Of a stretch of DNA of 64,000 nt, positions 1 to 64,000 are shown in pieces. Under the pieces are notes generated by a model. That model saw only the letters and a program-made list of their open reading frames with translations. It ran no database searches and was not told the DNA's origin. The stretch's first letter is position 1, and every line of letters starts with the position of its first letter. Position numbers and translations under genes: made by a program. The DNA is taken from positions 248,001 through 312,000 of the forward strand of contig JAQGEQ010000255.1 in assembly GCA_034620365.1 (NCBI GenBank), given 5' to 3'. This stretch comes from Pegea sp. RAD2-039 (lineage: Eukaryota > Chordata > Thaliacea > Salpida > Salpidae).

Positions 1-837
1 GTTCAGACTTTGTGGGCTGGATTCTGAGCTGCCAATTCGTACACTGGTTTTCTACAGTCTGTAGTACAGATTAAAGTTTTGAATGATTACAAGATAATTG
101 ATTGATATCATCTCAATACACAAACACACTGACATCATTTACTGCTACTAGTCTTCTGATGAGGTCTTAGTGATCAATATTAGCTGGCATTTTTGAATTC
201 CTTTAAAAAGTTGTTTCAATCTAAATTTGAAATCTTTTGAATAGTTTATATCATTCGATTTATTAGTAATGTAACTTCAAGTAGTTACAGTCAATTCTAA
301 TTTAATTTAGAAATTCATTTTTATTTTTGTGTATTAGTACAACGAGCCTGAGTTGTGTTGATTGTATCCATATATTAGTGAATTTCTAAGAAGATTAAGG
401 AGAAACTAATTTAGTACTTCTTCAATCTCCTCACTTTAAGCTTTATCTTTCTTCGTTTAAAGATTCGATCGATTAATAAATCTGTAACAACATATTTGCT
501 CAACACATTATGAGTTTAAAAGTTTTGATTGATAAAATGTTTAAAAAGGAATCATATTTATTTTCTTTATGATTTCAAAGTTTTTAAGAAAGTCTTTAAT
601 TATAAAAAAGCAATTTTCAATCATTTTACTGAACCCTAACACTTGATATATCAAGTCTAGTATGAAAAGTGTTTACTGAAACACGAGTTTAACTTTTTGC
701 TTGCCAAAAGCTTTAGTATTCAGCCAATCAACTTCATATAAAGACAGGCAGAGGAACTAAAAGACCAGCTAGAAGGTTTGGGGAATTAATGGACAAAAGT
801 TTAGTTTGCAAAAAAGGTGTTGATCAAGTTCGGTATA
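1..837. other. AT-rich flank, no gene seen
   Basis: No open reading frame of note, no tRNA and no recognisable repeat were seen. The stretch lies upstream of the argininosuccinate synthase gene and could hold distal regulatory sequence, but nothing in it shows this. Confidence 0.5.
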
Positions 838-1015
838 ACAGTAAAGTATTTTGTCGCTGACGTAAATGTGTGATTCTTCATTCTAGTATTAACCGTTAAC
901 ATTCAGTATTAGCATGTATTGTGGGTAAAACGTATCGTTAGTATAGTTGACGATGTTGGTAGTCACCTTATTAGTTTGAAAAAAGCTTTATATAAAGAGT
1001 CATTATCATTAAACC
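838..1015 (+). repeat. Dispersed repeat, copy A (unclassified)
   Basis: Several blocks are shared in the same order with positions 15463-15605: a block reading agtaaagtattttg then cgctgacgta, a block around gtatcgttagtat, a block around ccttattagtttga, and a block tttataaagagtcatt. The block order and the TATA-like tttatataaag suggest a decayed mobile element, perhaps part of an LTR, but no terminal repeats, coding region or target-site duplication could be identified. The copy lies about 0.7 kb upstream of the argininosuccinate synthase start. Confidence 0.5.
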
Positions 1016-1692
1016 AAGATAGTTTTTATTGTTCAGTCTAATTAGAGTTAATAAAATTTGGTCAGTTACTTTTAATATAAGTAATATTTAAGCTTTCATA
1101 GTTAATGTGCTATTGTTTTTTATCAGCAAATCAAATGACGTAATATTTCATCACTTAGAAGGTAGTTTAGTATTCTCTCTTTGAACAACTCGGGTATATT
1201 TCAAAAAGTAATTTCAAATTGACTCGCGAAATTTTTTAATCAACAGTCAAGATAAACAAAATTTAATCAGTGGTTATGACAAAATATGATAAGCGTTGAG
1301 GCTAGATATCAATTTTGGTTGTTTTTACAATCGACTTTTTATATTTGAGTTAAGTTAGTAACTGCAAGACACTTCAAATCTTTTGTTCTACTTTTAGTTT
1401 ACAAAGAAGCTGAAATCTTTATAAATTTGACAGATATATTTTATTGAAAATTTATTTAGAATTATTGAATAATGCTATAAAATATGTAATGTAACCCATA
1501 TATGTAAAAGTTTACTTTATTGATGAGCATGTTTTAAATCAAGATATAATATTCAAATATTTATATAAAACTGGAAAAAAAACTTACAATAAAAACTAAA
1601 TTCTGATAGAATTAAAAGCGATCTATTTGTTGCAGTTAAGAGAATCTGTGAATTCTTTTTGAGCGATACATTGAAAGACAAATATTTTTAAG
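1016..1692 (+). other. Upstream region of argininosuccinate synthase
   Basis: AT-rich sequence without an ORF. A plausible 3' splice acceptor (tttgttgcag, ending at about 1636) lies 57 nt before the start codon, so the 5' UTR may be joined by cis- or trans-splicing. No convincing TATA box was singled out. Confidence 0.3.
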
Positions 1693-3493
1693 ATGTCAGT
1701 AACAAAAGAAACTTTAATTCTTGCATACAGCGGAGGGTTGGACACTTCTTGTATTCTAGTATGGCTTTTGGAGAAAGGTTATCGAGTCATTCCTTGCATG
1801 GTGAGTTTATTAACTTTGTTATAAGAGATTAACAAGTTTTTGTTATTGTAAAAAATATTTGTTTTATAGGTTGACGTAGGTCAAGTGGAAGATTTTGAAG
1901 CTGCTAGACAGAAGGCTTTAAAGCTGGGCGCTGAAAAAGTAAAGTGTTTGTTGAACAACCAAATAGAAGCTTAAAGTAACATTTTTGAATGAAGTCACTA
2001 ATGTAAATATTCAATCTATGCAGATTTACATTGAAGATCGCAAAGAAGAGTTTGTGAAAGAGTTTATTTGGCCAGCAGTAAAAGCAGGAGTTAAATACGA
2101 AGGGCGTTACTTGTTGGGTACCGCTTTGGCGCGACCCTGTATCGCACGATGCCTCATCGAGGTTGCCATCAAGGAAAACGCCAAATATATTTCACATGGA
2201 GCGACAGGAAAGGTGATGATATCAACACGGCGTATCTTTACTCATCTCAATCGATCTATTTATGTGCAGGGAAATGATCAAGTCCGCTTTGAGCTTGGAT
2301 GCTATGCTCTTCATCATGGAGTGAAATTCCTTGCTCCGTGGAGAGAAGATGACTTTTTAAAGAAGTTTGTTGGACGTCAACAGCTCCTTGATTATGCTGC
2401 TGAAAAGAATATTCCCGTCAAAGCTACCAAAGACAAGTCTTACAGTGAAGATGATAATCTTATGCATATTAGGTACGATCTCTTCTGACTTTCTAAGTTT
2501 TATTTTATAACAATTTCGAGATTATTCTCAGCTATGAGTCCGGAATCCTTGAAGATCCCGCAACTGAAGCTCCTAATGATATGTATCAGCTTACAAAGAA
2601 TGTAGAAGAAACTCCTGATGTTGGTGCAAAGATCTCACTTCAATTCAAAAGTGGAGTCCCGATTGAGCTTAAAGATGAGTGTAGCGGAGTTGTCATGGCA
2701 ACTGAGCCTGTTGCCATTATGGTGGAGTTGAACAAAATTGCGTAAATTAACAAAAAATTAGTGCTTTTTTAAGGAATAAAAAAATTACTATCGATTACAA
2801 CACAGCTTAAAATTTTATTTAAATTTATTAAAACAAAAGTTTGTTTACAGAGGCCTTCATGGTATTGGACGAATTGATATTGTCGAAAACCGATTCATCG
2901 GGATGAAGTCTCGCGGTTGCTACGAAAACCCAGCGGCAGAAGTGATCTGGAAAGCTCATCAAGATCTTGAGTTGATCACAATGGATAAGGAAGTTCTTTA
3001 TATCAAGGAAGAATTATCTGTTCAACTTGGAAAGCAGATTTATAATGGTCAGCGTTTATAGTATTTAAAAAAAGAGATTTTTGGTCGATTCTCATTTTGG
3101 ATCCAGTCTGTTTAAGCTTAACTTTAACTTTGTTTTATTCCAAAATAGGAATGTGGTTTAGTCCTGAAGGAGAATACTTGAGAAATTGTATTTCATCAAG
3201 TCAGAACAATGTCAATGGATCTGTTTGTATGAGACTTTTTAAAGGATCAGTTATGATTTTAAGTCGAAAATCTCCTAATTCACTCTACAATCAAGAACTT
3301 GTCAGGTATATTAGCTTCTGATTATTTTAATTTTATTCTGAAGTCTATATAAAGTTTTTAAATGAGGAATTTATTGTATTTGAGCAGTATGGATGAGGCT
3401 GGAGATTATGAACCGGCTGATGTGAGTGGCTTCATTAAGATCACTTCACTACGCCTTCGTGAGCAACTCAGAGCAAAAAGTCTTTCTAACTAA
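1693..3493 (+). CDS. ASS1: Argininosuccinate synthase, eight exons, 412 aa
   Basis: This cytosolic enzyme joins citrulline and aspartate, with ATP cleaved to AMP and pyrophosphate, to make argininosuccinate in arginine synthesis and the urea/citrulline-NO cycle. Exons: 1693-1800, 1870-1938, 2024-2212, 2270-2472, 2532-2741, 2851-3047, 3149-3305, 3388-3493. All junctions are GT-AG and the frame stays open, giving 412 aa, the usual metazoan length. The N-terminal ATP-binding motif AYSGGLDTS is at residues 11-19. The nucleotide/substrate segment [15 protein letters not shown] is at about 116-130 and is interrupted by the 57-nt intron 3. [15 protein letters not shown], characteristic of the family, is encoded by exon 6. 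The start gives [15 protein letters not shown], aligning with animal orthologues. Introns are 56-108 nt. I see no broken residue, so the gene is probably functional. Identification is very secure; exon 6 uses a less common donor (gtcagc). Confidence 0.96.
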
Positions 3494-3553
3494 AGACGTT
3501 TGATTTTACAATTCACTACTTTGTAAATTTTGTAGAATCACTGGTGACTTGTA

Positions 3554-3559
3554 AATAAA
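3554..3559 (+). promoter_or_regulatory. Polyadenylation signal of argininosuccinate synthase
   Basis: A canonical AATAAA lies about 60 nt after the stop codon of the argininosuccinate synthase gene, a normal distance for a short 3' UTR. It precedes the 3' end of the opposing LINE remnant. Confidence 0.6.
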
Positions 3560-3667
3560 ATTGTTCAATCGTTTCAAGACAGTTTTGTTTAATCGATGTT
3601 TTAACTTTTGGTTAAATAGTTGTTTTGAAATTGATGACTTACAAAGAAAGCATTTGACAAATATAAT

Positions 3668-5019
3668 ATTTTCATTTATTTTATTTATTACAATAAATAC
3701 GAAGGAGGGTACCTGAAGAGAGAGCACCTCTTGGTAGCACACATTTTTACCAGTAACATCTATTTAGTCAAAAATATAGAAAGTAAAAGATGTAACACAT
3801 GGCAAGTCCTCAAAGCATATGACAGTGAACATTTACATGGAATGTTAATAATATAAAAAAGAGAAAAAAATCATAGTTTAGAAATGACAATGTTGGCAAT
3901 AGTATAACGGTTCAACTTCTTTTTAAACAACGCATGCGACTCCAATTTTTAAGTTTTTCAATACAGTAACGAGCTTAGTATGTGGGACAAAATCAAAGGC
4001 TCTAGCAAAATCGAAGTACATGATGTTACAGGGAGTATTACTTTCATAATGGGCTGTATGCTCATTAAGAAATGTGAGATGTTGGGTCAGGGAAGATCTC
4101 CGTTTTACAAAGCCATGCTGGACATCAGATATTAGATGGTGCTCCATCAAATGACTGGTCATATGATTGTGAATGATATGCTCTTGAGTTCTGCAGATAA
4201 CTGAAGTCAGCGAAACTGGTCTGTAGTTAAATGCGGTGTTTTTAGGACCCATTTTATAAATTGGAGTAATAATAGCTTTCTTCCAATTTCGTGGAACTCT
4301 TCCTCGCCTCAGAGTCATGTTAAAGAAAAGCGATAAAGGTAGTATAATAAAGAGGAAGTAGTTTTTCTTAAAAACAAAGCTGGGATCTGACTAGGAGTGT
4401 TGCAAACTGATGATTTTAAAGAAGAAATAGCCTTAGATACCATATTGACCGTTATGTCAAGATTTACCATCTCAGAGACATTTGTAAGAATGTCGGAGTA
4501 GGAGAGAGAAAGTGTATTGCCATCATCGGTTATAAAAACGCTATTCAATTGATTATTTAGCAACTCAGTTTTATTTTCTGGTTCCATCAAAAGCTGGTCG
4601 CCGTTATCAAGTAGGGGAGGTATTTGAGATCTTGCCTTAAGCTTGTAATTTATGAAACCAAAAAACGTTTTCTTGCAAGGTGAAAATAAAACTGTACTTT
4701 CTCTTCCTAAATAGAAATTAGAAATAGATTTCTTGTAAACAATACAAAGATCTTTGTACAGAGATTTGATAGAAGGGTCTGTTTTAGTTTGTTTGTATAG
4801 GAGGTTTTTTAAATGTTGTAAATTCTTTAAATTTTTGGGCAAATGTGGTTTTTTGTTGGCTCTATAAAAAGGTATGAATTTTTCGTTTGACTTTTTAACG
4901 ATGTTAGTATACCTTGAGTTAATAGTATTGATGTCTTCTGAAGAGCTGAAAACAGAAATCCAGTCAACATCTGATAGAAACTTGTTAATGCCATTATAAT
5001 TTCCATGGTAAGAATTCAT
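3668..5019 (-). pseudogene. LINE remnant (CR1/Rex1-like), endonuclease-RT linker and partial reverse transcriptase
   Basis: On the minus strand, 5019-4315 encodes 234 aa of the linker that precedes reverse transcriptase in CR1/Jockey-like LINEs (DVDW near the start, FINYKLKARSQIPPL, then ELLNNQLNSVF). It is followed after one frameshift (a TGA overlapping ATG at about 4315-4318) by 4318-3923 with RT fingers/palm motifs: VPRNWKKAIITPIYK, NYRPVSLTS, ISDVQHGF and FDFARAFDFVPH, corresponding to the first catalytic Asp region. The frame then runs directly into the element's C-terminal end, so the RT core with the YxDD motif and the thumb are missing (internal deletion near 3925-3945). The 3' end is at about 3740-3668, finishing in an AATAAATAAA-type tail. 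No endonuclease domain was recognised upstream. The copy is non-functional. Confidence 0.85.
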
Positions 5020-6199
5020 TTTGCTTGAATATGATGATTCTTAAATGATTCAAATCAAAACTTTGGGAAGCATCTGCATTATAAAGACTTCATCAGTGTT
5101 GAAAACGTTAGAGAGATAAATTTTGTTTATCAATCTGATAGCAGTGGTTGAAATGGCGACGAAGTAGATAAATGTTTAAGTTGATTGGCTGCTAATCCAT
5201 TTTTTCTTACAACAAGTACTCAAAGATTTTCTGTTCCTCTCTGGTTTGGTATTCAATTCATATTCACCCCATAACACCCCACACCACCTTTCTCCATTTA
5301 CAACTCTAAGTACAAATGACTCCACTCATTCAAAAGATCTTTCATTCTGTAATATCCAAAGATTTAACAAAATACTTTTCTGTTCAGTTGGTTCTTCCTT
5401 CTCTTCTGATTATTTTTTCAATTCCCCCCCGGTGGTTGATCCTAACTTCTGTAGATTAACTTTAGAAAGATTTAAACAAGTCTTTCAATTATCTCTTCCC
5501 TCATATTACTTGGGTTTTTGTTTACTAGAAGAGTTCTTGGGACTCGTAGCCGTGCGCTGAATAAATAAAAACAAAAATATTGAAATGAGTGTAATTGTTA
5601 AAATCATATTTCTTTTTACTTTAGTTGTTGGTAGGATAAAGTCAAAAGAGTTGATAAGTTCACAATTTATTTTTAAGAGTATCTAGTGGTCATTATAATT
5701 GAGATTATTATGACAAACTTAAAAGTTGTATTTTTGTAATTCAAATTTGGTTTATGCAATCTTTAGGAAATTCCTGATAGTTATAAATTAAGCTTAGCAA
5801 TTTTTAACACAGAAACTAAAAAACAGAAACTTGTTAGATTTAGTTGATAAAAATATAAGAAACATACTCGCAAAATTGTTTTGTTGAATTGAGTCATGTT
5901 TTAAATGTAGACTGAAAAGATAGTTGGTCACTTGATCTTTAAATAAAACTTATCAAGTGAGCAACTGGATAGAAAAAGATGAAAAAAACTGCGATGATTA
6001 TCCAAGCATTTCAGAATTTGTACTTCTTTGAACCTTATGGAAAATTGAAGCATCGTTGATGTTGAACGATCTTAAATAGAAGAGCTAAAAAGAAGAAGAA
6101 GAGACTCAATTGCTGAACTTCTGTTGGTTTTAATCAAAGATCAAAAGAAGATCAAAACATCCTCATCGCGATGAAAAGAAATTATACTTCAAAATGCAA
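5020..6199. other. No gene recognised
   Basis: Sequence upstream of the LINE remnant. It contains a 104-codon plus-strand open frame (5246-5560) rich in Ser, Phe and Leu with no recognisable motif. This may be antisense noise in decayed element sequence, since a pyrimidine-rich composition is enough to keep such a frame open. Nothing else could be supported. Confidence 0.35.
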
Positions 6200-6530
6200 T
6201 TAAGAGCATCCGTTTCTGGGACGACCTGAAACGTAAAAGGTGTCAGGTTCGTGCCCAGGTAGACACATACTTGCGACAAGGAAAAGTCTATAAGAACCCC
6301 GGGAAGAAGGGTCCCGTAATTCTGGTTGATGACAACGTTTTTAGGAGACGCAAAACTCCGAATCTAAAACCGGAATAAGGAGTTCTCAACTGTACTCAGT
6401 GTCGGTCTGGCAGCTCCTGCGACACCAGCCGGAAGTAGCTGCATCAGTCCGTTTCTGCAAATGGATCTCCATAATTTCTGCTCTGGCTAACAGCATACCC
6501 CGTTCCCGGTCGAAGCAAGCCATCTTCCTT
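6200..6530 (+). mobile_element. tRNA-derived SINE, copy A (degenerate)
   Basis: The body matches the minus-strand element at 20300-20680: acatacttgcgacaaggaaaa, then ctataagaacccc, gaagg, and the 3' block gtagctgcatcagtcc at about 6428. A degenerate B box (ggttcgtgccc, about 6246) marks the tRNA-like head; the A box is no longer clear. The end is near the gtcgaagcaagcc block at about 6510-6530. SINEs of this kind are non-autonomous and rely on a LINE for retrotransposition. Confidence 0.7.
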
Positions 6531-7018
6531 CTGACTAGAAACTAAAAGGTTTGTTGACTATAAAGAGGAAGCTAACAATTAGCCAGCAAATCAAGAAAGA
6601 CACGATTTAAATAACAAGTAGTATACTCAAGACATAGACACGAGTTGGTTTTCATTCATAACCAGATTTTAATTGATTCTGTATCCTGACCTGTAAACTT
6701 ATTCTGTAATAGCTAACAGATTTTGACAGCCAAGAGTGCTGAGGACTCAACTGTTTTTGTCATTATACTTCCCCTCATAAATAAATGACTTTGAAAGTTG
6801 TATAAGAAACAAACACATTGACAAATGTTGCTAAAGTTGTATTTATTCGATGATAATTTAGCAAATAATAAAGTTGAGAGAACAAATTCACTAAATTGAA
6901 CTAATACCGAAACATTCAATGTTAATAAGTTCATTACCATAAATGAAAGATGAACTTGTCGAGTACATCAAGACATTGTTGTGTCAGTTCAACTTTAATT
7001 AAATGCTTTGCTATCAAG
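6531..7018. other. Intergenic; 3' flank of the DUF3504-like gene
   Basis: There is no independent gene here. Read on the minus strand, it follows the stop codon of the DUF3504-like gene and has a candidate AATAAA at about 6847-6842, giving a 3' UTR of roughly 170 nt. Short open frames on both strands lack any support. Confidence 0.4.
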
Positions 7019-8847
7019 CTAATCATCGTCCGGTAGCGAGCAAGGAGGAGCTTCCTCTTCTTCTTTTCTGCTCTTTTTTATCATATTTTCTCGAAGTTGG
7101 CGATTAAATTCTATTCCTGATTGAAGCATCTCATCGATTGTTTGCTTGATTAGATAAATTGAATAAATTGAATCTTCATCATTTGATTGATCAGAAGAAC
7201 CGGAAACATTCAGCCACTTTAATGGGGCTCGAAGCTGAGGACGTACCATGACGTTAGTTGGTTGAGAGGTAAGAGGTGAGACAAGTTTTCCAGTTTCACT
7301 TGATGGTTGCTTTTCAACAAATATTTTTGAAACTTCAGAAAGTTCGTGGAAATACGAAGTCAGTGTCATTCTGTCAAGAGGTTCATTAATCAGCTGATCG
7401 TTACTAGATTTCCAAACTCGGTAAAAGGCTCCGTGGTCGTCACGTTCATATCCAAGATCTTCACCAGACAACAAATCCATGTAGCGACCAAGCAAGCCAG
7501 CTGCTGGCATTTCTTCACTTCTATCATTGTACACTCGAAGTGCAGTACTTTCAACCTGACTTTCACAATCCGAAATACTTTGGTTTCTTCGTGGTACAAA
7601 CTCAACGTAATACCGACCATTACTATGTCCAGTTCTGAAGTCAGAAAGCTTCAACTGCAAATGATCATTAATCGATTTTAAGTTAAAAGTAACGATGCAA
7701 TGATATAAAACAGCTCTGAAAAGATCAAAGCTTGAGTCTTCATTAAAATGCTTCAACAGTAACAACTTTGGTTCTGTGGGAAAGTTGTGGTCACAGAACT
7801 GACCGGATAAAATAACCTTAAACGAAGGTTTTTTCTCTTTGCTTGAAACTTTTTTGCTTCTTTTCTTTTTTTCAGTTTCAGGTTTAGATTCTTGCTTCTC
7901 TTTGCTAATCTTTTTTATCATCGACTTGATAGTTTTTATGAAACTGATATCTGGTCTTCCAGCGTGCTTCCGCAGATAACCTTGGAGACCAGACAGAATT
8001 TGCTTTAAAGTATATAAAGCAAACACCTCACTGTCATCTGGAAGTTTTTCCTACAAACAAAAAATAAAGTTAGATGTTCGAAAAAAGTGAATTTGTTGTT
8101 TACTTGAAGGAAGCGATCAAACCAGAAACTGAGTTCTTCATCAGAGGCACGTCCCACGTCTAATGGGGCACTTTGTTCGCCCTCAAATGCCTCGTTCTAA
8201 AAGATTTAAAGTCAAACAAGGGCACAAAGATGTCTTAAACTTACTTTTAAGTTTCGTTCCTTTGCCCAATCGAGCCACAAATTAAACGAAAAAACATTTT
8301 GTTGTTTTAATCGATCTGAAATATTAGAACAATCCTGTGGTAGAATATCTTCACCATAATTTAGTGGATAAATTTCATTAGGTGACTCATTGCCACCTTC
8401 TGATGAATGAGTTTCGGATTGGTGGTTGGAACAGTTTGGTGAAGATTTAAGAGAATTTTGAGAGACAGTTGCCTCCGGGTTATTGTGAGACACATCTGTT
8501 GATAACTTATCTGGTCTTGATAATAAAACTTCTTTTAGTTTTGAACTACTACTAGCAGAAGATTCATTCACGGTTTCTACTCTTAGTCGCTTATAACCTC
8601 CACAAAAGTGATCTTCAAAACTTCGTTTCTTAATCAAACTAACTTTTCCAAGATCTTTCTCTAAAGTTGGAACAAGTTCAAGAATTGTATGTTTTGAGGT
8701 AGTTGTTTGATTGTTATCTTCAACTTTTGTGGGTTTCCCATCATTAGAGAAAGTTTTCTTATCAGCTTGTTTACCATTTATAAGAAGATTCTTCAATTGA
8801 GACCCCTCATATTTCTTCATAGTCGATAAATCTTCTGGAAGACTCAT
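7019..8847 (-). CDS. DUF3504/Crypton-type tyrosine-recombinase-like protein, three exons, 575 aa
   Basis: Exons on the minus strand: 8847-8245, 8196-8104, 8050-7019. Both introns are GT-AG and phase 0. Residues 1-200 are Ser/Asn-rich and poorly structured. From about 200 the segment ELSFWFDRFLQEKL...LYTLKQILSGLQGYLRKHAGRPDISF matches the core-binding part of the DUF3504 family (ZMYM2-4, QRICH1 and KIAA1958, derived from Crypton tyrosine recombinases). A Lys/Glu-rich insert (about residues 275-300) follows, then SINDHLQLKLSDF, YYVEFVPRRNQS and the FYRVW segment of the recombinase-like fold. The usual RxxEH core motif reads as SINDH, so the catalytic Arg appears lost, consistent with a host nuclear/DNA-binding role rather than an active recombinase. 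No MYM zinc fingers were seen. The C terminus is acidic (PDDD). It faces the argininosuccinate synthase gene; no functional link is implied. Confidence 0.75.
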
Positions 8848-10981
8848 GTTTTGTTTCTACCGAAGACTTTGATTTTAAAATTATTGTTTCTACTTTGAAT
8901 CAATATGACCAATGTTAAAAAATTTTTTACACTTTTGAAAAAATTATAACAAATTTCTAACAAGCTAATAATACAAAGTTCAGATAGAATTAGTTTGATA
9001 AAAAGTTAAAATTTCATTCATCATGTTTAAAACAATTTATTCTTTCAATAGGAAAGCTGCATTCTAAAATATTAAATACAAATTTCTAGCAAGCAAAAGA
9101 CCTTTCTTATATTAAAAATATTAAACTGAAACAGCGAAAGTTAAGATGAACGTTTACCTAAATCAACCAAAGTCCCTTCTGTAATAAATAGGAAATATTT
9201 CTGGGTTTATAAAGCTCAAAAAATTGTCAGCCTTTGTTATATGGACTTTGATACAAAGTTCAACATACATAATGACGAAAGTTATTCTATAATTTGTAAT
9301 TTTGTTTCTTGCGGAAAAAACGTTTTTAAAATATCATTCAAAAACTTTTGTTTTCAAAACCCAAAAACTAACTTAACTAAAATTCAAGTGTAAGCTGTAA
9401 AGTAGAACTTACAGATTAAAAAAACGTTTAACTTGCTTAAATGATATCAAGTCTATAAATAAACAAATTTATAAACAGTGGAAATATTGCTGCTGTTATA
9501 AATAAGTTAAAGCTGTATTAAATAACAGATTTTTGTTTATCAAAAGTTTTATCGTTTAAATGAAACAGTTCACTTTGTAGGTAACTGTTTTAATCAAACT
9601 TTATCTGAAAATGTCTACAAAAAATTTTATAAAAATAAAATAAAAATTAATTTTACGAAACCTGAATAAATGTTAATAATTCTTTCATTGAGCTATCATT
9701 GGTATTGGTTTAAATTTAATCAAAACCAATTGTTTGTTTCACTTAAGAGGCTTATAATATTAAAATTTATAAAGATATTTAATTTATAAATCAATAAAAT
9801 CTTTAATTAAGTTTTAGCTTTAATTAAAACAATTTGTTTTTGCTTTTAAGTCAATATTAAAAGTCATCTAATTTTTATAGCATATTTGTTTCCTGTTAAT
9901 TTCAAAAGTGACGTATCATTTATGAATATAACTGAGAGTATAGAAAATCATTTTCTACATCTTCATCACAAGCAATCATGCTCTTATAAGATCAAAAATA
10001 GTAACCAACTATGAATTTACCAAAAAAGTTAAAAAAAAATTAATATTCACAAATAGTGGTTAAATTTAACTAATTTTCACAAAACCATTGGATCCTAGTC
10101 ACTTCTGTAAATTAATTTTATATATATATAAAATTCGCTTTTGAATACCAGTGAAAAACTATTAAAAGGAAATTTAACTTCAGCTAATTGAAACTGGAGA
10201 GTAAAAATGTTATTTTAGAAGATTTAGAAGCATTCAAATCAACTTTCGAACAATAAACTAACTACAATATAAGTTACCCTTTTTTTCAAACTAAAAAAAA
10301 ACAAAGAAACACAAACTTAAAAACTAACTACTTGATTGAAATCATCAGAAGCTAAAGACTCTTTTAAAAGATTCTGCTATAATCATTTGTTAAAATTTGC
10401 GAAATCAAATAATATCTTGAAATATTAACAATTTTTTTACACAAATTTAAGATTAAAACTCAATAATTTATCAAAAACTTCCTAATAACTTTTCAGTATC
10501 GTAAAACTAAGAAAAATTTATCATTGAAAATAAAATTAATTTGAAAGAAAATTGTATTAACAAATGTTAAACAAAAAAGTTAACTTAGTTGCTTAAACTA
10601 ATAACTGTTATCATCAAATTTATTTTGAAAGAAAAAAGTTTAAACCAAGGTACAAAAGAAAAAAAAAATCAGTAATTTGGAAAAACAACTGAAAACGGAA
10701 TTTTAATATACAAACATTTTCTACAGCCTGAAACAGAACAAGATTTTAAAATAAAAATAAACAAAAAAAATTAACTTTCGTTCTTAAGAGTTCAAGTAAA
10801 AAAAATACTTTGAAACAAATTCAAAAAATAAATTCAAAAGAGAATACTCAAAGAGAATAACAAAACTAGAAAAGAAAAACCCTTAAGCTTTGTGTAAAGA
10901 ATAAACTGTAAATCAAATAAAAAAATAATTAGTCTAAGAAAGCTTGATAAGCTTATTTATTAAAATTTACAAAACAATACA
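8848..10981. other. AT-rich gene-poor stretch
   Basis: Very A/T-rich sequence with frequent homopolymer A runs. No ORF, tRNA or recognisable repeat could be supported. The first about 150 bases are the 5' flank of the DUF3504-like gene. Confidence 0.5.
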
Positions 10982-11560
10982 TTGAAACAAAATATCTGGT
11001 TACAGTTTAAGGCTGCTAGCAAATGAATACTGGGCATATTAAAAAGATAACAGTTCAATTCAAAGCCAAACAAATTTTTGAAGAAATTCAAGATAATAAC
11101 TCAAGATAATAACTGGAACTGCTTGAATTGATAATTGTTATCATTAAAATCATCTAAAAAGCTAAAAATATAAAATAAAAGTGATATACACAAAATAAAA
11201 AGTTAGGAAAATTAAAATAAAAAATTAAAAGCAAATAATAACAAGTAAAACTGTTTTAACATCAACACTTTGAAAAACAACTAGAGTTGGAATATTTAAA
11301 ACCATTTTTATTCTGAACAAAAGTTTTTGTATAATAAAATAAATTTTGAACAGTTTATTAAAGATTTAATTAATTTGTAAATGAATATTGATCAAGAATA
11401 ATCATTAATCTTTGTTTAAATAATCACAAATTAAATTTATTGACAAAACATAACACCTCAATTAGCTAGCTTAGTTTATCAACATTAATCTTTATAAGGA
11501 AAACTTTATTTATATAATATATAAATAAGCTTTGAGTTAAATATTCAAAATAGTTATATA
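10982..11560 (+). repeat. Direct duplication, left copy (0.57 kb)
   Basis: This segment matches 12269-12840 over its whole length with small differences, for example the shared block gtttaaggctgctagcaaat followed by actgggcatatt and the shared acacctcaattagctagctt. The offset is about 1.28 kb. It contains no coding sequence. Confidence 0.85.
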
Positions 11561-12268
11561 TAGTTATGATGTTTACAAGTATTTATTATATACTCTGAAA
11601 AACATTTTATAAATAAATAATCAGATTTAAATATTAATAATTGCCTTGCTTTGCGCAAATATTAATGCTTATTGCTTTTTATAAAATGGTCCAAAGTAAT
11701 TAAATTTTAATTTTATTAGAAATTTTTAACTTAATTTCCAAAAATTATTACAAATTAATTTTTGTATCAATAAATAACAAAGATATAACCAATTAGTTAA
11801 ATACTAACCAGTAACTAAGTGTTATCATCTTTGCAAATTCAACAGTGAATAAAAATTGCTGTAAAAAATTCTTGTATCCTAAAGAAAGTAGAAATAATAA
11901 AATATATTCCGCAGAAGTAAATTGTTTTTCAGTCATAGTTGTTTTCAAATGATTGGAAATCAAAACTATTTATGACTTGCTGTTTACAATAGAACAAGAA
12001 AAACAAATTTAAAGTATACATTGAATTTTTGAAGAAAAATTGTAATATATATTGAATAAAAATGATATAAATTTCAAAAAAACGATTTGAAGAAATCAAG
12101 AACCCATAAAATAATTAAACTAAGAAAAACCGTTAGATATTATAAAAATTATCAGCTGCAGATCAAATCAAACAAATAGTCTAAGAGACCTTTATATACT
12201 AACTTATTAAAATTTGCAAAATCAAGCAATACTTTGTTTAATTTTAATAAATATCAAAATAAACAACT
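11561..12268. other. AT-rich spacer between the two duplicated blocks
   Basis: No gene or RNA was recognised. Short stretches near the right end resemble sequence just left of the first block, so the duplicated region may originally have been longer. Confidence 0.4.
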
Positions 12269-12840
12269 TTGAAACAAAATATCTGGTAACAGTTTAAGGC
12301 TGCTAGCAAATAAATACTGGGCATATTAAAAAGATAACAGTTCAATTCAAAGCTAAATAAATTTTATAAGAAATTCAAGATAATAACTCAAGATAATAAC
12401 AGGAACTGCTTGAACTGATAATTGTTATCATTAAAATCATCTAAAAAGCTAAAAATATAAAAGTGATATGCACAAAATAAAAAGTTAGGAAAATTAAATA
12501 AAAAATTAAAAGCAAATAACAACAAGTAAAACTGTTTTAACATCAACACTTTGAAAACAACTAGAGTTGGAATATTTAAAACCATTTTTATTCTGAACAA
12601 AAGTTTTGAATAATAAAACAAATTTTGAACAGTTTATTAAAGATTTAATTAATTTGTAAATGAATATCAATAAAAAAATAATCATTAATCTTAGTTTAAA
12701 TAATCACAAATTAAATTTATTGACAAAACATAACACCTCAATTAGCTAGCTTAGTTTATCAACATTAATCCTTATAAAGAAAGCTTTATTTATACAATAT
12801 ATAAATAAGCTTTGAATAAAATATTCAAAATAGTTATACA
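12269..12840 (+). repeat. Direct duplication, right copy (0.57 kb)
   Basis: Second copy of the block at 10982-11560 in the same orientation. The two copies differ by scattered substitutions and short indels, so the duplication is older than the 5.1 kb gene array further right. Confidence 0.85.
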
Positions 12841-13480
12841 TGATCACATATATTTACTTAGTTGCTTTTTATTTAACAGCTAAAACAGCTTTTATTTATA
12901 AAAAGTTACACTTAAATATTATCAAATCTGTTGTACTTAAAAGAAAAACTGTTTTTTATGATTTATTCATATATAAGAAATTGATATTACTGTCTCTCTC
13001 TTTGCTTTACTTTTTCTAAAATAATCAAATATAAATTTCATTTATTTTCAGAGAGTTTATATTAAATATTTATTTTTAATTTTTATCTGTAGATGATAAA
13101 AATCTAGTTATTTAACAAAATTGCTTATCATTCATTTCTAACAATTTATTTTGTTAACTAAAACATTGATATAAAATTGTTTAAAATATAAATTATTCTA
13201 TTCTACTCCAAGTAGTTTTAAAAATATATATTGTAAATAATTAACTTTCTATACCTTCATAATATACCTAAATATAACCAAATAACGATAAAGACAAATT
13301 AAAGGTTTGAAGATAACATAATAATTACAAATGTTTAGAAAACTAATAAACAAAAATTAAACAGATCTCCATTATGTTAATTAGTTACATTGTTATTTAA
13401 AAAAAACGAAATTGTTCAGTGATTTTCCTAACAACTTTACTCTTCTAAGTTTAATCTTTAATCCTACTAACTACCTGTAG
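12841..13480. other. AT-rich intergenic
   Basis: No ORF or repeat was recognised. Confidence 0.45.
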
Positions 13481-13485
13481 TTAGG

Positions 13486-13640
13486 AAAGATACTTACCGC
13501 GCTCGATAATAAATGTCACCTTTGACAAGAAGGTAAGTACTTATAATCACCTTGGTGAAGGTTATTTGTAAAATGTGATATATATTTCGTAAGGATAACA
13601 GAATTGAATTTTTTATTCGAAAAAATACAAATTAAAAGTC
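13486..13640 (+). ncRNA. Candidate spliced-leader-like or snRNA-like hairpin locus (weak)
   Basis: The octamer tacttacc (13491-13498) is perfectly complementary to ggtaagta (13532-13539), which itself looks like a consensus 5' splice site after cttttgacaagaa-type sequence. Spliced-leader RNAs have this layout: a short 5' exon that folds back on its own donor. A second small stem (tcac/gtga, 13547-13558) follows, and an Sm-site-like aattttttat lies at about 13605-13616. The 5' end also resembles the first bases of U1 snRNA (atacttacc), but the rest does not match U1. No conserved leader sequence could be tested, and a chance inverted repeat or transposon end is possible. Confidence 0.2.
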
Positions 13641-13694
13641 TAATGACTTTATAAAATAACTTTTCTTTCAACTCATCAATAATTTATCTATTTC

Positions 13695-14082
13695 AATAAA
13701 TGCGAAAGAGGGTGCCTGAAGAGAGCAACTCTCACTAACACACATTCTCAAAAAGATTACTTATTAAGTTAAAAATACCGAAAACAAAAGATGTAACACA
13801 TGGCATTTCGATAGCCCTCAAAGCATATAACAGTAAACAATTACATAGAATGTTAATAATATAAAAAAGGAAAAAAAAACACAGTTTAGAAATGACAATG
13901 TTGGCAATGTTATAACGGTTCAACTTCTGTTTCAACAACGCGAGTGATTCTGACATGACCATGTCTGATGGCAACTGGTTCCATGTACTATTTGTGTGGT
14001 ATGAGAAATATTTGCCCTGACCAATGTACCAGGCGATATGGGCTTATTAAGATGTAATGTGTGTCATCTGAGTTGATATAAC
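13695..14082 (-). mobile_element. LINE 3' end fragment with C-terminal ORF2 sequence
   Basis: Minus-strand fragment of the same LINE family as 3668-5019. Reading down from about 14010, one frame gives GKYFSYHTNSTWNQLPSD and then ESLALLKQKLNRYNIANI, which is the typical C-terminal end of CR1/Jockey-type ORF2 proteins (the WNQLPS motif). The 3' UTR then runs to the caataaatgcgaaag-type end at about 13695. It supplies the C-terminal part missing from the other copy and shows where that copy is deleted. 5'-truncated and inactive. Confidence 0.75.
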
Positions 14083-14395
14083 TTGAGGGAAGGAGTATTG
14101 GAAAAGAAAGCATCAAATTTAAGGTCAGCAACTAAGTCGTATTTAATTCATCGAATTTCCAAAGTATTTAAATTGAAAAAGCTAAAACGATTCTCTAACT
14201 ATCGTTTATATTATAATTGTTTCCAATTTCTTGAAATCAGAAACATAAAAGATTCGGTTTGTATTATTTTGTGCGATTATTTGCAACAACCACATGACTA
14301 GATCTGTTTTGGTATAAAACCTTATTTAAAAGTTAGAGACTAATTAGTCTTGATTAAAACTGCTTTCAAATATATATTAAAACAAACAAACAAAC

Positions 14396-14578
14396 TTTAA
14401 GTTCTTTCTCATCTGCTTGACCGACTCCAACTGCAAATGTTGTGATTCCAAGTGATTTAAGATAGTCAGATGTTGCAGGAAGGTCTTTACGATGATTTGA
14501 TCTTAAGATGACTTTATTTTAGGATAAGATTTTGTACAATTTTTTGCTTACTTTCCATCAGTCAGCAAAATGAGAATA
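14396..14578 (-). pseudogene. Inverted fragment of an integrin-alpha I-domain gene (exon 7 and the end of exon 6)
   Basis: On the minus strand, 14501-14396 is a 106-nt exon with intact splice sites encoding DLPATSDYLKSLGITTFAVGVG and flanking residues, closest to exon 7 of copy 2 (25661-25766). At 14578-14552 lies the end of exon 6 (ILLTDG, the third MIDAS Asp) with the usual final CA changed to AA before the donor. The intervening intron is also copy-2-like. The remaining exons are absent, so this is a non-functional, inverted partial duplicate at the left edge of the family. Confidence 0.85.
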
Positions 14579-15000
14579 TTATTATTAGAATATCACTTCT
14601 TTATTTATTTATTTTATTATTTAAGTTTATTTTTAAACAGGCTAATTAAACAATTAGTGAGTAATTTGAACTTTTATCTAAATGATTACCATTTAATTTT
14701 AATTACAATTGTTAAATAAGTTCAAAACAAGTTTTTTCAGTTAGTTTTGAAATTAATATGTTTCAATAAAACGTGATGCTACTAATTGACAAAACTGGTA
14801 AACAGTTTCCTGGTTTTGTGAAAGTTTTCTTTTGATTAAAGACGTGCCAAGATTTTGTATCTTTTTTTATTAAATGTTTCCAAATTTTTGTAACAATTAA
14901 TTTTGTTAGTAATTTTAATTTTTCAACTTTTACAAGATTTTGTTTTATTCTCAAAAAATAAATGAATAAAAATTATTAGAAGTAAACTAATTATGAGATT
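14579..15000 (-). repeat. Inverted partner of 22070-22560
   Basis: The block around 14700-15000 reads as the reverse complement of 22070-22560, with long matches such as the stretch containing aaactgtttaccagttttgt. The 22-kb copy carries about 250 bp of extra sequence, including a LINE 3' end, that is absent here. Together with the exon fragment next to it, this marks one inverted and rearranged duplicate of material from around copy 2. Confidence 0.75.
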
Positions 15001-15462
15001 GACTCAAAAATACTCATATCTAAAATAATCGAAAAAGTATTGATAAGATCGTTTACTTTGATTTATATTTTAATTAGTTGTTTTCAAAGTGGTTCTACAA
15101 TTAGTTTTTAAAATTGTAAAATAAAAAAATACTGAGTTTAAACAACAATAATTGAAAAACAACTTTGATAAGATATCTATAAATCGAATCTTAAGTAGAA
15201 AACGGAAATATGAAAACAAAATGGAACAATTATCAAAATTGTTATTGATAAAGTATCATCAAATATTTGGAAGTTAGAAAGAGTCTGATCCTGTGCTTGA
15301 AACTTCTGATAGACCTTTAATCAGAAGAGTGAGAGAAACGGTTGTGTCCACCAGATCATTTAAAGAGGTATGATTGGGACTAATTGTCGTTGATGGCCGC
15401 GAAACAACATACGGTTTCTTCTGCCCGGCCCAAATATTTGGTTGGGGAGAATGTGGTTAATA
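15001..15462. other. Intergenic, no gene seen
   Basis: Upstream of dispersed repeat copy B. The part from about 15290 is less AT-rich than its surroundings, as expected of inserted element sequence, but has no recognisable domain. Confidence 0.35.
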
Positions 15463-15605
15463 GTAAAGTATTTTGCCGCTGACGTAGTTGTGTTAACAGA
15501 GACGGTAATAAATTGTCTTGTAGGTATCGTGTATCGTTAGTATCGTTGTGTTAGTCGCCTTAATAATTTGAATAAATCTCTTTATAAAGAGTCATTGTCA
15601 TTACA
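15463..15605 (+). repeat. Dispersed repeat, copy B (unclassified)
   Basis: Same family and orientation as 838-1015. It keeps agtaaagtattttg, cgctgacgta, gtatcgttagtat and tttataaagagtcattgtcatta. It ends about 370 bp before the start codon of the first array gene. Confidence 0.5.
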
Positions 15606-15776
15606 ATTAGTGAACATAAATTTTTGAATTATAAATTCAAATATATAAATATTATCTTTAAAACATTCTCGGTGATTAAAATATTAATTCAATAATTAAT
15701 TAACATTTAAATCACGTTTTCAATTGTACTGAAAAATTGTTTCCAATTTTGAGAATTCTATTTCCAGGTCACAAAA

Positions 15777-15784
15777 TATATAAG
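15777..15784 (+). promoter_or_regulatory. TATA box of integrin-like copy 1
   Basis: The tatataag box lies 200 nt before the start codon, inside about 300 bp that copy 1 shares with copy 3 (box at 28449-28456). Its conservation between the two genes supports it as the core promoter. Confidence 0.4.
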
Positions 15785-15976
15785 CAACTTAATGAACAGA
15801 TACATTATTTAAAGCTGAGTTTGGAATTAGATAAAACATTAAATATAAAAAGTTTTAAGTATTCTAAGTTATTAGAAAATATTTCATATCTTTTTTATTT
15901 TTTCCTAAAATTTTTAGTTTCAAAAAACTTTCAATTTTATTCTGAAAATTATTCAGTTTTCTTAGAAGTTAATTCA

Positions 15977-18662
15977 ATGATGAATATAAGTCAATTATTT
16001 ATTATATTTTCTACAACAATTACTTTGGTTTATCCATTTAATTTGGATACTGAGCAAGGAGCACAAAAGTTTATACAGTCTCCTCTGCTTCATGAAAATG
16101 GAATAAGACTTTCAAATCAGTTCAAAACTTTTCCAAATGGAATTTCACCAACTTATTTTGGTTTTGACATAATTTTTGGAAATGGGTAAGTTGTTACAAT
16201 TATATATTTGCTTGATAAGTGCTAAAGATGATTGAAATTACAAATCTTTGTATTTTGATAGTAAGTTGATGATTGGTGCTCCAAAAACATTTGGTGAAGC
16301 TTCAGTTGGTTCAACTTCACGTATGGAAAAATTGAAATTGAAATTTTAATGAAGATATTATTTCTTTTGATTTCGTTTGAAGATTTTATCTTCCAAATTT
16401 TCATCACATAACATGCAATTATCGAATACAGATTAGATAAAACTTCAAAGATATCTTAAATACAACTTTTCTAAATTCTAGATACTGGACAACTATTTAT
16501 TTGCAAAGTCAATCAACTTTTCAATAAAATTTGGAAGTCTTTAAATATGTGCGAAGCTAAAATTTTTCAAAATAAAGAAATAACTAATTTTGGTTTGGAT
16601 CTAATAAAACCAAATAACAACCAAATCAAAGTACACAAATATTTGTCTAAATGTCATTAGAAAATAATCCAAGTTACTCATGACTACAAGCTAAAAACTT
16701 TTGTTTCTAACAAACTTAATCAACAGAATATTCTTTAATATTTAGATATTTTTTCAATAGCAAATTTTATTTTTGTTTTTTAAGGTACAATTTAGAAAAT
16801 AATCATCTAATTTTTTTCAAACATCTATTTATTCATCTTTAGATATGTTCTGTCACACAGCCAAAATATTGTGGTGAAAAATGGTTCCTACCAGGAAGTT
16901 GCTACAGTACTAGAGATGATAAAAATAATCAAAAACCTGATAAAGCAAAAACGTTCAGTCAGATATTTCTATAATTAGAAAAATTACTTCAATTTTACCA
17001 ATAATTGTTTGGCATCGTTTTAATAAAAAATTTTTTGTATTTTTAGAAGCCAACTTTTATATTTCGTTTAAAGTAATTTAGTTTCTAAAACTTATTTTTT
17101 TGTTCAAGTTGAATTATCGAAGTTATATTAGATATGTAACATGTTGTACTATATTATCATTTTTAAATAGCAATAAAAAATAGATTAAATTAAAAATTTA
17201 ATTAGGCTTTTTTCAAAAAAGCAAAAATTTTGCAAAAATTAATTGAATTTTTAACTTTCATTTTTTTTCAATTGATTTAATTTAGTAGAATGTCCGAAGA
17301 AAACTTTAGATGTCATCTTTTTATTGGATGGTTCAGGCTCTGTTAATGAAACCAATTTTCAACGAGTTAAAAGTTGGACAATAAGTTTGGCTTCTAAACT
17401 TGTGAAACAAAACAGAGAAACTCAAGTTGGAGTTATTCAATACTCAAAGTATGATCATCTAAAAACTGAAATTAGGCTTGCTGAAGTTACAAACCAGAAA
17501 AACTTTGATGTAAACTACTGTTTTCATTCTGTATTTTGAAATAAGAACAAAATTATTAAAAATCTAAATACAAAAATGATATAAAAAGAAACAAGTTAAA
17601 GTTTAGGTTTAAAGTAACATTTTGAAAATTCTATCTTCATATAAAAAGTATCTTGCTTACAGAGATCAGTTCAAAGAATAAAATATCAGAGAGGACGCTA
17701 TACTCAGACAGCTCAAGCAATGAATAATTCAGTTAGAGATTTTCAATCTTCTTACAGATACAATTCATCATCCACTAATAAAGTTCTTATTCTACTTACT
17801 GATGGACAGTAAGTATTAATACATTTATATCTACTTTTATCTTATTACCTTCTACTAAAACTAAATCATCTTAAGATCAAGTGATAGTTATAAGCTTCCT
17901 GGAGCATCTGCATTTGTCAAATCAATTGGAATCACAACATTTGCAGTTGGAGTCGGTAGTGCTAAAAAACGTGAACTTGAAGTTAGTTCAATAATTCATT
18001 TATATTTTTCCACATAAACCAACTTCATAAATACTTTTAACATTTATCAAATGATATTTCAATAAATGTTTAGAGTTTTAATACATTTGTAACTTCAACA
18101 AACATAAATCAATTTGATTTATCAACACAGATTATCACTAATGGAGACACAGATAGAATATTTTATGTCTCTGATTTCACTTCACTGGATGATATTGTCG
18201 ATAAACTTGAACAGAAGATAGATTTGTTAGTTCTTGAAGGTTAAAGTTTTTTTATTTAATTACTTTTGCAACTATTAAATGTTACTTAACTTAAAAGATT
18301 AAATTTTAAAACATTGTTTTCTTAATTGATTGTAATTTGATTTTACGACTTTTGTATTTGATTCTCTTTTCATGTAATGAGAATTATCAAACTTCAAAGA
18401 TTATATGATTTAATTTTCTGAAGTTCTTTTTACAGAATTTTCATCTTGAAAAAATATTCTCTTATATTTAATTCATAGCTTAATATGTTAAAATAATTTT
18501 CTTCTATAGTTGTTTGCAAATAAAGTGATATTTTCTATTCAAGTTTACTATTTTTCATCATTAGGAAAGAAAACAGAAAATTCTACAAAATCTTTTGTCT
18601 ATGAAAAGGAATTTGCTCAAAAAGGAATATCATCTACAACTTTAAAAGTATTTTTCATCTAG
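15977..18662 (+). pseudogene. Integrin-alpha I-domain gene, copy 1 (broken in exon 2)
   Basis: Exons by comparison with other copies: 15977-16185, 16262-(donor lost), 16482-16630, 16843-16957, 17289-17509, 17663-17808, 17876-17981, 18131-18239, 18565-18647, stop 18660-18662. Exon 2 no longer has the donor used in the other copies. Its frame instead runs through MEKLKLKF to a TAA at 16347-16349, leaving a 98-aa secreted stub (signal peptide plus blade 1). Exon 4 ends at an unusual donor (gtcaga). From exon 3 on the frame is intact: I domain with DGSGSV, TQTAQA and LLTDG, so the MIDAS residues are all present. The damage may therefore be recent, or an unseen alternative splice may rescue it. 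An in-frame upstream extension to 15737 is not used, because the conserved signal peptide starts at 15977. Confidence 0.7.
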
Positions 18663-18709
18663 TTTTAAAATATTGTGAATTATACTTTTGTTTATAAAAA
18701 GTTAATCTA

Positions 18710-18755
18710 AATAAATAGAACTTAGTTGTATATGTGTGCGTGTGTTTGTGTGTGA
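18710..18755 (+). promoter_or_regulatory. Poly(A) signal and GT-rich element after copy 1
   Basis: AATAAA at 18710-18715 lies 48 nt after the stop and is followed by a TG-rich run (about 18728-18755). Upstream hexamer plus downstream GU-rich element is the standard cleavage/polyadenylation layout, supporting a real gene end here. Confidence 0.5.
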
Positions 18756-20299
18756 GTTCTTCATCATCAATAAGAGAAGCTCATCAACAACAAAAGATCT
18801 TTTCAAAGATTTCAACTCAACCTGGAAATAGTAAGTTGAATAATTACCAAATCAGAATAAAATATCAATTAGTTAATTATTGAGGATGTTTAGAATTTTT
18901 CAACATTTTAAACCATTTTTCTACATTAACCTACTGGAATTATGATTATTTATTTTTTGATAAAAAGTAACACATGATATTTGGTTCTATTTGGTTTTTC
19001 AGGAATTCCGTTTGCTTGCCACCCAGATAACTTCAATTAACAGGCTTACATAACCACACTACATCATGAACAGTCACTATAAACCAAGAGAGGTAAAAGA
19101 GATAGTAGTTTAGGGTAGCAGTGGGGAACGATGAATAGGTCGTGGATATTATTAGAGGGTGAAAGCAAACGATAATATTATTAAAAGAAATTTCAAATTC
19201 AGTAAATCATCAAAAATTGGTATCGTTTCTAATATTTATTGATTTTCTTGGTAGCTCTTCAATAAACTTTTCAAATTGCTCTGATGTTGCTCCTCACTAC
19301 AACTTGAAATATCTTTACTTTCCCCTCTCTATTTTTAAATTTACGTCGCTTGGTACTGAGACGTCTATTAGTAAATACATTTAGTTGCATCTATCTTTTA
19401 TGACATTATTTAGTCTAATGACTGTAATTACTCCGGCTGTAGTGATGCTGAAGTCCCAGATTATGTGTAGTTCTTATTTTAGGTAGCTTCTTCAAGAATG
19501 CTTTCCACTTTCATTATCAGGAACATCTTCTGATTTACAAATGAGTAGTGAAGGTACTTAGCTACTTTGTTATTTTCATTTTAATTGTTATTATCTTCAC
19601 TTTACATTTTATCTACAGAGTTTAGTTGAAAAGATGAAACTCGACTTTATTGGTTTGAAGAGCCGATAGAAGAAATTTGACATTCAGACTTGCTTTCTGT
19701 GAGAGGTTTTTAACAGTATATAGTGTACTGAACTAATCCCACTTTCTAGATCTGATAGTGGCATTATCTAATGACTTAAGTGGGGTTATTGAGGCCCACA
19801 GCTGGAAGCTTTTTTTCTGGGTTTACTCCCATATCCTTTACTTTTGCCGAAGCAATTACTTAACTCTTAAAAAAGTGGAATTTTTATTTTATAGTTAGAA
19901 ATCTAGTTAATAAATTTCAGTAATTTCTATCTAAGTATTCTTGTTCGACAAATTTTGTAAGAAATATATATTTGTTATCATTTTTATTTTCTTTTATACT
20001 TTTACATTGTAATAAATCTTTCACTTATTAGCAGTTACTTAAAAACATAAAATTAAATTAACCTCTTAAAGCATTGTGAATTCTATTTTTTCGTTTTGAA
20101 TATTGAGATTTATAATACTTCAAAATTTCTAATAAAACGGAAAGATATTTAATTTATAATTTATATAAATTGATTACAATTGATTTCTGGTGGATAAAAA
20201 AATAGTTTCTGATATCAATAAATCAATAAATATAAATCGACTTAGAATAGTTTCTAGAAAAAAACCCAAAATAAGTTAAGAGAAGACAAGTACCACACA
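18756..20299. other. Intergenic between copies 1 and 2, left part
   Basis: No coding exon of the integrin family continues here, although a full-length integrin alpha would need about 15 more exons. The part from about 19010 to 19860 is less AT-rich and may be a decayed mobile element, but no motif was recognised. Confidence 0.4.
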
Positions 20300-20680
20300 G
20301 ATGAGGCAGAAAAAACCAGTAAGATAGGTTAGTAGTAGGCCTACTTCTGCCACGCTATAAGCCAGGACAGAAAGTATGGAGACCTAGTTATTCCCCTACA
20401 GTAGGACTCCTTTCTCCAGGCCAATAAGGTAAAGAAGGACTGATGCAGCTACGCCCAGCTGGCATTGCAAGAACGACATTAAGTACAATGACAACAAGGA
20501 TCCAATTTCGGCTTTAAATTTGGAGTTTTGTCTATATTGTTGTCGCTAATTAGACTACCAACGTCCTTCTATCCGGGTTCTTATGGAGTTTTCCTTATTG
20601 CAAGTATGCATGCACCTGGACTCGAACTCAGTATCTTCCACGTGTTTGGTGGACGTAATAACCGCTACACTACCCAAAAA
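20300..20680 (-). mobile_element. tRNA-Val-derived SINE, copy B (best preserved)
   Basis: On the minus strand the element opens at about 20680 with a tRNA head. The A-box region reads gtagtgtagcggttattacg, the anticodon stem tccac/gtgga encloses the loop caaacac (anticodon AAC, valine), and the B box is gagttcgagtcc. A body follows with acttgcaataaggaaaactc and ataagaaccc, then the 3' domain with ccagctgggcgtagctgcat. The head resembles tRNA-Val, which gives Pol III transcription. Three other copies are in the window. Exact 3' end is uncertain. Confidence 0.85.
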
Positions 20681-20689
20681 GAGATAGAT

Positions 20690-22069
20690 TAAAGTATATA
20701 AATGTTGTTGAAGATCTTAAACAACAGATGGCAAAACGCATCAAATCATAAATAACTTTTCTAATTAAAACTTTGTCAGAAAACTTTTAGTAATTTTGAT
20801 AACTTTTGATAACATTTTAATGTTAATTTGAATATCTAAACAAATACTTAATTGTAATTACTTTATAACTTATTATAACTTTACCATATTTTTCGTCTAT
20901 TTCATCTTTCCTTAATTCTATCTTTTATTGTAAACTTTAGGACTTCAAAAAAGATCCTAAGGGAAGGTTTTATTCCTGCATCCATAAAAGTTTAAAAGAT
21001 AGATGAGTTTTTAAAGATCAGTCCAACTTTTAAGTAAAAGATTAATACTTTTTAGTGAGTTTTTAGAAAGCAGCTACAAAATTTAAAGTAATTCTACAAA
21101 AGGCTGAAAAAAATCATTAAAATGAAACTTTTTTACCAAATAAGGAAAATGTTAACAGAATTAGAGAATTTCTTAAAACTTTTGTAAATTGATGATATCA
21201 CGACTGATTACAACGTCGTATTTGTGACTCAGTAAAAACGTAAAACGAGTTGTTTATAGAAGCAGGAAATGAATTGATTAGTGATTCATAGCTCCTGGTT
21301 CAGAACAAAAAGCAAAATCGATTTGAATGCTTTCAATAGTTTTTAATTTATGAAAATGTTTTTAAATTTTAAAATATTCTAAATTACAATAAAATGTTTA
21401 ACAAAATGTCTTCAAATGGCTTTGTGGGTATCTACTTTAATTCTTTAAAAAAAACAGAGGACCTTTGTTAAAAGAACAGATTAAGATAAAGAATTTAAAA
21501 GTAAACTAAAATTCAAAAAAGTTTGAATAAATTTAAATTGTTTAAAATTTACAAAAAGTGACTTTTTCCTGTAGAACATCTTGACATAATCCGCACAAAA
21601 TCACCAACTTTTATACAAAAATTGTTGTAGATATTTTTTCTGAAAATGATTCATTTCAAGTTTTTTAGTCATGTTCTACAAATCAGCTATAAAAAGACAA
21701 ACTTTAAACACTTTGTTTGTAAAAAAATGAGTTTCTTAAAACGAGACTCAGTCAATCAGGTTATAATCAGTCTCATTTTTGGTTTTATTCCTTTTCTCAG
21801 AAGTTAAAGAGATTAATTACCAGTCACCAGTTTGGTAGCTCAGGTTTATGCAGATACAGTTATCAATGGTGAATAAAAGAAGAGATTTTGTTTACATGTC
21901 TTTTGTAAAAGCTATTTGTGTAGCTTTTAAAAGAATAGACAAAGTTAAATTTATTAGATATAATAAATAGGTTTAGTTAAGCAAATTATAATTTTTATTT
22001 CTTATAATAAAACAAAGGGCAAAAAAAGATAGTTGAAATTATTATTAGGGATTATTGAATTAAATCAAT
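20690..22069. other. Intergenic, no gene seen
   Basis: AT-rich sequence right of the SINE. No exon, RNA gene or repeat was recognised. Confidence 0.4.
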
Positions 22070-22560
22070 TTCTTAATTAGTTTACTTCTAATAAATATTA
22101 TTCATTTACTTTTTGAGAATAAAACAAAATCTTGTAAAAGTTAAAAATAATAGTTAATAACTTATAAAAGTTAAGAAACTAGAAATATTATTCAATCTTT
22201 TTTAATATGAGAATTTGTGTTAGAGGGAGGTGCTCTCTTAAGGCACCCTCCTTCGCATTTATTGAAATAAATAAATATTTCATTTTTAAATATATATTTT
22301 TCGAAATTTTATGAACGGATTCTTTTCTTATTTTGGAATAAAAATTGTTATAAAAATTTAAATAATATTTTTGTATCATCATGAAATTGTTGAAACATTT
22401 AATAAAAAAAAGATACAAAATCTTGGCACATCTTTAATCAAAAGAAAACTTTCACAAAACCAGGAAACTGTTTACCAGTTTTGTCAATTAGTAGCATCAC
22501 GTTTTATTGAAACATATTAATTTCAAAACTAACTGAAAAAACTTCATTTGAACTTATTTA
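22070..22560 (+). repeat. Inverted partner of 14579-15000
   Basis: Matches the earlier block in reverse orientation at both ends, but is interrupted by about 250 bp (roughly 22150-22420) that includes a LINE 3' fragment. The interruption is most simply an insertion after the duplication, or a deletion from the other copy. Confidence 0.75.
22208..22278 (+). mobile_element. LINE 3' terminus fragment
   Basis: About 70 bp of the LINE family's 3' end in plus orientation: ggaggtgctctcttaaggca, then ccctccttcgcatttattg and an AATAAATAAAT tail. Very short 5'-truncated insertions of this kind are typical LINE products. Confidence 0.65.
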
Positions 22561-23631
22561 ACATTTGTTATCAAAATTAAATAATAATCATTTTAATTCA
22601 GTTTAAGTTAATCAATAATTGTTTAATTTGCTTGTTTAAGAACAAATTTAAAGAAATATTTAACAATAAAATAAAGAAAGAAAAATGTTCTATTGTAAAA
22701 GGACAAAATTAACAATCTATTTTAAGTTAGAATAAATTTGATTTATCAAATAGCAAACTTTATTCTTCTTTTGACCTTAACATGACTTGAGCAAAAATTT
22801 TAAAGATTCTTTGAAAAACTTGGTTTAAATTACTCATAACATTTTGCTGATCGAAAAGTTGAGAATAACTTAAAAATGATATTTGTTGAAATACCTAATT
22901 TAGGGAATAAAGCCGATCAAGTCATTGTTATCAGAAGAATCATTTATAAATCAATTTAAATTAAATTCGAAAGATTTAATCAAACATCAAATTTTAATAA
23001 AGTGATATATTTGTATAAAATTGTATTATTTATTTAAGATTGTATTATATTAAAAGGAAACAGTCAACAAAACTAAGAAGTTGATAACAATTTTGTGGAT
23101 TAATAGTATAAAGTTTTATTGAACCATTCTAATTACAAAACTGGGTTAATAAAAACTTAACAGTTAGCTCAACAAACTTCTTGATTATATCTTCAATAAC
23201 AACTAATTTATAAATGACGTTATTTGCAATTTATCTCGACATAATCGCGCAAAAAATTTTCTGCTTCCAAAGTGTTTATAGTTTAAGTAACTCAATATAT
23301 GTTCTTGGTTGAAACATTAAAAAGCAACTAAAACTGAAATTTTAAAAAATTTCATATTTAGTAAGTGAAGCTGGTTTAATTAACAAGTTGAGATGATATC
23401 AGAAACTTAGAAAGACAAATATTTTTTATCAAAAATCAGCTTATAGTTTTTCAAAATAGACAAAGTTAGTTCAATATTATCAAATATAATAACAACGTTT
23501 AGTTGAACTTATTTATATTTTTCATTTCTTATAATAAAATAAAAATTATATTTAGTAAAATTATTATTAAAAATTTAAGCAATTATTTTTGTAGAAAGAA
23601 ATAATTTCATAATTTTGTCAGTAATTATAAG
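22561..23631. other. Upstream region of copy 2
   Basis: AT-rich, without an ORF. A likely 3' splice acceptor (ttttgtcag) lies about 12 nt before the start codon of copy 2. Confidence 0.35.
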
Positions 23632-26403
23632 ATGAAATTTCGATTGTTACTTTTGCAACTTTTTGCAACAATATCTGTAGTCTATCCATTCAATATTGAA
23701 AGTCGTTTCTCACCAAAATTGATTCAGCCAGCATCTTATACAGAAGAAACAATCTCAGAGTCTTTTAAAACTTATCCAAACGAAACTGCTCCAAGATATT
23801 TTGGTTACGACTTTCTTTACAATAACGAGTGAGTTATTTAATAGATGCTTTTGTAAAATAGATAACAAGTATAAATATCTTGTTTATATGTTGAAGTAAA
23901 CTATTGGTTGGAGCGCCAAAAAAGACACGAAAAAGTTCAGGAGAAGATGAATTTAGAGGTTTGTGGGAACATTAATCATTATGAGCTATTATTAAATATG
24001 ATTATAGACATTAAATAAAGAAATATATATTTCTCAAATAATACATTTTATTATTATAAAATTTTTTTATTGTTTTCGTTTATTTATTCTATTTAAGCTG
24101 CAAATTTAAAAGTGATTTGAACAAAATGTATCTTGCATCTTTCATTTATAATATCTAATGGTATTAATAAAGTAATAATACACTTTACATTTATATATAA
24201 ATATTGACAGTATAAGTAGTAGTGTTAAAATAAGTTAGATTTAACGATACTTTAAAATAATTTTAGCAAATAATTTTTTGGTTTTTCTCAAGGTCACTTT
24301 TTTAGTATTTTCTTGATTGCTACTTAAATTAACGGAATTACTTTCATACTATTAGTAAATGTCACAAAAATTACAAATCAGTTGTTATAATCTGTATTTT
24401 TTTGTATTTCATTTTGTATTCAGTGGTTGGTGGATTATTAGAATGTACAACAAACTTCAATATCGATAATTCTTCAAGTTGCAAATCCAAACTACCTGAT
24501 TCAGTTGAAGGAGAAAACTTCGGATTGAATGTTATCAAGCCACAAGACAATCAGATGAAAGTAAACTTCCTTCAATAGAAATTAAATCAGGAAAAAGAAA
24601 AATACTTTTACTTTATAACTATATCTTCTTAGATTTGTTCACCAACAACACCAATAATTTGTAGTAATTTTGGGCTGCTACCTGGAGTTTGTTTTAACAG
24701 CAACAATGATGGAAAAACCTGGCAACGGAAATCAACTTTTGGTAAAATTGTTTTCTAAATATAAAAAATACTATCTTAAAAATAAAGCATTTTAAACAGA
24801 CAAGTCTTTTCTTTTATAATCTCATGATTTGGATTAACTAATTTTTATTTTAATATTGTCAGTGAATAAATGACAAATTAAATATGAACAATTGAATCAA
24901 CTAAATAAATAATTTTATGTCTTAAATACAAACTTAAGTTTTGAAAAATCACTTATAACTTCGTTAGTTTAAACCTTGAATAAAATTTTGATAAAAATAA
25001 AAGACAATTATTGAAGACCGCTTTAATAGGAAATTTTTTCTAAATATTTGTACAGATTGTCCAAAAAGTGATCTGGACATAATGTTTGTATTGGATGGTT
25101 CTAGATCTGTTGGAAATGAAAACTTTATAATTGTGAAAAATTGGACAAAAGCCGTAATCTCACAATTTTATAAATTTAACAACAAATCTCAAATTGGAGT
25201 CGTACAATATTCTCATTTCTTCAAAAAGTAGAAAACGAAGTTTTTTTCATAAACTTTTCTTTGATTTGGTTTATTTAGATACGATGACTACCAGCCCTAC
25301 ATGAAGACAGAAATAAAATTACAACAAATTTCTAACTTGACTAACTTCAATGTAAGTTTTTAAGTGAGATCATTTTCTAAAAATTTTATAGTTAATTTGA
25401 AAATTTGTTGAACCTTTGTAACTTAAGCACATCTGTAAAGATATTTAATAAGAAAATTTGTTTATAGAAACGTTTAGATGGAATAAAACTGCAAGAGTTG
25501 ACAACTCATACGGCTCATGCACTAAACAAAACAGTTGACGACTTTCAATCTTCAAATAGATACAATTCCTCATTTACTAATAAAGTTCTCATTTTGCTGA
25601 CTGATGGACAGTAAGTAAAAAATTGTACAAAAGCTTATATTAAAATAAAATCATCTTAAGATCAGATGATCGTAAAGACCTTCCTGCAACATCCGACTAT
25701 CTAAAATCACTTGGAATCACAACATTTGCAGTTGGAGTCGGTGAAGCGGATGAGAAAGAACTTAAAGTTTGTTTATTTCGAAACTTCAATAAAAATAATT
25801 ATAATTAAGACTCGTTTCTATTTTAGTAAACTTTCAAATTAATTATAATTAATATTTGATTTTTTTCAGATAGTTGCACAAAATGATACAAAGCGGATTT
25901 TTTATGTTTCTGATTTCAACAATTTGGAAACAATTATTGATCAGTTGAAAGATGAAGTTATTTCATTAAGTCTTGAAGGTTCTTATTTGTTTCTTCTCTA
26001 TTTGGAAATTCTATCCCATAAGTATTATAGAAAATAATGCATTATCAATTATACATTTCTTTGTCTGTTTCTTTTCTAATAAAAAGAAGTAACTCCTTTT
26101 TAGATCATCAGTTATTGAAAGTATAAAGATTTGCTCTGTGTCTTATAAATATGTAAACGCGGCTGACTCTATAATAAAAATTTTGGTTTCATACTTTCAT
26201 AATTTTATAAAAATTCATTTTTAAATCTGTTATACCTTTTACTGACATTGAGACATAATCATGTCTTTAAAACCAGATCTTTATGATTTCTTTTTATAGG
26301 AAACAGCAAAACTTCATCTTCAAGTTTGGGAACAGAATTTTCTCAACTTGGAATCTCATCAACAACATCAAAAGTATTTTTATTTTTCAAATCTAGTTTA
26401 TAG
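23632..26403 (+). CDS. Secreted integrin-alpha I-domain protein, copy 2 (divergent), 403 aa
   Basis: Exons: 23632-23828, 23897-23958, 24424-24560, 24633-24741, 25056-25227, 25279-25351, 25468-25610, 25661-25766, 25870-25978, 26300-26373 plus nine codons to the stop at 26401-26403. This is the most divergent member and the only one whose I-domain first exon is split, by a 51-nt intron. It has a signal peptide (MKFRLLLLQLFATISVVYP), mature start FNIES, blade 1 YFGYDFLY...LLVGAPKK, blade 2 ENFGLNVIKPQD, and the linker cysteines CSP, CSN, CFN and CPK. The I domain has DGSRSV, THTAHA and LLTDG, so the metal site is intact. It ends after SLGTEFSQLGISSTTSK plus a short tail. No transmembrane segment. 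The inverted fragment at 14.4 kb derives from a gene like this one. Confidence 0.82.
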
Positions 26404-28448
26404 TTGTAAGATGAAATAGTTTGTAAATGTGTGAGTGTGTAAGAGTGTGTGTGACTTGAATATGTCGAAGAAGATAACCGGATGCTGACTTCATGTTCTA
26501 CATCTCTTACGTGAAGTTAGTTAATCAGATATTTCAAATTATTGAAATAATCAATTTATTATTATTATTGATTTGCAGCTTATGGGCAAAAAATACAAAA
26601 GTTTTTGAAACTACAGAAATTTCAGTCAAAGTTTTGTGAAAAGAGAGGAAACTGGAAAGTTAATTTTGAAAAATCAATGTTAGAAACGTTTTATTTTTCA
26701 GAAGTTATAACTCAACTATACTTAAGAAACTATTTTTCAAATATGAAAATTCAAAATGTTAAAAATATAAAATCCTGTCTTCCTATACATCTTCTTTCAA
26801 CATAATCTATTTTTTGTCATTATAAATGATTGATAAAAGTGTTCTGATAAAGCGCACTGATAAAAAAGTGAATAAAAAGTCATAGAATTGATCACAAAAG
26901 TTTTCTTGAAGAGCAACATGTGTTTAGCTCAGACATTATCAAAATATGAGCATCTTAAGTTTTATGATCATCACAAAAGTATCAATTATATACAACAAAT
27001 TAAATTTTTAGTCAAATTAGATATAAACTGATCATTTTTCAACAAGATTTCAAAATTAATATTATCAACATGTATTCATATTTAAAAGTTATTTTAAAAT
27101 TATTTTTATTGTTCTTCTCAACTCTATTTTTCGGTTCAAAAAATCAGTTCAAAATTAAAGTAAAATTAAAATTTGTCCTAAAAATAATTTCTTTCATCAA
27201 GAAATATATTCAAGAAAAATCTAAAAGAACTTCAATTGTTAAATGTCATCTATCTAAATTAACAATAACAATTTTTTAGTATTGTTATTGCAACTAAGAA
27301 AAGTAACTCAAAAATTATAAAATATTTCCTGATTCTCATATTCAAATCGTTTTTAATCATTAGAAGTTAGAATCAAACTTTAAACTAATTGCTTACATGT
27401 AATGAAATCTTCAGTTGTAACTTAACTAAAACATCAAACGAATCGTGGTAGAGTAAAAAGTTTGCAAAATTTACATCTATGATGACACTGATCCAGCAAA
27501 TCATCTAAACAAGTTTAAAGATTCATTATTTGTCATCAAATTTAATGTCTTTAAGAAGAACACTCTTCTTCAGTAGTGTATTAACATATTTAAAAAGAAA
27601 TAATGGAAATTATAATGATCGTAAGACTGATATGAGTCTTTTTCTTCCTTTAAAAATGATTTTGAATGACCAACGAACAATGTACACGTCATCAACACAA
27701 ATCAAAGACTCTTAAAGTTATCTTTGCATGTTTGCATCGAACTACTTCTTTCAAATCACTCTGAGGTTAACCAACAAATTTTATCACTGAAAAAAGGTGA
27801 AAAGTTTATTTATTTCTAATTTCTTTAAACATATTTAGATATAATTCATTTCAACTGAAATCTATAAAAAAACGTTTTATCTGAAAGTCCTTCAAAGGAG
27901 TTAAACAAAGTAGAATTAGTTTATTTAATTATTGTTTAAAATTATAAATTACAAAAACTTTAAGGATCAAATTTTTACCTCAAAGATCAATCACACAACG
28001 GATCATCACAGATTTTGTTAGAAGGGAAATGTTTTAAACATTTTCGATCATATCACAAACAATTGATAATTAATGAAAATTTCTTTTTATAACAAATTTG
28101 GATCTTCAAATACTTTTGCAAACAATATCTAAATTGAAAAAGCTTCTAGAATTTTCTATTTTCTTACAAAAAGTTTTTTAATAAAAAAAAGAATTTTTCT
28201 GTCTTTCTGATTAAAATTTTTAAATTAAGAAAACAAAAGAGTTCACAAAATAATATTTTGTAATCAATGAACAATAGTTTCAAATTTCTAATTAAATTAA
28301 ATATATAAATACTAGAATTAAAACTTTTAGAGAAAGTAAATTTATTGAAAATATAAATCCGAAAAATTCTATCAACATTTCAATCACGTTTTCGATTGTA
28401 GTGAAAAATTGTTTCCAATTTAAAAAATTTTATTTTCAAATTACAAAA
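26404..28448. other. Intergenic between copies 2 and 3
   Basis: A TG-rich run at about 26424-26455 follows the copy 2 stop, as in the other copies, though without a clear AATAAA. Beyond it there are only short open frames (for example 26605-26805 and 27070-27279) with AT-driven composition and no motif. No further integrin exons were found. Confidence 0.45.
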
Positions 28449-28456
28449 TATATAAG
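28449..28456 (+). promoter_or_regulatory. TATA box of integrin-like copy 3
   Basis: tatataag, in the promoter block shared with copy 1, 202 nt before the start codon. Confidence 0.4.
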
Positions 28457-28650
28457 CAACTTGCTGAACAGATACATTATTTAAAGCTGAGTTTGGAATT
28501 AGATAAAACATTAATTATAAGAAGTTTTAAATATTCTAAGTTATTAGAAAATATTTCATATCTTTTTTTATTTTTTCCTAAAATTTTTAGTTTCAAAAAA
28601 ATGTTCAATTTTATTCTGAAAATTATTCATTTTTCTTAGAAGTTAATTCA

Positions 28651-31163
28651 ATGATGAATATAAGTCAAGTATTTATTATATTTTCTACAATAATTACTTT
28701 CGTTTATCCATTTAATTTGGAAACTCAGCAAGGAGCACAAAAGTTTATACAGTCTCCTCTGCTTCATGAAAATGGAATAAGACTTTCAAATCAGTTCAAA
28801 ACTTTTCCAAATGGAATTTCACCAACTTATTTTGGTTTTGACATAATTTTTGGAAATGGGTAAGTTGTTACAATTATATATTTGCTTGATAAGTGCTAAA
28901 GATGATTGAAATTACAAATCTTTGTATTTTGATAGTACGTTGATGATTGGTGCTCCAAAAACTTTTGAAAAAAGAAAGATTGGATTAAATACAAAAGTGA
29001 TTACAGGTTTGTGGGAAGCAATAAAAGTTCTTTTGTTTTTAAGTGAATAAAATTAATCTTTTCTTAGAAAAAATTTAAAGTTATTTTTAATAATCTGTGG
29101 GTAAGTACATTAGAAGAAACAATTCCATTTCGAGTTCTTACTTTGAAAACAAAATTTTGTGATCTTTAAAATATAAATAAAATAATAAATTAACATATAA
29201 TAAAAATAATAATTTTTTTTATTTTAAACAATTCAGATGAAGGTGAATTATATTTTTGTAAAGTCAGCCAAATTTTCGATGATATTTGGACGGCTTCAGA
29301 TATGTGTGAAACTAAATCTTTTCACCAAGAAGGAGAAACTAATTTTGGTTTAGATCTAATGAAACCACAAAACAACCGAATCAAAGTATAAAAATTGACT
29401 GAAAATGGTTAAAAAATAAAACAAAATTAGATTTAAATAAAAAACTTTCCTCCAAATTAAAAACATTTTTAAAACTTGAATACTCCTATTTTCACTTCAG
29501 TTCTTACAAATATCTTTAAAAGAATAATTGCGTAATAATCTTCATATATTAACATTTGATGTACTTAAGGTATGTTCTGCTACAAAGTCAAAAGATTGTG
29601 ACGAATTGAGGTACTTACCTGGAAGATGTTACAACAGTAAAAACGGTGGAAATTATTGGGAAGGGGATAAAACAAATACTTTTGGTTAGAATTATTTTTA
29701 CCAAATAATTGTTACTACTCTTTCTCAAATTCTGTTTAGTCTTCACAACTATTAGAAAAATATTTCCTTAAATTAGAAATTTCAAAACCAATTTATTAGA
29801 AAGTTTTTGATTTATAAGTTACAAGACTTCTGTTTTAACAAAAATATTTTTAGAATAGATTCAGTTTCAGTAAAAAGATTTTTTTGTGATTCATTTTTCT
29901 AGAATGTCCGAAGAAAACTTTAGATGTTATCTTTTTATTGGATGGTTCAGGCTCTGTTAATGAAACCAATTTTCAACGAGTTAAAAGTTGGACAATAAGT
30001 TTGGCTTCTAAACTTGTGAAACAAAACAGAGAAACTCAAGTTGGAGTTATTCAATACTCAGAGTCTAATTATCTGAAAACTGAAATTAGGCTTGCTGAAG
30101 TTACAAACCAGAAAAAATTTGATGTAAGCTACTGTTTTCATTCTGTATTTTGAAATAAGAACTAAATTATTAAAAATATAAATACAAAAATGATATAAAA
30201 AGAAACAAGTTAAATTTTGGTTTAAAGTAATAAACATTTTTGTAACATTTTGAAAATTCTATCCAGAATTTAATAAATTCTATCTTCATATAAAAAGTAT
30301 CTTGCTTACAGAAATTTGTTCAAGCAATAAAATATCAAAATGGAGTTTACACTTTTACCGCTCAAGCATTGAATAATTCAGTTATAGATTTCCAATCTTC
30401 TTACAGATACAATTCATCATCCACTAATAAAGTTCTTATTCTACTTACTGATGGACAGTAAGTATTAATACAATTATATCTATTTTCATCTTATTACCTT
30501 CTACTAAAACTAAATCATCTTAAGATCAAGTGATAGTTATAAGCTTCCTAGAGTATCTGCATTCGTCAAATCAATTGGAATCACAACATTTGCAGTTGGA
30601 GTCGGTAGTGCTGACAAACGTGAACTTAAAGTTAGTTCAATAATTCATTTATATTTTTCCACATAAACCAACTTCATAAATACTTTTAACATTTATCAAA
30701 TGATATTTCAATAAATGTTTAGAGTTTTAATACATTTGTAACTTCAACAAACATAAATCAATTTGATTTATGAACACAGATTATCACTAATGGAGACACA
30801 GATAGAATATTTTATGTCTCTGATTTCACTTCACTGGATGGTATTGTCGATAAACTTGAACAGAAGATAAATTTGCTAGCTCTTGAAGGTTAGTTGATTT
30901 GATGAGACAACTTTTGTATCTAATGAGAATTATTAAATTGAAATATTTCAGTGATTATTTTTAACTATTTTTTTAATAGTTTTTTTGTAAACTCAGTAAT
31001 CTTTCAAACCTGAGTTTCAAATTTTTCTTTCTTAGGAAAAGGGACAGGAAATGAGACAAGACCTTATTTTTATGGAACTGAATTTGCTCAAGAAGGAATT
31101 TCATCAACAACTTTAAAAGTATTTAATTTTTGTTTAATCTTGCATAAAATCTTTGTGATGTAA
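28651..31163 (+). CDS. Secreted integrin-alpha I-domain protein, copy 3, 417 aa
   Basis: Exons: 28651-28859, 28936-29006, 29237-29385, 29580-29694, 29903-30123, 30312-30457, 30525-30630, 30780-30888, 31036-31118, running on 14 codons to the stop at 31161-31163. The gene is a hybrid. Promoter and exon 1 resemble copy 1. Exons 2-3 are its own (MIGAPKTFEKRKIG; the second blade keeps NFGLDLMKP). From within exon 4 (about 29600) to the spacer it is almost identical to the 5.1 kb units. The I domain carries DGSGSV as in copy 1, but the following exon reads YQNGVYTFTAQALNNS, shared only with copy 8. MIDAS residues are intact (DGSGS, T of FTAQ, D of LLTDG). A two-cysteine blade-1 loop and four-cysteine linker match I-domain integrins. 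Likely secreted. Confidence 0.83.
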
Positions 31164-33876
31164 ACTTCTGTTTACAATAAGTTAGTTTAAGCTAGAAATA
31201 AGTTAGTTGTGAATGTGTGTGTGTGTGTCTGAGCTCTTCATCATCAAGTTTTGGAAGCTGAAGAACGAAAAGAATATTATTTCAAGACTAAAATTAATTT
31301 TCATTAGTAAGTTGAATAGTTCAACTTTTTTTGTTATTTGCTGACTTGATTTTGTTTTTAGTTTTTAGATTTTTGTTTAAAATGGTGACAAATGGATAAA
31401 GATGTCGCTACTTTCTCCTATTAACATTAAATTAGCATCATTTAAAATTGTGAGTTTTTCTAACAACTGCTTACAATGTATTTTTGAAAACTTAAGCTGG
31501 TTATTGTACTTACTTTTAGATTTATACGAAAGATTTAAAAGTCAAAAATATAAAAGTAAACTAATTAACGTCATGATAATTTCGATGAAATTAATGAATT
31601 GAAGAAGAATACAAAAAGAAATTGACGTCGTCGTAAAATCGGATAATTCCATTTGTAAGTAGCAAAATATTAATATTTTCTGTTTAGGTTTTTCAATTAA
31701 AAATATTTTTAGAAAGTATCAAGTTAAATTTAGTTTTCAAATTGACATTTACAGATAAATAAGAGTTTGATTTCAAAGTTGAAATTTCATCTTAAGATTC
31801 AACTGCAGCAGATTTGTTATATTTGGATTCTGAAGACTTTTATTAACTATTTGCTTTTTCTATCGATATTTTGCTACCTACTTTAAGATGTTCTTTAAAT
31901 CTTTTAAACTTATATCAAATCTTCTTATTATATCCAAATAATTTTTGTAGTTTGAAACATTTCTAATTCAAATTCAAGTTGAATTATAAGAATAAAACTG
32001 TTTTGAATTTCTAAAATTTAATTAATTCATCATTTAATACAAAACTTTTTGATTGAAGTTTAGTTTTTAGTTATATCAGATAAGCAGTATAGTGTGAGTT
32101 TGAGACTTTAATTAAGAATTAAATTATAAATTTTATGAAACATTTAACTAATTGACAGAATATACAAGTAGCTTGAAGCTTTTATCAAAATTCTAAAAGA
32201 TTAGTTTTGATTTTCTCACTTCATATCTATTCTATAAAGTTCAAAGAATTAACTAAGCATGTGTCTATAAGTAATTCGTCAGTCAACAAATACAACAAAC
32301 TCAACAAAGTTGTCCAGTATTCAAGTTGAATAGTTTATATTTAATATTTTAAAAAGATAATTTTATCATCATTTATATTTACTAACAGCTAACAAGTGAA
32401 ACTTTCAAATTAAAACTTCTAAACAAGTAAAAGATACAACATTTTGTAAAAATAGTCAGTGAATAAAAGATGTTTTATAAAATATAGTAATTGAATAAAA
32501 AATCCAGCTATGAAATGCAAATTTATTAGTTTCAAAACTTCTTTATTTTTTCAATTAATTAAAATAAACAAACAAACTACAAAATTTGGTTTGTTTACTT
32601 TTATAATTTCTTTAAGATTTTGAGAATAGCTATTTTGTTTAAAAAATTCCAAAAAACAGGAAACTTTCTCTGAATAAAAGTTAAAAATATCTCAAATATT
32701 AAACACTCATAGAGAAAGTTATGTTAGAATTTCAAGAAAATTATAAACTTTATGTTATTTAAGAACTCAATATTTAATTTTTACGTAAACTACAAAAATA
32801 AAGTTTCCAAATTTAGGAATGTTTCAGTTTTTCCACTTCACTATTTTTTCTTTAATACTGAAGTTCTCTAAATATACTTTCAATTACATCAAAATTTAGT
32901 TGATTTAAGCAAGTTTAGAAACAGATTATTATTTACAGCTGTATACGCTTATAAAAACTGAGAGAGTTAAATAATGATATGTACTAATCATATTTAATTA
33001 TATTTATATTATTATTTAAAGAATACGTTTTAGGAAATTATTCTTTAAAGTTACATATGTGAATACTTAAAATAGTCTTACTTCTGTTTAGAAAGTTTTA
33101 TTTATTTTCACAATTTGTATAAACATATATTTTAGGAAAGCATTAACAAGATTTATTTTATTTAAGATAAATTTTATATTTGTAAACTAATTAAGAATAA
33201 TCGTTCCAATGATACTAAACTATCTGATTAATCCTATAAACCTAAAATAGTTATTTATTGTTTTAAACAATTTACTATATAAAGGTTGCTTAATAAATTA
33301 TAATAATTTTAAACCATTGTTGTTTAGTATCTTTTTATCTGAAAATATTTCTACATCTTTCTTTACATGATTTTAAAAATTTCACTTTTTAATTACTACT
33401 TTGTTCTTAATCTTAAAAACCTTTTTAAAAGCTGTTGAAATAGTTAATGGAAACAGCAAGCAAAAATGTAGAAAGTATTTATTTATATGTAATTAATTAA
33501 CTAAGTCAAAAATTATTTCATCTATAAAGTATCCTATGATAACTAGAATATTATTCTTTTGTTTTATAAGATAAGTTTTTAATTAATCAAAAAGTTAGAA
33601 ATATTTATTTTAAACTTTGTTTAATTAAAAACATTAATATTCAATTCTTAACGTAAACTATAAAGTCAAAATATTTTACAAGAATATAATATTTATAGAA
33701 TATTTAGTCAATTTGTAATATTATAAACATTAAAACTCGGGTAGAGCATTTATCATTAAGAAAACTAAATCTATTACCCTAGGTTTCTCTTAAACTTAAA
33801 AATATCTTTTTTCAAGTTAATTAATCTTATATTTTTAGATTTCAATATCTTCTATTCTCTATTTTGACGTTTACAA
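31164..33876 (+). repeat. Array spacer after copy 3
   Basis: A conserved aataag (31197-31202) and a TG run (31213-31229) directly after the gene look like its polyadenylation region. The rest is AT-rich with no conserved open frame; the 66-codon frame at 31402-31602 is disrupted in the other units and is rejected. The spacer ends in the TATA box of copy 4. It lacks the 10-bp hairpin present in the spacers after copies 4-6. Confidence 0.7.
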
Positions 33877-33886
33877 TATATAAATA
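33877..33886 (+). promoter_or_regulatory. TATA box of copy 4
   Basis: tatataaata, 62 nt upstream of the start codon and conserved in copies 4-8. Copies 1 and 3 have a different promoter, with the divergence starting about 50 nt upstream of the ATG. Confidence 0.5.
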
Positions 33887-33938
33887 AAGTGTTCAATTTT
33901 ATTCTGAAAATTATTCAGTTTTTTTAGAAGTTAATTCA

Positions 33939-36277
33939 ATGATGAATATAAGTCAATTATTTATTATATTTTCTACAATAATTACTTTTGTTTATCCATT
34001 TAATTTGGAAACTCAGCAAAGAGAACAAAAGTTTATACAGTCTCCTCTGCTTCATAAAAATGGAATAAGACTTTCAAATCAGTTCAAAACTTTTCCAAAT
34101 GGAATTTCACCAACTTATTTTGGTTTTGACATAATTTTTGGAAATGGGTAAGTTGTTACAATTATATATTTGCTTGATAAGTGCTAAAGATGATTGAAAT
34201 TACAAATCTTTGTATTTTGATAGTAAGTTGATGATTGGTGCTCCAAAAACATTTGGTGAAGCTTCAGTTGGTTCAACTTCACGTATGAAAAAGTTAAAAG
34301 GTTAAGAAAGGAAATTACCAGTAGACTAGAGTTTAACTAACTTCTACAAGCTCTATGTACTTTTATATAAATATTTATCTTTCTACTTATTAAGCTGTTT
34401 ACTTTAAATATTAGTTTTTTGAAACTTATAGATCAAAATATATAAAAATAATTCTTGTTAACAAAACCTTGATAAATATTATAAGTTATTTTTGATTTTA
34501 AAAACATTACAGATACTGGAGAATTATTTATTTGTGAAATTAAACAGCTCTTCAATAAGACATGGAAGTCTTCAGAAGATTGTAGAACAGCTAAACCTTC
34601 TACCAAAATGAGACGAACAAATTTTGGCTTGGATATAATCAAGCCAATTAACAACCAAATAAAAGTAAATAAAAATCTGTTTGAAAATAAACAACAAATT
34701 TTATGTATCAATGTAAAATCTATAATATTCCTTTTCTGCAAATGTTGAGTAAATTTAAGTTTAATTATCGTCTGTTGCACTAAATCTACTATTTCTCAAA
34801 TAAAACTTTTACATTTAATTTATATTTTAGATATGTTCTGCCACAGAACAAAAAGATTGTGACGAATTGAGGTACTTACCTGGAAGATGTTACAACAGTA
34901 AAAACGGTGGAAATTATTGGGAAGGGGATAAAACAAATACTTTCGGTTAGAATTATTTTTACCAAATAAATGTTACTACTCTTTCTCAAATTCTGTTTAG
35001 TCTTCACAACTATTAGAAATATATTTCCTTAAATTAGAAATTTCAAAACCAACTTATTAGAAAGTTTTCGATTTATAAGTTACAAAACTTCTGTTTTAAC
35101 AAAAATATTTTTAGACTAGATTCAGTTTTAGTAAAAAGATTTTTTTGTGATTCATTTTTCTAGAATGTCCGAAGAAAACTTTAGATGTCATCTTTTTATT
35201 GGATGGTTCATCCTCTGTTAAATATCTCAATTTTCAACGAGTTAAAAGTTGGACAAAACGTTTAGCTTCTAAACTTGTGAAACAAAACAGAGAAACTCAA
35301 GTTGGAGTTATTCAATATTCAAAGTATAATTATTTAAGAGCTGAAATTAGGCTTGCTGAAGTTACAAACCAGAAAAACTTTGATGTAAGCTACTGTTTAC
35401 GTAGAGAAAATTCTATCTTCATATAAAAAGTATCTTGCTTACAGAGATCTGTTCAAAGAATAAAATATCAGAGAGGACGCTATACTCACACAGCTCAAGC
35501 ATTGAATAAATCAGTTATAGATTTCCAATCTTCTTACAGATACAATTCATCATCCACTAATAAAGTTCTTATTCTACTTACTGATGGACAGTAAGTATTA
35601 ATACATTTATATCTACTTTTATCTTATTACCTTCTACTAAAACTAAACCATCTTAAGATCAAGTGATAGTTTAAGTCTTCCTGGAGCATCTGCATTTGTC
35701 AAATCAATTGGAATCACAACATTTGCAGTTGGAGTCGGTAGTACTGACAAACGTGAACTTGAAGTTAGTTCAATAATTCATTTATATTTTTCCACATAAA
35801 CCAACTTCATAAATACTTTTAACATTTACCAAATGATATTTCAATAAATGTTTAGAGTTTTAATACATTTGTAACTTCAACAAACATAAATCAATTTGAT
35901 TTATCAACACAGATTATCACTAATGGAGACACAGATAGAATATTTTATGTCTCTGATTTCACTTCACTGGATGATATTGTCGATAAACTTGAACAGAAGA
36001 TAAATTTGCTAGCTCTTGAAGGTTAGATGATTTGATGAGACAACTTTTGTATCTAATGAGAATTATTAAATTGAAATATTTCAAGATTATTTCTAACTAT
36101 TCTTTTAATAGTTTTTTTGTAACCTGAGTTTCAAATCTTTCTTTCTTAGGAAAAGGGACAGGAAATGAGACAAGACCTTATTTTTATAGAACTGAATTTG
36201 CTCAAGAAGGAATTTCATCAACAACTTTAAAAGTATTTAATTTTTGTTTAATCTTGCATAAAATCTTTGTGATGTAA
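33939..36277 (+). CDS. Secreted integrin-alpha I-domain protein, copy 4, 420 aa
   Basis: Reference copy. Exons: 33939-34147, 34224-34300, 34513-34664, 34831-34945, 35164-35384, 35445-35590, 35658-35763, 35913-36021, 36150-36232, then 14 in-frame codons to the stop at 36275-36277. Residues 1-20: signal peptide, cleavage likely before FNLE, the classic mature integrin alpha start. About 45-85: FG-GAP blade 1 (YFGFDIIFGN, LMIGAPK). About 96-145: cysteine loop and blade 2 (NFGLDIIKP). About 146-187: four-cysteine linker (CSAT, KDCDE, GRCYN, ECPKK) exactly where I-domain integrins have it. About 190-375: I/VWA domain with DGSSSV, HTAQA, LLTDG and the ITTFAVGVG strand. About 376-406: start of blade 3 (TEFAQEGISSTTLK). 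Then it stops; thigh, calf, transmembrane and cytoplasmic parts are absent. Soluble, metal-dependent ligand binding is inferred. Intron 5 is only 60 nt. Confidence 0.85.
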
Positions 36278-38992
36278 ACTTCTGTTTACAATAAGTTAGT
36301 TTAAGCTAGAAATAAGTTAGTTGTGAATGTGTGTGTGTGTGTCTGAGCTCTTCATCATCAAGTTTTGGAAGCTGAAGAACGAAAAGAATATTATTTCAAG
36401 ACTAAAATTAATTTTCATTAGTAAGTTGAATAGTTTAACTTTTTTTGTTATTTGCTGACTTGATTTTGTTTTTAGTTTTTAGTTTTTTGTTTAAAATGGT
36501 GACAAATGGATAAAGATGTCGCTACTTTCTCCTATTAACATTAAAATTAGCATCGCTTGAAATTGTGAGTTTTTCTAACAACTGCTTACAATGTATTTTT
36601 GAAAACTTAAGCTGGTTATTGTACTTACTTTTAGATTTATACGAAAAGATTTAAAAGTCAAAAATATAAAAGTAAACTAATTAACGTCATGATAATTTCG
36701 ATGAAATTAATGAATTGAAGAAGAATACAAAAAGAAATTGACGCCGTCGTAAAATCGGATAATTCCATTTGTAAGTAGCAAAATATTAATATTTTCTGTT
36801 TAGGTTTTTCAATTAAAAATATTTTTAGAAAGTATCAAGTTAAATTTAGTTTCCAAATTGACATTTACAGATAAATAAGAGTTTGATTTCAAAGTTGAAG
36901 TTTCATCTTAAGATTCAACTGCAGCAGATTTGTTATATTTGGATTCTGAAGACTTTTATTGACTATTTGCTTTTTCTATCGATATTTTGCTACCTACTTT
37001 AAGATGTTCTTTAAATCTTTTAAACTTATATCAAATCTTCTTATTATATCCAAACAATTTTTGTAGTTTGAAACATCTCTAATTCAAATTCAAGTTGAAT
37101 TATAAGAATAAAACTGTTTTGAATTTCTAAAATTTAATTAATTCATCATTTAATACAAAACTTTTTGATTGAAGTTTAGTTTTTAGTTATATCAGATAAG
37201 CAGTATAGTGTGAGTTTGAGACTTTAATTAAGAATTAAATTAGAAATTTTATGAAACATTTAACTAATTGACAGAATATACAAGTAGCTTGAAGCTTTTA
37301 TCAAAATTCTAAAAGATTAGTTTTGATTTTCTCACTTCATATCTATTCTATAAAGTTCAAAGAATTAACTAAGCATGTGTCTATAAGTAATTCGTCAGTC
37401 AACAAATACAACAAACTCAACAAAGTTGTCCAGTATTCAAGTTGAATAGTTTATATTTAATATTTTAAAAAGATAATTTTATCATCATTTATATTTACTA
37501 ACAGCTAACAAGTGAAACTTTCAAATTAAAACTTCTAAACAAGTAAAAGATACAACATTTTGTAAAAATAGTCAGTGAATAAAAGATGTTTTATAAAATA
37601 TAGTAATTGAATAAAAAATCCAGCTATGAAATGCAAATTTATTAGTTTCAAAACTTCTTTATTTTTTCAATTAATTAAACTAAAAAACCAAATTACAAAA
37701 TTTGGTTTGTTTACTTTTATAATTTCTTTAAGATTTTGAGAATAGCTATTTTGTTTAAAAAATTCCAAAAAACAGGAAACTTTCTCTGAATAAAAGTTAA
37801 AAATATCTCAAATATTAAACACTCATAGAGAAAGTTATGTTAGAATTTTAAGAAAATTATAAACTTTATGTTATTTAAGAACTCAATATTTAATTTTTAC
37901 CTAAACTACAAAAATAAAGTTTCCAAATTTAGGAATGTTTCAGTTTTTCCACTTCACTATTTTTTCTTTATTACTGAAGTTCTCTAAATATATTTTCAAT
38001 TACATCAAAATTTAGTTGATTTAAGCAAGTTTAGAAACAGATTATTATTTACAGCTGTATACGCTTATAAAAACTGAGAGAGTTAAATAATGATTTGTAC
38101 TAATCATATTTAATTATATTTATATTATTATTCAAAGAATACGTTTTAGGAAATTATTCTTTAAAGTTACATATGTGAATACTTAAAATAGTCTTACTTA
38201 TGTTTAGAAAGTTTTATTTATTTTCACAATTTGTAAAAACATATATTTTAGGAAAGCATTAACAAGCTTTATTTTATTTAAGATAAATTTTATATTTGTA
38301 AACTAATTAAGAATAATCGTTCCAATGATACTAAACTATCTGATTAATCCTATAAACCTAAAATAGTTATTTATTGTTTTAAACAATTTACTATATAAAG
38401 GTTGCTTAATAAATTATAATAATTTTAAACCATTGTTGTTTAGTATCTTTTTATCTGAAAATATTTCTACATCTTTCTTTACATGATTTTAAAAATTTCA
38501 CTTTTTAATTACTACTTTGTTCTTAATCTTAAAAACTTTTTTAAAAGCTGTTGAAATAGTTAATGGAAACAGCAAGCAAAAATGTAGAAAGTATTTATTT
38601 ATATGTAATTAATTAACTAATTCAAAAAATATTTCATCTATAAAGTATCCTATGATAACTAGAATATTATTCTTTTGTTTTATAAGATAAGTTTTTAATT
38701 AATCAAAAAGTTAGAAATATTTATTTTAAACTTTGTTTAATTAAAAACATTAATATTCAATTCTTAACGTAAACTATAAAATCAAAATATTTTACAAGAA
38801 CATAATATTTATAGAATACTGAGTCAATTTGTAATATTATAAACATTAAAACTCGGATAGAGCATTTATTAATAAAAAAACTAAATCTATTATCCTAGGT
38901 TTCTCTTAAACTTAAAAATATCTTTTTTCAAGTTAATTAATCTTATATTTTTAGATTTCAATATCTTCTATTCTCTATTTTGACGTTTACAA
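36278..38992 (+). repeat. Array spacer after copy 4
   Basis: Begins with aataag (36311-36316) and a TG run (36328-36342). It holds a 10-bp perfect hairpin (aaaccaaatt/aatttggttt, 37685-37708) and no supported ORF. Confidence 0.7.
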
Positions 38993-39002
38993 TATATAAA
39001 TA
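38993..39002 (+). promoter_or_regulatory. TATA box of copy 5
   Basis: tatataaata, 62 nt before the start codon, as in copies 4 and 6-8. Confidence 0.5.
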
Positions 39003-39054
39003 AAGTGTTCAATTTTATTCTGAAAATTATTCAGTTTTTTTAGAAGCTAATTCA

Positions 39055-41378
39055 ATGATGAATATAAGTCAATTATTTATTATATTTTCTACAATAATTA
39101 CTTTGGTTTATCCATTTAATTTGGAAACTCAGCAAGGAGAACAAAAGTTTATACAGTCTCCTCTGCTTCGTGAAAATGGAATAAGACTTTCAAATCAGTT
39201 CAAAACTTTTCCAAATGGAATTTCACCAACTTATTTTGGTTTTGACATAATTTTTGGAAATGGGTAAGTTTTTACAATTATATATTTGCTTGATAAGTGC
39301 TAAAGATAATTTAAATTACAAATCTTTGTATTTTGATAGTACGTTGATGATTGGTGCTCCAAAAACATTTGGTGAAGCTTCAGTTGGTTCAACTTCACGT
39401 ATGAAAAAGTTAAAAGGTTAAGAAAGGAAATTACCAGTAGACTAGAGTTTAACTAACTTCTACAAGCTCTATGTACTTTTATATAAATATTTATCTTTCT
39501 ACTTATTAAGCTGTTTACTTTAAATATTAAATTTTTGAAACTTATAGATCAAAATATATAATAATAATTCTTGTTAACAAAACCTTGATAAATATTATAA
39601 GTTATTTTTGATTTTAAAAACATTACAGATACTGGAGAATTATTTATTTGTGAAATTAAACAGCTCTTCAATGAGACTTGGAAGTCTTCAGAAGATTGTA
39701 GAACAGCTAAACCTTCTACCAAAATGAGACGAACAAATTTTGGCTTGGATATAATCAATCCAATTAACAACCAAATAAAAGTAAATAAAAATTTGTTTGA
39801 AAATAAACAACAAATTTTATGTATCAATGTAAAATCTATAATATTCCTTTTCTGCAAATGTTGAGTAAATTTAAGTTTAATTATCGTCTGTTGCACTAAG
39901 TCTTCTATTTCTCAAATAAAACTTTTACATTTAATTTATATTTTAGATATGTTCTGCCACAGAACAAAAAGATTGTGACGAATTGAGGTACTTACCTGGA
40001 AGATGTTACAACAGTAAAAACGGTGGAAATTATTGGGAAGGGGATAAAACAAATACTTTTGGTTAGAGTTATTTTTACCAAATAATTGTTACTACTCTTT
40101 CTCAAATTCTGTTTAGTCTTCACAACTATTAGAAATATATTTCCTTAAATTAGAACTTTCAAAACCAATTTATTAGAAAGTTTTCGATTTATAAGTTACA
40201 AAACTTCTGTTTTAACAAAAATATTTTTAGAATAGATTCAGTTTTAGTAAAAGAATTTTTTTGTGATTCATTTTTCTAGAATGTCCGAAGAGAACTTTAG
40301 ATGTCATCTTTTTATTGGATGGTTCATCCTCTGTTAAATATCTCAATTTTCAACGAGTTAAAAGTTGGACAAAACGTTTAGCTTCTAAACTTGTGAAACA
40401 AAACAGAGAAACTCAAGTTGGAGTTATTCAATATTCAAAGTATAATTATTTAAGAACTGAAATTAGGCTTGCTGAAGTTACAAACCAGAAAAACTTTGAT
40501 GTAAGCTACTGTTTTCGTAGAGAAAATTCTATCTTCATATAAAAAGTATCTTGCTTACAGAGATCTGTTCAAAGAATAAAATATCAGAGAGGACGCTATA
40601 CTCACACAGCTCAAGCATTGAATAAATCAGTTATAGATTTCCAATCTTCTTACAGATACAATTCATCATCCACTAATAAAGTTCTTATTCTACTTACTGA
40701 TGGACAGTAAGTATTAATACATTTATATCTACTTTTATCTTATTACCTTCTACTAAAACTAAACCATCTTAAGATCAAGTGATAGTTTAAATCTTCCTGG
40801 AGCATCTGCATTTGTCAAATCAATTGGAATCACAACATTTGCAGTTGGAGTCGGTAGTGCTGACAAACGTGAACTTAAAGTTAGTTCAATAATTCATTTA
40901 TATTTTTCCACATAAACCAACTTCATAAATACTTTTAACATTTAACAAATGATATTTCAATAAATGTTTAGAGTTTTAATACATTTGTAACTTCAACAAA
41001 CATAAATCAATTTGATTTATCAACACAGATTATCACTAATGGAGACACAGATAGAATATTTTATGTCTCTGATTTCACTTCACTGGATGATATTGTCGAT
41101 AAACTTGAACAAAAGATAAATTTGCTAGTTCTTGAAGGTTAGTTGATTTGATGAGACAACTTTTGTATCTAATGAGAATTATTAAATTGAAATATTTCAA
41201 GATTATTTCTAACTATTCTTTTAATAGTTTTTTTGTAACCTGAGTTTCAAATCTTTCTTTCTTAGGAAAAGGGACAGGAAATGAGACAAGACCTTATTTT
41301 TATGGAACTGAATTTGCTCAAGAAGGAATTTCATCAACAACTTTAAAAGTATTTAATTTTTGTTTAATCTTGCTTTAA
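39055..41378 (+). CDS. Secreted integrin-alpha I-domain protein, copy 5, 415 aa
   Basis: Exons: 39055-39263, 39340-39416, 39629-39780, 39947-40061, 40280-40500, 40561-40706, 40774-40879, 41029-41137, 41266-41348, stop 41376-41378. All reading frames and splice sites are intact. Differences from copy 4 include K-to-N in blade 2 (IINPIN), NGTLMIG instead of NGKLMIG at the exon 1/2 junction, and LRTEIR for LRAEIR in the I domain. A change in the read-through tail creates an earlier stop, shortening the C terminus by five residues. Because the tail differs while everything before TTLK is conserved, the tail itself is probably not under constraint. MIDAS: DGSSS, T of HTAQ, D of LLTDG. Confidence 0.85.
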
Positions 41379-44114
41379 ATCTTTGTGATGTAAACTTCTG
41401 TTTACAATAAGTTAGTTTAAGCTAGAAATAAGTTAGTTGTGAATGTGTGTGTGTGTGTCTGAGCTCTTCATCATCAAGTTTTGGAAGCTGAAGAACGAAA
41501 AGAATATTATTTCAAGACTAAAATTAATTTTCATTAGTAAGTTGAATAGTTCAACTTTTTTTGTTATTTGCTGACTTGATTTTGTTTTTAGATTTTTAGA
41601 TTTTTGTTTAAAATGGTGACAAATGGATAAAGATGTCGCTACTTTCTCCTATTAACATTAAAATTAGCTTCATTTAAACTTGTGAGTTTTTCTAACAACT
41701 GCTTACAATGTATTTTTGAAAACTTAAGCTGGTTATTGTACTTACTTTTAGATTTATACGAAAGATTTAAAAGTCAAAAATATAAAAGTAAACTAATTAA
41801 CGTCATGATAATTTCGATGAAATTAATGAATTGAAGAAGAATACAAAAAGAAATTGACGTCGTCGTAAAATCGGATAATTCCATTTGTAAGTAGCAAAAT
41901 ATTAATATTTTCTGTTTAGGTTTTTCATTTAAAAATATTTTTAAAAAGTATCAAGTTAAATTTAGTTTCCAAATTGACATTTACAGATAAATAAGAGTTT
42001 GATTTCAAAGTTGAAGTTTCATCTTAAGATTCAACTGCAGCAGATTTGTTATATTTGGATTCTGAAGACTTTTATTGACTATTTGCTTTTTCTATCGATA
42101 TTTTGCTACCTACTTTAAGATGTTCTTTAAATCTTTTAAACTTATATCAAATCTTCTTATTATATCCAAACAATTTTTGTAGTTTGAAACATCTCTAATT
42201 CAAATTCAAGTTGAATTATAAGAATAAAACTGTTTTGAATTTCTAAAATTTAATTAATTCATCATTTAATACAAAACTTTTTGATTGAAGTTTAGTTTTT
42301 AGTTATATCAGATAAGCAGTATAGTGTGAGTTTGAGACTTTAATTAAGAATTAAATTAGAAATTTTATGAAACATTTAACTAATTGACAGAATATACAAG
42401 TAGCTTGAAGCTTTTATCAAAATTCTAAAAGATTAGTTTTGATTTTCTCACTTCATATCTATTCTATAAAGTTCAAAGAATTAACTAAGCATGTGTCTAT
42501 AAGTAATTCGTCAGTCAACAAATACAACAAACTCAACAAAGTTGTCCAGTATTCAAGTTGAATAGTTTATATTTAATATTTTAAAAAGATAATTTTATCA
42601 TCATTTATATTTACTAACAGCTAACAAGTGAAACTTTCAAATTAAAACTTCTAAACAAGTAAAAGATACAACATTTTGTAAAAATAGTCAGTGAATAAAA
42701 GATGTTTTATAAAATATAGTAATTGAATAAAAAATCCAGCTATGAAATGCAAATTTATTAGTTTCAAAACTTCTTTATTTTTTCAATTAATTAAACTAAA
42801 AAACCAAATTACAAAATTTGGTTTGTTTACTTTTATAATTTGCTTAAGATTTTGAGAATAGCTATTTTGTTTAAAAAATTCCAAAAAACAGGAAACTTTC
42901 TCTGAATAAAAGTTAAAAATATCTCCATATATTAAACACTCATAGAGAAAGTTATGTTAGAATTTCAAGAAAATTATAAACTTTATGTTATTTAAGAACT
43001 CAATATTTAATTTTTACGTAAACTACAAAAATAAAGTTTCCAAATTTAGGAATGTTTCAGTTTTTCCACTTCACTATTTTTTCTTTATTACTGAAGTTCT
43101 CTAAATATATTTTCAATTACATCAAAATTTAGTTGATTTAAGCAAGTTTAGAAACAGATTATTATCTACAGCTGTATACGCTTATAAAAACTGAGAGAGT
43201 TAAATAATGATTTGTACTAATCATATTTAATTATATTTATACTATTATTCAAAGAATATGTTTTAGGAAATTATTCTTTAAAGTTACATATGTGAATACT
43301 TAAAATAGTCTTAGTTATAATGTTTAGAAAGTTTTATTTATTTTCACAATTTGTATAAACATATATTTTAGGAAAGCATTAACAAGATTTATTTTATTTA
43401 AGATAAATTTTATATTTGTAAACTAATTAAGAATAATCGTTCCAATGATACTAAACTATCTGATTAATCCTATAAACCTAAAATAGTTATTTATTGTTTT
43501 AAACAATTTACTATATAAAGGTTGCTTAATAAATTATAATAATTTTAAACCATTGTTGTTTAGTATCTTTTTATCTGAAAATATTTCTACATCTTTCTTT
43601 ACATGCTTTTAAAAATTTCACTTTTTAATTACTACTTTGTTCTTAATCTTAAAAACTTTTTTAAAAGCTGTTGAAATAGTTAATGGAAACAGCAAGCAAA
43701 AATGTAGAAAGTATTTATTTATATGTAATTAATTAACTAATTCAAAAATTATTTCATCTATAAAGTATCCTATGATAACTAAAATATCATTCTTTTGTTT
43801 TATAAGATAAGTTTTTAATAAATCAAAAAGTTAGAAATATTTATTTTAAACTTTGTTTAATTAAAAACATTAATATTCAATTCTTAACGTAAACTATAAA
43901 ATCAAAATATTTTACAAGAATATAATATTTATAGAATATTTAGTCAATTTGTAATATTATAAACATTAAAACTCGGATAGAGCATTTATCAATAAAAAAA
44001 AACTAAATCTATTATCCTAGGTTTCTCTTAAACTTAAAAATATCTTTTTTCAAGTTAATTAATCTTATATTTTTAGATTTCAATATCTTCTATTCTCTAT
44101 TTTGACGTTTACAA
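41379..44114 (+). repeat. Array spacer after copy 5
   Basis: aataag (41427-41432), TG run (41443-41459), and the hairpin at 42801-42824. No coding sequence supported. Confidence 0.7.
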
Positions 44115-44124
44115 TATATAAATA
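44115..44124 (+). promoter_or_regulatory. TATA box of copy 6
   Basis: tatataaata, 62 nt before the start codon. Confidence 0.5.
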
Positions 44125-44176
44125 AAGTGTTCAATTTTATTCTGAAAATTATTCATTTTTTTTAGAAGTTAATTCA

Positions 44177-46534
44177 ATGATGAATATAAGTCAATTATTT
44201 ATTATATTTTCTACAATAATTACTTTTGTTTATCCATTTAATTTGGAAACTCAGCAAGGAGCACAAAAGTTTATACAGTCTCCTCTGCTTCATAAAAATG
44301 GAATAAGACTTTCAAATCAGTTCAAAACTTTTCCAAATGGAATTTCACCAACTTATTTTGGTTTTGACATAATTTTTGGAAATGGGTAAGTTGTTACAAT
44401 TATATATTTGCTTGATAAGTGCTAAAGATGATTGAAATTACAAATCTTTGTATTTTGATAGTACGTTGATGATTGGTGCTCCAAAAACATTTGGTGAAGC
44501 TTCAGTTGGTTCAACTTCACGTATGAAAAAGTTAAAAGGTTAAGAAAGGAAATTACCAGTAGACTAGAGTTTAACTAACTTCTACAAGCTCTCTGCACTT
44601 TTATATAAATATTTATCTTTCTACTTATTAAGCTGTTTACTTTAAATATTAATTTTTTGAAACTTATAGATCAAAATATATAAAAATAATTCTTGTTAAC
44701 AAAACCTTGATAAATATTATAAGTTATTTTTGATTTTAAAAACATTACAGATACTGGAGAATTATTTATTTGTGAAATTAAACAGCTCTTCAATAAGACA
44801 TGGAAGTCTTCAGAAGATTGTAGAACAGCTAAACCTTCTACCAAAATGAGACGAACAAACTTTGGCTTGGATATAATCAAGCCAATTAACAACCAAATAA
44901 AAGTAAATAAAGATCTGTTTGAAAATAAACAACAAATTTTATGTATCAATGTAAAATCTATAATATTCCTTTTCTGCAATTGTTGAGCAAATTTAAGTTT
45001 AATTATCGTCTGTTGCACTAAATAGACTATTTCTCAAATAAAACTTTTACATTTAATTTATATTTTAGATATGTTCTGCCACAGAACAAAAAGATTGTGA
45101 CGAATTGAGGTACTTACCTGGAAGATGTTACAACAGTAAAAACGGTGGAAATTATTGGGAAGGGGATAAAACAAATACTTTTGGTTAGAATTATTTTTAC
45201 CAAATAAATGTTCCTACTCTTTCTCAAATTCTGTTTAGTCTTCACAACTATTAGAAAAATATTTCCTTAAATTAGAACTTTCAAAACCAATTTATTAGAA
45301 AGTTTTCGATTTATAAGTTACAAAACTTCTGTTTTAACAAAAATATTTTTAGACTAGATTCAGTTTTAGTAAAAAGATTTTTTTGTGATTCATTTTTCTA
45401 GAATGTCCGAAGAAAACTTTAGATGTCATCTTTTTATTGGATGGTTCATCCTCTGTTAAATATCTCAATTTTCAACGAGTTAAAAGTTGGACAAAACGTT
45501 TAGCTTCTAAACTTGTGAAACAAAACAGAGAAACTCAAGTTGGAGTTATTCAATATTCAAAGTATAATTATTTAAGAACTGAAATTAGGCTTGCTGAAGT
45601 TACAAACCAGAAAAACTTTGATGTAAGCTACTGTTTTCGTAGAGAAAATTCTATCTTCATATAAAAAGTATCTTGCTTACAGAGATCTGTTCAAAGAATA
45701 AAATATCAGAGAGGACGCTATACTCAGACAGCTCAAGCATTGAATAATTCAGTTAGAGATTTCCAATCTTCTTACAGATACAATTCATCATCCACTAATA
45801 AAGTTCTTATTCTACTTACTGATGGACAGTAAGTAGTAATACAATTATATCTACTTTTATCTTATTACCTTCTACTAAAACTAAACCATCTTAAGATCAA
45901 GTGATAGTTTAAGTCTTCCTGGAGCATCTGCATTTGTCAAATCAATTGGAATCACAACATTTGCAGTTGGAGTCGGTAGTGCTGACAAACGTGAACTTGA
46001 AGTTAGTTCAATAATTCATTTATATTTTTCCACATAAACCAACTTCATAAATACTTTTAACATTTATCAAATGATATTTCAATAAATGTTTAGAGTTTTA
46101 ATACATTTGTAACTTCAACAAACATAAATCAATTTGATTTATCAACACAGATTATCACTAATGGAGACACAGATAGAATATTTTATGTCTCTGATTTCAC
46201 TTCACTGGATGATATTGTCAATAAACTTGAACAGAAGATAAATTTGCTAGCTCTTGAAGGTTAGATGATTTGATGAGGCAACTTTTGTATCTAATGAGAA
46301 TTATTAAATTGAAATATTTCAGTGATTATTTCTAACTATTCTTTTAATAGTTTTTTTGTAAACTCAGTAATCTTTCAAACCTGAGTTTCAAATTTTTCTT
46401 TCTTAGGAAAAGGGACAGGAAATGAGACAAGACCTTATTTTTATGGAACTGAATTTGCTCAAGAAGGAATTTCATCAACAACTTTAAAAGTATTTAATTT
46501 TTGTTTAATCTTGCATAAAATCTTTGTGATGTAA
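44177..46534 (+). CDS. Secreted integrin-alpha I-domain protein, copy 6, 420 aa
   Basis: Exons: 44177-44385, 44462-44538, 44751-44902, 45069-45183, 45402-45622, 45683-45828, 45896-46001, 46151-46259, 46407-46489, stop 46532-46534. Exon 6 reads YTQTAQALNNSVRDF, the version of copy 1, whereas copies 4, 5 and 7 have YTHTAQALNKSVIDF. The neighbouring exon 5 is the copy 4-8 type (DGSSSVKYLNF). So the second MIDAS loop is exchanged independently of the first. One substitution (DIVNKLEQ) lies in the last helix of the I domain. The intron before exon 9 is longer than in copy 4 and matches copy 3 there, again a mosaic pattern. All frames intact. Confidence 0.85.
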
Positions 46535-49245
46535 ACTTCTGTTTACAATAAGTTAGTTTAAGCTAGAAATAAGTTAGTTGTGAATGTGTGTGTGTGTGTC
46601 TGAGCTCTTCATCATCAAGTTTTGGAAGCTGAAGAACGAAAAGAATATTATTTCAAGACTAAAATTAATTTTCATTAGTAAGTTGAATAGTTCAACTTTT
46701 TTTGTTATTTGCTGACTTGATTTTGTTTTTAGATTTTTGTTTAAAATGGTGACAAATGGATAAAGATGCCGCTACTTTCTCCTATTAACATTAAAATTAG
46801 CATCTTTTAAAATTGTGAGTTTTTCTAACAACTACTTACAATGTATTTTTGAAAACTTAAGCTGGTTATTGTACTTACTTTTAGATTTATACGAAAGATT
46901 TAAAAGTCAAAAATATAAAAGTAAACTAATTAACGTCATGATAATTTCGATGAAATTAATGAATTGAAGAAGAATACAAAAAGAAATTGACGTCGTCGTA
47001 AAATCGGATAATTCCATTTGTAAGTAGCAAAATATTAATATTTTCTGTTTCGGTTTTTCATTTAAAAGTATTTTTAAAAAGTATCAAGTTCAATTTAGTT
47101 TCCAAATTGACATTTACAGATAAATAAGAGTTTGATTTCAAAGTTGAAGTTTCATCTTAAGATTCAACTGCAGCAGATTTGTTATATTTGGATTCTGAAG
47201 ACTTTTATTGACTATTTGCTTTTTCTATCGATATTTTGCTACCTTCTTTAAGATGTTCTTTAAATCTTTTAAACTTATATCAAATCTTCTTATTATATCC
47301 AAACAATTTTTGTAGTTTGAAACATCTCTAATACAAATTCAAGTTGAATTATAAGAACAAAACTGTTTTGAATTTCTAAAATTTAATTAATTCATCATTT
47401 AATACAAAACTGTTTGATTGAAGTTTAGTTTTTAGTTATATCAGATAAGCAGTATAGTGTGAGTTTGAGACTTTAATTAAGAATTAAATTAGAAATTTTA
47501 TGAAACATTTAACTAATTGACAGAATATACAAGTAGCTTGAAGCTTTTATCAAAATTCTAAAAGATTAGTTTTGATTTTCTCACTTCATATCTATTCTAT
47601 AAAGTTCAAAGAATTAACTAAGCATGTGTCTATAAGTAATTCGTCAGTCAACAAATACAACAAACTCAACAAAGTTGTCCAGTATTCAAGTTGAATAGTT
47701 TATATTTAATATTTTAAAAAGATAATTTTATCATCATTTATATTTACTAACAGCTAACAAGTGAAACTTTCAAATTAAAACTTCTAAACAAGTAAGAGAT
47801 ACAACATTTTGTAAAAATAGTCAGTGAATAAAAGATGTTTTATAAAATATAGTAATTGAATAAAAAATCCAGCTATGAAATGCAAATTTATTAGTTTCAA
47901 AACTTCTTTATTTTTTCAATTAATTAAACTAAAAAACCAAATTACAAAATTTGGTTTGTTTACTTTTATAATTTCTTTAAGATTTTGAGAATAGCTATTT
48001 TGTTTAAAAAATTCCAAAAAACAGGAAACTTTCTCTGAATAAAAGTTAAAAATATCTCCATATATTAAACACTCATAGAGAAAGGTATGTTAGAATTTCA
48101 AGAAAATTATAAACTTTATGTTATTTAAGAACTCAATATTTAATTTTTACGTAAACTACAAAAATAAAGTTTCCAAATTTAGGAATGTTTCAGTTTTTCC
48201 ACTTCACTATTTTTTCTTTATTACTGAAGTTCTCTAAATATATTTTCAATTACATCAAAATTTAGTTGATTTAAGCAAGTTTAGAAACAGATTATTATTT
48301 ACAGCTGTATACGCTTATAAAAACTGAGAGAGTTAAATAATGATATGTACTAATCATATTTAATTATATTTATATTATTATTCAAAGAATACGTTTTAGG
48401 AAATTATTCTTTAAAGTTACATATGTGAATACTTAAAATAGTCTTACTTATGATGTTTAGAAAGTTTTATTTATTTTCACAATTTGTAAAAACATATATT
48501 TTAGGAAAGCATTAACAAGCTTTATTTTATTTAAGATAAATTTTATATTTGTAAACTAATTAAGAATAATCGTTCCAATGATAGTAAACTATCTGATTAA
48601 TCCTATAAACCTAAAATAGTTATTTATTGTTTTAAACAATTTACTATATAAAGGTTGCTTAATAAATTATAATAATTTTAAACCATTGTTGTTTAGTATC
48701 TTTTTATCTGAAAATATTTCTACATCTTTCTTTACATGATTTTAAAAATTTCACTTTTTAATTACTACTTTGTTCTTAATCTTAAAAACTTTTTTAAAAG
48801 CTGTTGAAATAGTTAATGGAAACAGCAAGCAAAAATGTAGAAAGTATTTATTTATATGTAATTAATTAACTAATTCAAAAATTATTTCATCTTTAAAGTA
48901 TCCTATGATAAGTAAAATATTATTCTTTTGTTTTATAAGATAAGTTTTTAATTAATCAAAAAGTTAGAAATATTCATTTTAAACTTTGTTTAATTAAAAA
49001 CATTAATATTCAATTCTTAACGTAAACTATAAAATCAAAATATTTTACAAGAATATAATATTTATAGAATATTTAGTCAATTTGTAATATTATAAACATT
49101 AAAACTCGGGTAGAGCATTTATCATTAAGAAAAATAAATCTATTACCCTAGGTTTCTCTTAAACTTAAAAATATCTTTTTTCAAGTTAATTAATCTTATA
49201 TTTTTAGATTTCAATATCTTCTATTCTCTATTTTGACGTTTACAA
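46535..49245 (+). repeat. Array spacer after copy 6
   Basis: aataag (46568-46573), TG run (46584-46600), and the hairpin at 47934-47957. No gene supported. Confidence 0.7.
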
Positions 49246-49255
49246 TATATAAATA
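49246..49255 (+). promoter_or_regulatory. TATA box of copy 7
   Basis: tatataaata, 62 nt before the start codon. Confidence 0.5.
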
Positions 49256-49307
49256 AAGTGTTCAATTTTATTCTGAAAATTATTCAGTTTTTTTAGAAGT
49301 TAATTCA

Positions 49308-51640
49308 ATGATGAATATAAGTCAATTATTTATTATATTTTCTACAATAATTACTTTTGTTTATCCATTTAATTTGGAAACTCAGCAAGGAGAACAAAAG
49401 TTTATACAGTCTCCTCTGCTTCATAAAAATGGAATAAGACTTTCAAATCAGTTCAAAACTTTTCCAAATGGAATTTCACCAACTTATTTTGGTTTTGACA
49501 TAATTTTTGGAAATGGGTAAGTTGTTACAATTATATATTTGCTTGATAAGTGCTAAAGATGATTGAAATTACAAATCTTTGTATTTTGATAGTACGTTGA
49601 TGATTGGTGCTCCAAAAACATTTGGTGAAGCTTCAGTTGGTTCAACTTCACGTATGAAAAAGTTAAAAGGTTAAGAAAGGAAATTACCAGTAGACTAGAG
49701 TTTAACTAACTTCTACAAGCTCTCTGCACTTTTATATAAATATTTATCTTTCTACTTATTAAGCTGTTTACTTTAAATATTAAATTTTTGAAACTTATAG
49801 ATCAAAATATATAAAAATAATTCTTGTTAACAAAACCTTGATAAATATTATAAGTTATTTTTGATTTTAAAAACATTACAGATACTGGAGAATTATTTAT
49901 TTGTGAAATTAAACAGCTCTTCAATAAGACATGGAAGTCTTCAGAAGATTGTAGAACAGCTAAACCTTCTACCAAAATGAGACGAACAAATTTTGGCTTG
50001 GATATAATCAAGCCAATTAACAACCAAATAAAAGTAAATAAAAATCTATTTGAAAATAAACAACAAATTTTATGTATCAATGTAAAATCTATAATATTCC
50101 TTTTCTGCAAATGTTGAGTAAATTTAAGTTTAATTATCGTCTGTTGCACTAAGTCTACTATTTCTCAAATAAAACTTTTACATTTAATTTATATTTTAGA
50201 TATGTTCTGCCACAGAACAAAAAGATTGTGACGAATTGAGGTACTTACCTGGAAGATGTTACAACAGTAAAAACGGTGGAAATTATTGGGAAGGGGATAA
50301 AACTTTTGGTTAGAATTATTTTTACCAAATAAATGTTACTACTCTTTCTCAAATTCTGTTTAGTCTTCACAACTATTAGAAATATATTTCCTTAAATTAG
50401 AAATTTCAAAACCAATTTATTAGAAAGTTTTCGATTTATAAGTTACAAAACTTCTGTTTTAACAAAAATATTTTTAGACTAGATTCAGTTTTAGTAAAAA
50501 GATTTTTTTGTGATTCATTTTTCTAGAATGTCCGAAGAAAACTTTAGATGTCATCTTTTTATTGGATGGTTCATCCTCTGTTAAATATCTCAATTTTCAA
50601 CGAGTTAAAAGTTGGACAAAACGTTTAGCTTCTAAACTTGTGAAACAAAACAGAGAAACTCAAGTTGGAGTTATTCAATATTCAAAGTATAATTATTTAA
50701 GAACTGAAATTAGGCTTGCTGAAGTTACAAACCAGAAAACCTTTGATGTAAACTACTGTTTTCGTAGAGAAAATTCTATCTTCATATAAAAAGTATCTTG
50801 CTTACAGAGATCTGTTCAAAGAATAAAATATCAGAGAGGACGCTATACTCACACAGCTCAAGCATTGAATAAATCAGTTATAGATTTCCAATCTTCTTAC
50901 AGATACAATTCATCATCCACTAATAAAGTTCTTATTCTACTTACTGATGGACAGTAAGTATTAATACATTTATATCTACTTTTATCTTATTACCTTCTAC
51001 TAAAACTAAACCATCTTAAGATCAAGTGATAGTTTAAGTCTTCCTGGAGCATCTGCATTTGTCAAATCAATTGGAATCACAACATTTGCAGTTGGAGTCG
51101 GTAGTGCTGACAAACGTGAACTTGAAGTTAGTTCAATAATTCATTTATATTTTTCCACATAAACCAACTTCATAAATACTTTTAACATTTACCAAATGAT
51201 ATTTCAATAAATGTTTAGAGTTTTAATACATTTGTAACTTCAACAAACATAAATCAATTTGATTTATCAACACAGATTATCACTAATGGAGACACAGATA
51301 GAATATTTTATGTCTCTGATTTCACTTCACTGGATGATATTGTCGATAAACTTGAACAGAAGATAAATTTGCTAGCTCTTGAAGGTTAGATGATTTGATG
51401 AGACAACTTTTGTATCTAATGAGAATTATTAAATTGAAATATTTCAAGATTATTTCTAACTATTCTTTTAATAGTTTTTTTGTAACCTGAGTTTCAAATC
51501 TTTCTTTCTTAGGAAAAGGGACAGGAAATGAGACAAGACCTTATTTTTATAGAACTGAATTTGCTCAAGAAGGAATTTCATCAACAACTTTAAAAGTATT
51601 TAATTTTTGTTTAATCTTGCATAAAATCTTTGTGATGTAA
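49308..51640 (+). CDS. Secreted integrin-alpha I-domain protein, copy 7, 418 aa
   Basis: Exons: 49308-49516, 49593-49669, 49882-50033, 50200-50308, 50527-50747, 50808-50953, 51021-51126, 51276-51384, 51513-51595, stop 51638-51640. Exon 4 is 6 nt shorter than in every other array unit. The deletion removes two codons (Thr-Asn) just before the donor and keeps the frame, so the linker between blade 2 and the I domain is two residues shorter. Keeping the frame, as with all other indels in copies 4-8, argues for selection on the protein. Exon 5 has NQKTFD instead of NQKNFD. MIDAS intact (DGSSS, T of HTAQ, D of LLTDG). Confidence 0.85.
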
Positions 51641-54359
51641 ACTTCTGTTTACAATAAGTTAGTTTAAGCTAGAAATAAGTTAGTTGTGAATGTGTGTGTG
51701 TGTGTCTGAGCTCTTCATCATCAAGTTTTGGAAGCTGAAGAACGAAAAGAATATTATTTCAAGACTAAAATTAATTTTCATTAGTAAGTTGAATAGTTTA
51801 ACTTTTTTTGTTATTTGCTGACTTGATTTTGTTTTTAGTTTTTAGTTTTTTGTTTAAAATGGTGACAAATGGATAAAGATGTCGCTACTTTCTCCTATTA
51901 ACAGTTAAATTAGCATCTTTTAAAATTGTGAGTTTTTCTAACAACTGCTTACAATGTATTTTTGAAAACTTAAGCTGGTTATTGTACTTACTTTTAGATT
52001 TATACGAAAAGATTTAAAAGTCAAAAATATAAAAGTAAACTAATTAACGTCATGATAATTTCGATGAAATTAATGAATTGAAGAAGAATACAAAAAGAAA
52101 TTGACGCCGTCGTAAAATCGGATAATTCCATTTGTAAGTAGCAAAATATTAATATTTTCTGTTTAGGTTTTTCATTTAAAAATATTTTTAAAAAGTATCA
52201 AGTTAAATTTAGTTTCCAAATTGACATTTACAGATAAATAAGAGTTTGATTTCAAAGTTGAAGTTTCATCTTAAGATTCAACTGCAGCAGATTTGTTATA
52301 TTTGGATTCTGAAGACTTTTATTGACTATTTGCTTTTTCTATCGATATTTTGCTACCTACTTTAAGATGTTCTTTAAATCTTTTAAACTTATATCAAATC
52401 TTCTTATTATATCCAAACAATTTTTGTATTTTGAAACATCTCTAATTCAAATTCAAGTTGATTTATAAGAATAAAACTGTTTTGAATTTCTAAAATTTAA
52501 TTAATTCATCATTTAATACAAAACTTTTTGATTGAAGTTTAGTTTTTAGTTATATCAGATAAGCAGTATAGTGTGAGTTTGAGACTTTAATTAAGAATTA
52601 AATTAGAAATTTTATGAAACATTTAACTAATTGACAGAATATACAAGTAGCTTGAAGCTTTTATCAAAATTCTAAAAGATTAGTTTTGATTTTCTCACTT
52701 CATATCTATTCTATAAAGTTCAAAGAATTAACTAAGCACGTGTCTATAAGTAATTCGTCAGTCAACAAATACAACAAACTCAACAAAGTTGTCCAGTATT
52801 CAAGTTGAATAGTTTATATTTAATATTTTAAAAAGATAATTTTATCATCATTTATATTTACTAACAGCTAACAAGTGAAACTTTCAAATTAAAACTTTCA
52901 AACAAGTAAAAGATACAACATTTTGTAAAAATAGTCAGTGAATAAAAGATGTTTTATAAAATATAGTAATTGAATAAAAAATCCAGCTATGAAATGCAAA
53001 TTTATTAGTTTCAAAACTTCTTTATTTTTTCAATTAATTAAACTAAAAAACCAAATTACAAAACTTGGTTTGTTTACTTTTATAATTTCTTTAAGATTTT
53101 GAGAATAACTATTTTGTTTAAAAAAATTCTAAAAAACAGGAAACTTTCTCTGAATAAAAGTTAAAAATATCTCAAATATTAAACACTCATAGAAAAAGTT
53201 ATGTTAGAATTTTAAGAAAATTATAAACTTTATGTTATTTAAGAACTCAATATTTAATTTTTACGTAAACTACAAAAATAAAGTTTCCAAATTTAGGAAT
53301 GTTTCAGTTTTTCCACTTCACTATTTTTTCTTTATTACTGAAGTTCTCTAAATATATTTTCAATTACATCAAAATTTAGTTGATTTCAGAAAGTTTAGAA
53401 ACAGATTATTATTTACAGCTGTATACGCTTATAAAAACTGAGAGAGTTAAATAATGATATGTACTAATCATATTTAATTATATTTATATTATTTTTTAAA
53501 GAATACGTTTTAGGAAATTATTCTTTAAAGTTACATATGTGAATACTTAAAATAGTCTTACTTATAATGTTTAGAAAGTTTTATTTATTTTCACAATTTG
53601 TATAAACATATATTTTTAGGAAAGCATTAACAAGCTTTATTTTATTTAAGATAAATTTTATATTTGTAAACTAATTAAGAATAATCGTTCCAATGATACT
53701 AAACTATCTGATTAATCCTAAAACCTAAGATAATTATTTATTGTTTTAACCAATTTACTATATAAAGGTTGCGTAATAAATTATAATAATTTTAAACCAT
53801 TGTTGTTTAGTATCTTTTTATCTGAAAATATTTCTACATCTTTCTTTACATGCTTTTAAAAATTTCACTTTTTAATTACTACTTTGTTCTTAATCTTAAA
53901 AACTTTTTTAAAAGCTGTTGAAATAGTTAATGGAAACAGCAAGCAAAAATGTAGAAAGTATTTATTTATATGTAATTAATTAACTAATTCAAAAATTATT
54001 TCATCTTTAAAGTATCCTATGATAACTAAAATATCATTCTTTTGTTTTATAAGATAAGTTTTTAATAAATCAAAAAGTTAGAAATACTTATTTTAAACTT
54101 TGTTTAATTAAAAACATTAATATTCAATTCTTAACGTAAACTATAAAATCAAAATATTTTACAAGAACATAATATTTATAGAATATTGAGTCAATTTGTA
54201 ATATTATAAACATTAAAACTCGGATAGAGCATTTATCAATAAAAAAACTAAATCTATTATCCTAGGTTTCTCTTAAACTTAAAAATATCTTTTTTCAAGT
54301 TAATTAATCTTATATTTTTAGATTTCAATATCTTCTATTCTCTATTTTGACGTTTACAA
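51641..54359 (+). repeat. Array spacer after copy 7
   Basis: aataag (51674-51679) and TG run (51690-51706). The hairpin arm is mutated here (aacttggttt), so it is not perfectly kept in all units. No gene supported. Confidence 0.7.
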
Positions 54360-54369
54360 TATATAAATA
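54360..54369 (+). promoter_or_regulatory. TATA box of copy 8
   Basis: tatataaata, 62 nt before the start codon. Confidence 0.5.
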
Positions 54370-54421
54370 AAGTGTTCAATTTTATTCTGAAAATTATTCA
54401 TTTTTTTTAGAAGTTAATTCA

Positions 54422-56759
54422 ATGATGAATATAAGTCAATTATTTATTATATTTTCTACAATAATTACTTTCGTTTATCCATTTAATTTGGAAACTCAGC
54501 AAGGAGAACAAAAGTTTATACAGTCTTCTCTGCTTCATGAAAATGGAATAAGACTTTCAAATCAGTTCAAAACTTTTCCAAATGGAATTTCACCAACTTA
54601 TTTTGGTTTTGACATAATTTTTGGAAATGGGTAAGTTGTTACAATTATATATTTGCTTGATAAGTGCTAAAGATGATTGAAATTACAAATCTTTGTATTT
54701 TGATAGTACGTTGATGATTGGTGCTCCAAAAACGTTTGGTGAAGCTTCAGTTGGTTCAACTTCACGTATGAAAAAGTTAAAAGGTTAAGAAAGGAAATTA
54801 CCAGTAGACTAGAGTTTAACTAACTTCTACAAGCTCTCTGCACTTTTATATAAATATTTATCTTTCTACTTATTAAGCTGTTTACTTTAAATATTAAATT
54901 TTTGAAACTTATAGATCAAAATATATAATAATAATTCTTGTTAACAAAACCTTGATAAATATTATAAGTTATTTTTGATTTTAAAAACATTACAGATACT
55001 GGAGAATTATTTATTTGTGAAATTAAACAGCTCTTCAATAAGACATGGAAGTCTTCAGAAGATTGTAGAACAGCTAAACCTTCTACCAAAATGAGACGAA
55101 CAAATTTTGGCTTGGATATAATCAAGCCAATTAACAACCAAATAAAAGTAAATAAAAATCTGTTTGAAAATAAACAACAAATTTTATGTATCAATGTAAA
55201 ATCTATAATATTCCTTTTCTGCAAATGTTGAGTAAATTTAAGTTTAATTATCGTCTGTTGCACTAAGTCTACTATTTCTCAAATAAAACTTTTACATTTA
55301 ATTTATATTTTAGATATGTTCTGCCACAGAACAAAAAGATTGTGACGAATTGAGGTACTTACCTGGAAGATGTTACAACAGTAAAAACGGTGGAAATTAT
55401 TGGGAAGGGGATAAAACAAATACTTTTGGTTAGAATTATTTTTACCAAATAAATGTTACTACTCTTTCTCAAATTCTGTTTAGTCTTCACAACTATTAGA
55501 AAAATATTTCCTTAAATTAGAACTTTCAAAACCAATTTATTAGAAAGTTTTCGATTTATAAGTTACAAAACTTCTGTTTTAACAAAAATATTTTTAGACT
55601 AGATTCAGTTTTAGTAAAAAGATTTTTTTGTGATTCATTTTTCTAGAATGTCCGAAGAAAACTTTAGATGTCATCTTTTTATTGGATGGTTCATCCTCTG
55701 TTAAATATCTCAATTTTCAACGAGTTAAAAGTTGGACAAAACGTTTAGCTTCTAAACTTGTGAAACAAAACAGAGAAACTCAAGTTGGAGTTATTCAATA
55801 TTCAAAGTATAATTATTTAAGAACTGAAATTAGGCTTGCTGAAGTTACAAACCAGAAAAAATTTGATGTAAGCTACTGTTTTCGTAGAGAAAATTCTATC
55901 TTCATATAAAAAGTATCTTGCTTACAGAGATCTGTTCAAGCAATAAAATATCAAAATGGAGTTTACACTTTTACCGCTCAAGCATTGAATAATTCAGTTA
56001 TAGATTTCCAATCTTCTTACAGATACAATTCATCATCCACTAATAAAGTTCTTATTCTACTTACTGATGGACAGTAAGTATTAATACATTTATATCTACT
56101 TTTATCTTATTACCTTCTACTAAAACTAAACCATCTTAAGATCAAGTGATAGTTTAAGTCTTCCTGGAGCATCTGCATTCGTCAAATCAATTGGAATCAC
56201 AACATTTGCAGTTGGAGTCGGTAGTGCTGACAAACGTGAACTTGAAGTTAGTTCAATAATTCATTTATATTTTTCCACATAAACCAACTTCATAAATACT
56301 TTTAACATTTACCAAATGATATTTCAATAAATGTTTAGAGTTTTAATACATTTGTAACTTCAACAAACATAAATCAATTTGATTTATCAACACAGGTTAT
56401 CACTAATGGAGACACAGATAGAATATTTTATGTCTCTGATTTCACTTCACTGGATGATATTGTCGATAAACTTGAACAGAAGATAAATTTGCTAGCTCTT
56501 GAAGGTTAGATGATTTGATGAGGCAACTTTTGTATCTAATGAGAATTATTAAATTGAAATATTTCAAGATTATTTCTAACTATTCTTTTAATAGTTTTTT
56601 TGAACCTGAGTTTCAAATTTTTCTTTCTTAGGAAAAGGGACAGGAAATGAGACAAGAACTTATTTTTATAGAACTGAATTTGCTCAAGAAGGAATTTCAT
56701 CAACAACTTTAAAAGTATTTAATTTTTGTTTAATCTTGCATAAAATCTTTATGATGTAA
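54422..56759 (+). CDS. Secreted integrin-alpha I-domain protein, copy 8, 420 aa
   Basis: Exons: 54422-54630, 54707-54783, 54996-55147, 55314-55428, 55647-55867, 55928-56073, 56141-56246, 56396-56504, 56632-56714, stop 56757-56759. Last complete unit of the array. Exons 1-5 are the common type, but exon 6 reads VQAIKYQNGVYTFTAQALNNS, otherwise found only in copy 3 at the other end of the array. The end of exon 5 (NQKKFD) also matches copy 3, so the exchanged tract covers the exon 5/6 boundary. Exon 8 begins VITNG instead of IITNG. MIDAS residues are unchanged (T of FTAQ). All splice sites intact. Confidence 0.85.
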
Positions 56760-58095
56760 ACTTCTGTTTACAATAAGTTAGTTTAAGCTAGAAATAAGTT
56801 AGTTGTGAATGTGTGTGTGTGTGTCTGAGCTCTTCATCATCAAGTTTTGGAAGCTGAAGAACGAAAAGAATATTATTTCAAGACTAAAATTAATTTTCAT
56901 TAGTAAGTTGAATAGTTTAACTTTTTTTGTTATTTGCTGACTTGATTTTGTTTTTAGTTTTTTGTTTAAAATGGTGACAAATGGATAAAGATGTCGCTAC
57001 TTTCTCCTATTAACATTAAAATTAGCATCGCTTAAAATTGTGAGTTTTTCTAACAACTGCTTACAATGTATTTTTGAAAACTTAAGCTGGTTATTGTACT
57101 TCCTTTTAGATTTATACGAAAGATTTAAAAGTCAAAAATATAAAAGTAAACTAATTAACGTCATGATAATTTCGATGAAATTAATGAATTGAAGAAGAAT
57201 ACAAAAAGAAATTGACGTCGTCGTAAAATCGGATAATTCCATTTGTAAGTAGCAAAATATTAATATTTTCTGTTTAAGGTTTTTCAATTAAAAATATTTT
57301 TAAAAAGTATCAAGTTCAATTTAGTTTCCAAATTGACATTTACAGATAAATAAGAGTTTGATTTCAAAGTTGAAATTTCATCTTAAGATTCAACTGCAGC
57401 AGATTTGTTATATTTGGATTCTGAAGACTTTTATTAACTATTTGCTTTTTCTATCGATATTTTGCTACCTACTTTAAGATGTTCTTTAAATCTTTTAAAC
57501 TTATATCAAATCTTCTTATTATATCCAAACAATTTTTGTAGTTTGAAACATTTCTAATTCAAATTCAAGTTGATTTATAAGAACAAAACTGTTTTGAATC
57601 TCTAAAATTTAATTAATTCATCATTTAATACAAAACTTTTTGATTGAAGTTTAGCTTTTAGTTATATCAGATAAGCAGTATAGTGTGAGTTTGAGACTTT
57701 AATTAAGAATTAAATTAGAAATTTTATGAAACATTTAACTAATTGACAGAATATACAAGTAGCTTGAAGCTTTTATCAAAATTCTAAAAGATTAGTTTTC
57801 TTTTTCTCATTTCATATCTATTCTATAAAGTTTGAAGAAATAACTAAGCATGTGTCTATAAGTAATTTGTCAATCAACAAATACAACAAAATCAACAAAG
57901 TTGTCCAGTATTTAAGTTGAATAGTTTAGCTTTTAAAATTTAAGCTTCGCTTTCTAAGTTTAGTTTAAAAAGTTTAGTTGAAAATTTTACTGAATCAGTA
58001 AACCATGTAAAATAACTTTATGTACAAAATCTATTCCTAGTAAGAGAAACAGTAATTTACTAGTTTCGAGTGACAACTGATGAAAAAAACTAATT

Positions 58096-58225
58096 TTATT
58101 TATTTATTTTCTTATTTATTACAATAAATGTGAAAGAGGGTACCTGAAGAAAGCACCTCTCGCTAACACACATTCTACAAATAATATCTATTAAGTCAGA
58201 AATACAGAAAGCAAAAAATATACCG
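58096..58225 (-). mobile_element. LINE 3' terminus fragment next to the array edge
   Basis: Minus-strand 3' end of the LINE family: tail AATAAATAAATAAA-like, then acaataaatgtgaaagaggg on the plus strand and the shared block ctcgctaacacacattct. It begins about 170 bp to the right of the point where array identity ends. Confidence 0.7.
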
Positions 58226-58784
58226 CAAGAACTGTCAATTGCCATTGCAAGCTTGTTTTGAAGAAGTTGGTTTATCAAAATTTTCTTTACATTTCAACGT
58301 AAGGTCTTGCCACTTTTATGTGGATCCACCATAGTTTTCATGAAAGATTTTTAGTGTCACCAACGACATTAAATAATATACAAATCACTTGGTAGAAATA
58401 ACTTTATAGCAGCTTATAAGCACTTATTCAAGTAGAATAAATTTCATTTTATAGTAGTAAGTCTCTTTTCGTTGATTTTATAGTTTCTAGCGAAGTATGC
58501 TTTTAAGAAAATGATTTTTAAATGGAATTAAGATTTCACAGTTTATAATCTGAATAAGTTTTATTAAACAATCTCAACAACCTTTTTTATAGGTTTATTG
58601 AAAAATTTATGAACAAAATATTTGTTTTCAAAAGAGTCCTTAATTTTCCTTGATGATTTAGTTTCAATCATTTTGTTTTTAATTTCTAACCGTTCACATC
58701 AGATACCAAATCTAAAATCTTCAGTTTTCAGAATCCTGAAACTTAGAATTTAAAGCTCTTGTAAAACTCGTTCTGTCGTTCTAA

Positions 58785-58924
58785 CAGCTTCTGTGACGCC
58801 AACTGGGCGTAGCTGCATCAGTTCGTCTGTTCCGCTGCATAACCTTGTTGGCGTGGAGAGTGGAACCCTGCTGCATGGGCAACAACTGGATCTTTGTTCC
58901 CGGTTCAAAGCAGATCAAAAAAGA
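58785..58924 (+). mobile_element. SINE 3' half, copy C
   Basis: Matches the 3' domain of the SINE at 20300-20680: cgccaactgggcgtagctgc, then a block around gcaacaactggatct, ending in aagcagatcaaaaaag. The tRNA head is missing, so this is 5'-truncated. A 67-codon frame across it (58793-58996) is accidental. Confidence 0.75.
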
Positions 58925-59945
58925 ATCAAAAATGATTTCCTAATTTTGCTCTTAATCTACAAACTTTTTCTGAGCTTTAAGAAAAATTGTGATTAGCTTT
59001 GAGCGAATTCTTTGTAATTGTTTGACCAACAAAACTTTGCAGCAAAATCTTTATCAAAGTTATATCTTAGACTTGCTTATTGAGATTGTATAAAAGAGGA
59101 AACTAAAACTCAACTTTGAAAGCTATTTATAAAATTTAAACTAAACAATTCAGATTAATTTTTTAAATTGAGGAAATTTTACAACTTTTTTTTACTTTAA
59201 AAATTCATTTCAATTTATTTTTGTAATATTAAAGTATTTCTCCAATAATAAAAAAACAATTGAAAGTTTTTAAAAAGTCAAAAACATGAAAACAAAACCT
59301 TAAAAATATGTTTATTAAAGCAACCGTGATGAAAAACTAAAAATACAAAATGTTTTAATTGCTTTAATCGTGTTAAATTTTTGTCTAAAAATTTCAGACC
59401 TAATTTAGGAAACTCCTCAATTCAAATCACATTATAAAAAGCTACAAATGTTCTAATTGAGACTAAATATAGAAGATAACATTCAGAAAACTTTTTAAGT
59501 TTTACAGAACCTCAGTTGTAGTAAAATTTGTCTAAATATAAAGCAGTAACTTATTTTTCTGTAAAAATGTTGAAAGAAAAAATTGTTACTTCTTAAATTG
59601 TGTCTTTTCTCATAAAATCTAATCTTTAATAAGTTGTTATTTAGATTTTTATGAAGTAAGAAGAAAATAAAGAAAAAATCATATTCTAAATTCTTATAAT
59701 TTCAATTTAATATCTTTTTATTTGTAAACATGTTTAGATTTAGGTAAAGGTTTGTTTATTATTAAAACAAAGTTATACAAACATTAAAAAAAACTTTTTT
59801 ACAGAAATAAATGTTTCGAGTAAATAATAATAAATGGTATCTATTATAGGATTATAGTTATAAATCTCATGAGTTGAAGGTATAACTTTACTAAAAGCGC
59901 TATACTAAAAACTGATTTAAGATATTTATTAATTTATTTGATAGA

Positions 59946-62589
59946 ATGATCATTTGTCAGATGAATATGAGTCAGTTATTGATATTGCTTTCTACTTTAA
60001 TTACTTTGGTTTATCCATTTAATTTGGAAACTCAGCAAGGAGAACAAAAGTTTATACAGTCTCCTCTGCTTCATGAAAATGGAATAAGACTTTCAAATCA
60101 GTTCAAAACTTTTCCAAATGGAATTTCACCAACTTATTTTGGTTTTGACATAATTTTTGGAAATGGGTAAGTTGTTACAATTATATATTTGCTTGATAAG
60201 TGCTAAAGATGATTGAAATTACAAATCTTTGTATTTTGATAGTAAGTTGATGATTGGTGCTCCAAAAGCTGTTGGTAAAGCTTCAGTTGGTTCAACTTCA
60301 AAAATTGATAAGATAAAAGGTTTGTTAGAAACAGTTAAAGTTTTTTTTAAGTAATACTATTATCTAAATTATATTATTCAAAAAAATTTAGTTTCTTAGT
60401 TAAATCTTTTTATGATAAATAATTTTTTATAAAATTTATTTTATTTTTATAAATAATTACGATTTTGTTTGTTTATTTGATGTTCTTAAAATATTCAGAT
60501 TTAGGAGAACTACGTATCTGTGAACTTAAATCAATTTTCAATGCAAACTGGGAAGTTTCAAAGATGTGTAGATCTAGACTTAAATATAAAGATGAGGACT
60601 ATCATTTTGGCATGGATCTAATAAAACCACATAACGCGGAAATGAAAGTAAACAATTTTCGTACAAGATAATATTCTCAATTATAATCTTTTGTCATTTA
60701 AAAATTTTGAAGTTTTTCTTTCTACTTGGGAATTTTGATTATTAATCAAATGTTCTATCTAAATGTTTTGAAGTAATTATATAGCAAATAAAAACCTTAA
60801 ACAAACTAATTGCTTGTGTAAAGCTTATAATTACATTTCAATTTCATCTCAAATGTTAAGTGTAATGTTTTTTCAGATATGTTCGATAACACAGGCAGCC
60901 GTTTGTAATGAAATCAACTTTTTACCTGGAAGATGCTACAGTAGTAAAAACGGTGGCATTTTTTGGAAGCCTGACAAAGCAAAGACTTTTGGTAATATTT
61001 ATAAATATTTGTATACCAGTTTATTTTCACTCAACACTTTGTTTAATAATTATACTTTTGATCTAAACAGTTTTTTTTCTTTTATTAGGTTTATTATAAT
61101 TATATAATTATTAACATTATAATTATAATATAACTATGATTATTTATTTATTTATTATATATAATTATATACTTATTAACTTATTTGCTGTAACAATTTA
61201 AAAATGATTTAAAATCAAATTAAATCTTTCCATTTTTTATTCTTGGTTTACTAAATATCAGCTTTTTCACTGAGTTCAATTTAACAGAATGTCACAAGGG
61301 ACTATTAGATGTCATCTTTTTATTGGATGGTTCACTTTCCGTAAATTCAAATAACTTTCAACTAGTCAAAGATTGGACAATAAACTTAGCAACGGAACTC
61401 GTAAAACATAACAAACAAACTCAAGTGGGAGTCATGCAATTCTCGATGTCTAATGAGCTAAAAACTGAAATTAAGCTTGCTGAAGTTACAAACCAGAAAA
61501 ACTTTGATGTAAACTACTGTTTTCATTCTATATTTTGAAATAAGAACTAAATGATTAAAAATCTAAATACAAAAATGATATAAAAAGAAACAAGTTAAAT
61601 TTTGGTTTAAAGTAATATTTTGAAAATTCTATCCAGAATTTAATAAATTCTATCTTCATATAAAAAGTATCTTGCTTACAGAGATCAGTTCAAGCAATAA
61701 AATTTCAGAAAGGACACTATACCCAAACAGCCCATGCATTGCAGAATTCAGTTAAAAATTTTCAATCTTCTTACAGATACAAGTCATCATCCACTAATAA
61801 AGTTCTTATTCTACTTACTGATGGACAGTAAGAAGACTCATAAAATATGAATATTTTCATCTAAGATAAATAAATTTTAGATCCACTCACCCTGAAAATC
61901 TTCCTTCAGTATCTGCTTATCTCAAATCAGTTGGAATCACAACATTTGCTGTTGGAGTCGGAAAAGCAGTCAGAAGTGAACTTGAAGTTAGTCTGATATT
62001 CTAAATCTTTTTTATTTTTAAAATCAATCTTTTACATCTTTGTGGTTGTAACGCCAGCTGGGCGTACCTCCATAAATCCGCTGCATACCTTAATAAGTCC
62101 TACTGCTAAAGCAACAACTGGATCTCTATAGTATCTACCCTGGCACACATTAACATGGTCGTTCTCGGCCAAAGCAGGCCAAAAAAAATAGATAAATGCT
62201 TTATAAAAAATGTTACAGTTTTGTCATCTGTAGACTTAAAAAAATGGTTAATTTCAGATTATAACATGTGGAGATAAAAACCGAATCTTTTACGTTTCGG
62301 ATTTCATTTCTTTAGATGAAGTTTTAGACGAGTTGGAACAGAAAATAAATTTGCTTACTCTTGAGGGTGAGAAGTTTCTACAAAAGTAGTTTTTAAATAT
62401 TTCAGTTTAATTACATTCAACTTTTTTATAAATCAAAATCATAGAAATAAATGTTTTTAATTCTAATAAATTTTATTATTAGGAAAGGATAAAGAAAATG
62501 ACTCAAAATCTTTTGTTTATGGAACTGAATTTGCTCAAGTAGGAATCTCATCAACAACTTTAAAAGTATTTTTTGAAATTTATTTTTAA
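59946..62589 (+). CDS. Secreted integrin-alpha I-domain protein, copy 9, 416 aa
   Basis: Exons: 59946-60166, 60243-60319, 60499-60647, 60877-60991, 61288-61508, 61682-61827, 61881-61986, 62258-62366, 62483-62565, stop 62587-62589. Start may be 59946 (MIICQMNMSQ) or the in-frame 59961 (MNMSQLLILLSTLITLVYP), which fits the other signal peptides better. Mature start FNLETQQ is nearly identical to the array copies, but later exons diverge: blade 2 HFGMDLIKP, I domain DGSLSVNSNNF, TQTAHA and LLTDGQST. The four-cysteine linker (CSIT, VCNE, GRCYS, ECHKG) and MIDAS are intact. It ends after TEFAQVGISSTTLK plus seven residues. Intron 7 contains a SINE fragment. Intermediate between copy 2 and the array in divergence. 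Confidence 0.83.
62044..62192 (+). mobile_element. SINE fragment, copy D, in intron 7 of copy 9
   Basis: The 3' domain of the same SINE family: gtaacgccagctgggcgtac, then gcaacaactggatctctata, ending at aagcaggccaaaaaaaa. It is inserted between exons 7 and 8 in sense orientation and does not disturb the splice sites. This intron in the other copies has no such sequence. Confidence 0.75.
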
Positions 62590-62620
62590 ATATAATGATG
62601 TTTATCTAAACTAAACTAAA

Positions 62621-62663
62621 AATAAATTAGCTGTAAGTTTGTGAGTGTATGTGTGTGTCTGAG
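62621..62663 (+). promoter_or_regulatory. Poly(A) signal and GT-rich element after copy 9
   Basis: AATAAA (62621-62626) starts 32 nt after the stop, followed by a TG-rich run to about 62663. Same layout as behind the other copies. Confidence 0.5.
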
Positions 62664-64000
62664 CTCTTCATCGTCAAATCCGAGCTTAAAAAGTTCAAAA
62701 GGAATTCATCAAGGTTTGAACTCGATCAGATAACAGTAAGTTGAATAATTTTAACATTAAAGTTCTTTAACTTGTTGTTTTATTTGATTTCTTTTAGATT
62801 TACATTTGAAATAAAGCATGAAAGTTGATACTGTAAAAGGATTTATTCTAAATTTTAATTTCTTTAACTCAAGCCCTGGTTGCTGTGGAGGTTTTTTTTG
62901 AATCTACAAAGTTTCAAATAAGTTTTGAAATGTAATAAAATTCAGCAGAAAAAGATATTGTTGCATAATATTATTTTAAGTTGTAAAAAGTTGAATATAC
63001 AAACGCATAAATAAAATATCATTCAAAGATTATTTGCTGATCAAAGTTGTTTTCAAAAAATAAAAAAACTTCTTTTAAACTTTTAGCTTAAAATTTTTGA
63101 AGTTTTACTTTTTTTAAACCTCTCCAAAATTTGTTTAAAATTCAATTTTTTGTTTTAAAAATGTTTATATATTTTCTTACTAGCTACTATGAACAAGGCT
63201 TAAAAATTTAATTTATATTTTAACAAGGTAACTTTAATTTTTACTTCTTAGCTGTTATTTTGATAATTTCATCTTTTTAGATTAATATTCAATTTTAATA
63301 AATCTATTAATTTCTAAAATTATTAATATTAATCATTTCTCAATTAAATAATAAAAAGAATTTTTTATTAAAATATTGGAAAGATTTCTTAAAGCTTGAC
63401 AAAATTTCTTTCTCTTTATTAATGTTTTCAATAAACTAAATCAAATTGAAATTTTAACTTTATTTTTAGCAAAAGCATTTTCAAATTTATAAAAAAGCTA
63501 GATTTTACAATGAAAGCTTTTACTTTAAGTAGATTTAAAACATCTTTCACTACAATTGAGTTTAGATGTTCAATCTAAAGACTAAACAAAAAAGAGCTAT
63601 TTTCTTCTACTTTAGAAACTATAACAATAGGTTCCAAGTCAGTTCAGAAAAATTTGAATTTAATTTGATATATTAGCTTATAGGAAGTTTCCACAAAAAT
63701 ATATTTAGATAAATAATATTATTATCCTTTTTCTAATTCTAAATTAATAACTAGTTCTGAAAAAGCTGTAGATGAACAAAGATTCAATTTAAAAAGTAAA
63801 ACGAAAAAAGCAAAAATCTTCTAATAATTTTTTTTTGATTATATTACAACAGAATCAATCTTTTAGATTAATAATATTAATAATTTATTAAATATTTTAT
63901 TTTACAAATTATTGAATAGTGTTTATGAAGAGAAAGAAAAATTTTAAAAAGTTTTAAAATTGCTTTAAATATTAATTCATCAATTATATAATCTTTCATA
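62664..64000. other. Right flank, no gene seen
   Basis: AT-rich sequence without coding exons, RNA genes or recognised repeats. No tenth family member begins before the window ends. Confidence 0.45.

Follow-up and report, generated by a model that had tools for sequence, protein, structure and literature searches.

The window studied (the whole analysed stretch of 64,000 nucleotides from Pegea sp.) contains nine I-domain integrin-alpha head genes between positions 15,977 and 62,589, each of which opens with a signal-peptide-like segment and proceeds through two propeller blades and a linker with cysteines to a complete I domain and the initial strand of blade 3. They may encode secreted, diversified recognition heads that arose when the 5' part of an I-domain integrin gene was duplicated, a reading of the sequence for which we consider the chances to be about even.

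Gene family and domain architecture

The nine tandem genes named in the original prediction (15977..62589) are all present, with nine or ten exons each, and all lie on the forward strand. They share one architecture but are not of one kind: eight belong to type A, whereas gene 2 represents a type B, with 47-49% identity to the type-A proteins and with an additional intron inside the I domain, such that it has ten exons instead of the nine of the other eight window genes.

Gene 1 (type A, 15977..18662) consists of exons 15977-16185, 16262-16320, 16482-16630, 16843-16957, 17289-17509, 17663-17808, 17876-17981, 18131-18239, and 18565-18647, followed by a four-residue read-through tail and a stop; its exon 2 requires the unusual donor GTATGG, with six residues lost. 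Gene 2 (type B, 23632..26403) has exons 23632-23828, 23897-23958, 24424-24560, 24633-24741, 25056-25227, 25279-25351, 25468-25610, 25661-25766, 25870-25978, and 26300-26373 and then a nine-residue tail. In the type-A gene 3 (28651..31163), the exons 28651-28859, 28936-29006, 29237-29385, 29570-29684, 29903-30123, 30312-30457, 30525-30630, 30780-30888, and 31036-31118 are likewise followed by a tail, as are those of gene 4 (type A, 33939..36277; exons 33939-34147, 34224-34300, 34513-34664, 34831-34945, 35164-35384, 35445-35590, 35658-35763, 35913-36021, and 36150-36232) and gene 5 (type A, 39055..41378; exons 39055-39263, 39340-39416, 39629-39780, 39947-40061, 40280-40500, 40561-40706, 40774-40879, 41029-41137, and 41266-41348). 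Genes 6 (44177..46534), 7 (49308..51640), and 8 (54422..56759), all of type A, possess nine exons each, the last at 46407-46489, 51513-51595, and 56632-56714, respectively, and then a tail. Gene 9 (59961..62589; exons 59961-60166, 60243-60319, 60499-60647, 60877-60991, 61288-61508, 61682-61827, 61881-61986, 62258-62366, and 62483-62565, then a tail) is a divergent type A with 67-70% identity to the remaining type-A proteins. A recent tandem array extends over 33939..59957 (forward strand); the units of genes 4-7 measure 5,114-5,131 bases and are 98.3-99.0% identical to each other, and that of gene 8 measures 5,536 bases and is 86.1-86.5% identical to them. On the reverse strand, tblastn matches to exons 6-8 at 14212..14589 mark an apparent fragment of a further copy.

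Type-A splice contexts were read directly, and the spliced aligner behind the gene models permits only GT-AG introns. The true start of exon 8 is most likely 57 bases downstream of that of its longest open frame: the tblastn matches of gene 9 and of the four B copies are confined to residues 19-56 of the longer version, and the exon 8 open frame of a related gene on contig C132 starts at the later point. The in-frame stop of gene 3 near 30771 therefore falls into intron 7 under the revised exon 8, and the interpretation of gene 3 as a pseudogene was rejected. A search for mitochondrial COX1, intended to inform on the genetic code, gave no match. A rotifer host, suggested by the AT-richness, was discarded; a 23-base spliced leader matched nothing, and a tunicate appeared more probable in view of a weak GH6 match (27.5 bits, cut-off 27) next to frames in which hydrophobic stretches are visible by eye, a CesA-GH6 fusion being a tunicate marker.

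The family of nine, as originally described, is complete inside the window but not for the genome. Six further copies are situated on the same contig (C58) beyond the window, and an exon-by-exon tblastn search of C58:200,001-460,000 yielded 15 copies in total and one fragment, with the copies in both orientations. The models of 14 of these 15 copies are open; for the doubtful copy g10B the aligner failed to splice intron 5 cleanly. The separate contig C132 carries a gene with the same head-only architecture (C132:77,408-79,337), 40-47% identical to the C58 copies.

The proposed homology to I-domain integrin alpha chains is borne out by integrin alpha-X, to which a type-B copy is colinear from alpha-X residue 62 onwards, blades 1-2 included (E 2e-32), and a type-A copy from residue 132 (E 4e-19); values of this size exclude chance similarity. 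The alignment runs through the linker, the I domain, and the strand 'EMAQEGFSA' (type A) and stops at residue 339 of about 1,095. The assignment of FG-GAP blades 1-2 rests on this alignment and is good for type B, whereas blade 1 aligns weakly in type A and Pfam, applied to a type-A protein, reports VWA (2.6e-33) but not FG-GAP. Linker cysteines, I domain with metal site (MIDAS), intrinsic-ligand Glu, and first strand of blade 3 are thus colinear with alpha-X and alpha-M (CR4 and CR3), as are blades 1-2 in type B; in contrast to these vertebrate chains, no blades 3-7, thigh, calf, transmembrane segment (TM), or cytoplasmic tail were detected in the head genes.

At the exon level, the MIDAS motif DGSxS is found in all 15 copies; TDG is present in 14 of the 15 models and in an exon match of g10B, and the position that we take to be the loop-2 Thr is Ser in g11. 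The intrinsic-ligand Glu (LEG) is also retained in 15/15 copies at the exon level. This residue serves the alpha/beta receptor, and its retention counts against the reading as soluble heads.

In the PDB, the best overall E-values (2.5e-74 and 5.6e-61) belong to collagen VI alpha 3, which has several VWA repeats, its best single stretch scoring below alpha-X. This agrees with a structural family of matrix or tunic proteins, i.e., oligomerising VWA heads binding collagen or tunic components, and passages of PMC12422189 describe I domains as derived from collagen-VI-type VWA and a reconstructed ancestral I domain as oligomerising. Parallel diversification of the metal site across two subfamilies (see below) would, however, not be expected of structural proteins, and we regard the structural reading as improbable.

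Downstream region and C-terminus

The search for the missing integrin parts covered 260 kb of C58. A post-I HMM built from three alphas of the same genome matched none of 5,147 frames there and none of 124 frames in 6 kb of C132 (E<=0.01), whereas three other integrin loci of the same genome, used as positive controls, gave 4, 8, and 12 matches. A tblastn search with 13 integrin pieces over the 260 kb reached a best E of 0.016 and detected no exon for blades 3-7, leg, or tail; as regards a TM and a GFFxR-type tail, the top match of the C6 tail query (E 0.033) is merely hydrophobic sequence at 437.5 kb, distant from the head genes. Thigh and calf domains were not detected near the head genes in the 260 kb, and none of the 17 matches (E<=0.01) of a genome-wide search for FG-GAP, the repeat of the calcium-binding blades 4-7, lies on C58 or C132. 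The predicted absence of leg domains is hence upheld over this region. At this search sensitivity, a shared constant region, with many heads joined to one leg and tail in a protocadherin-like manner, was rejected: the 260 kb yielded no exon for a leg or a tail, and the copies occur in both orientations.

Directly past the last conserved codon of exon 9, all 15 copies possess the same nine letters, AAA/GTATTT (41346..41354, forward strand, in gene 5), and the equivalent in C132 is AAG/GTAAAA. The reading frame behind this site differs between the subfamilies and diverges at once, and a conserved site with immediate divergence behind it resembles a used donor. A short non-integrin last exon might accordingly follow exon 9 in the transcript, or the protein might be anchored by its read-through tail; in either case it would be a truncated integrin and not simply soluble, which we consider rather unlikely. 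Type A offers a candidate acceptor and small exon, namely a GT-rich stretch with TGAG and a conserved TCTTCATC block behind it. The TCTTCATC block is absent from type B, however; outside the array the homology between copies stops about 130-245 bases past exon 9, scattered short matches aside, and no downstream exon common to C132 and C58 was found. The most GT-rich 24 bases begin 54-95 bases past exon 9 in the 15 copies (41432..41455, forward strand, in gene 5) and possibly form part of a 3' end signal; AATAAA occurs in three and AATAAG in eight of the 15 copies, both being absent from the four B copies.

Concerning the anchor, the read-through tails of the C58 copies are short and partly hydrophobic, and that of C132 comprises 50 residues. 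The claim that a membrane helix is lacking agrees with a maximal 19-residue hydropathy mean of 1.56 outside the signal region, tails included, but has to be qualified for the hydrophobic tails of genes 4, 6, 7, and 13 (1.31-1.56) and of C132 (1.52), which approach the values of the signal regions (1.27-1.77), such that those copies could possibly carry a weak anchor or a signal for a lipid anchor. Against a general anchor, genes 1 and 11 have tails of just four residues. By hydropathy, a hydrophobic start precedes a mature start FN(L/I), and this signal-peptide-like start suggests secretion of the head proteins. The exact C-terminus is likewise a prediction: that the genes stop after exon 9, without splicing into the rest of an integrin, fits the 260 kb without such exons at the sensitivity used, but is put in doubt by the donor-like site in 15/15 copies and in C132.

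Sequence variation and selection

Relative to gene 9, dN/dS amounts to 0.50 for gene 5 (bootstrap 0.37-0.69), 0.54 for gene 1, and 0.49 for gene 3; other pairs range from 0.56 to 0.88, which is compatible with partly relaxed constraint. Among 2,000 coding sequences simulated under neutrality, 1.1% retained an open frame at a divergence of 5%, and none did at 10%. The open models of 14 of the 15 copies and the dN/dS of about 0.5 relative to gene 9, clearly below 1 in these three type-A pairs, argue against functionless partial duplicates in decay, as does the same architecture in C132 at 40-47% identity; the open frames of the array copies are uninformative here, those copies being too young. 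Decay would be in accord with the truncation near an exon border, the recent tandem copies, the fragment, the lack of a clean path in g10B, and a dN/dS indistinguishable from 1 in one type-B pair, but appears very improbable.

Within the I domain, 20 of 33 positions in the three MIDAS loops are variable in type A versus 59 of 159 elsewhere, and 13 of 31 versus 13 of 120 in type B, the loops having been designated after the type-A pattern had been inspected and type B glanced at. This clustering in two subfamilies may lend new support to a role in recognition. The blade-2 exons, with 55 of 76 columns variable, vary at least as much as the MIDAS loops, and the variation is therefore not particular to the binding face.

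Possible origin, role, and relatives

A family of secreted recognition heads would have originated when an I-domain integrin-alpha gene was partly duplicated, with only the first exons retained up to the exon/intron border just past the I domain. The partial copy would have become an independent gene, and its descendants, multiplied in tandem and in inverted orientation, would have exchanged sequence with one another. Each copy would most likely give rise to a protein that is exported and, once the signal is cleaved, roughly 380 residues long; it would consist of two propeller blades, a linker with disulphides, and an I domain whose binding site depends on metal. Lacking blades 3-7, legs, and membrane segment, such a head would not be expected to form a normal alpha/beta receptor, and with two of seven blades its stable folding may be doubtful. 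It could serve recognition in soluble form and depending on metal, either in the body fluid or on surfaces, in the manner of an opsonin or agglutinin, and the differences among copies in the metal-site loops would let the family span a range of ligands. Transcription, ligand binding, and an immune role are all presumed here. More tentatively, the genes might constitute an integrin-derived humoral recognition repertoire of a tunicate, in which an adhesion receptor has become a soluble multigene family whose arrayed, secreted members swap segments, differ in each of the three MIDAS loops, and bind microbes, complement, or non-self cells.

Through I-domain integrins, vertebrate leukocytes bind complement and cells bind collagen. 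According to a section of PMC4237329, the I domain in integrins is reported for tunicates and vertebrates, not for lancelets or echinoderms. In Ciona intestinalis, Ci-alpha1 to 8 are I-domain alphas, of which alpha5-8 are recent tandem duplicates and six of the eight have blood-cell ESTs (as stated in parts of PMC1145181), and a passage of PMC5465252 reports CR3/CR4-homologous integrins on ascidian hemocytes. The Ciona alphas resemble the head genes in the tunicate I domain at the vertebrate insertion position and in recent tandem duplication; the tandem four, however, have 26-27 exons, with alignments in the same parts of PMC1145181 reaching the TM and the cytoplasmic motif, whereas the head genes keep the first exons only. 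The variable-region chitin-binding proteins (VCBPs) of Ciona are also a secreted tunicate family recognising bacterial surfaces, but with other domains and no integrin parts as far as described in that passage of PMC5465252, such that any likeness is speculative and limited to the proposed function. Ciona is already known to have full-length I-domain alphas in tandem, and a head-only family is absent among the matches listed in the open-licence PMC literature, in agreement with the view that the arrangement was undescribed.

Free-standing diversified heads, if real, would show, as a natural experiment, what an I domain does apart from its receptor, and would be relevant to the proposal, put forward in passages of PMC12422189, that ancestral I domains acted via oligomers and avidity. 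If soluble, they would also be ready-made reagents to find the tunicate ligands of CR3-like integrins.

The genome further contains a longer I-domain alpha on contig C215, which shares the linker pattern CGNGALYVPGACY, the I domain, and an exon border near the same place, but extends into blades 3-7, at least to the calf region. The soluble heads might be decoys or regulators that compete with such complete integrins for ligands or bind the beta subunit in the secretory pathway, thereby damping the receptor. The retained MIDAS and intrinsic-ligand Glu would suit this, as would the presence of the C215 alpha and of beta-subunit matches on four contigs, which show that partners exist, not that they pair with the heads. 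Such a role nevertheless seems unlikely, given only 33% identity between a type-A copy and the C215 alpha (in the linker and the first half of the I domain), a beta-contacting propeller face that is mostly absent, and a loop diversification unexpected for simple decoys of one common ligand. Matches to the linker and the I domain are also situated at C21:2,230,826 and C236:538,950.

Copy number, gene models and domain content

A tblastn search of positions 200,001-460,000 of contig JAQGEQ010000255.1 (C58), using the translated exons (nine) of a single copy as queries, revealed 15 gene copies. Nine of them lie inside the window (C58:248,001-312,000), all on the plus strand, whereas the remaining six occupy both strands at 312-316 kb and 387-416 kb of C58; matches to exons 6-8 are additionally found on the minus strand at window positions 14,212-14,589. 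These 260 kb, part of a eukaryotic assembly of 105.7 Mb, contain no N. Spliced alignment with GT-AG introns only yields type A (11 copies of nine exons each) and type B (four copies of ten exons each, gene 2 among them), and 14 of the 15 models are open throughout; intron 5 of g10B (outside the window) lacks a clean path, the exon-2 donor of gene 1 is unusual, and the start codon of genes 9 and 11 lies one codon later than in the other type-A genes. Among the open C58 models, protein identity amounts to 46-49% between the types (14 models) and to 67-99% within type A. The units starting at genes 4-7, around 5.12 kb each and 98.3-99.0% identical, form a recent array. Directly upstream of the start codon, an acceptor-like TTTCTTAG or TTTTTAG is situated at window positions 15950-15977 and in other type-A genes, and in gene 9 CAG immediately precedes the ATG; judged by its sequence, the acceptor-like element would suit an intron in the 5' UTR or the acceptor site of a spliced leader.

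Concerning domain content, a type-A protein (queried as an early model including 19 residues afterwards assigned to intron 7) contains a VWA domain (Pfam 2.6e-33), its FG-GAP blades not being scored by Pfam, and is colinear with integrin alpha-X over residues 132-421 (E 4e-19). A type-B protein aligns with alpha-X over residues 62-393 (E 2e-32), spanning 'VVGAPQK' (blade 1), 'GGLYQC' (blade 2), the cysteines of the linker, the complete I domain, the intrinsic-ligand Glu and, in the first strand of blade 3, 'EMAQEGFSA', and this alignment stops at alpha-X residue 339. Collagen VI alpha 3, with its several VWA repeats, obtains a better overall E-value than alpha-X with both queries, whereas the best single stretch is that of alpha-X (71 versus 43.5 bits for type A, 115 versus 38.7 for type B), and in both searches only integrins align past the VWA domain. 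At the exon level, every one of the 15 copies has both DGSxS and TDG; g11 exhibits Ser at the loop-2 Thr position. The N-terminus is hydrophobic and passes into an FN(L/I) mature start. Outside the signal region, the 19-residue hydropathy mean reaches at most 1.56, read-through tails included; some copies have tails that yield the highest of these values, close to the 1.27-1.77 obtained for the signal regions, and such hydrophobic tails may provide a weak membrane anchor.

Truncation and the 3' end

An HMM of the integrin alpha portion following the I domain (post-I part), built from three alphas of the same genome, was run on stop-to-stop frames of at least 25 residues. At E<=0.01 it gave 4, 8 and 12 matches in three control loci (on contigs C215, C6 at 3.37 Mb, and C19). 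The 260 kb of C58, with 5,147 frames, gave no match, and neither did the 124 frames in 6 kb around a gene on contig C132. For 13 integrin pieces compared with C58 by tblastn the best E was 0.016, and none of the 17 genome-wide FG-GAP matches at E<=0.01 lies on C58. The C132 gene (C132:77408-79337) agrees with the C58 copies in its head-only architecture, its exons and the point at which it ends, at 40-47% identity; no downstream exon common to both was found. Because the two end alike without post-I exons detected in these searches, the truncation is, as far as the sequences indicate, old or repeated rather than that of a single broken copy. Homology among array units extends across the entire 5.1 kb, whereas in copies outside the array it ends around 130-245 bases past exon 9, bar scattered short matches; type B, and genes 1 versus 11, retain 90-99% identity up to this same drop.

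Linker and I-domain exons are also found at C21:2230826-2231361 and C236:538950-539331, near which the genome-wide search gave no FG-GAP match; both may be further head-only genes. At C245:656829-679064, four I-domain-like exons on a single strand within 22 kb perhaps constitute another tandem family.

Right behind the last conserved codon, all 15 C58 copies carry AAA|GTATTT; the C132 gene has a strong donor-like AAG|GTAAAA behind its last exon, and in the C215 gene, an I-domain alpha, the homologous exon is around 5 residues longer and ends with CAA|GTAACT. The frame reading through past exon 9 is not alike between subfamilies, the tail comprising 4-14 residues in the C58 copies and 50 in the C132 gene. 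The AAA|GTATTT site may be a vestige of the exon-intron border of the ancestral gene, past which the frame now continues into a short tail; alternatively, it may function as a donor that splices exon 9 to a short terminal exon. In the 15 copies, the most GT-rich 24 bases begin 54-95 bases past exon 9; AATAAA occurs in three copies and AATAAG in eight, neither of them in the four B copies. Considering this GT-rich stretch and the patchy hexamers, a polyadenylation site downstream of exon 9 is possible but weakly supported.

Selection and diversity

Against gene 9, dN/dS amounts to 0.50 (gene 5), 0.54 (gene 1) and 0.49 (gene 3), with bootstrap upper limits of 0.69-0.73; two type-B pairs give 0.79 (bootstrap 0.46-1.47) and 0.56 (0.37-0.98), and gene 5 gives point values of 0.70, 0.63 and 0.88 against genes 1, 11 and 3, respectively. 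Of 2,000 coding sequences simulated under neutrality, 1.1% retained an open frame once divergence had reached 5%, and none did at 10%; for the young array copies this is hardly informative.

In type A, 20 of 33 columns are variable in the three MIDAS loops versus 59 of 159 in the remaining I domain (Fisher p 0.019), and circular shifting reaches the observed excess in 2 of 192 shifts, the unshifted one counted, these statistics being post hoc, as the loops were defined after the type-A pattern was known. The corresponding dN/dS is 0.93 in the loops and 0.47 in the remaining I domain, or 1.20 and 0.59 when gene 9 is omitted. With the loops defined in this way, type B constitutes the better, though partly unblinded, test: over 151 I-domain positions, with the g10B sequence assembled from exon translations, the same loops vary at 13 of 31 sites versus 13 of 120 elsewhere (p 1.9e-4), and 2 of 151 shifts, again including the unshifted one, reach this excess. 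The type-A blade-2 exons, with 55 of 76 columns variable, are at least as variable as the MIDAS loops; here the variation occurs in blocks common to distant genes, e.g., genes 3 and 13, which points to sequence exchange between copies.

Putative origin and genomic context

An I-domain integrin gene would have been partially duplicated, giving rise to a head-only gene that was then amplified and diversified. The head protein is probably exported, would bind ligands via the I-domain metal site and, having no normal anchor, would probably act in solution or within a surface layer. Our first choice for its role is the recognition of microbes or complement products, since the metal-site loops vary and since the literature ties ascidian I-domain integrins to hemocytes and to a function as complement receptors; the proteins may alternatively be decoys or matrix proteins.

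Passages of PMC4237329 place I-domain integrins in tunicates and vertebrates and not in the lancelet or echinoderms. For Ciona, passages of PMC1145181 describe eight I-domain alphas, of which four arose by recent tandem duplication and six have blood-cell ESTs, and according to passages of PMC12422189, the I domain derives from collagen-VI-type VWA domains and its reconstructed ancestor oligomerises. Among the open-licence PMC papers listed on integrin alphas in truncated or soluble form, or on expansion of the integrin family, in tunicates, none describes such a family.

Elsewhere in the genome, the alphas on C21, C6 and C19 show no VWA match at their loci, C215 carries an I-domain alpha in two copies, one followed as far as the calf region, and beta-subunit matches occur on four contigs. 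Integrin alphas in single open frames of 1,068, 1,113 and 1,087 residues are situated at C21:1469916-1484858 and C6:506572-510531; unlike these, the alphas at C6:3.37 Mb and on C19 and C215 are exon-split. A cellulose synthase-GH6 fusion is a mark of tunicates, and a GH6 match (27.5 bits) at C14:73-76 kb adjoins frames with hydrophobic stretches. The host is taken as probably a tunicate.

The window further contains an exon of an argininosuccinate synthase gene (1967-2488, plus strand; Pfam 8.5e-36) and, on the minus strand, retrotransposon frames at 3923-5040, the first matching RVT_1 (3926-4390, E 9e-11) and the second (4318-5040) no Pfam family. An open frame at 7019-8050, likewise on the minus strand, matches DUF3504 slightly under the curated cut-off (E 1.8e-6).
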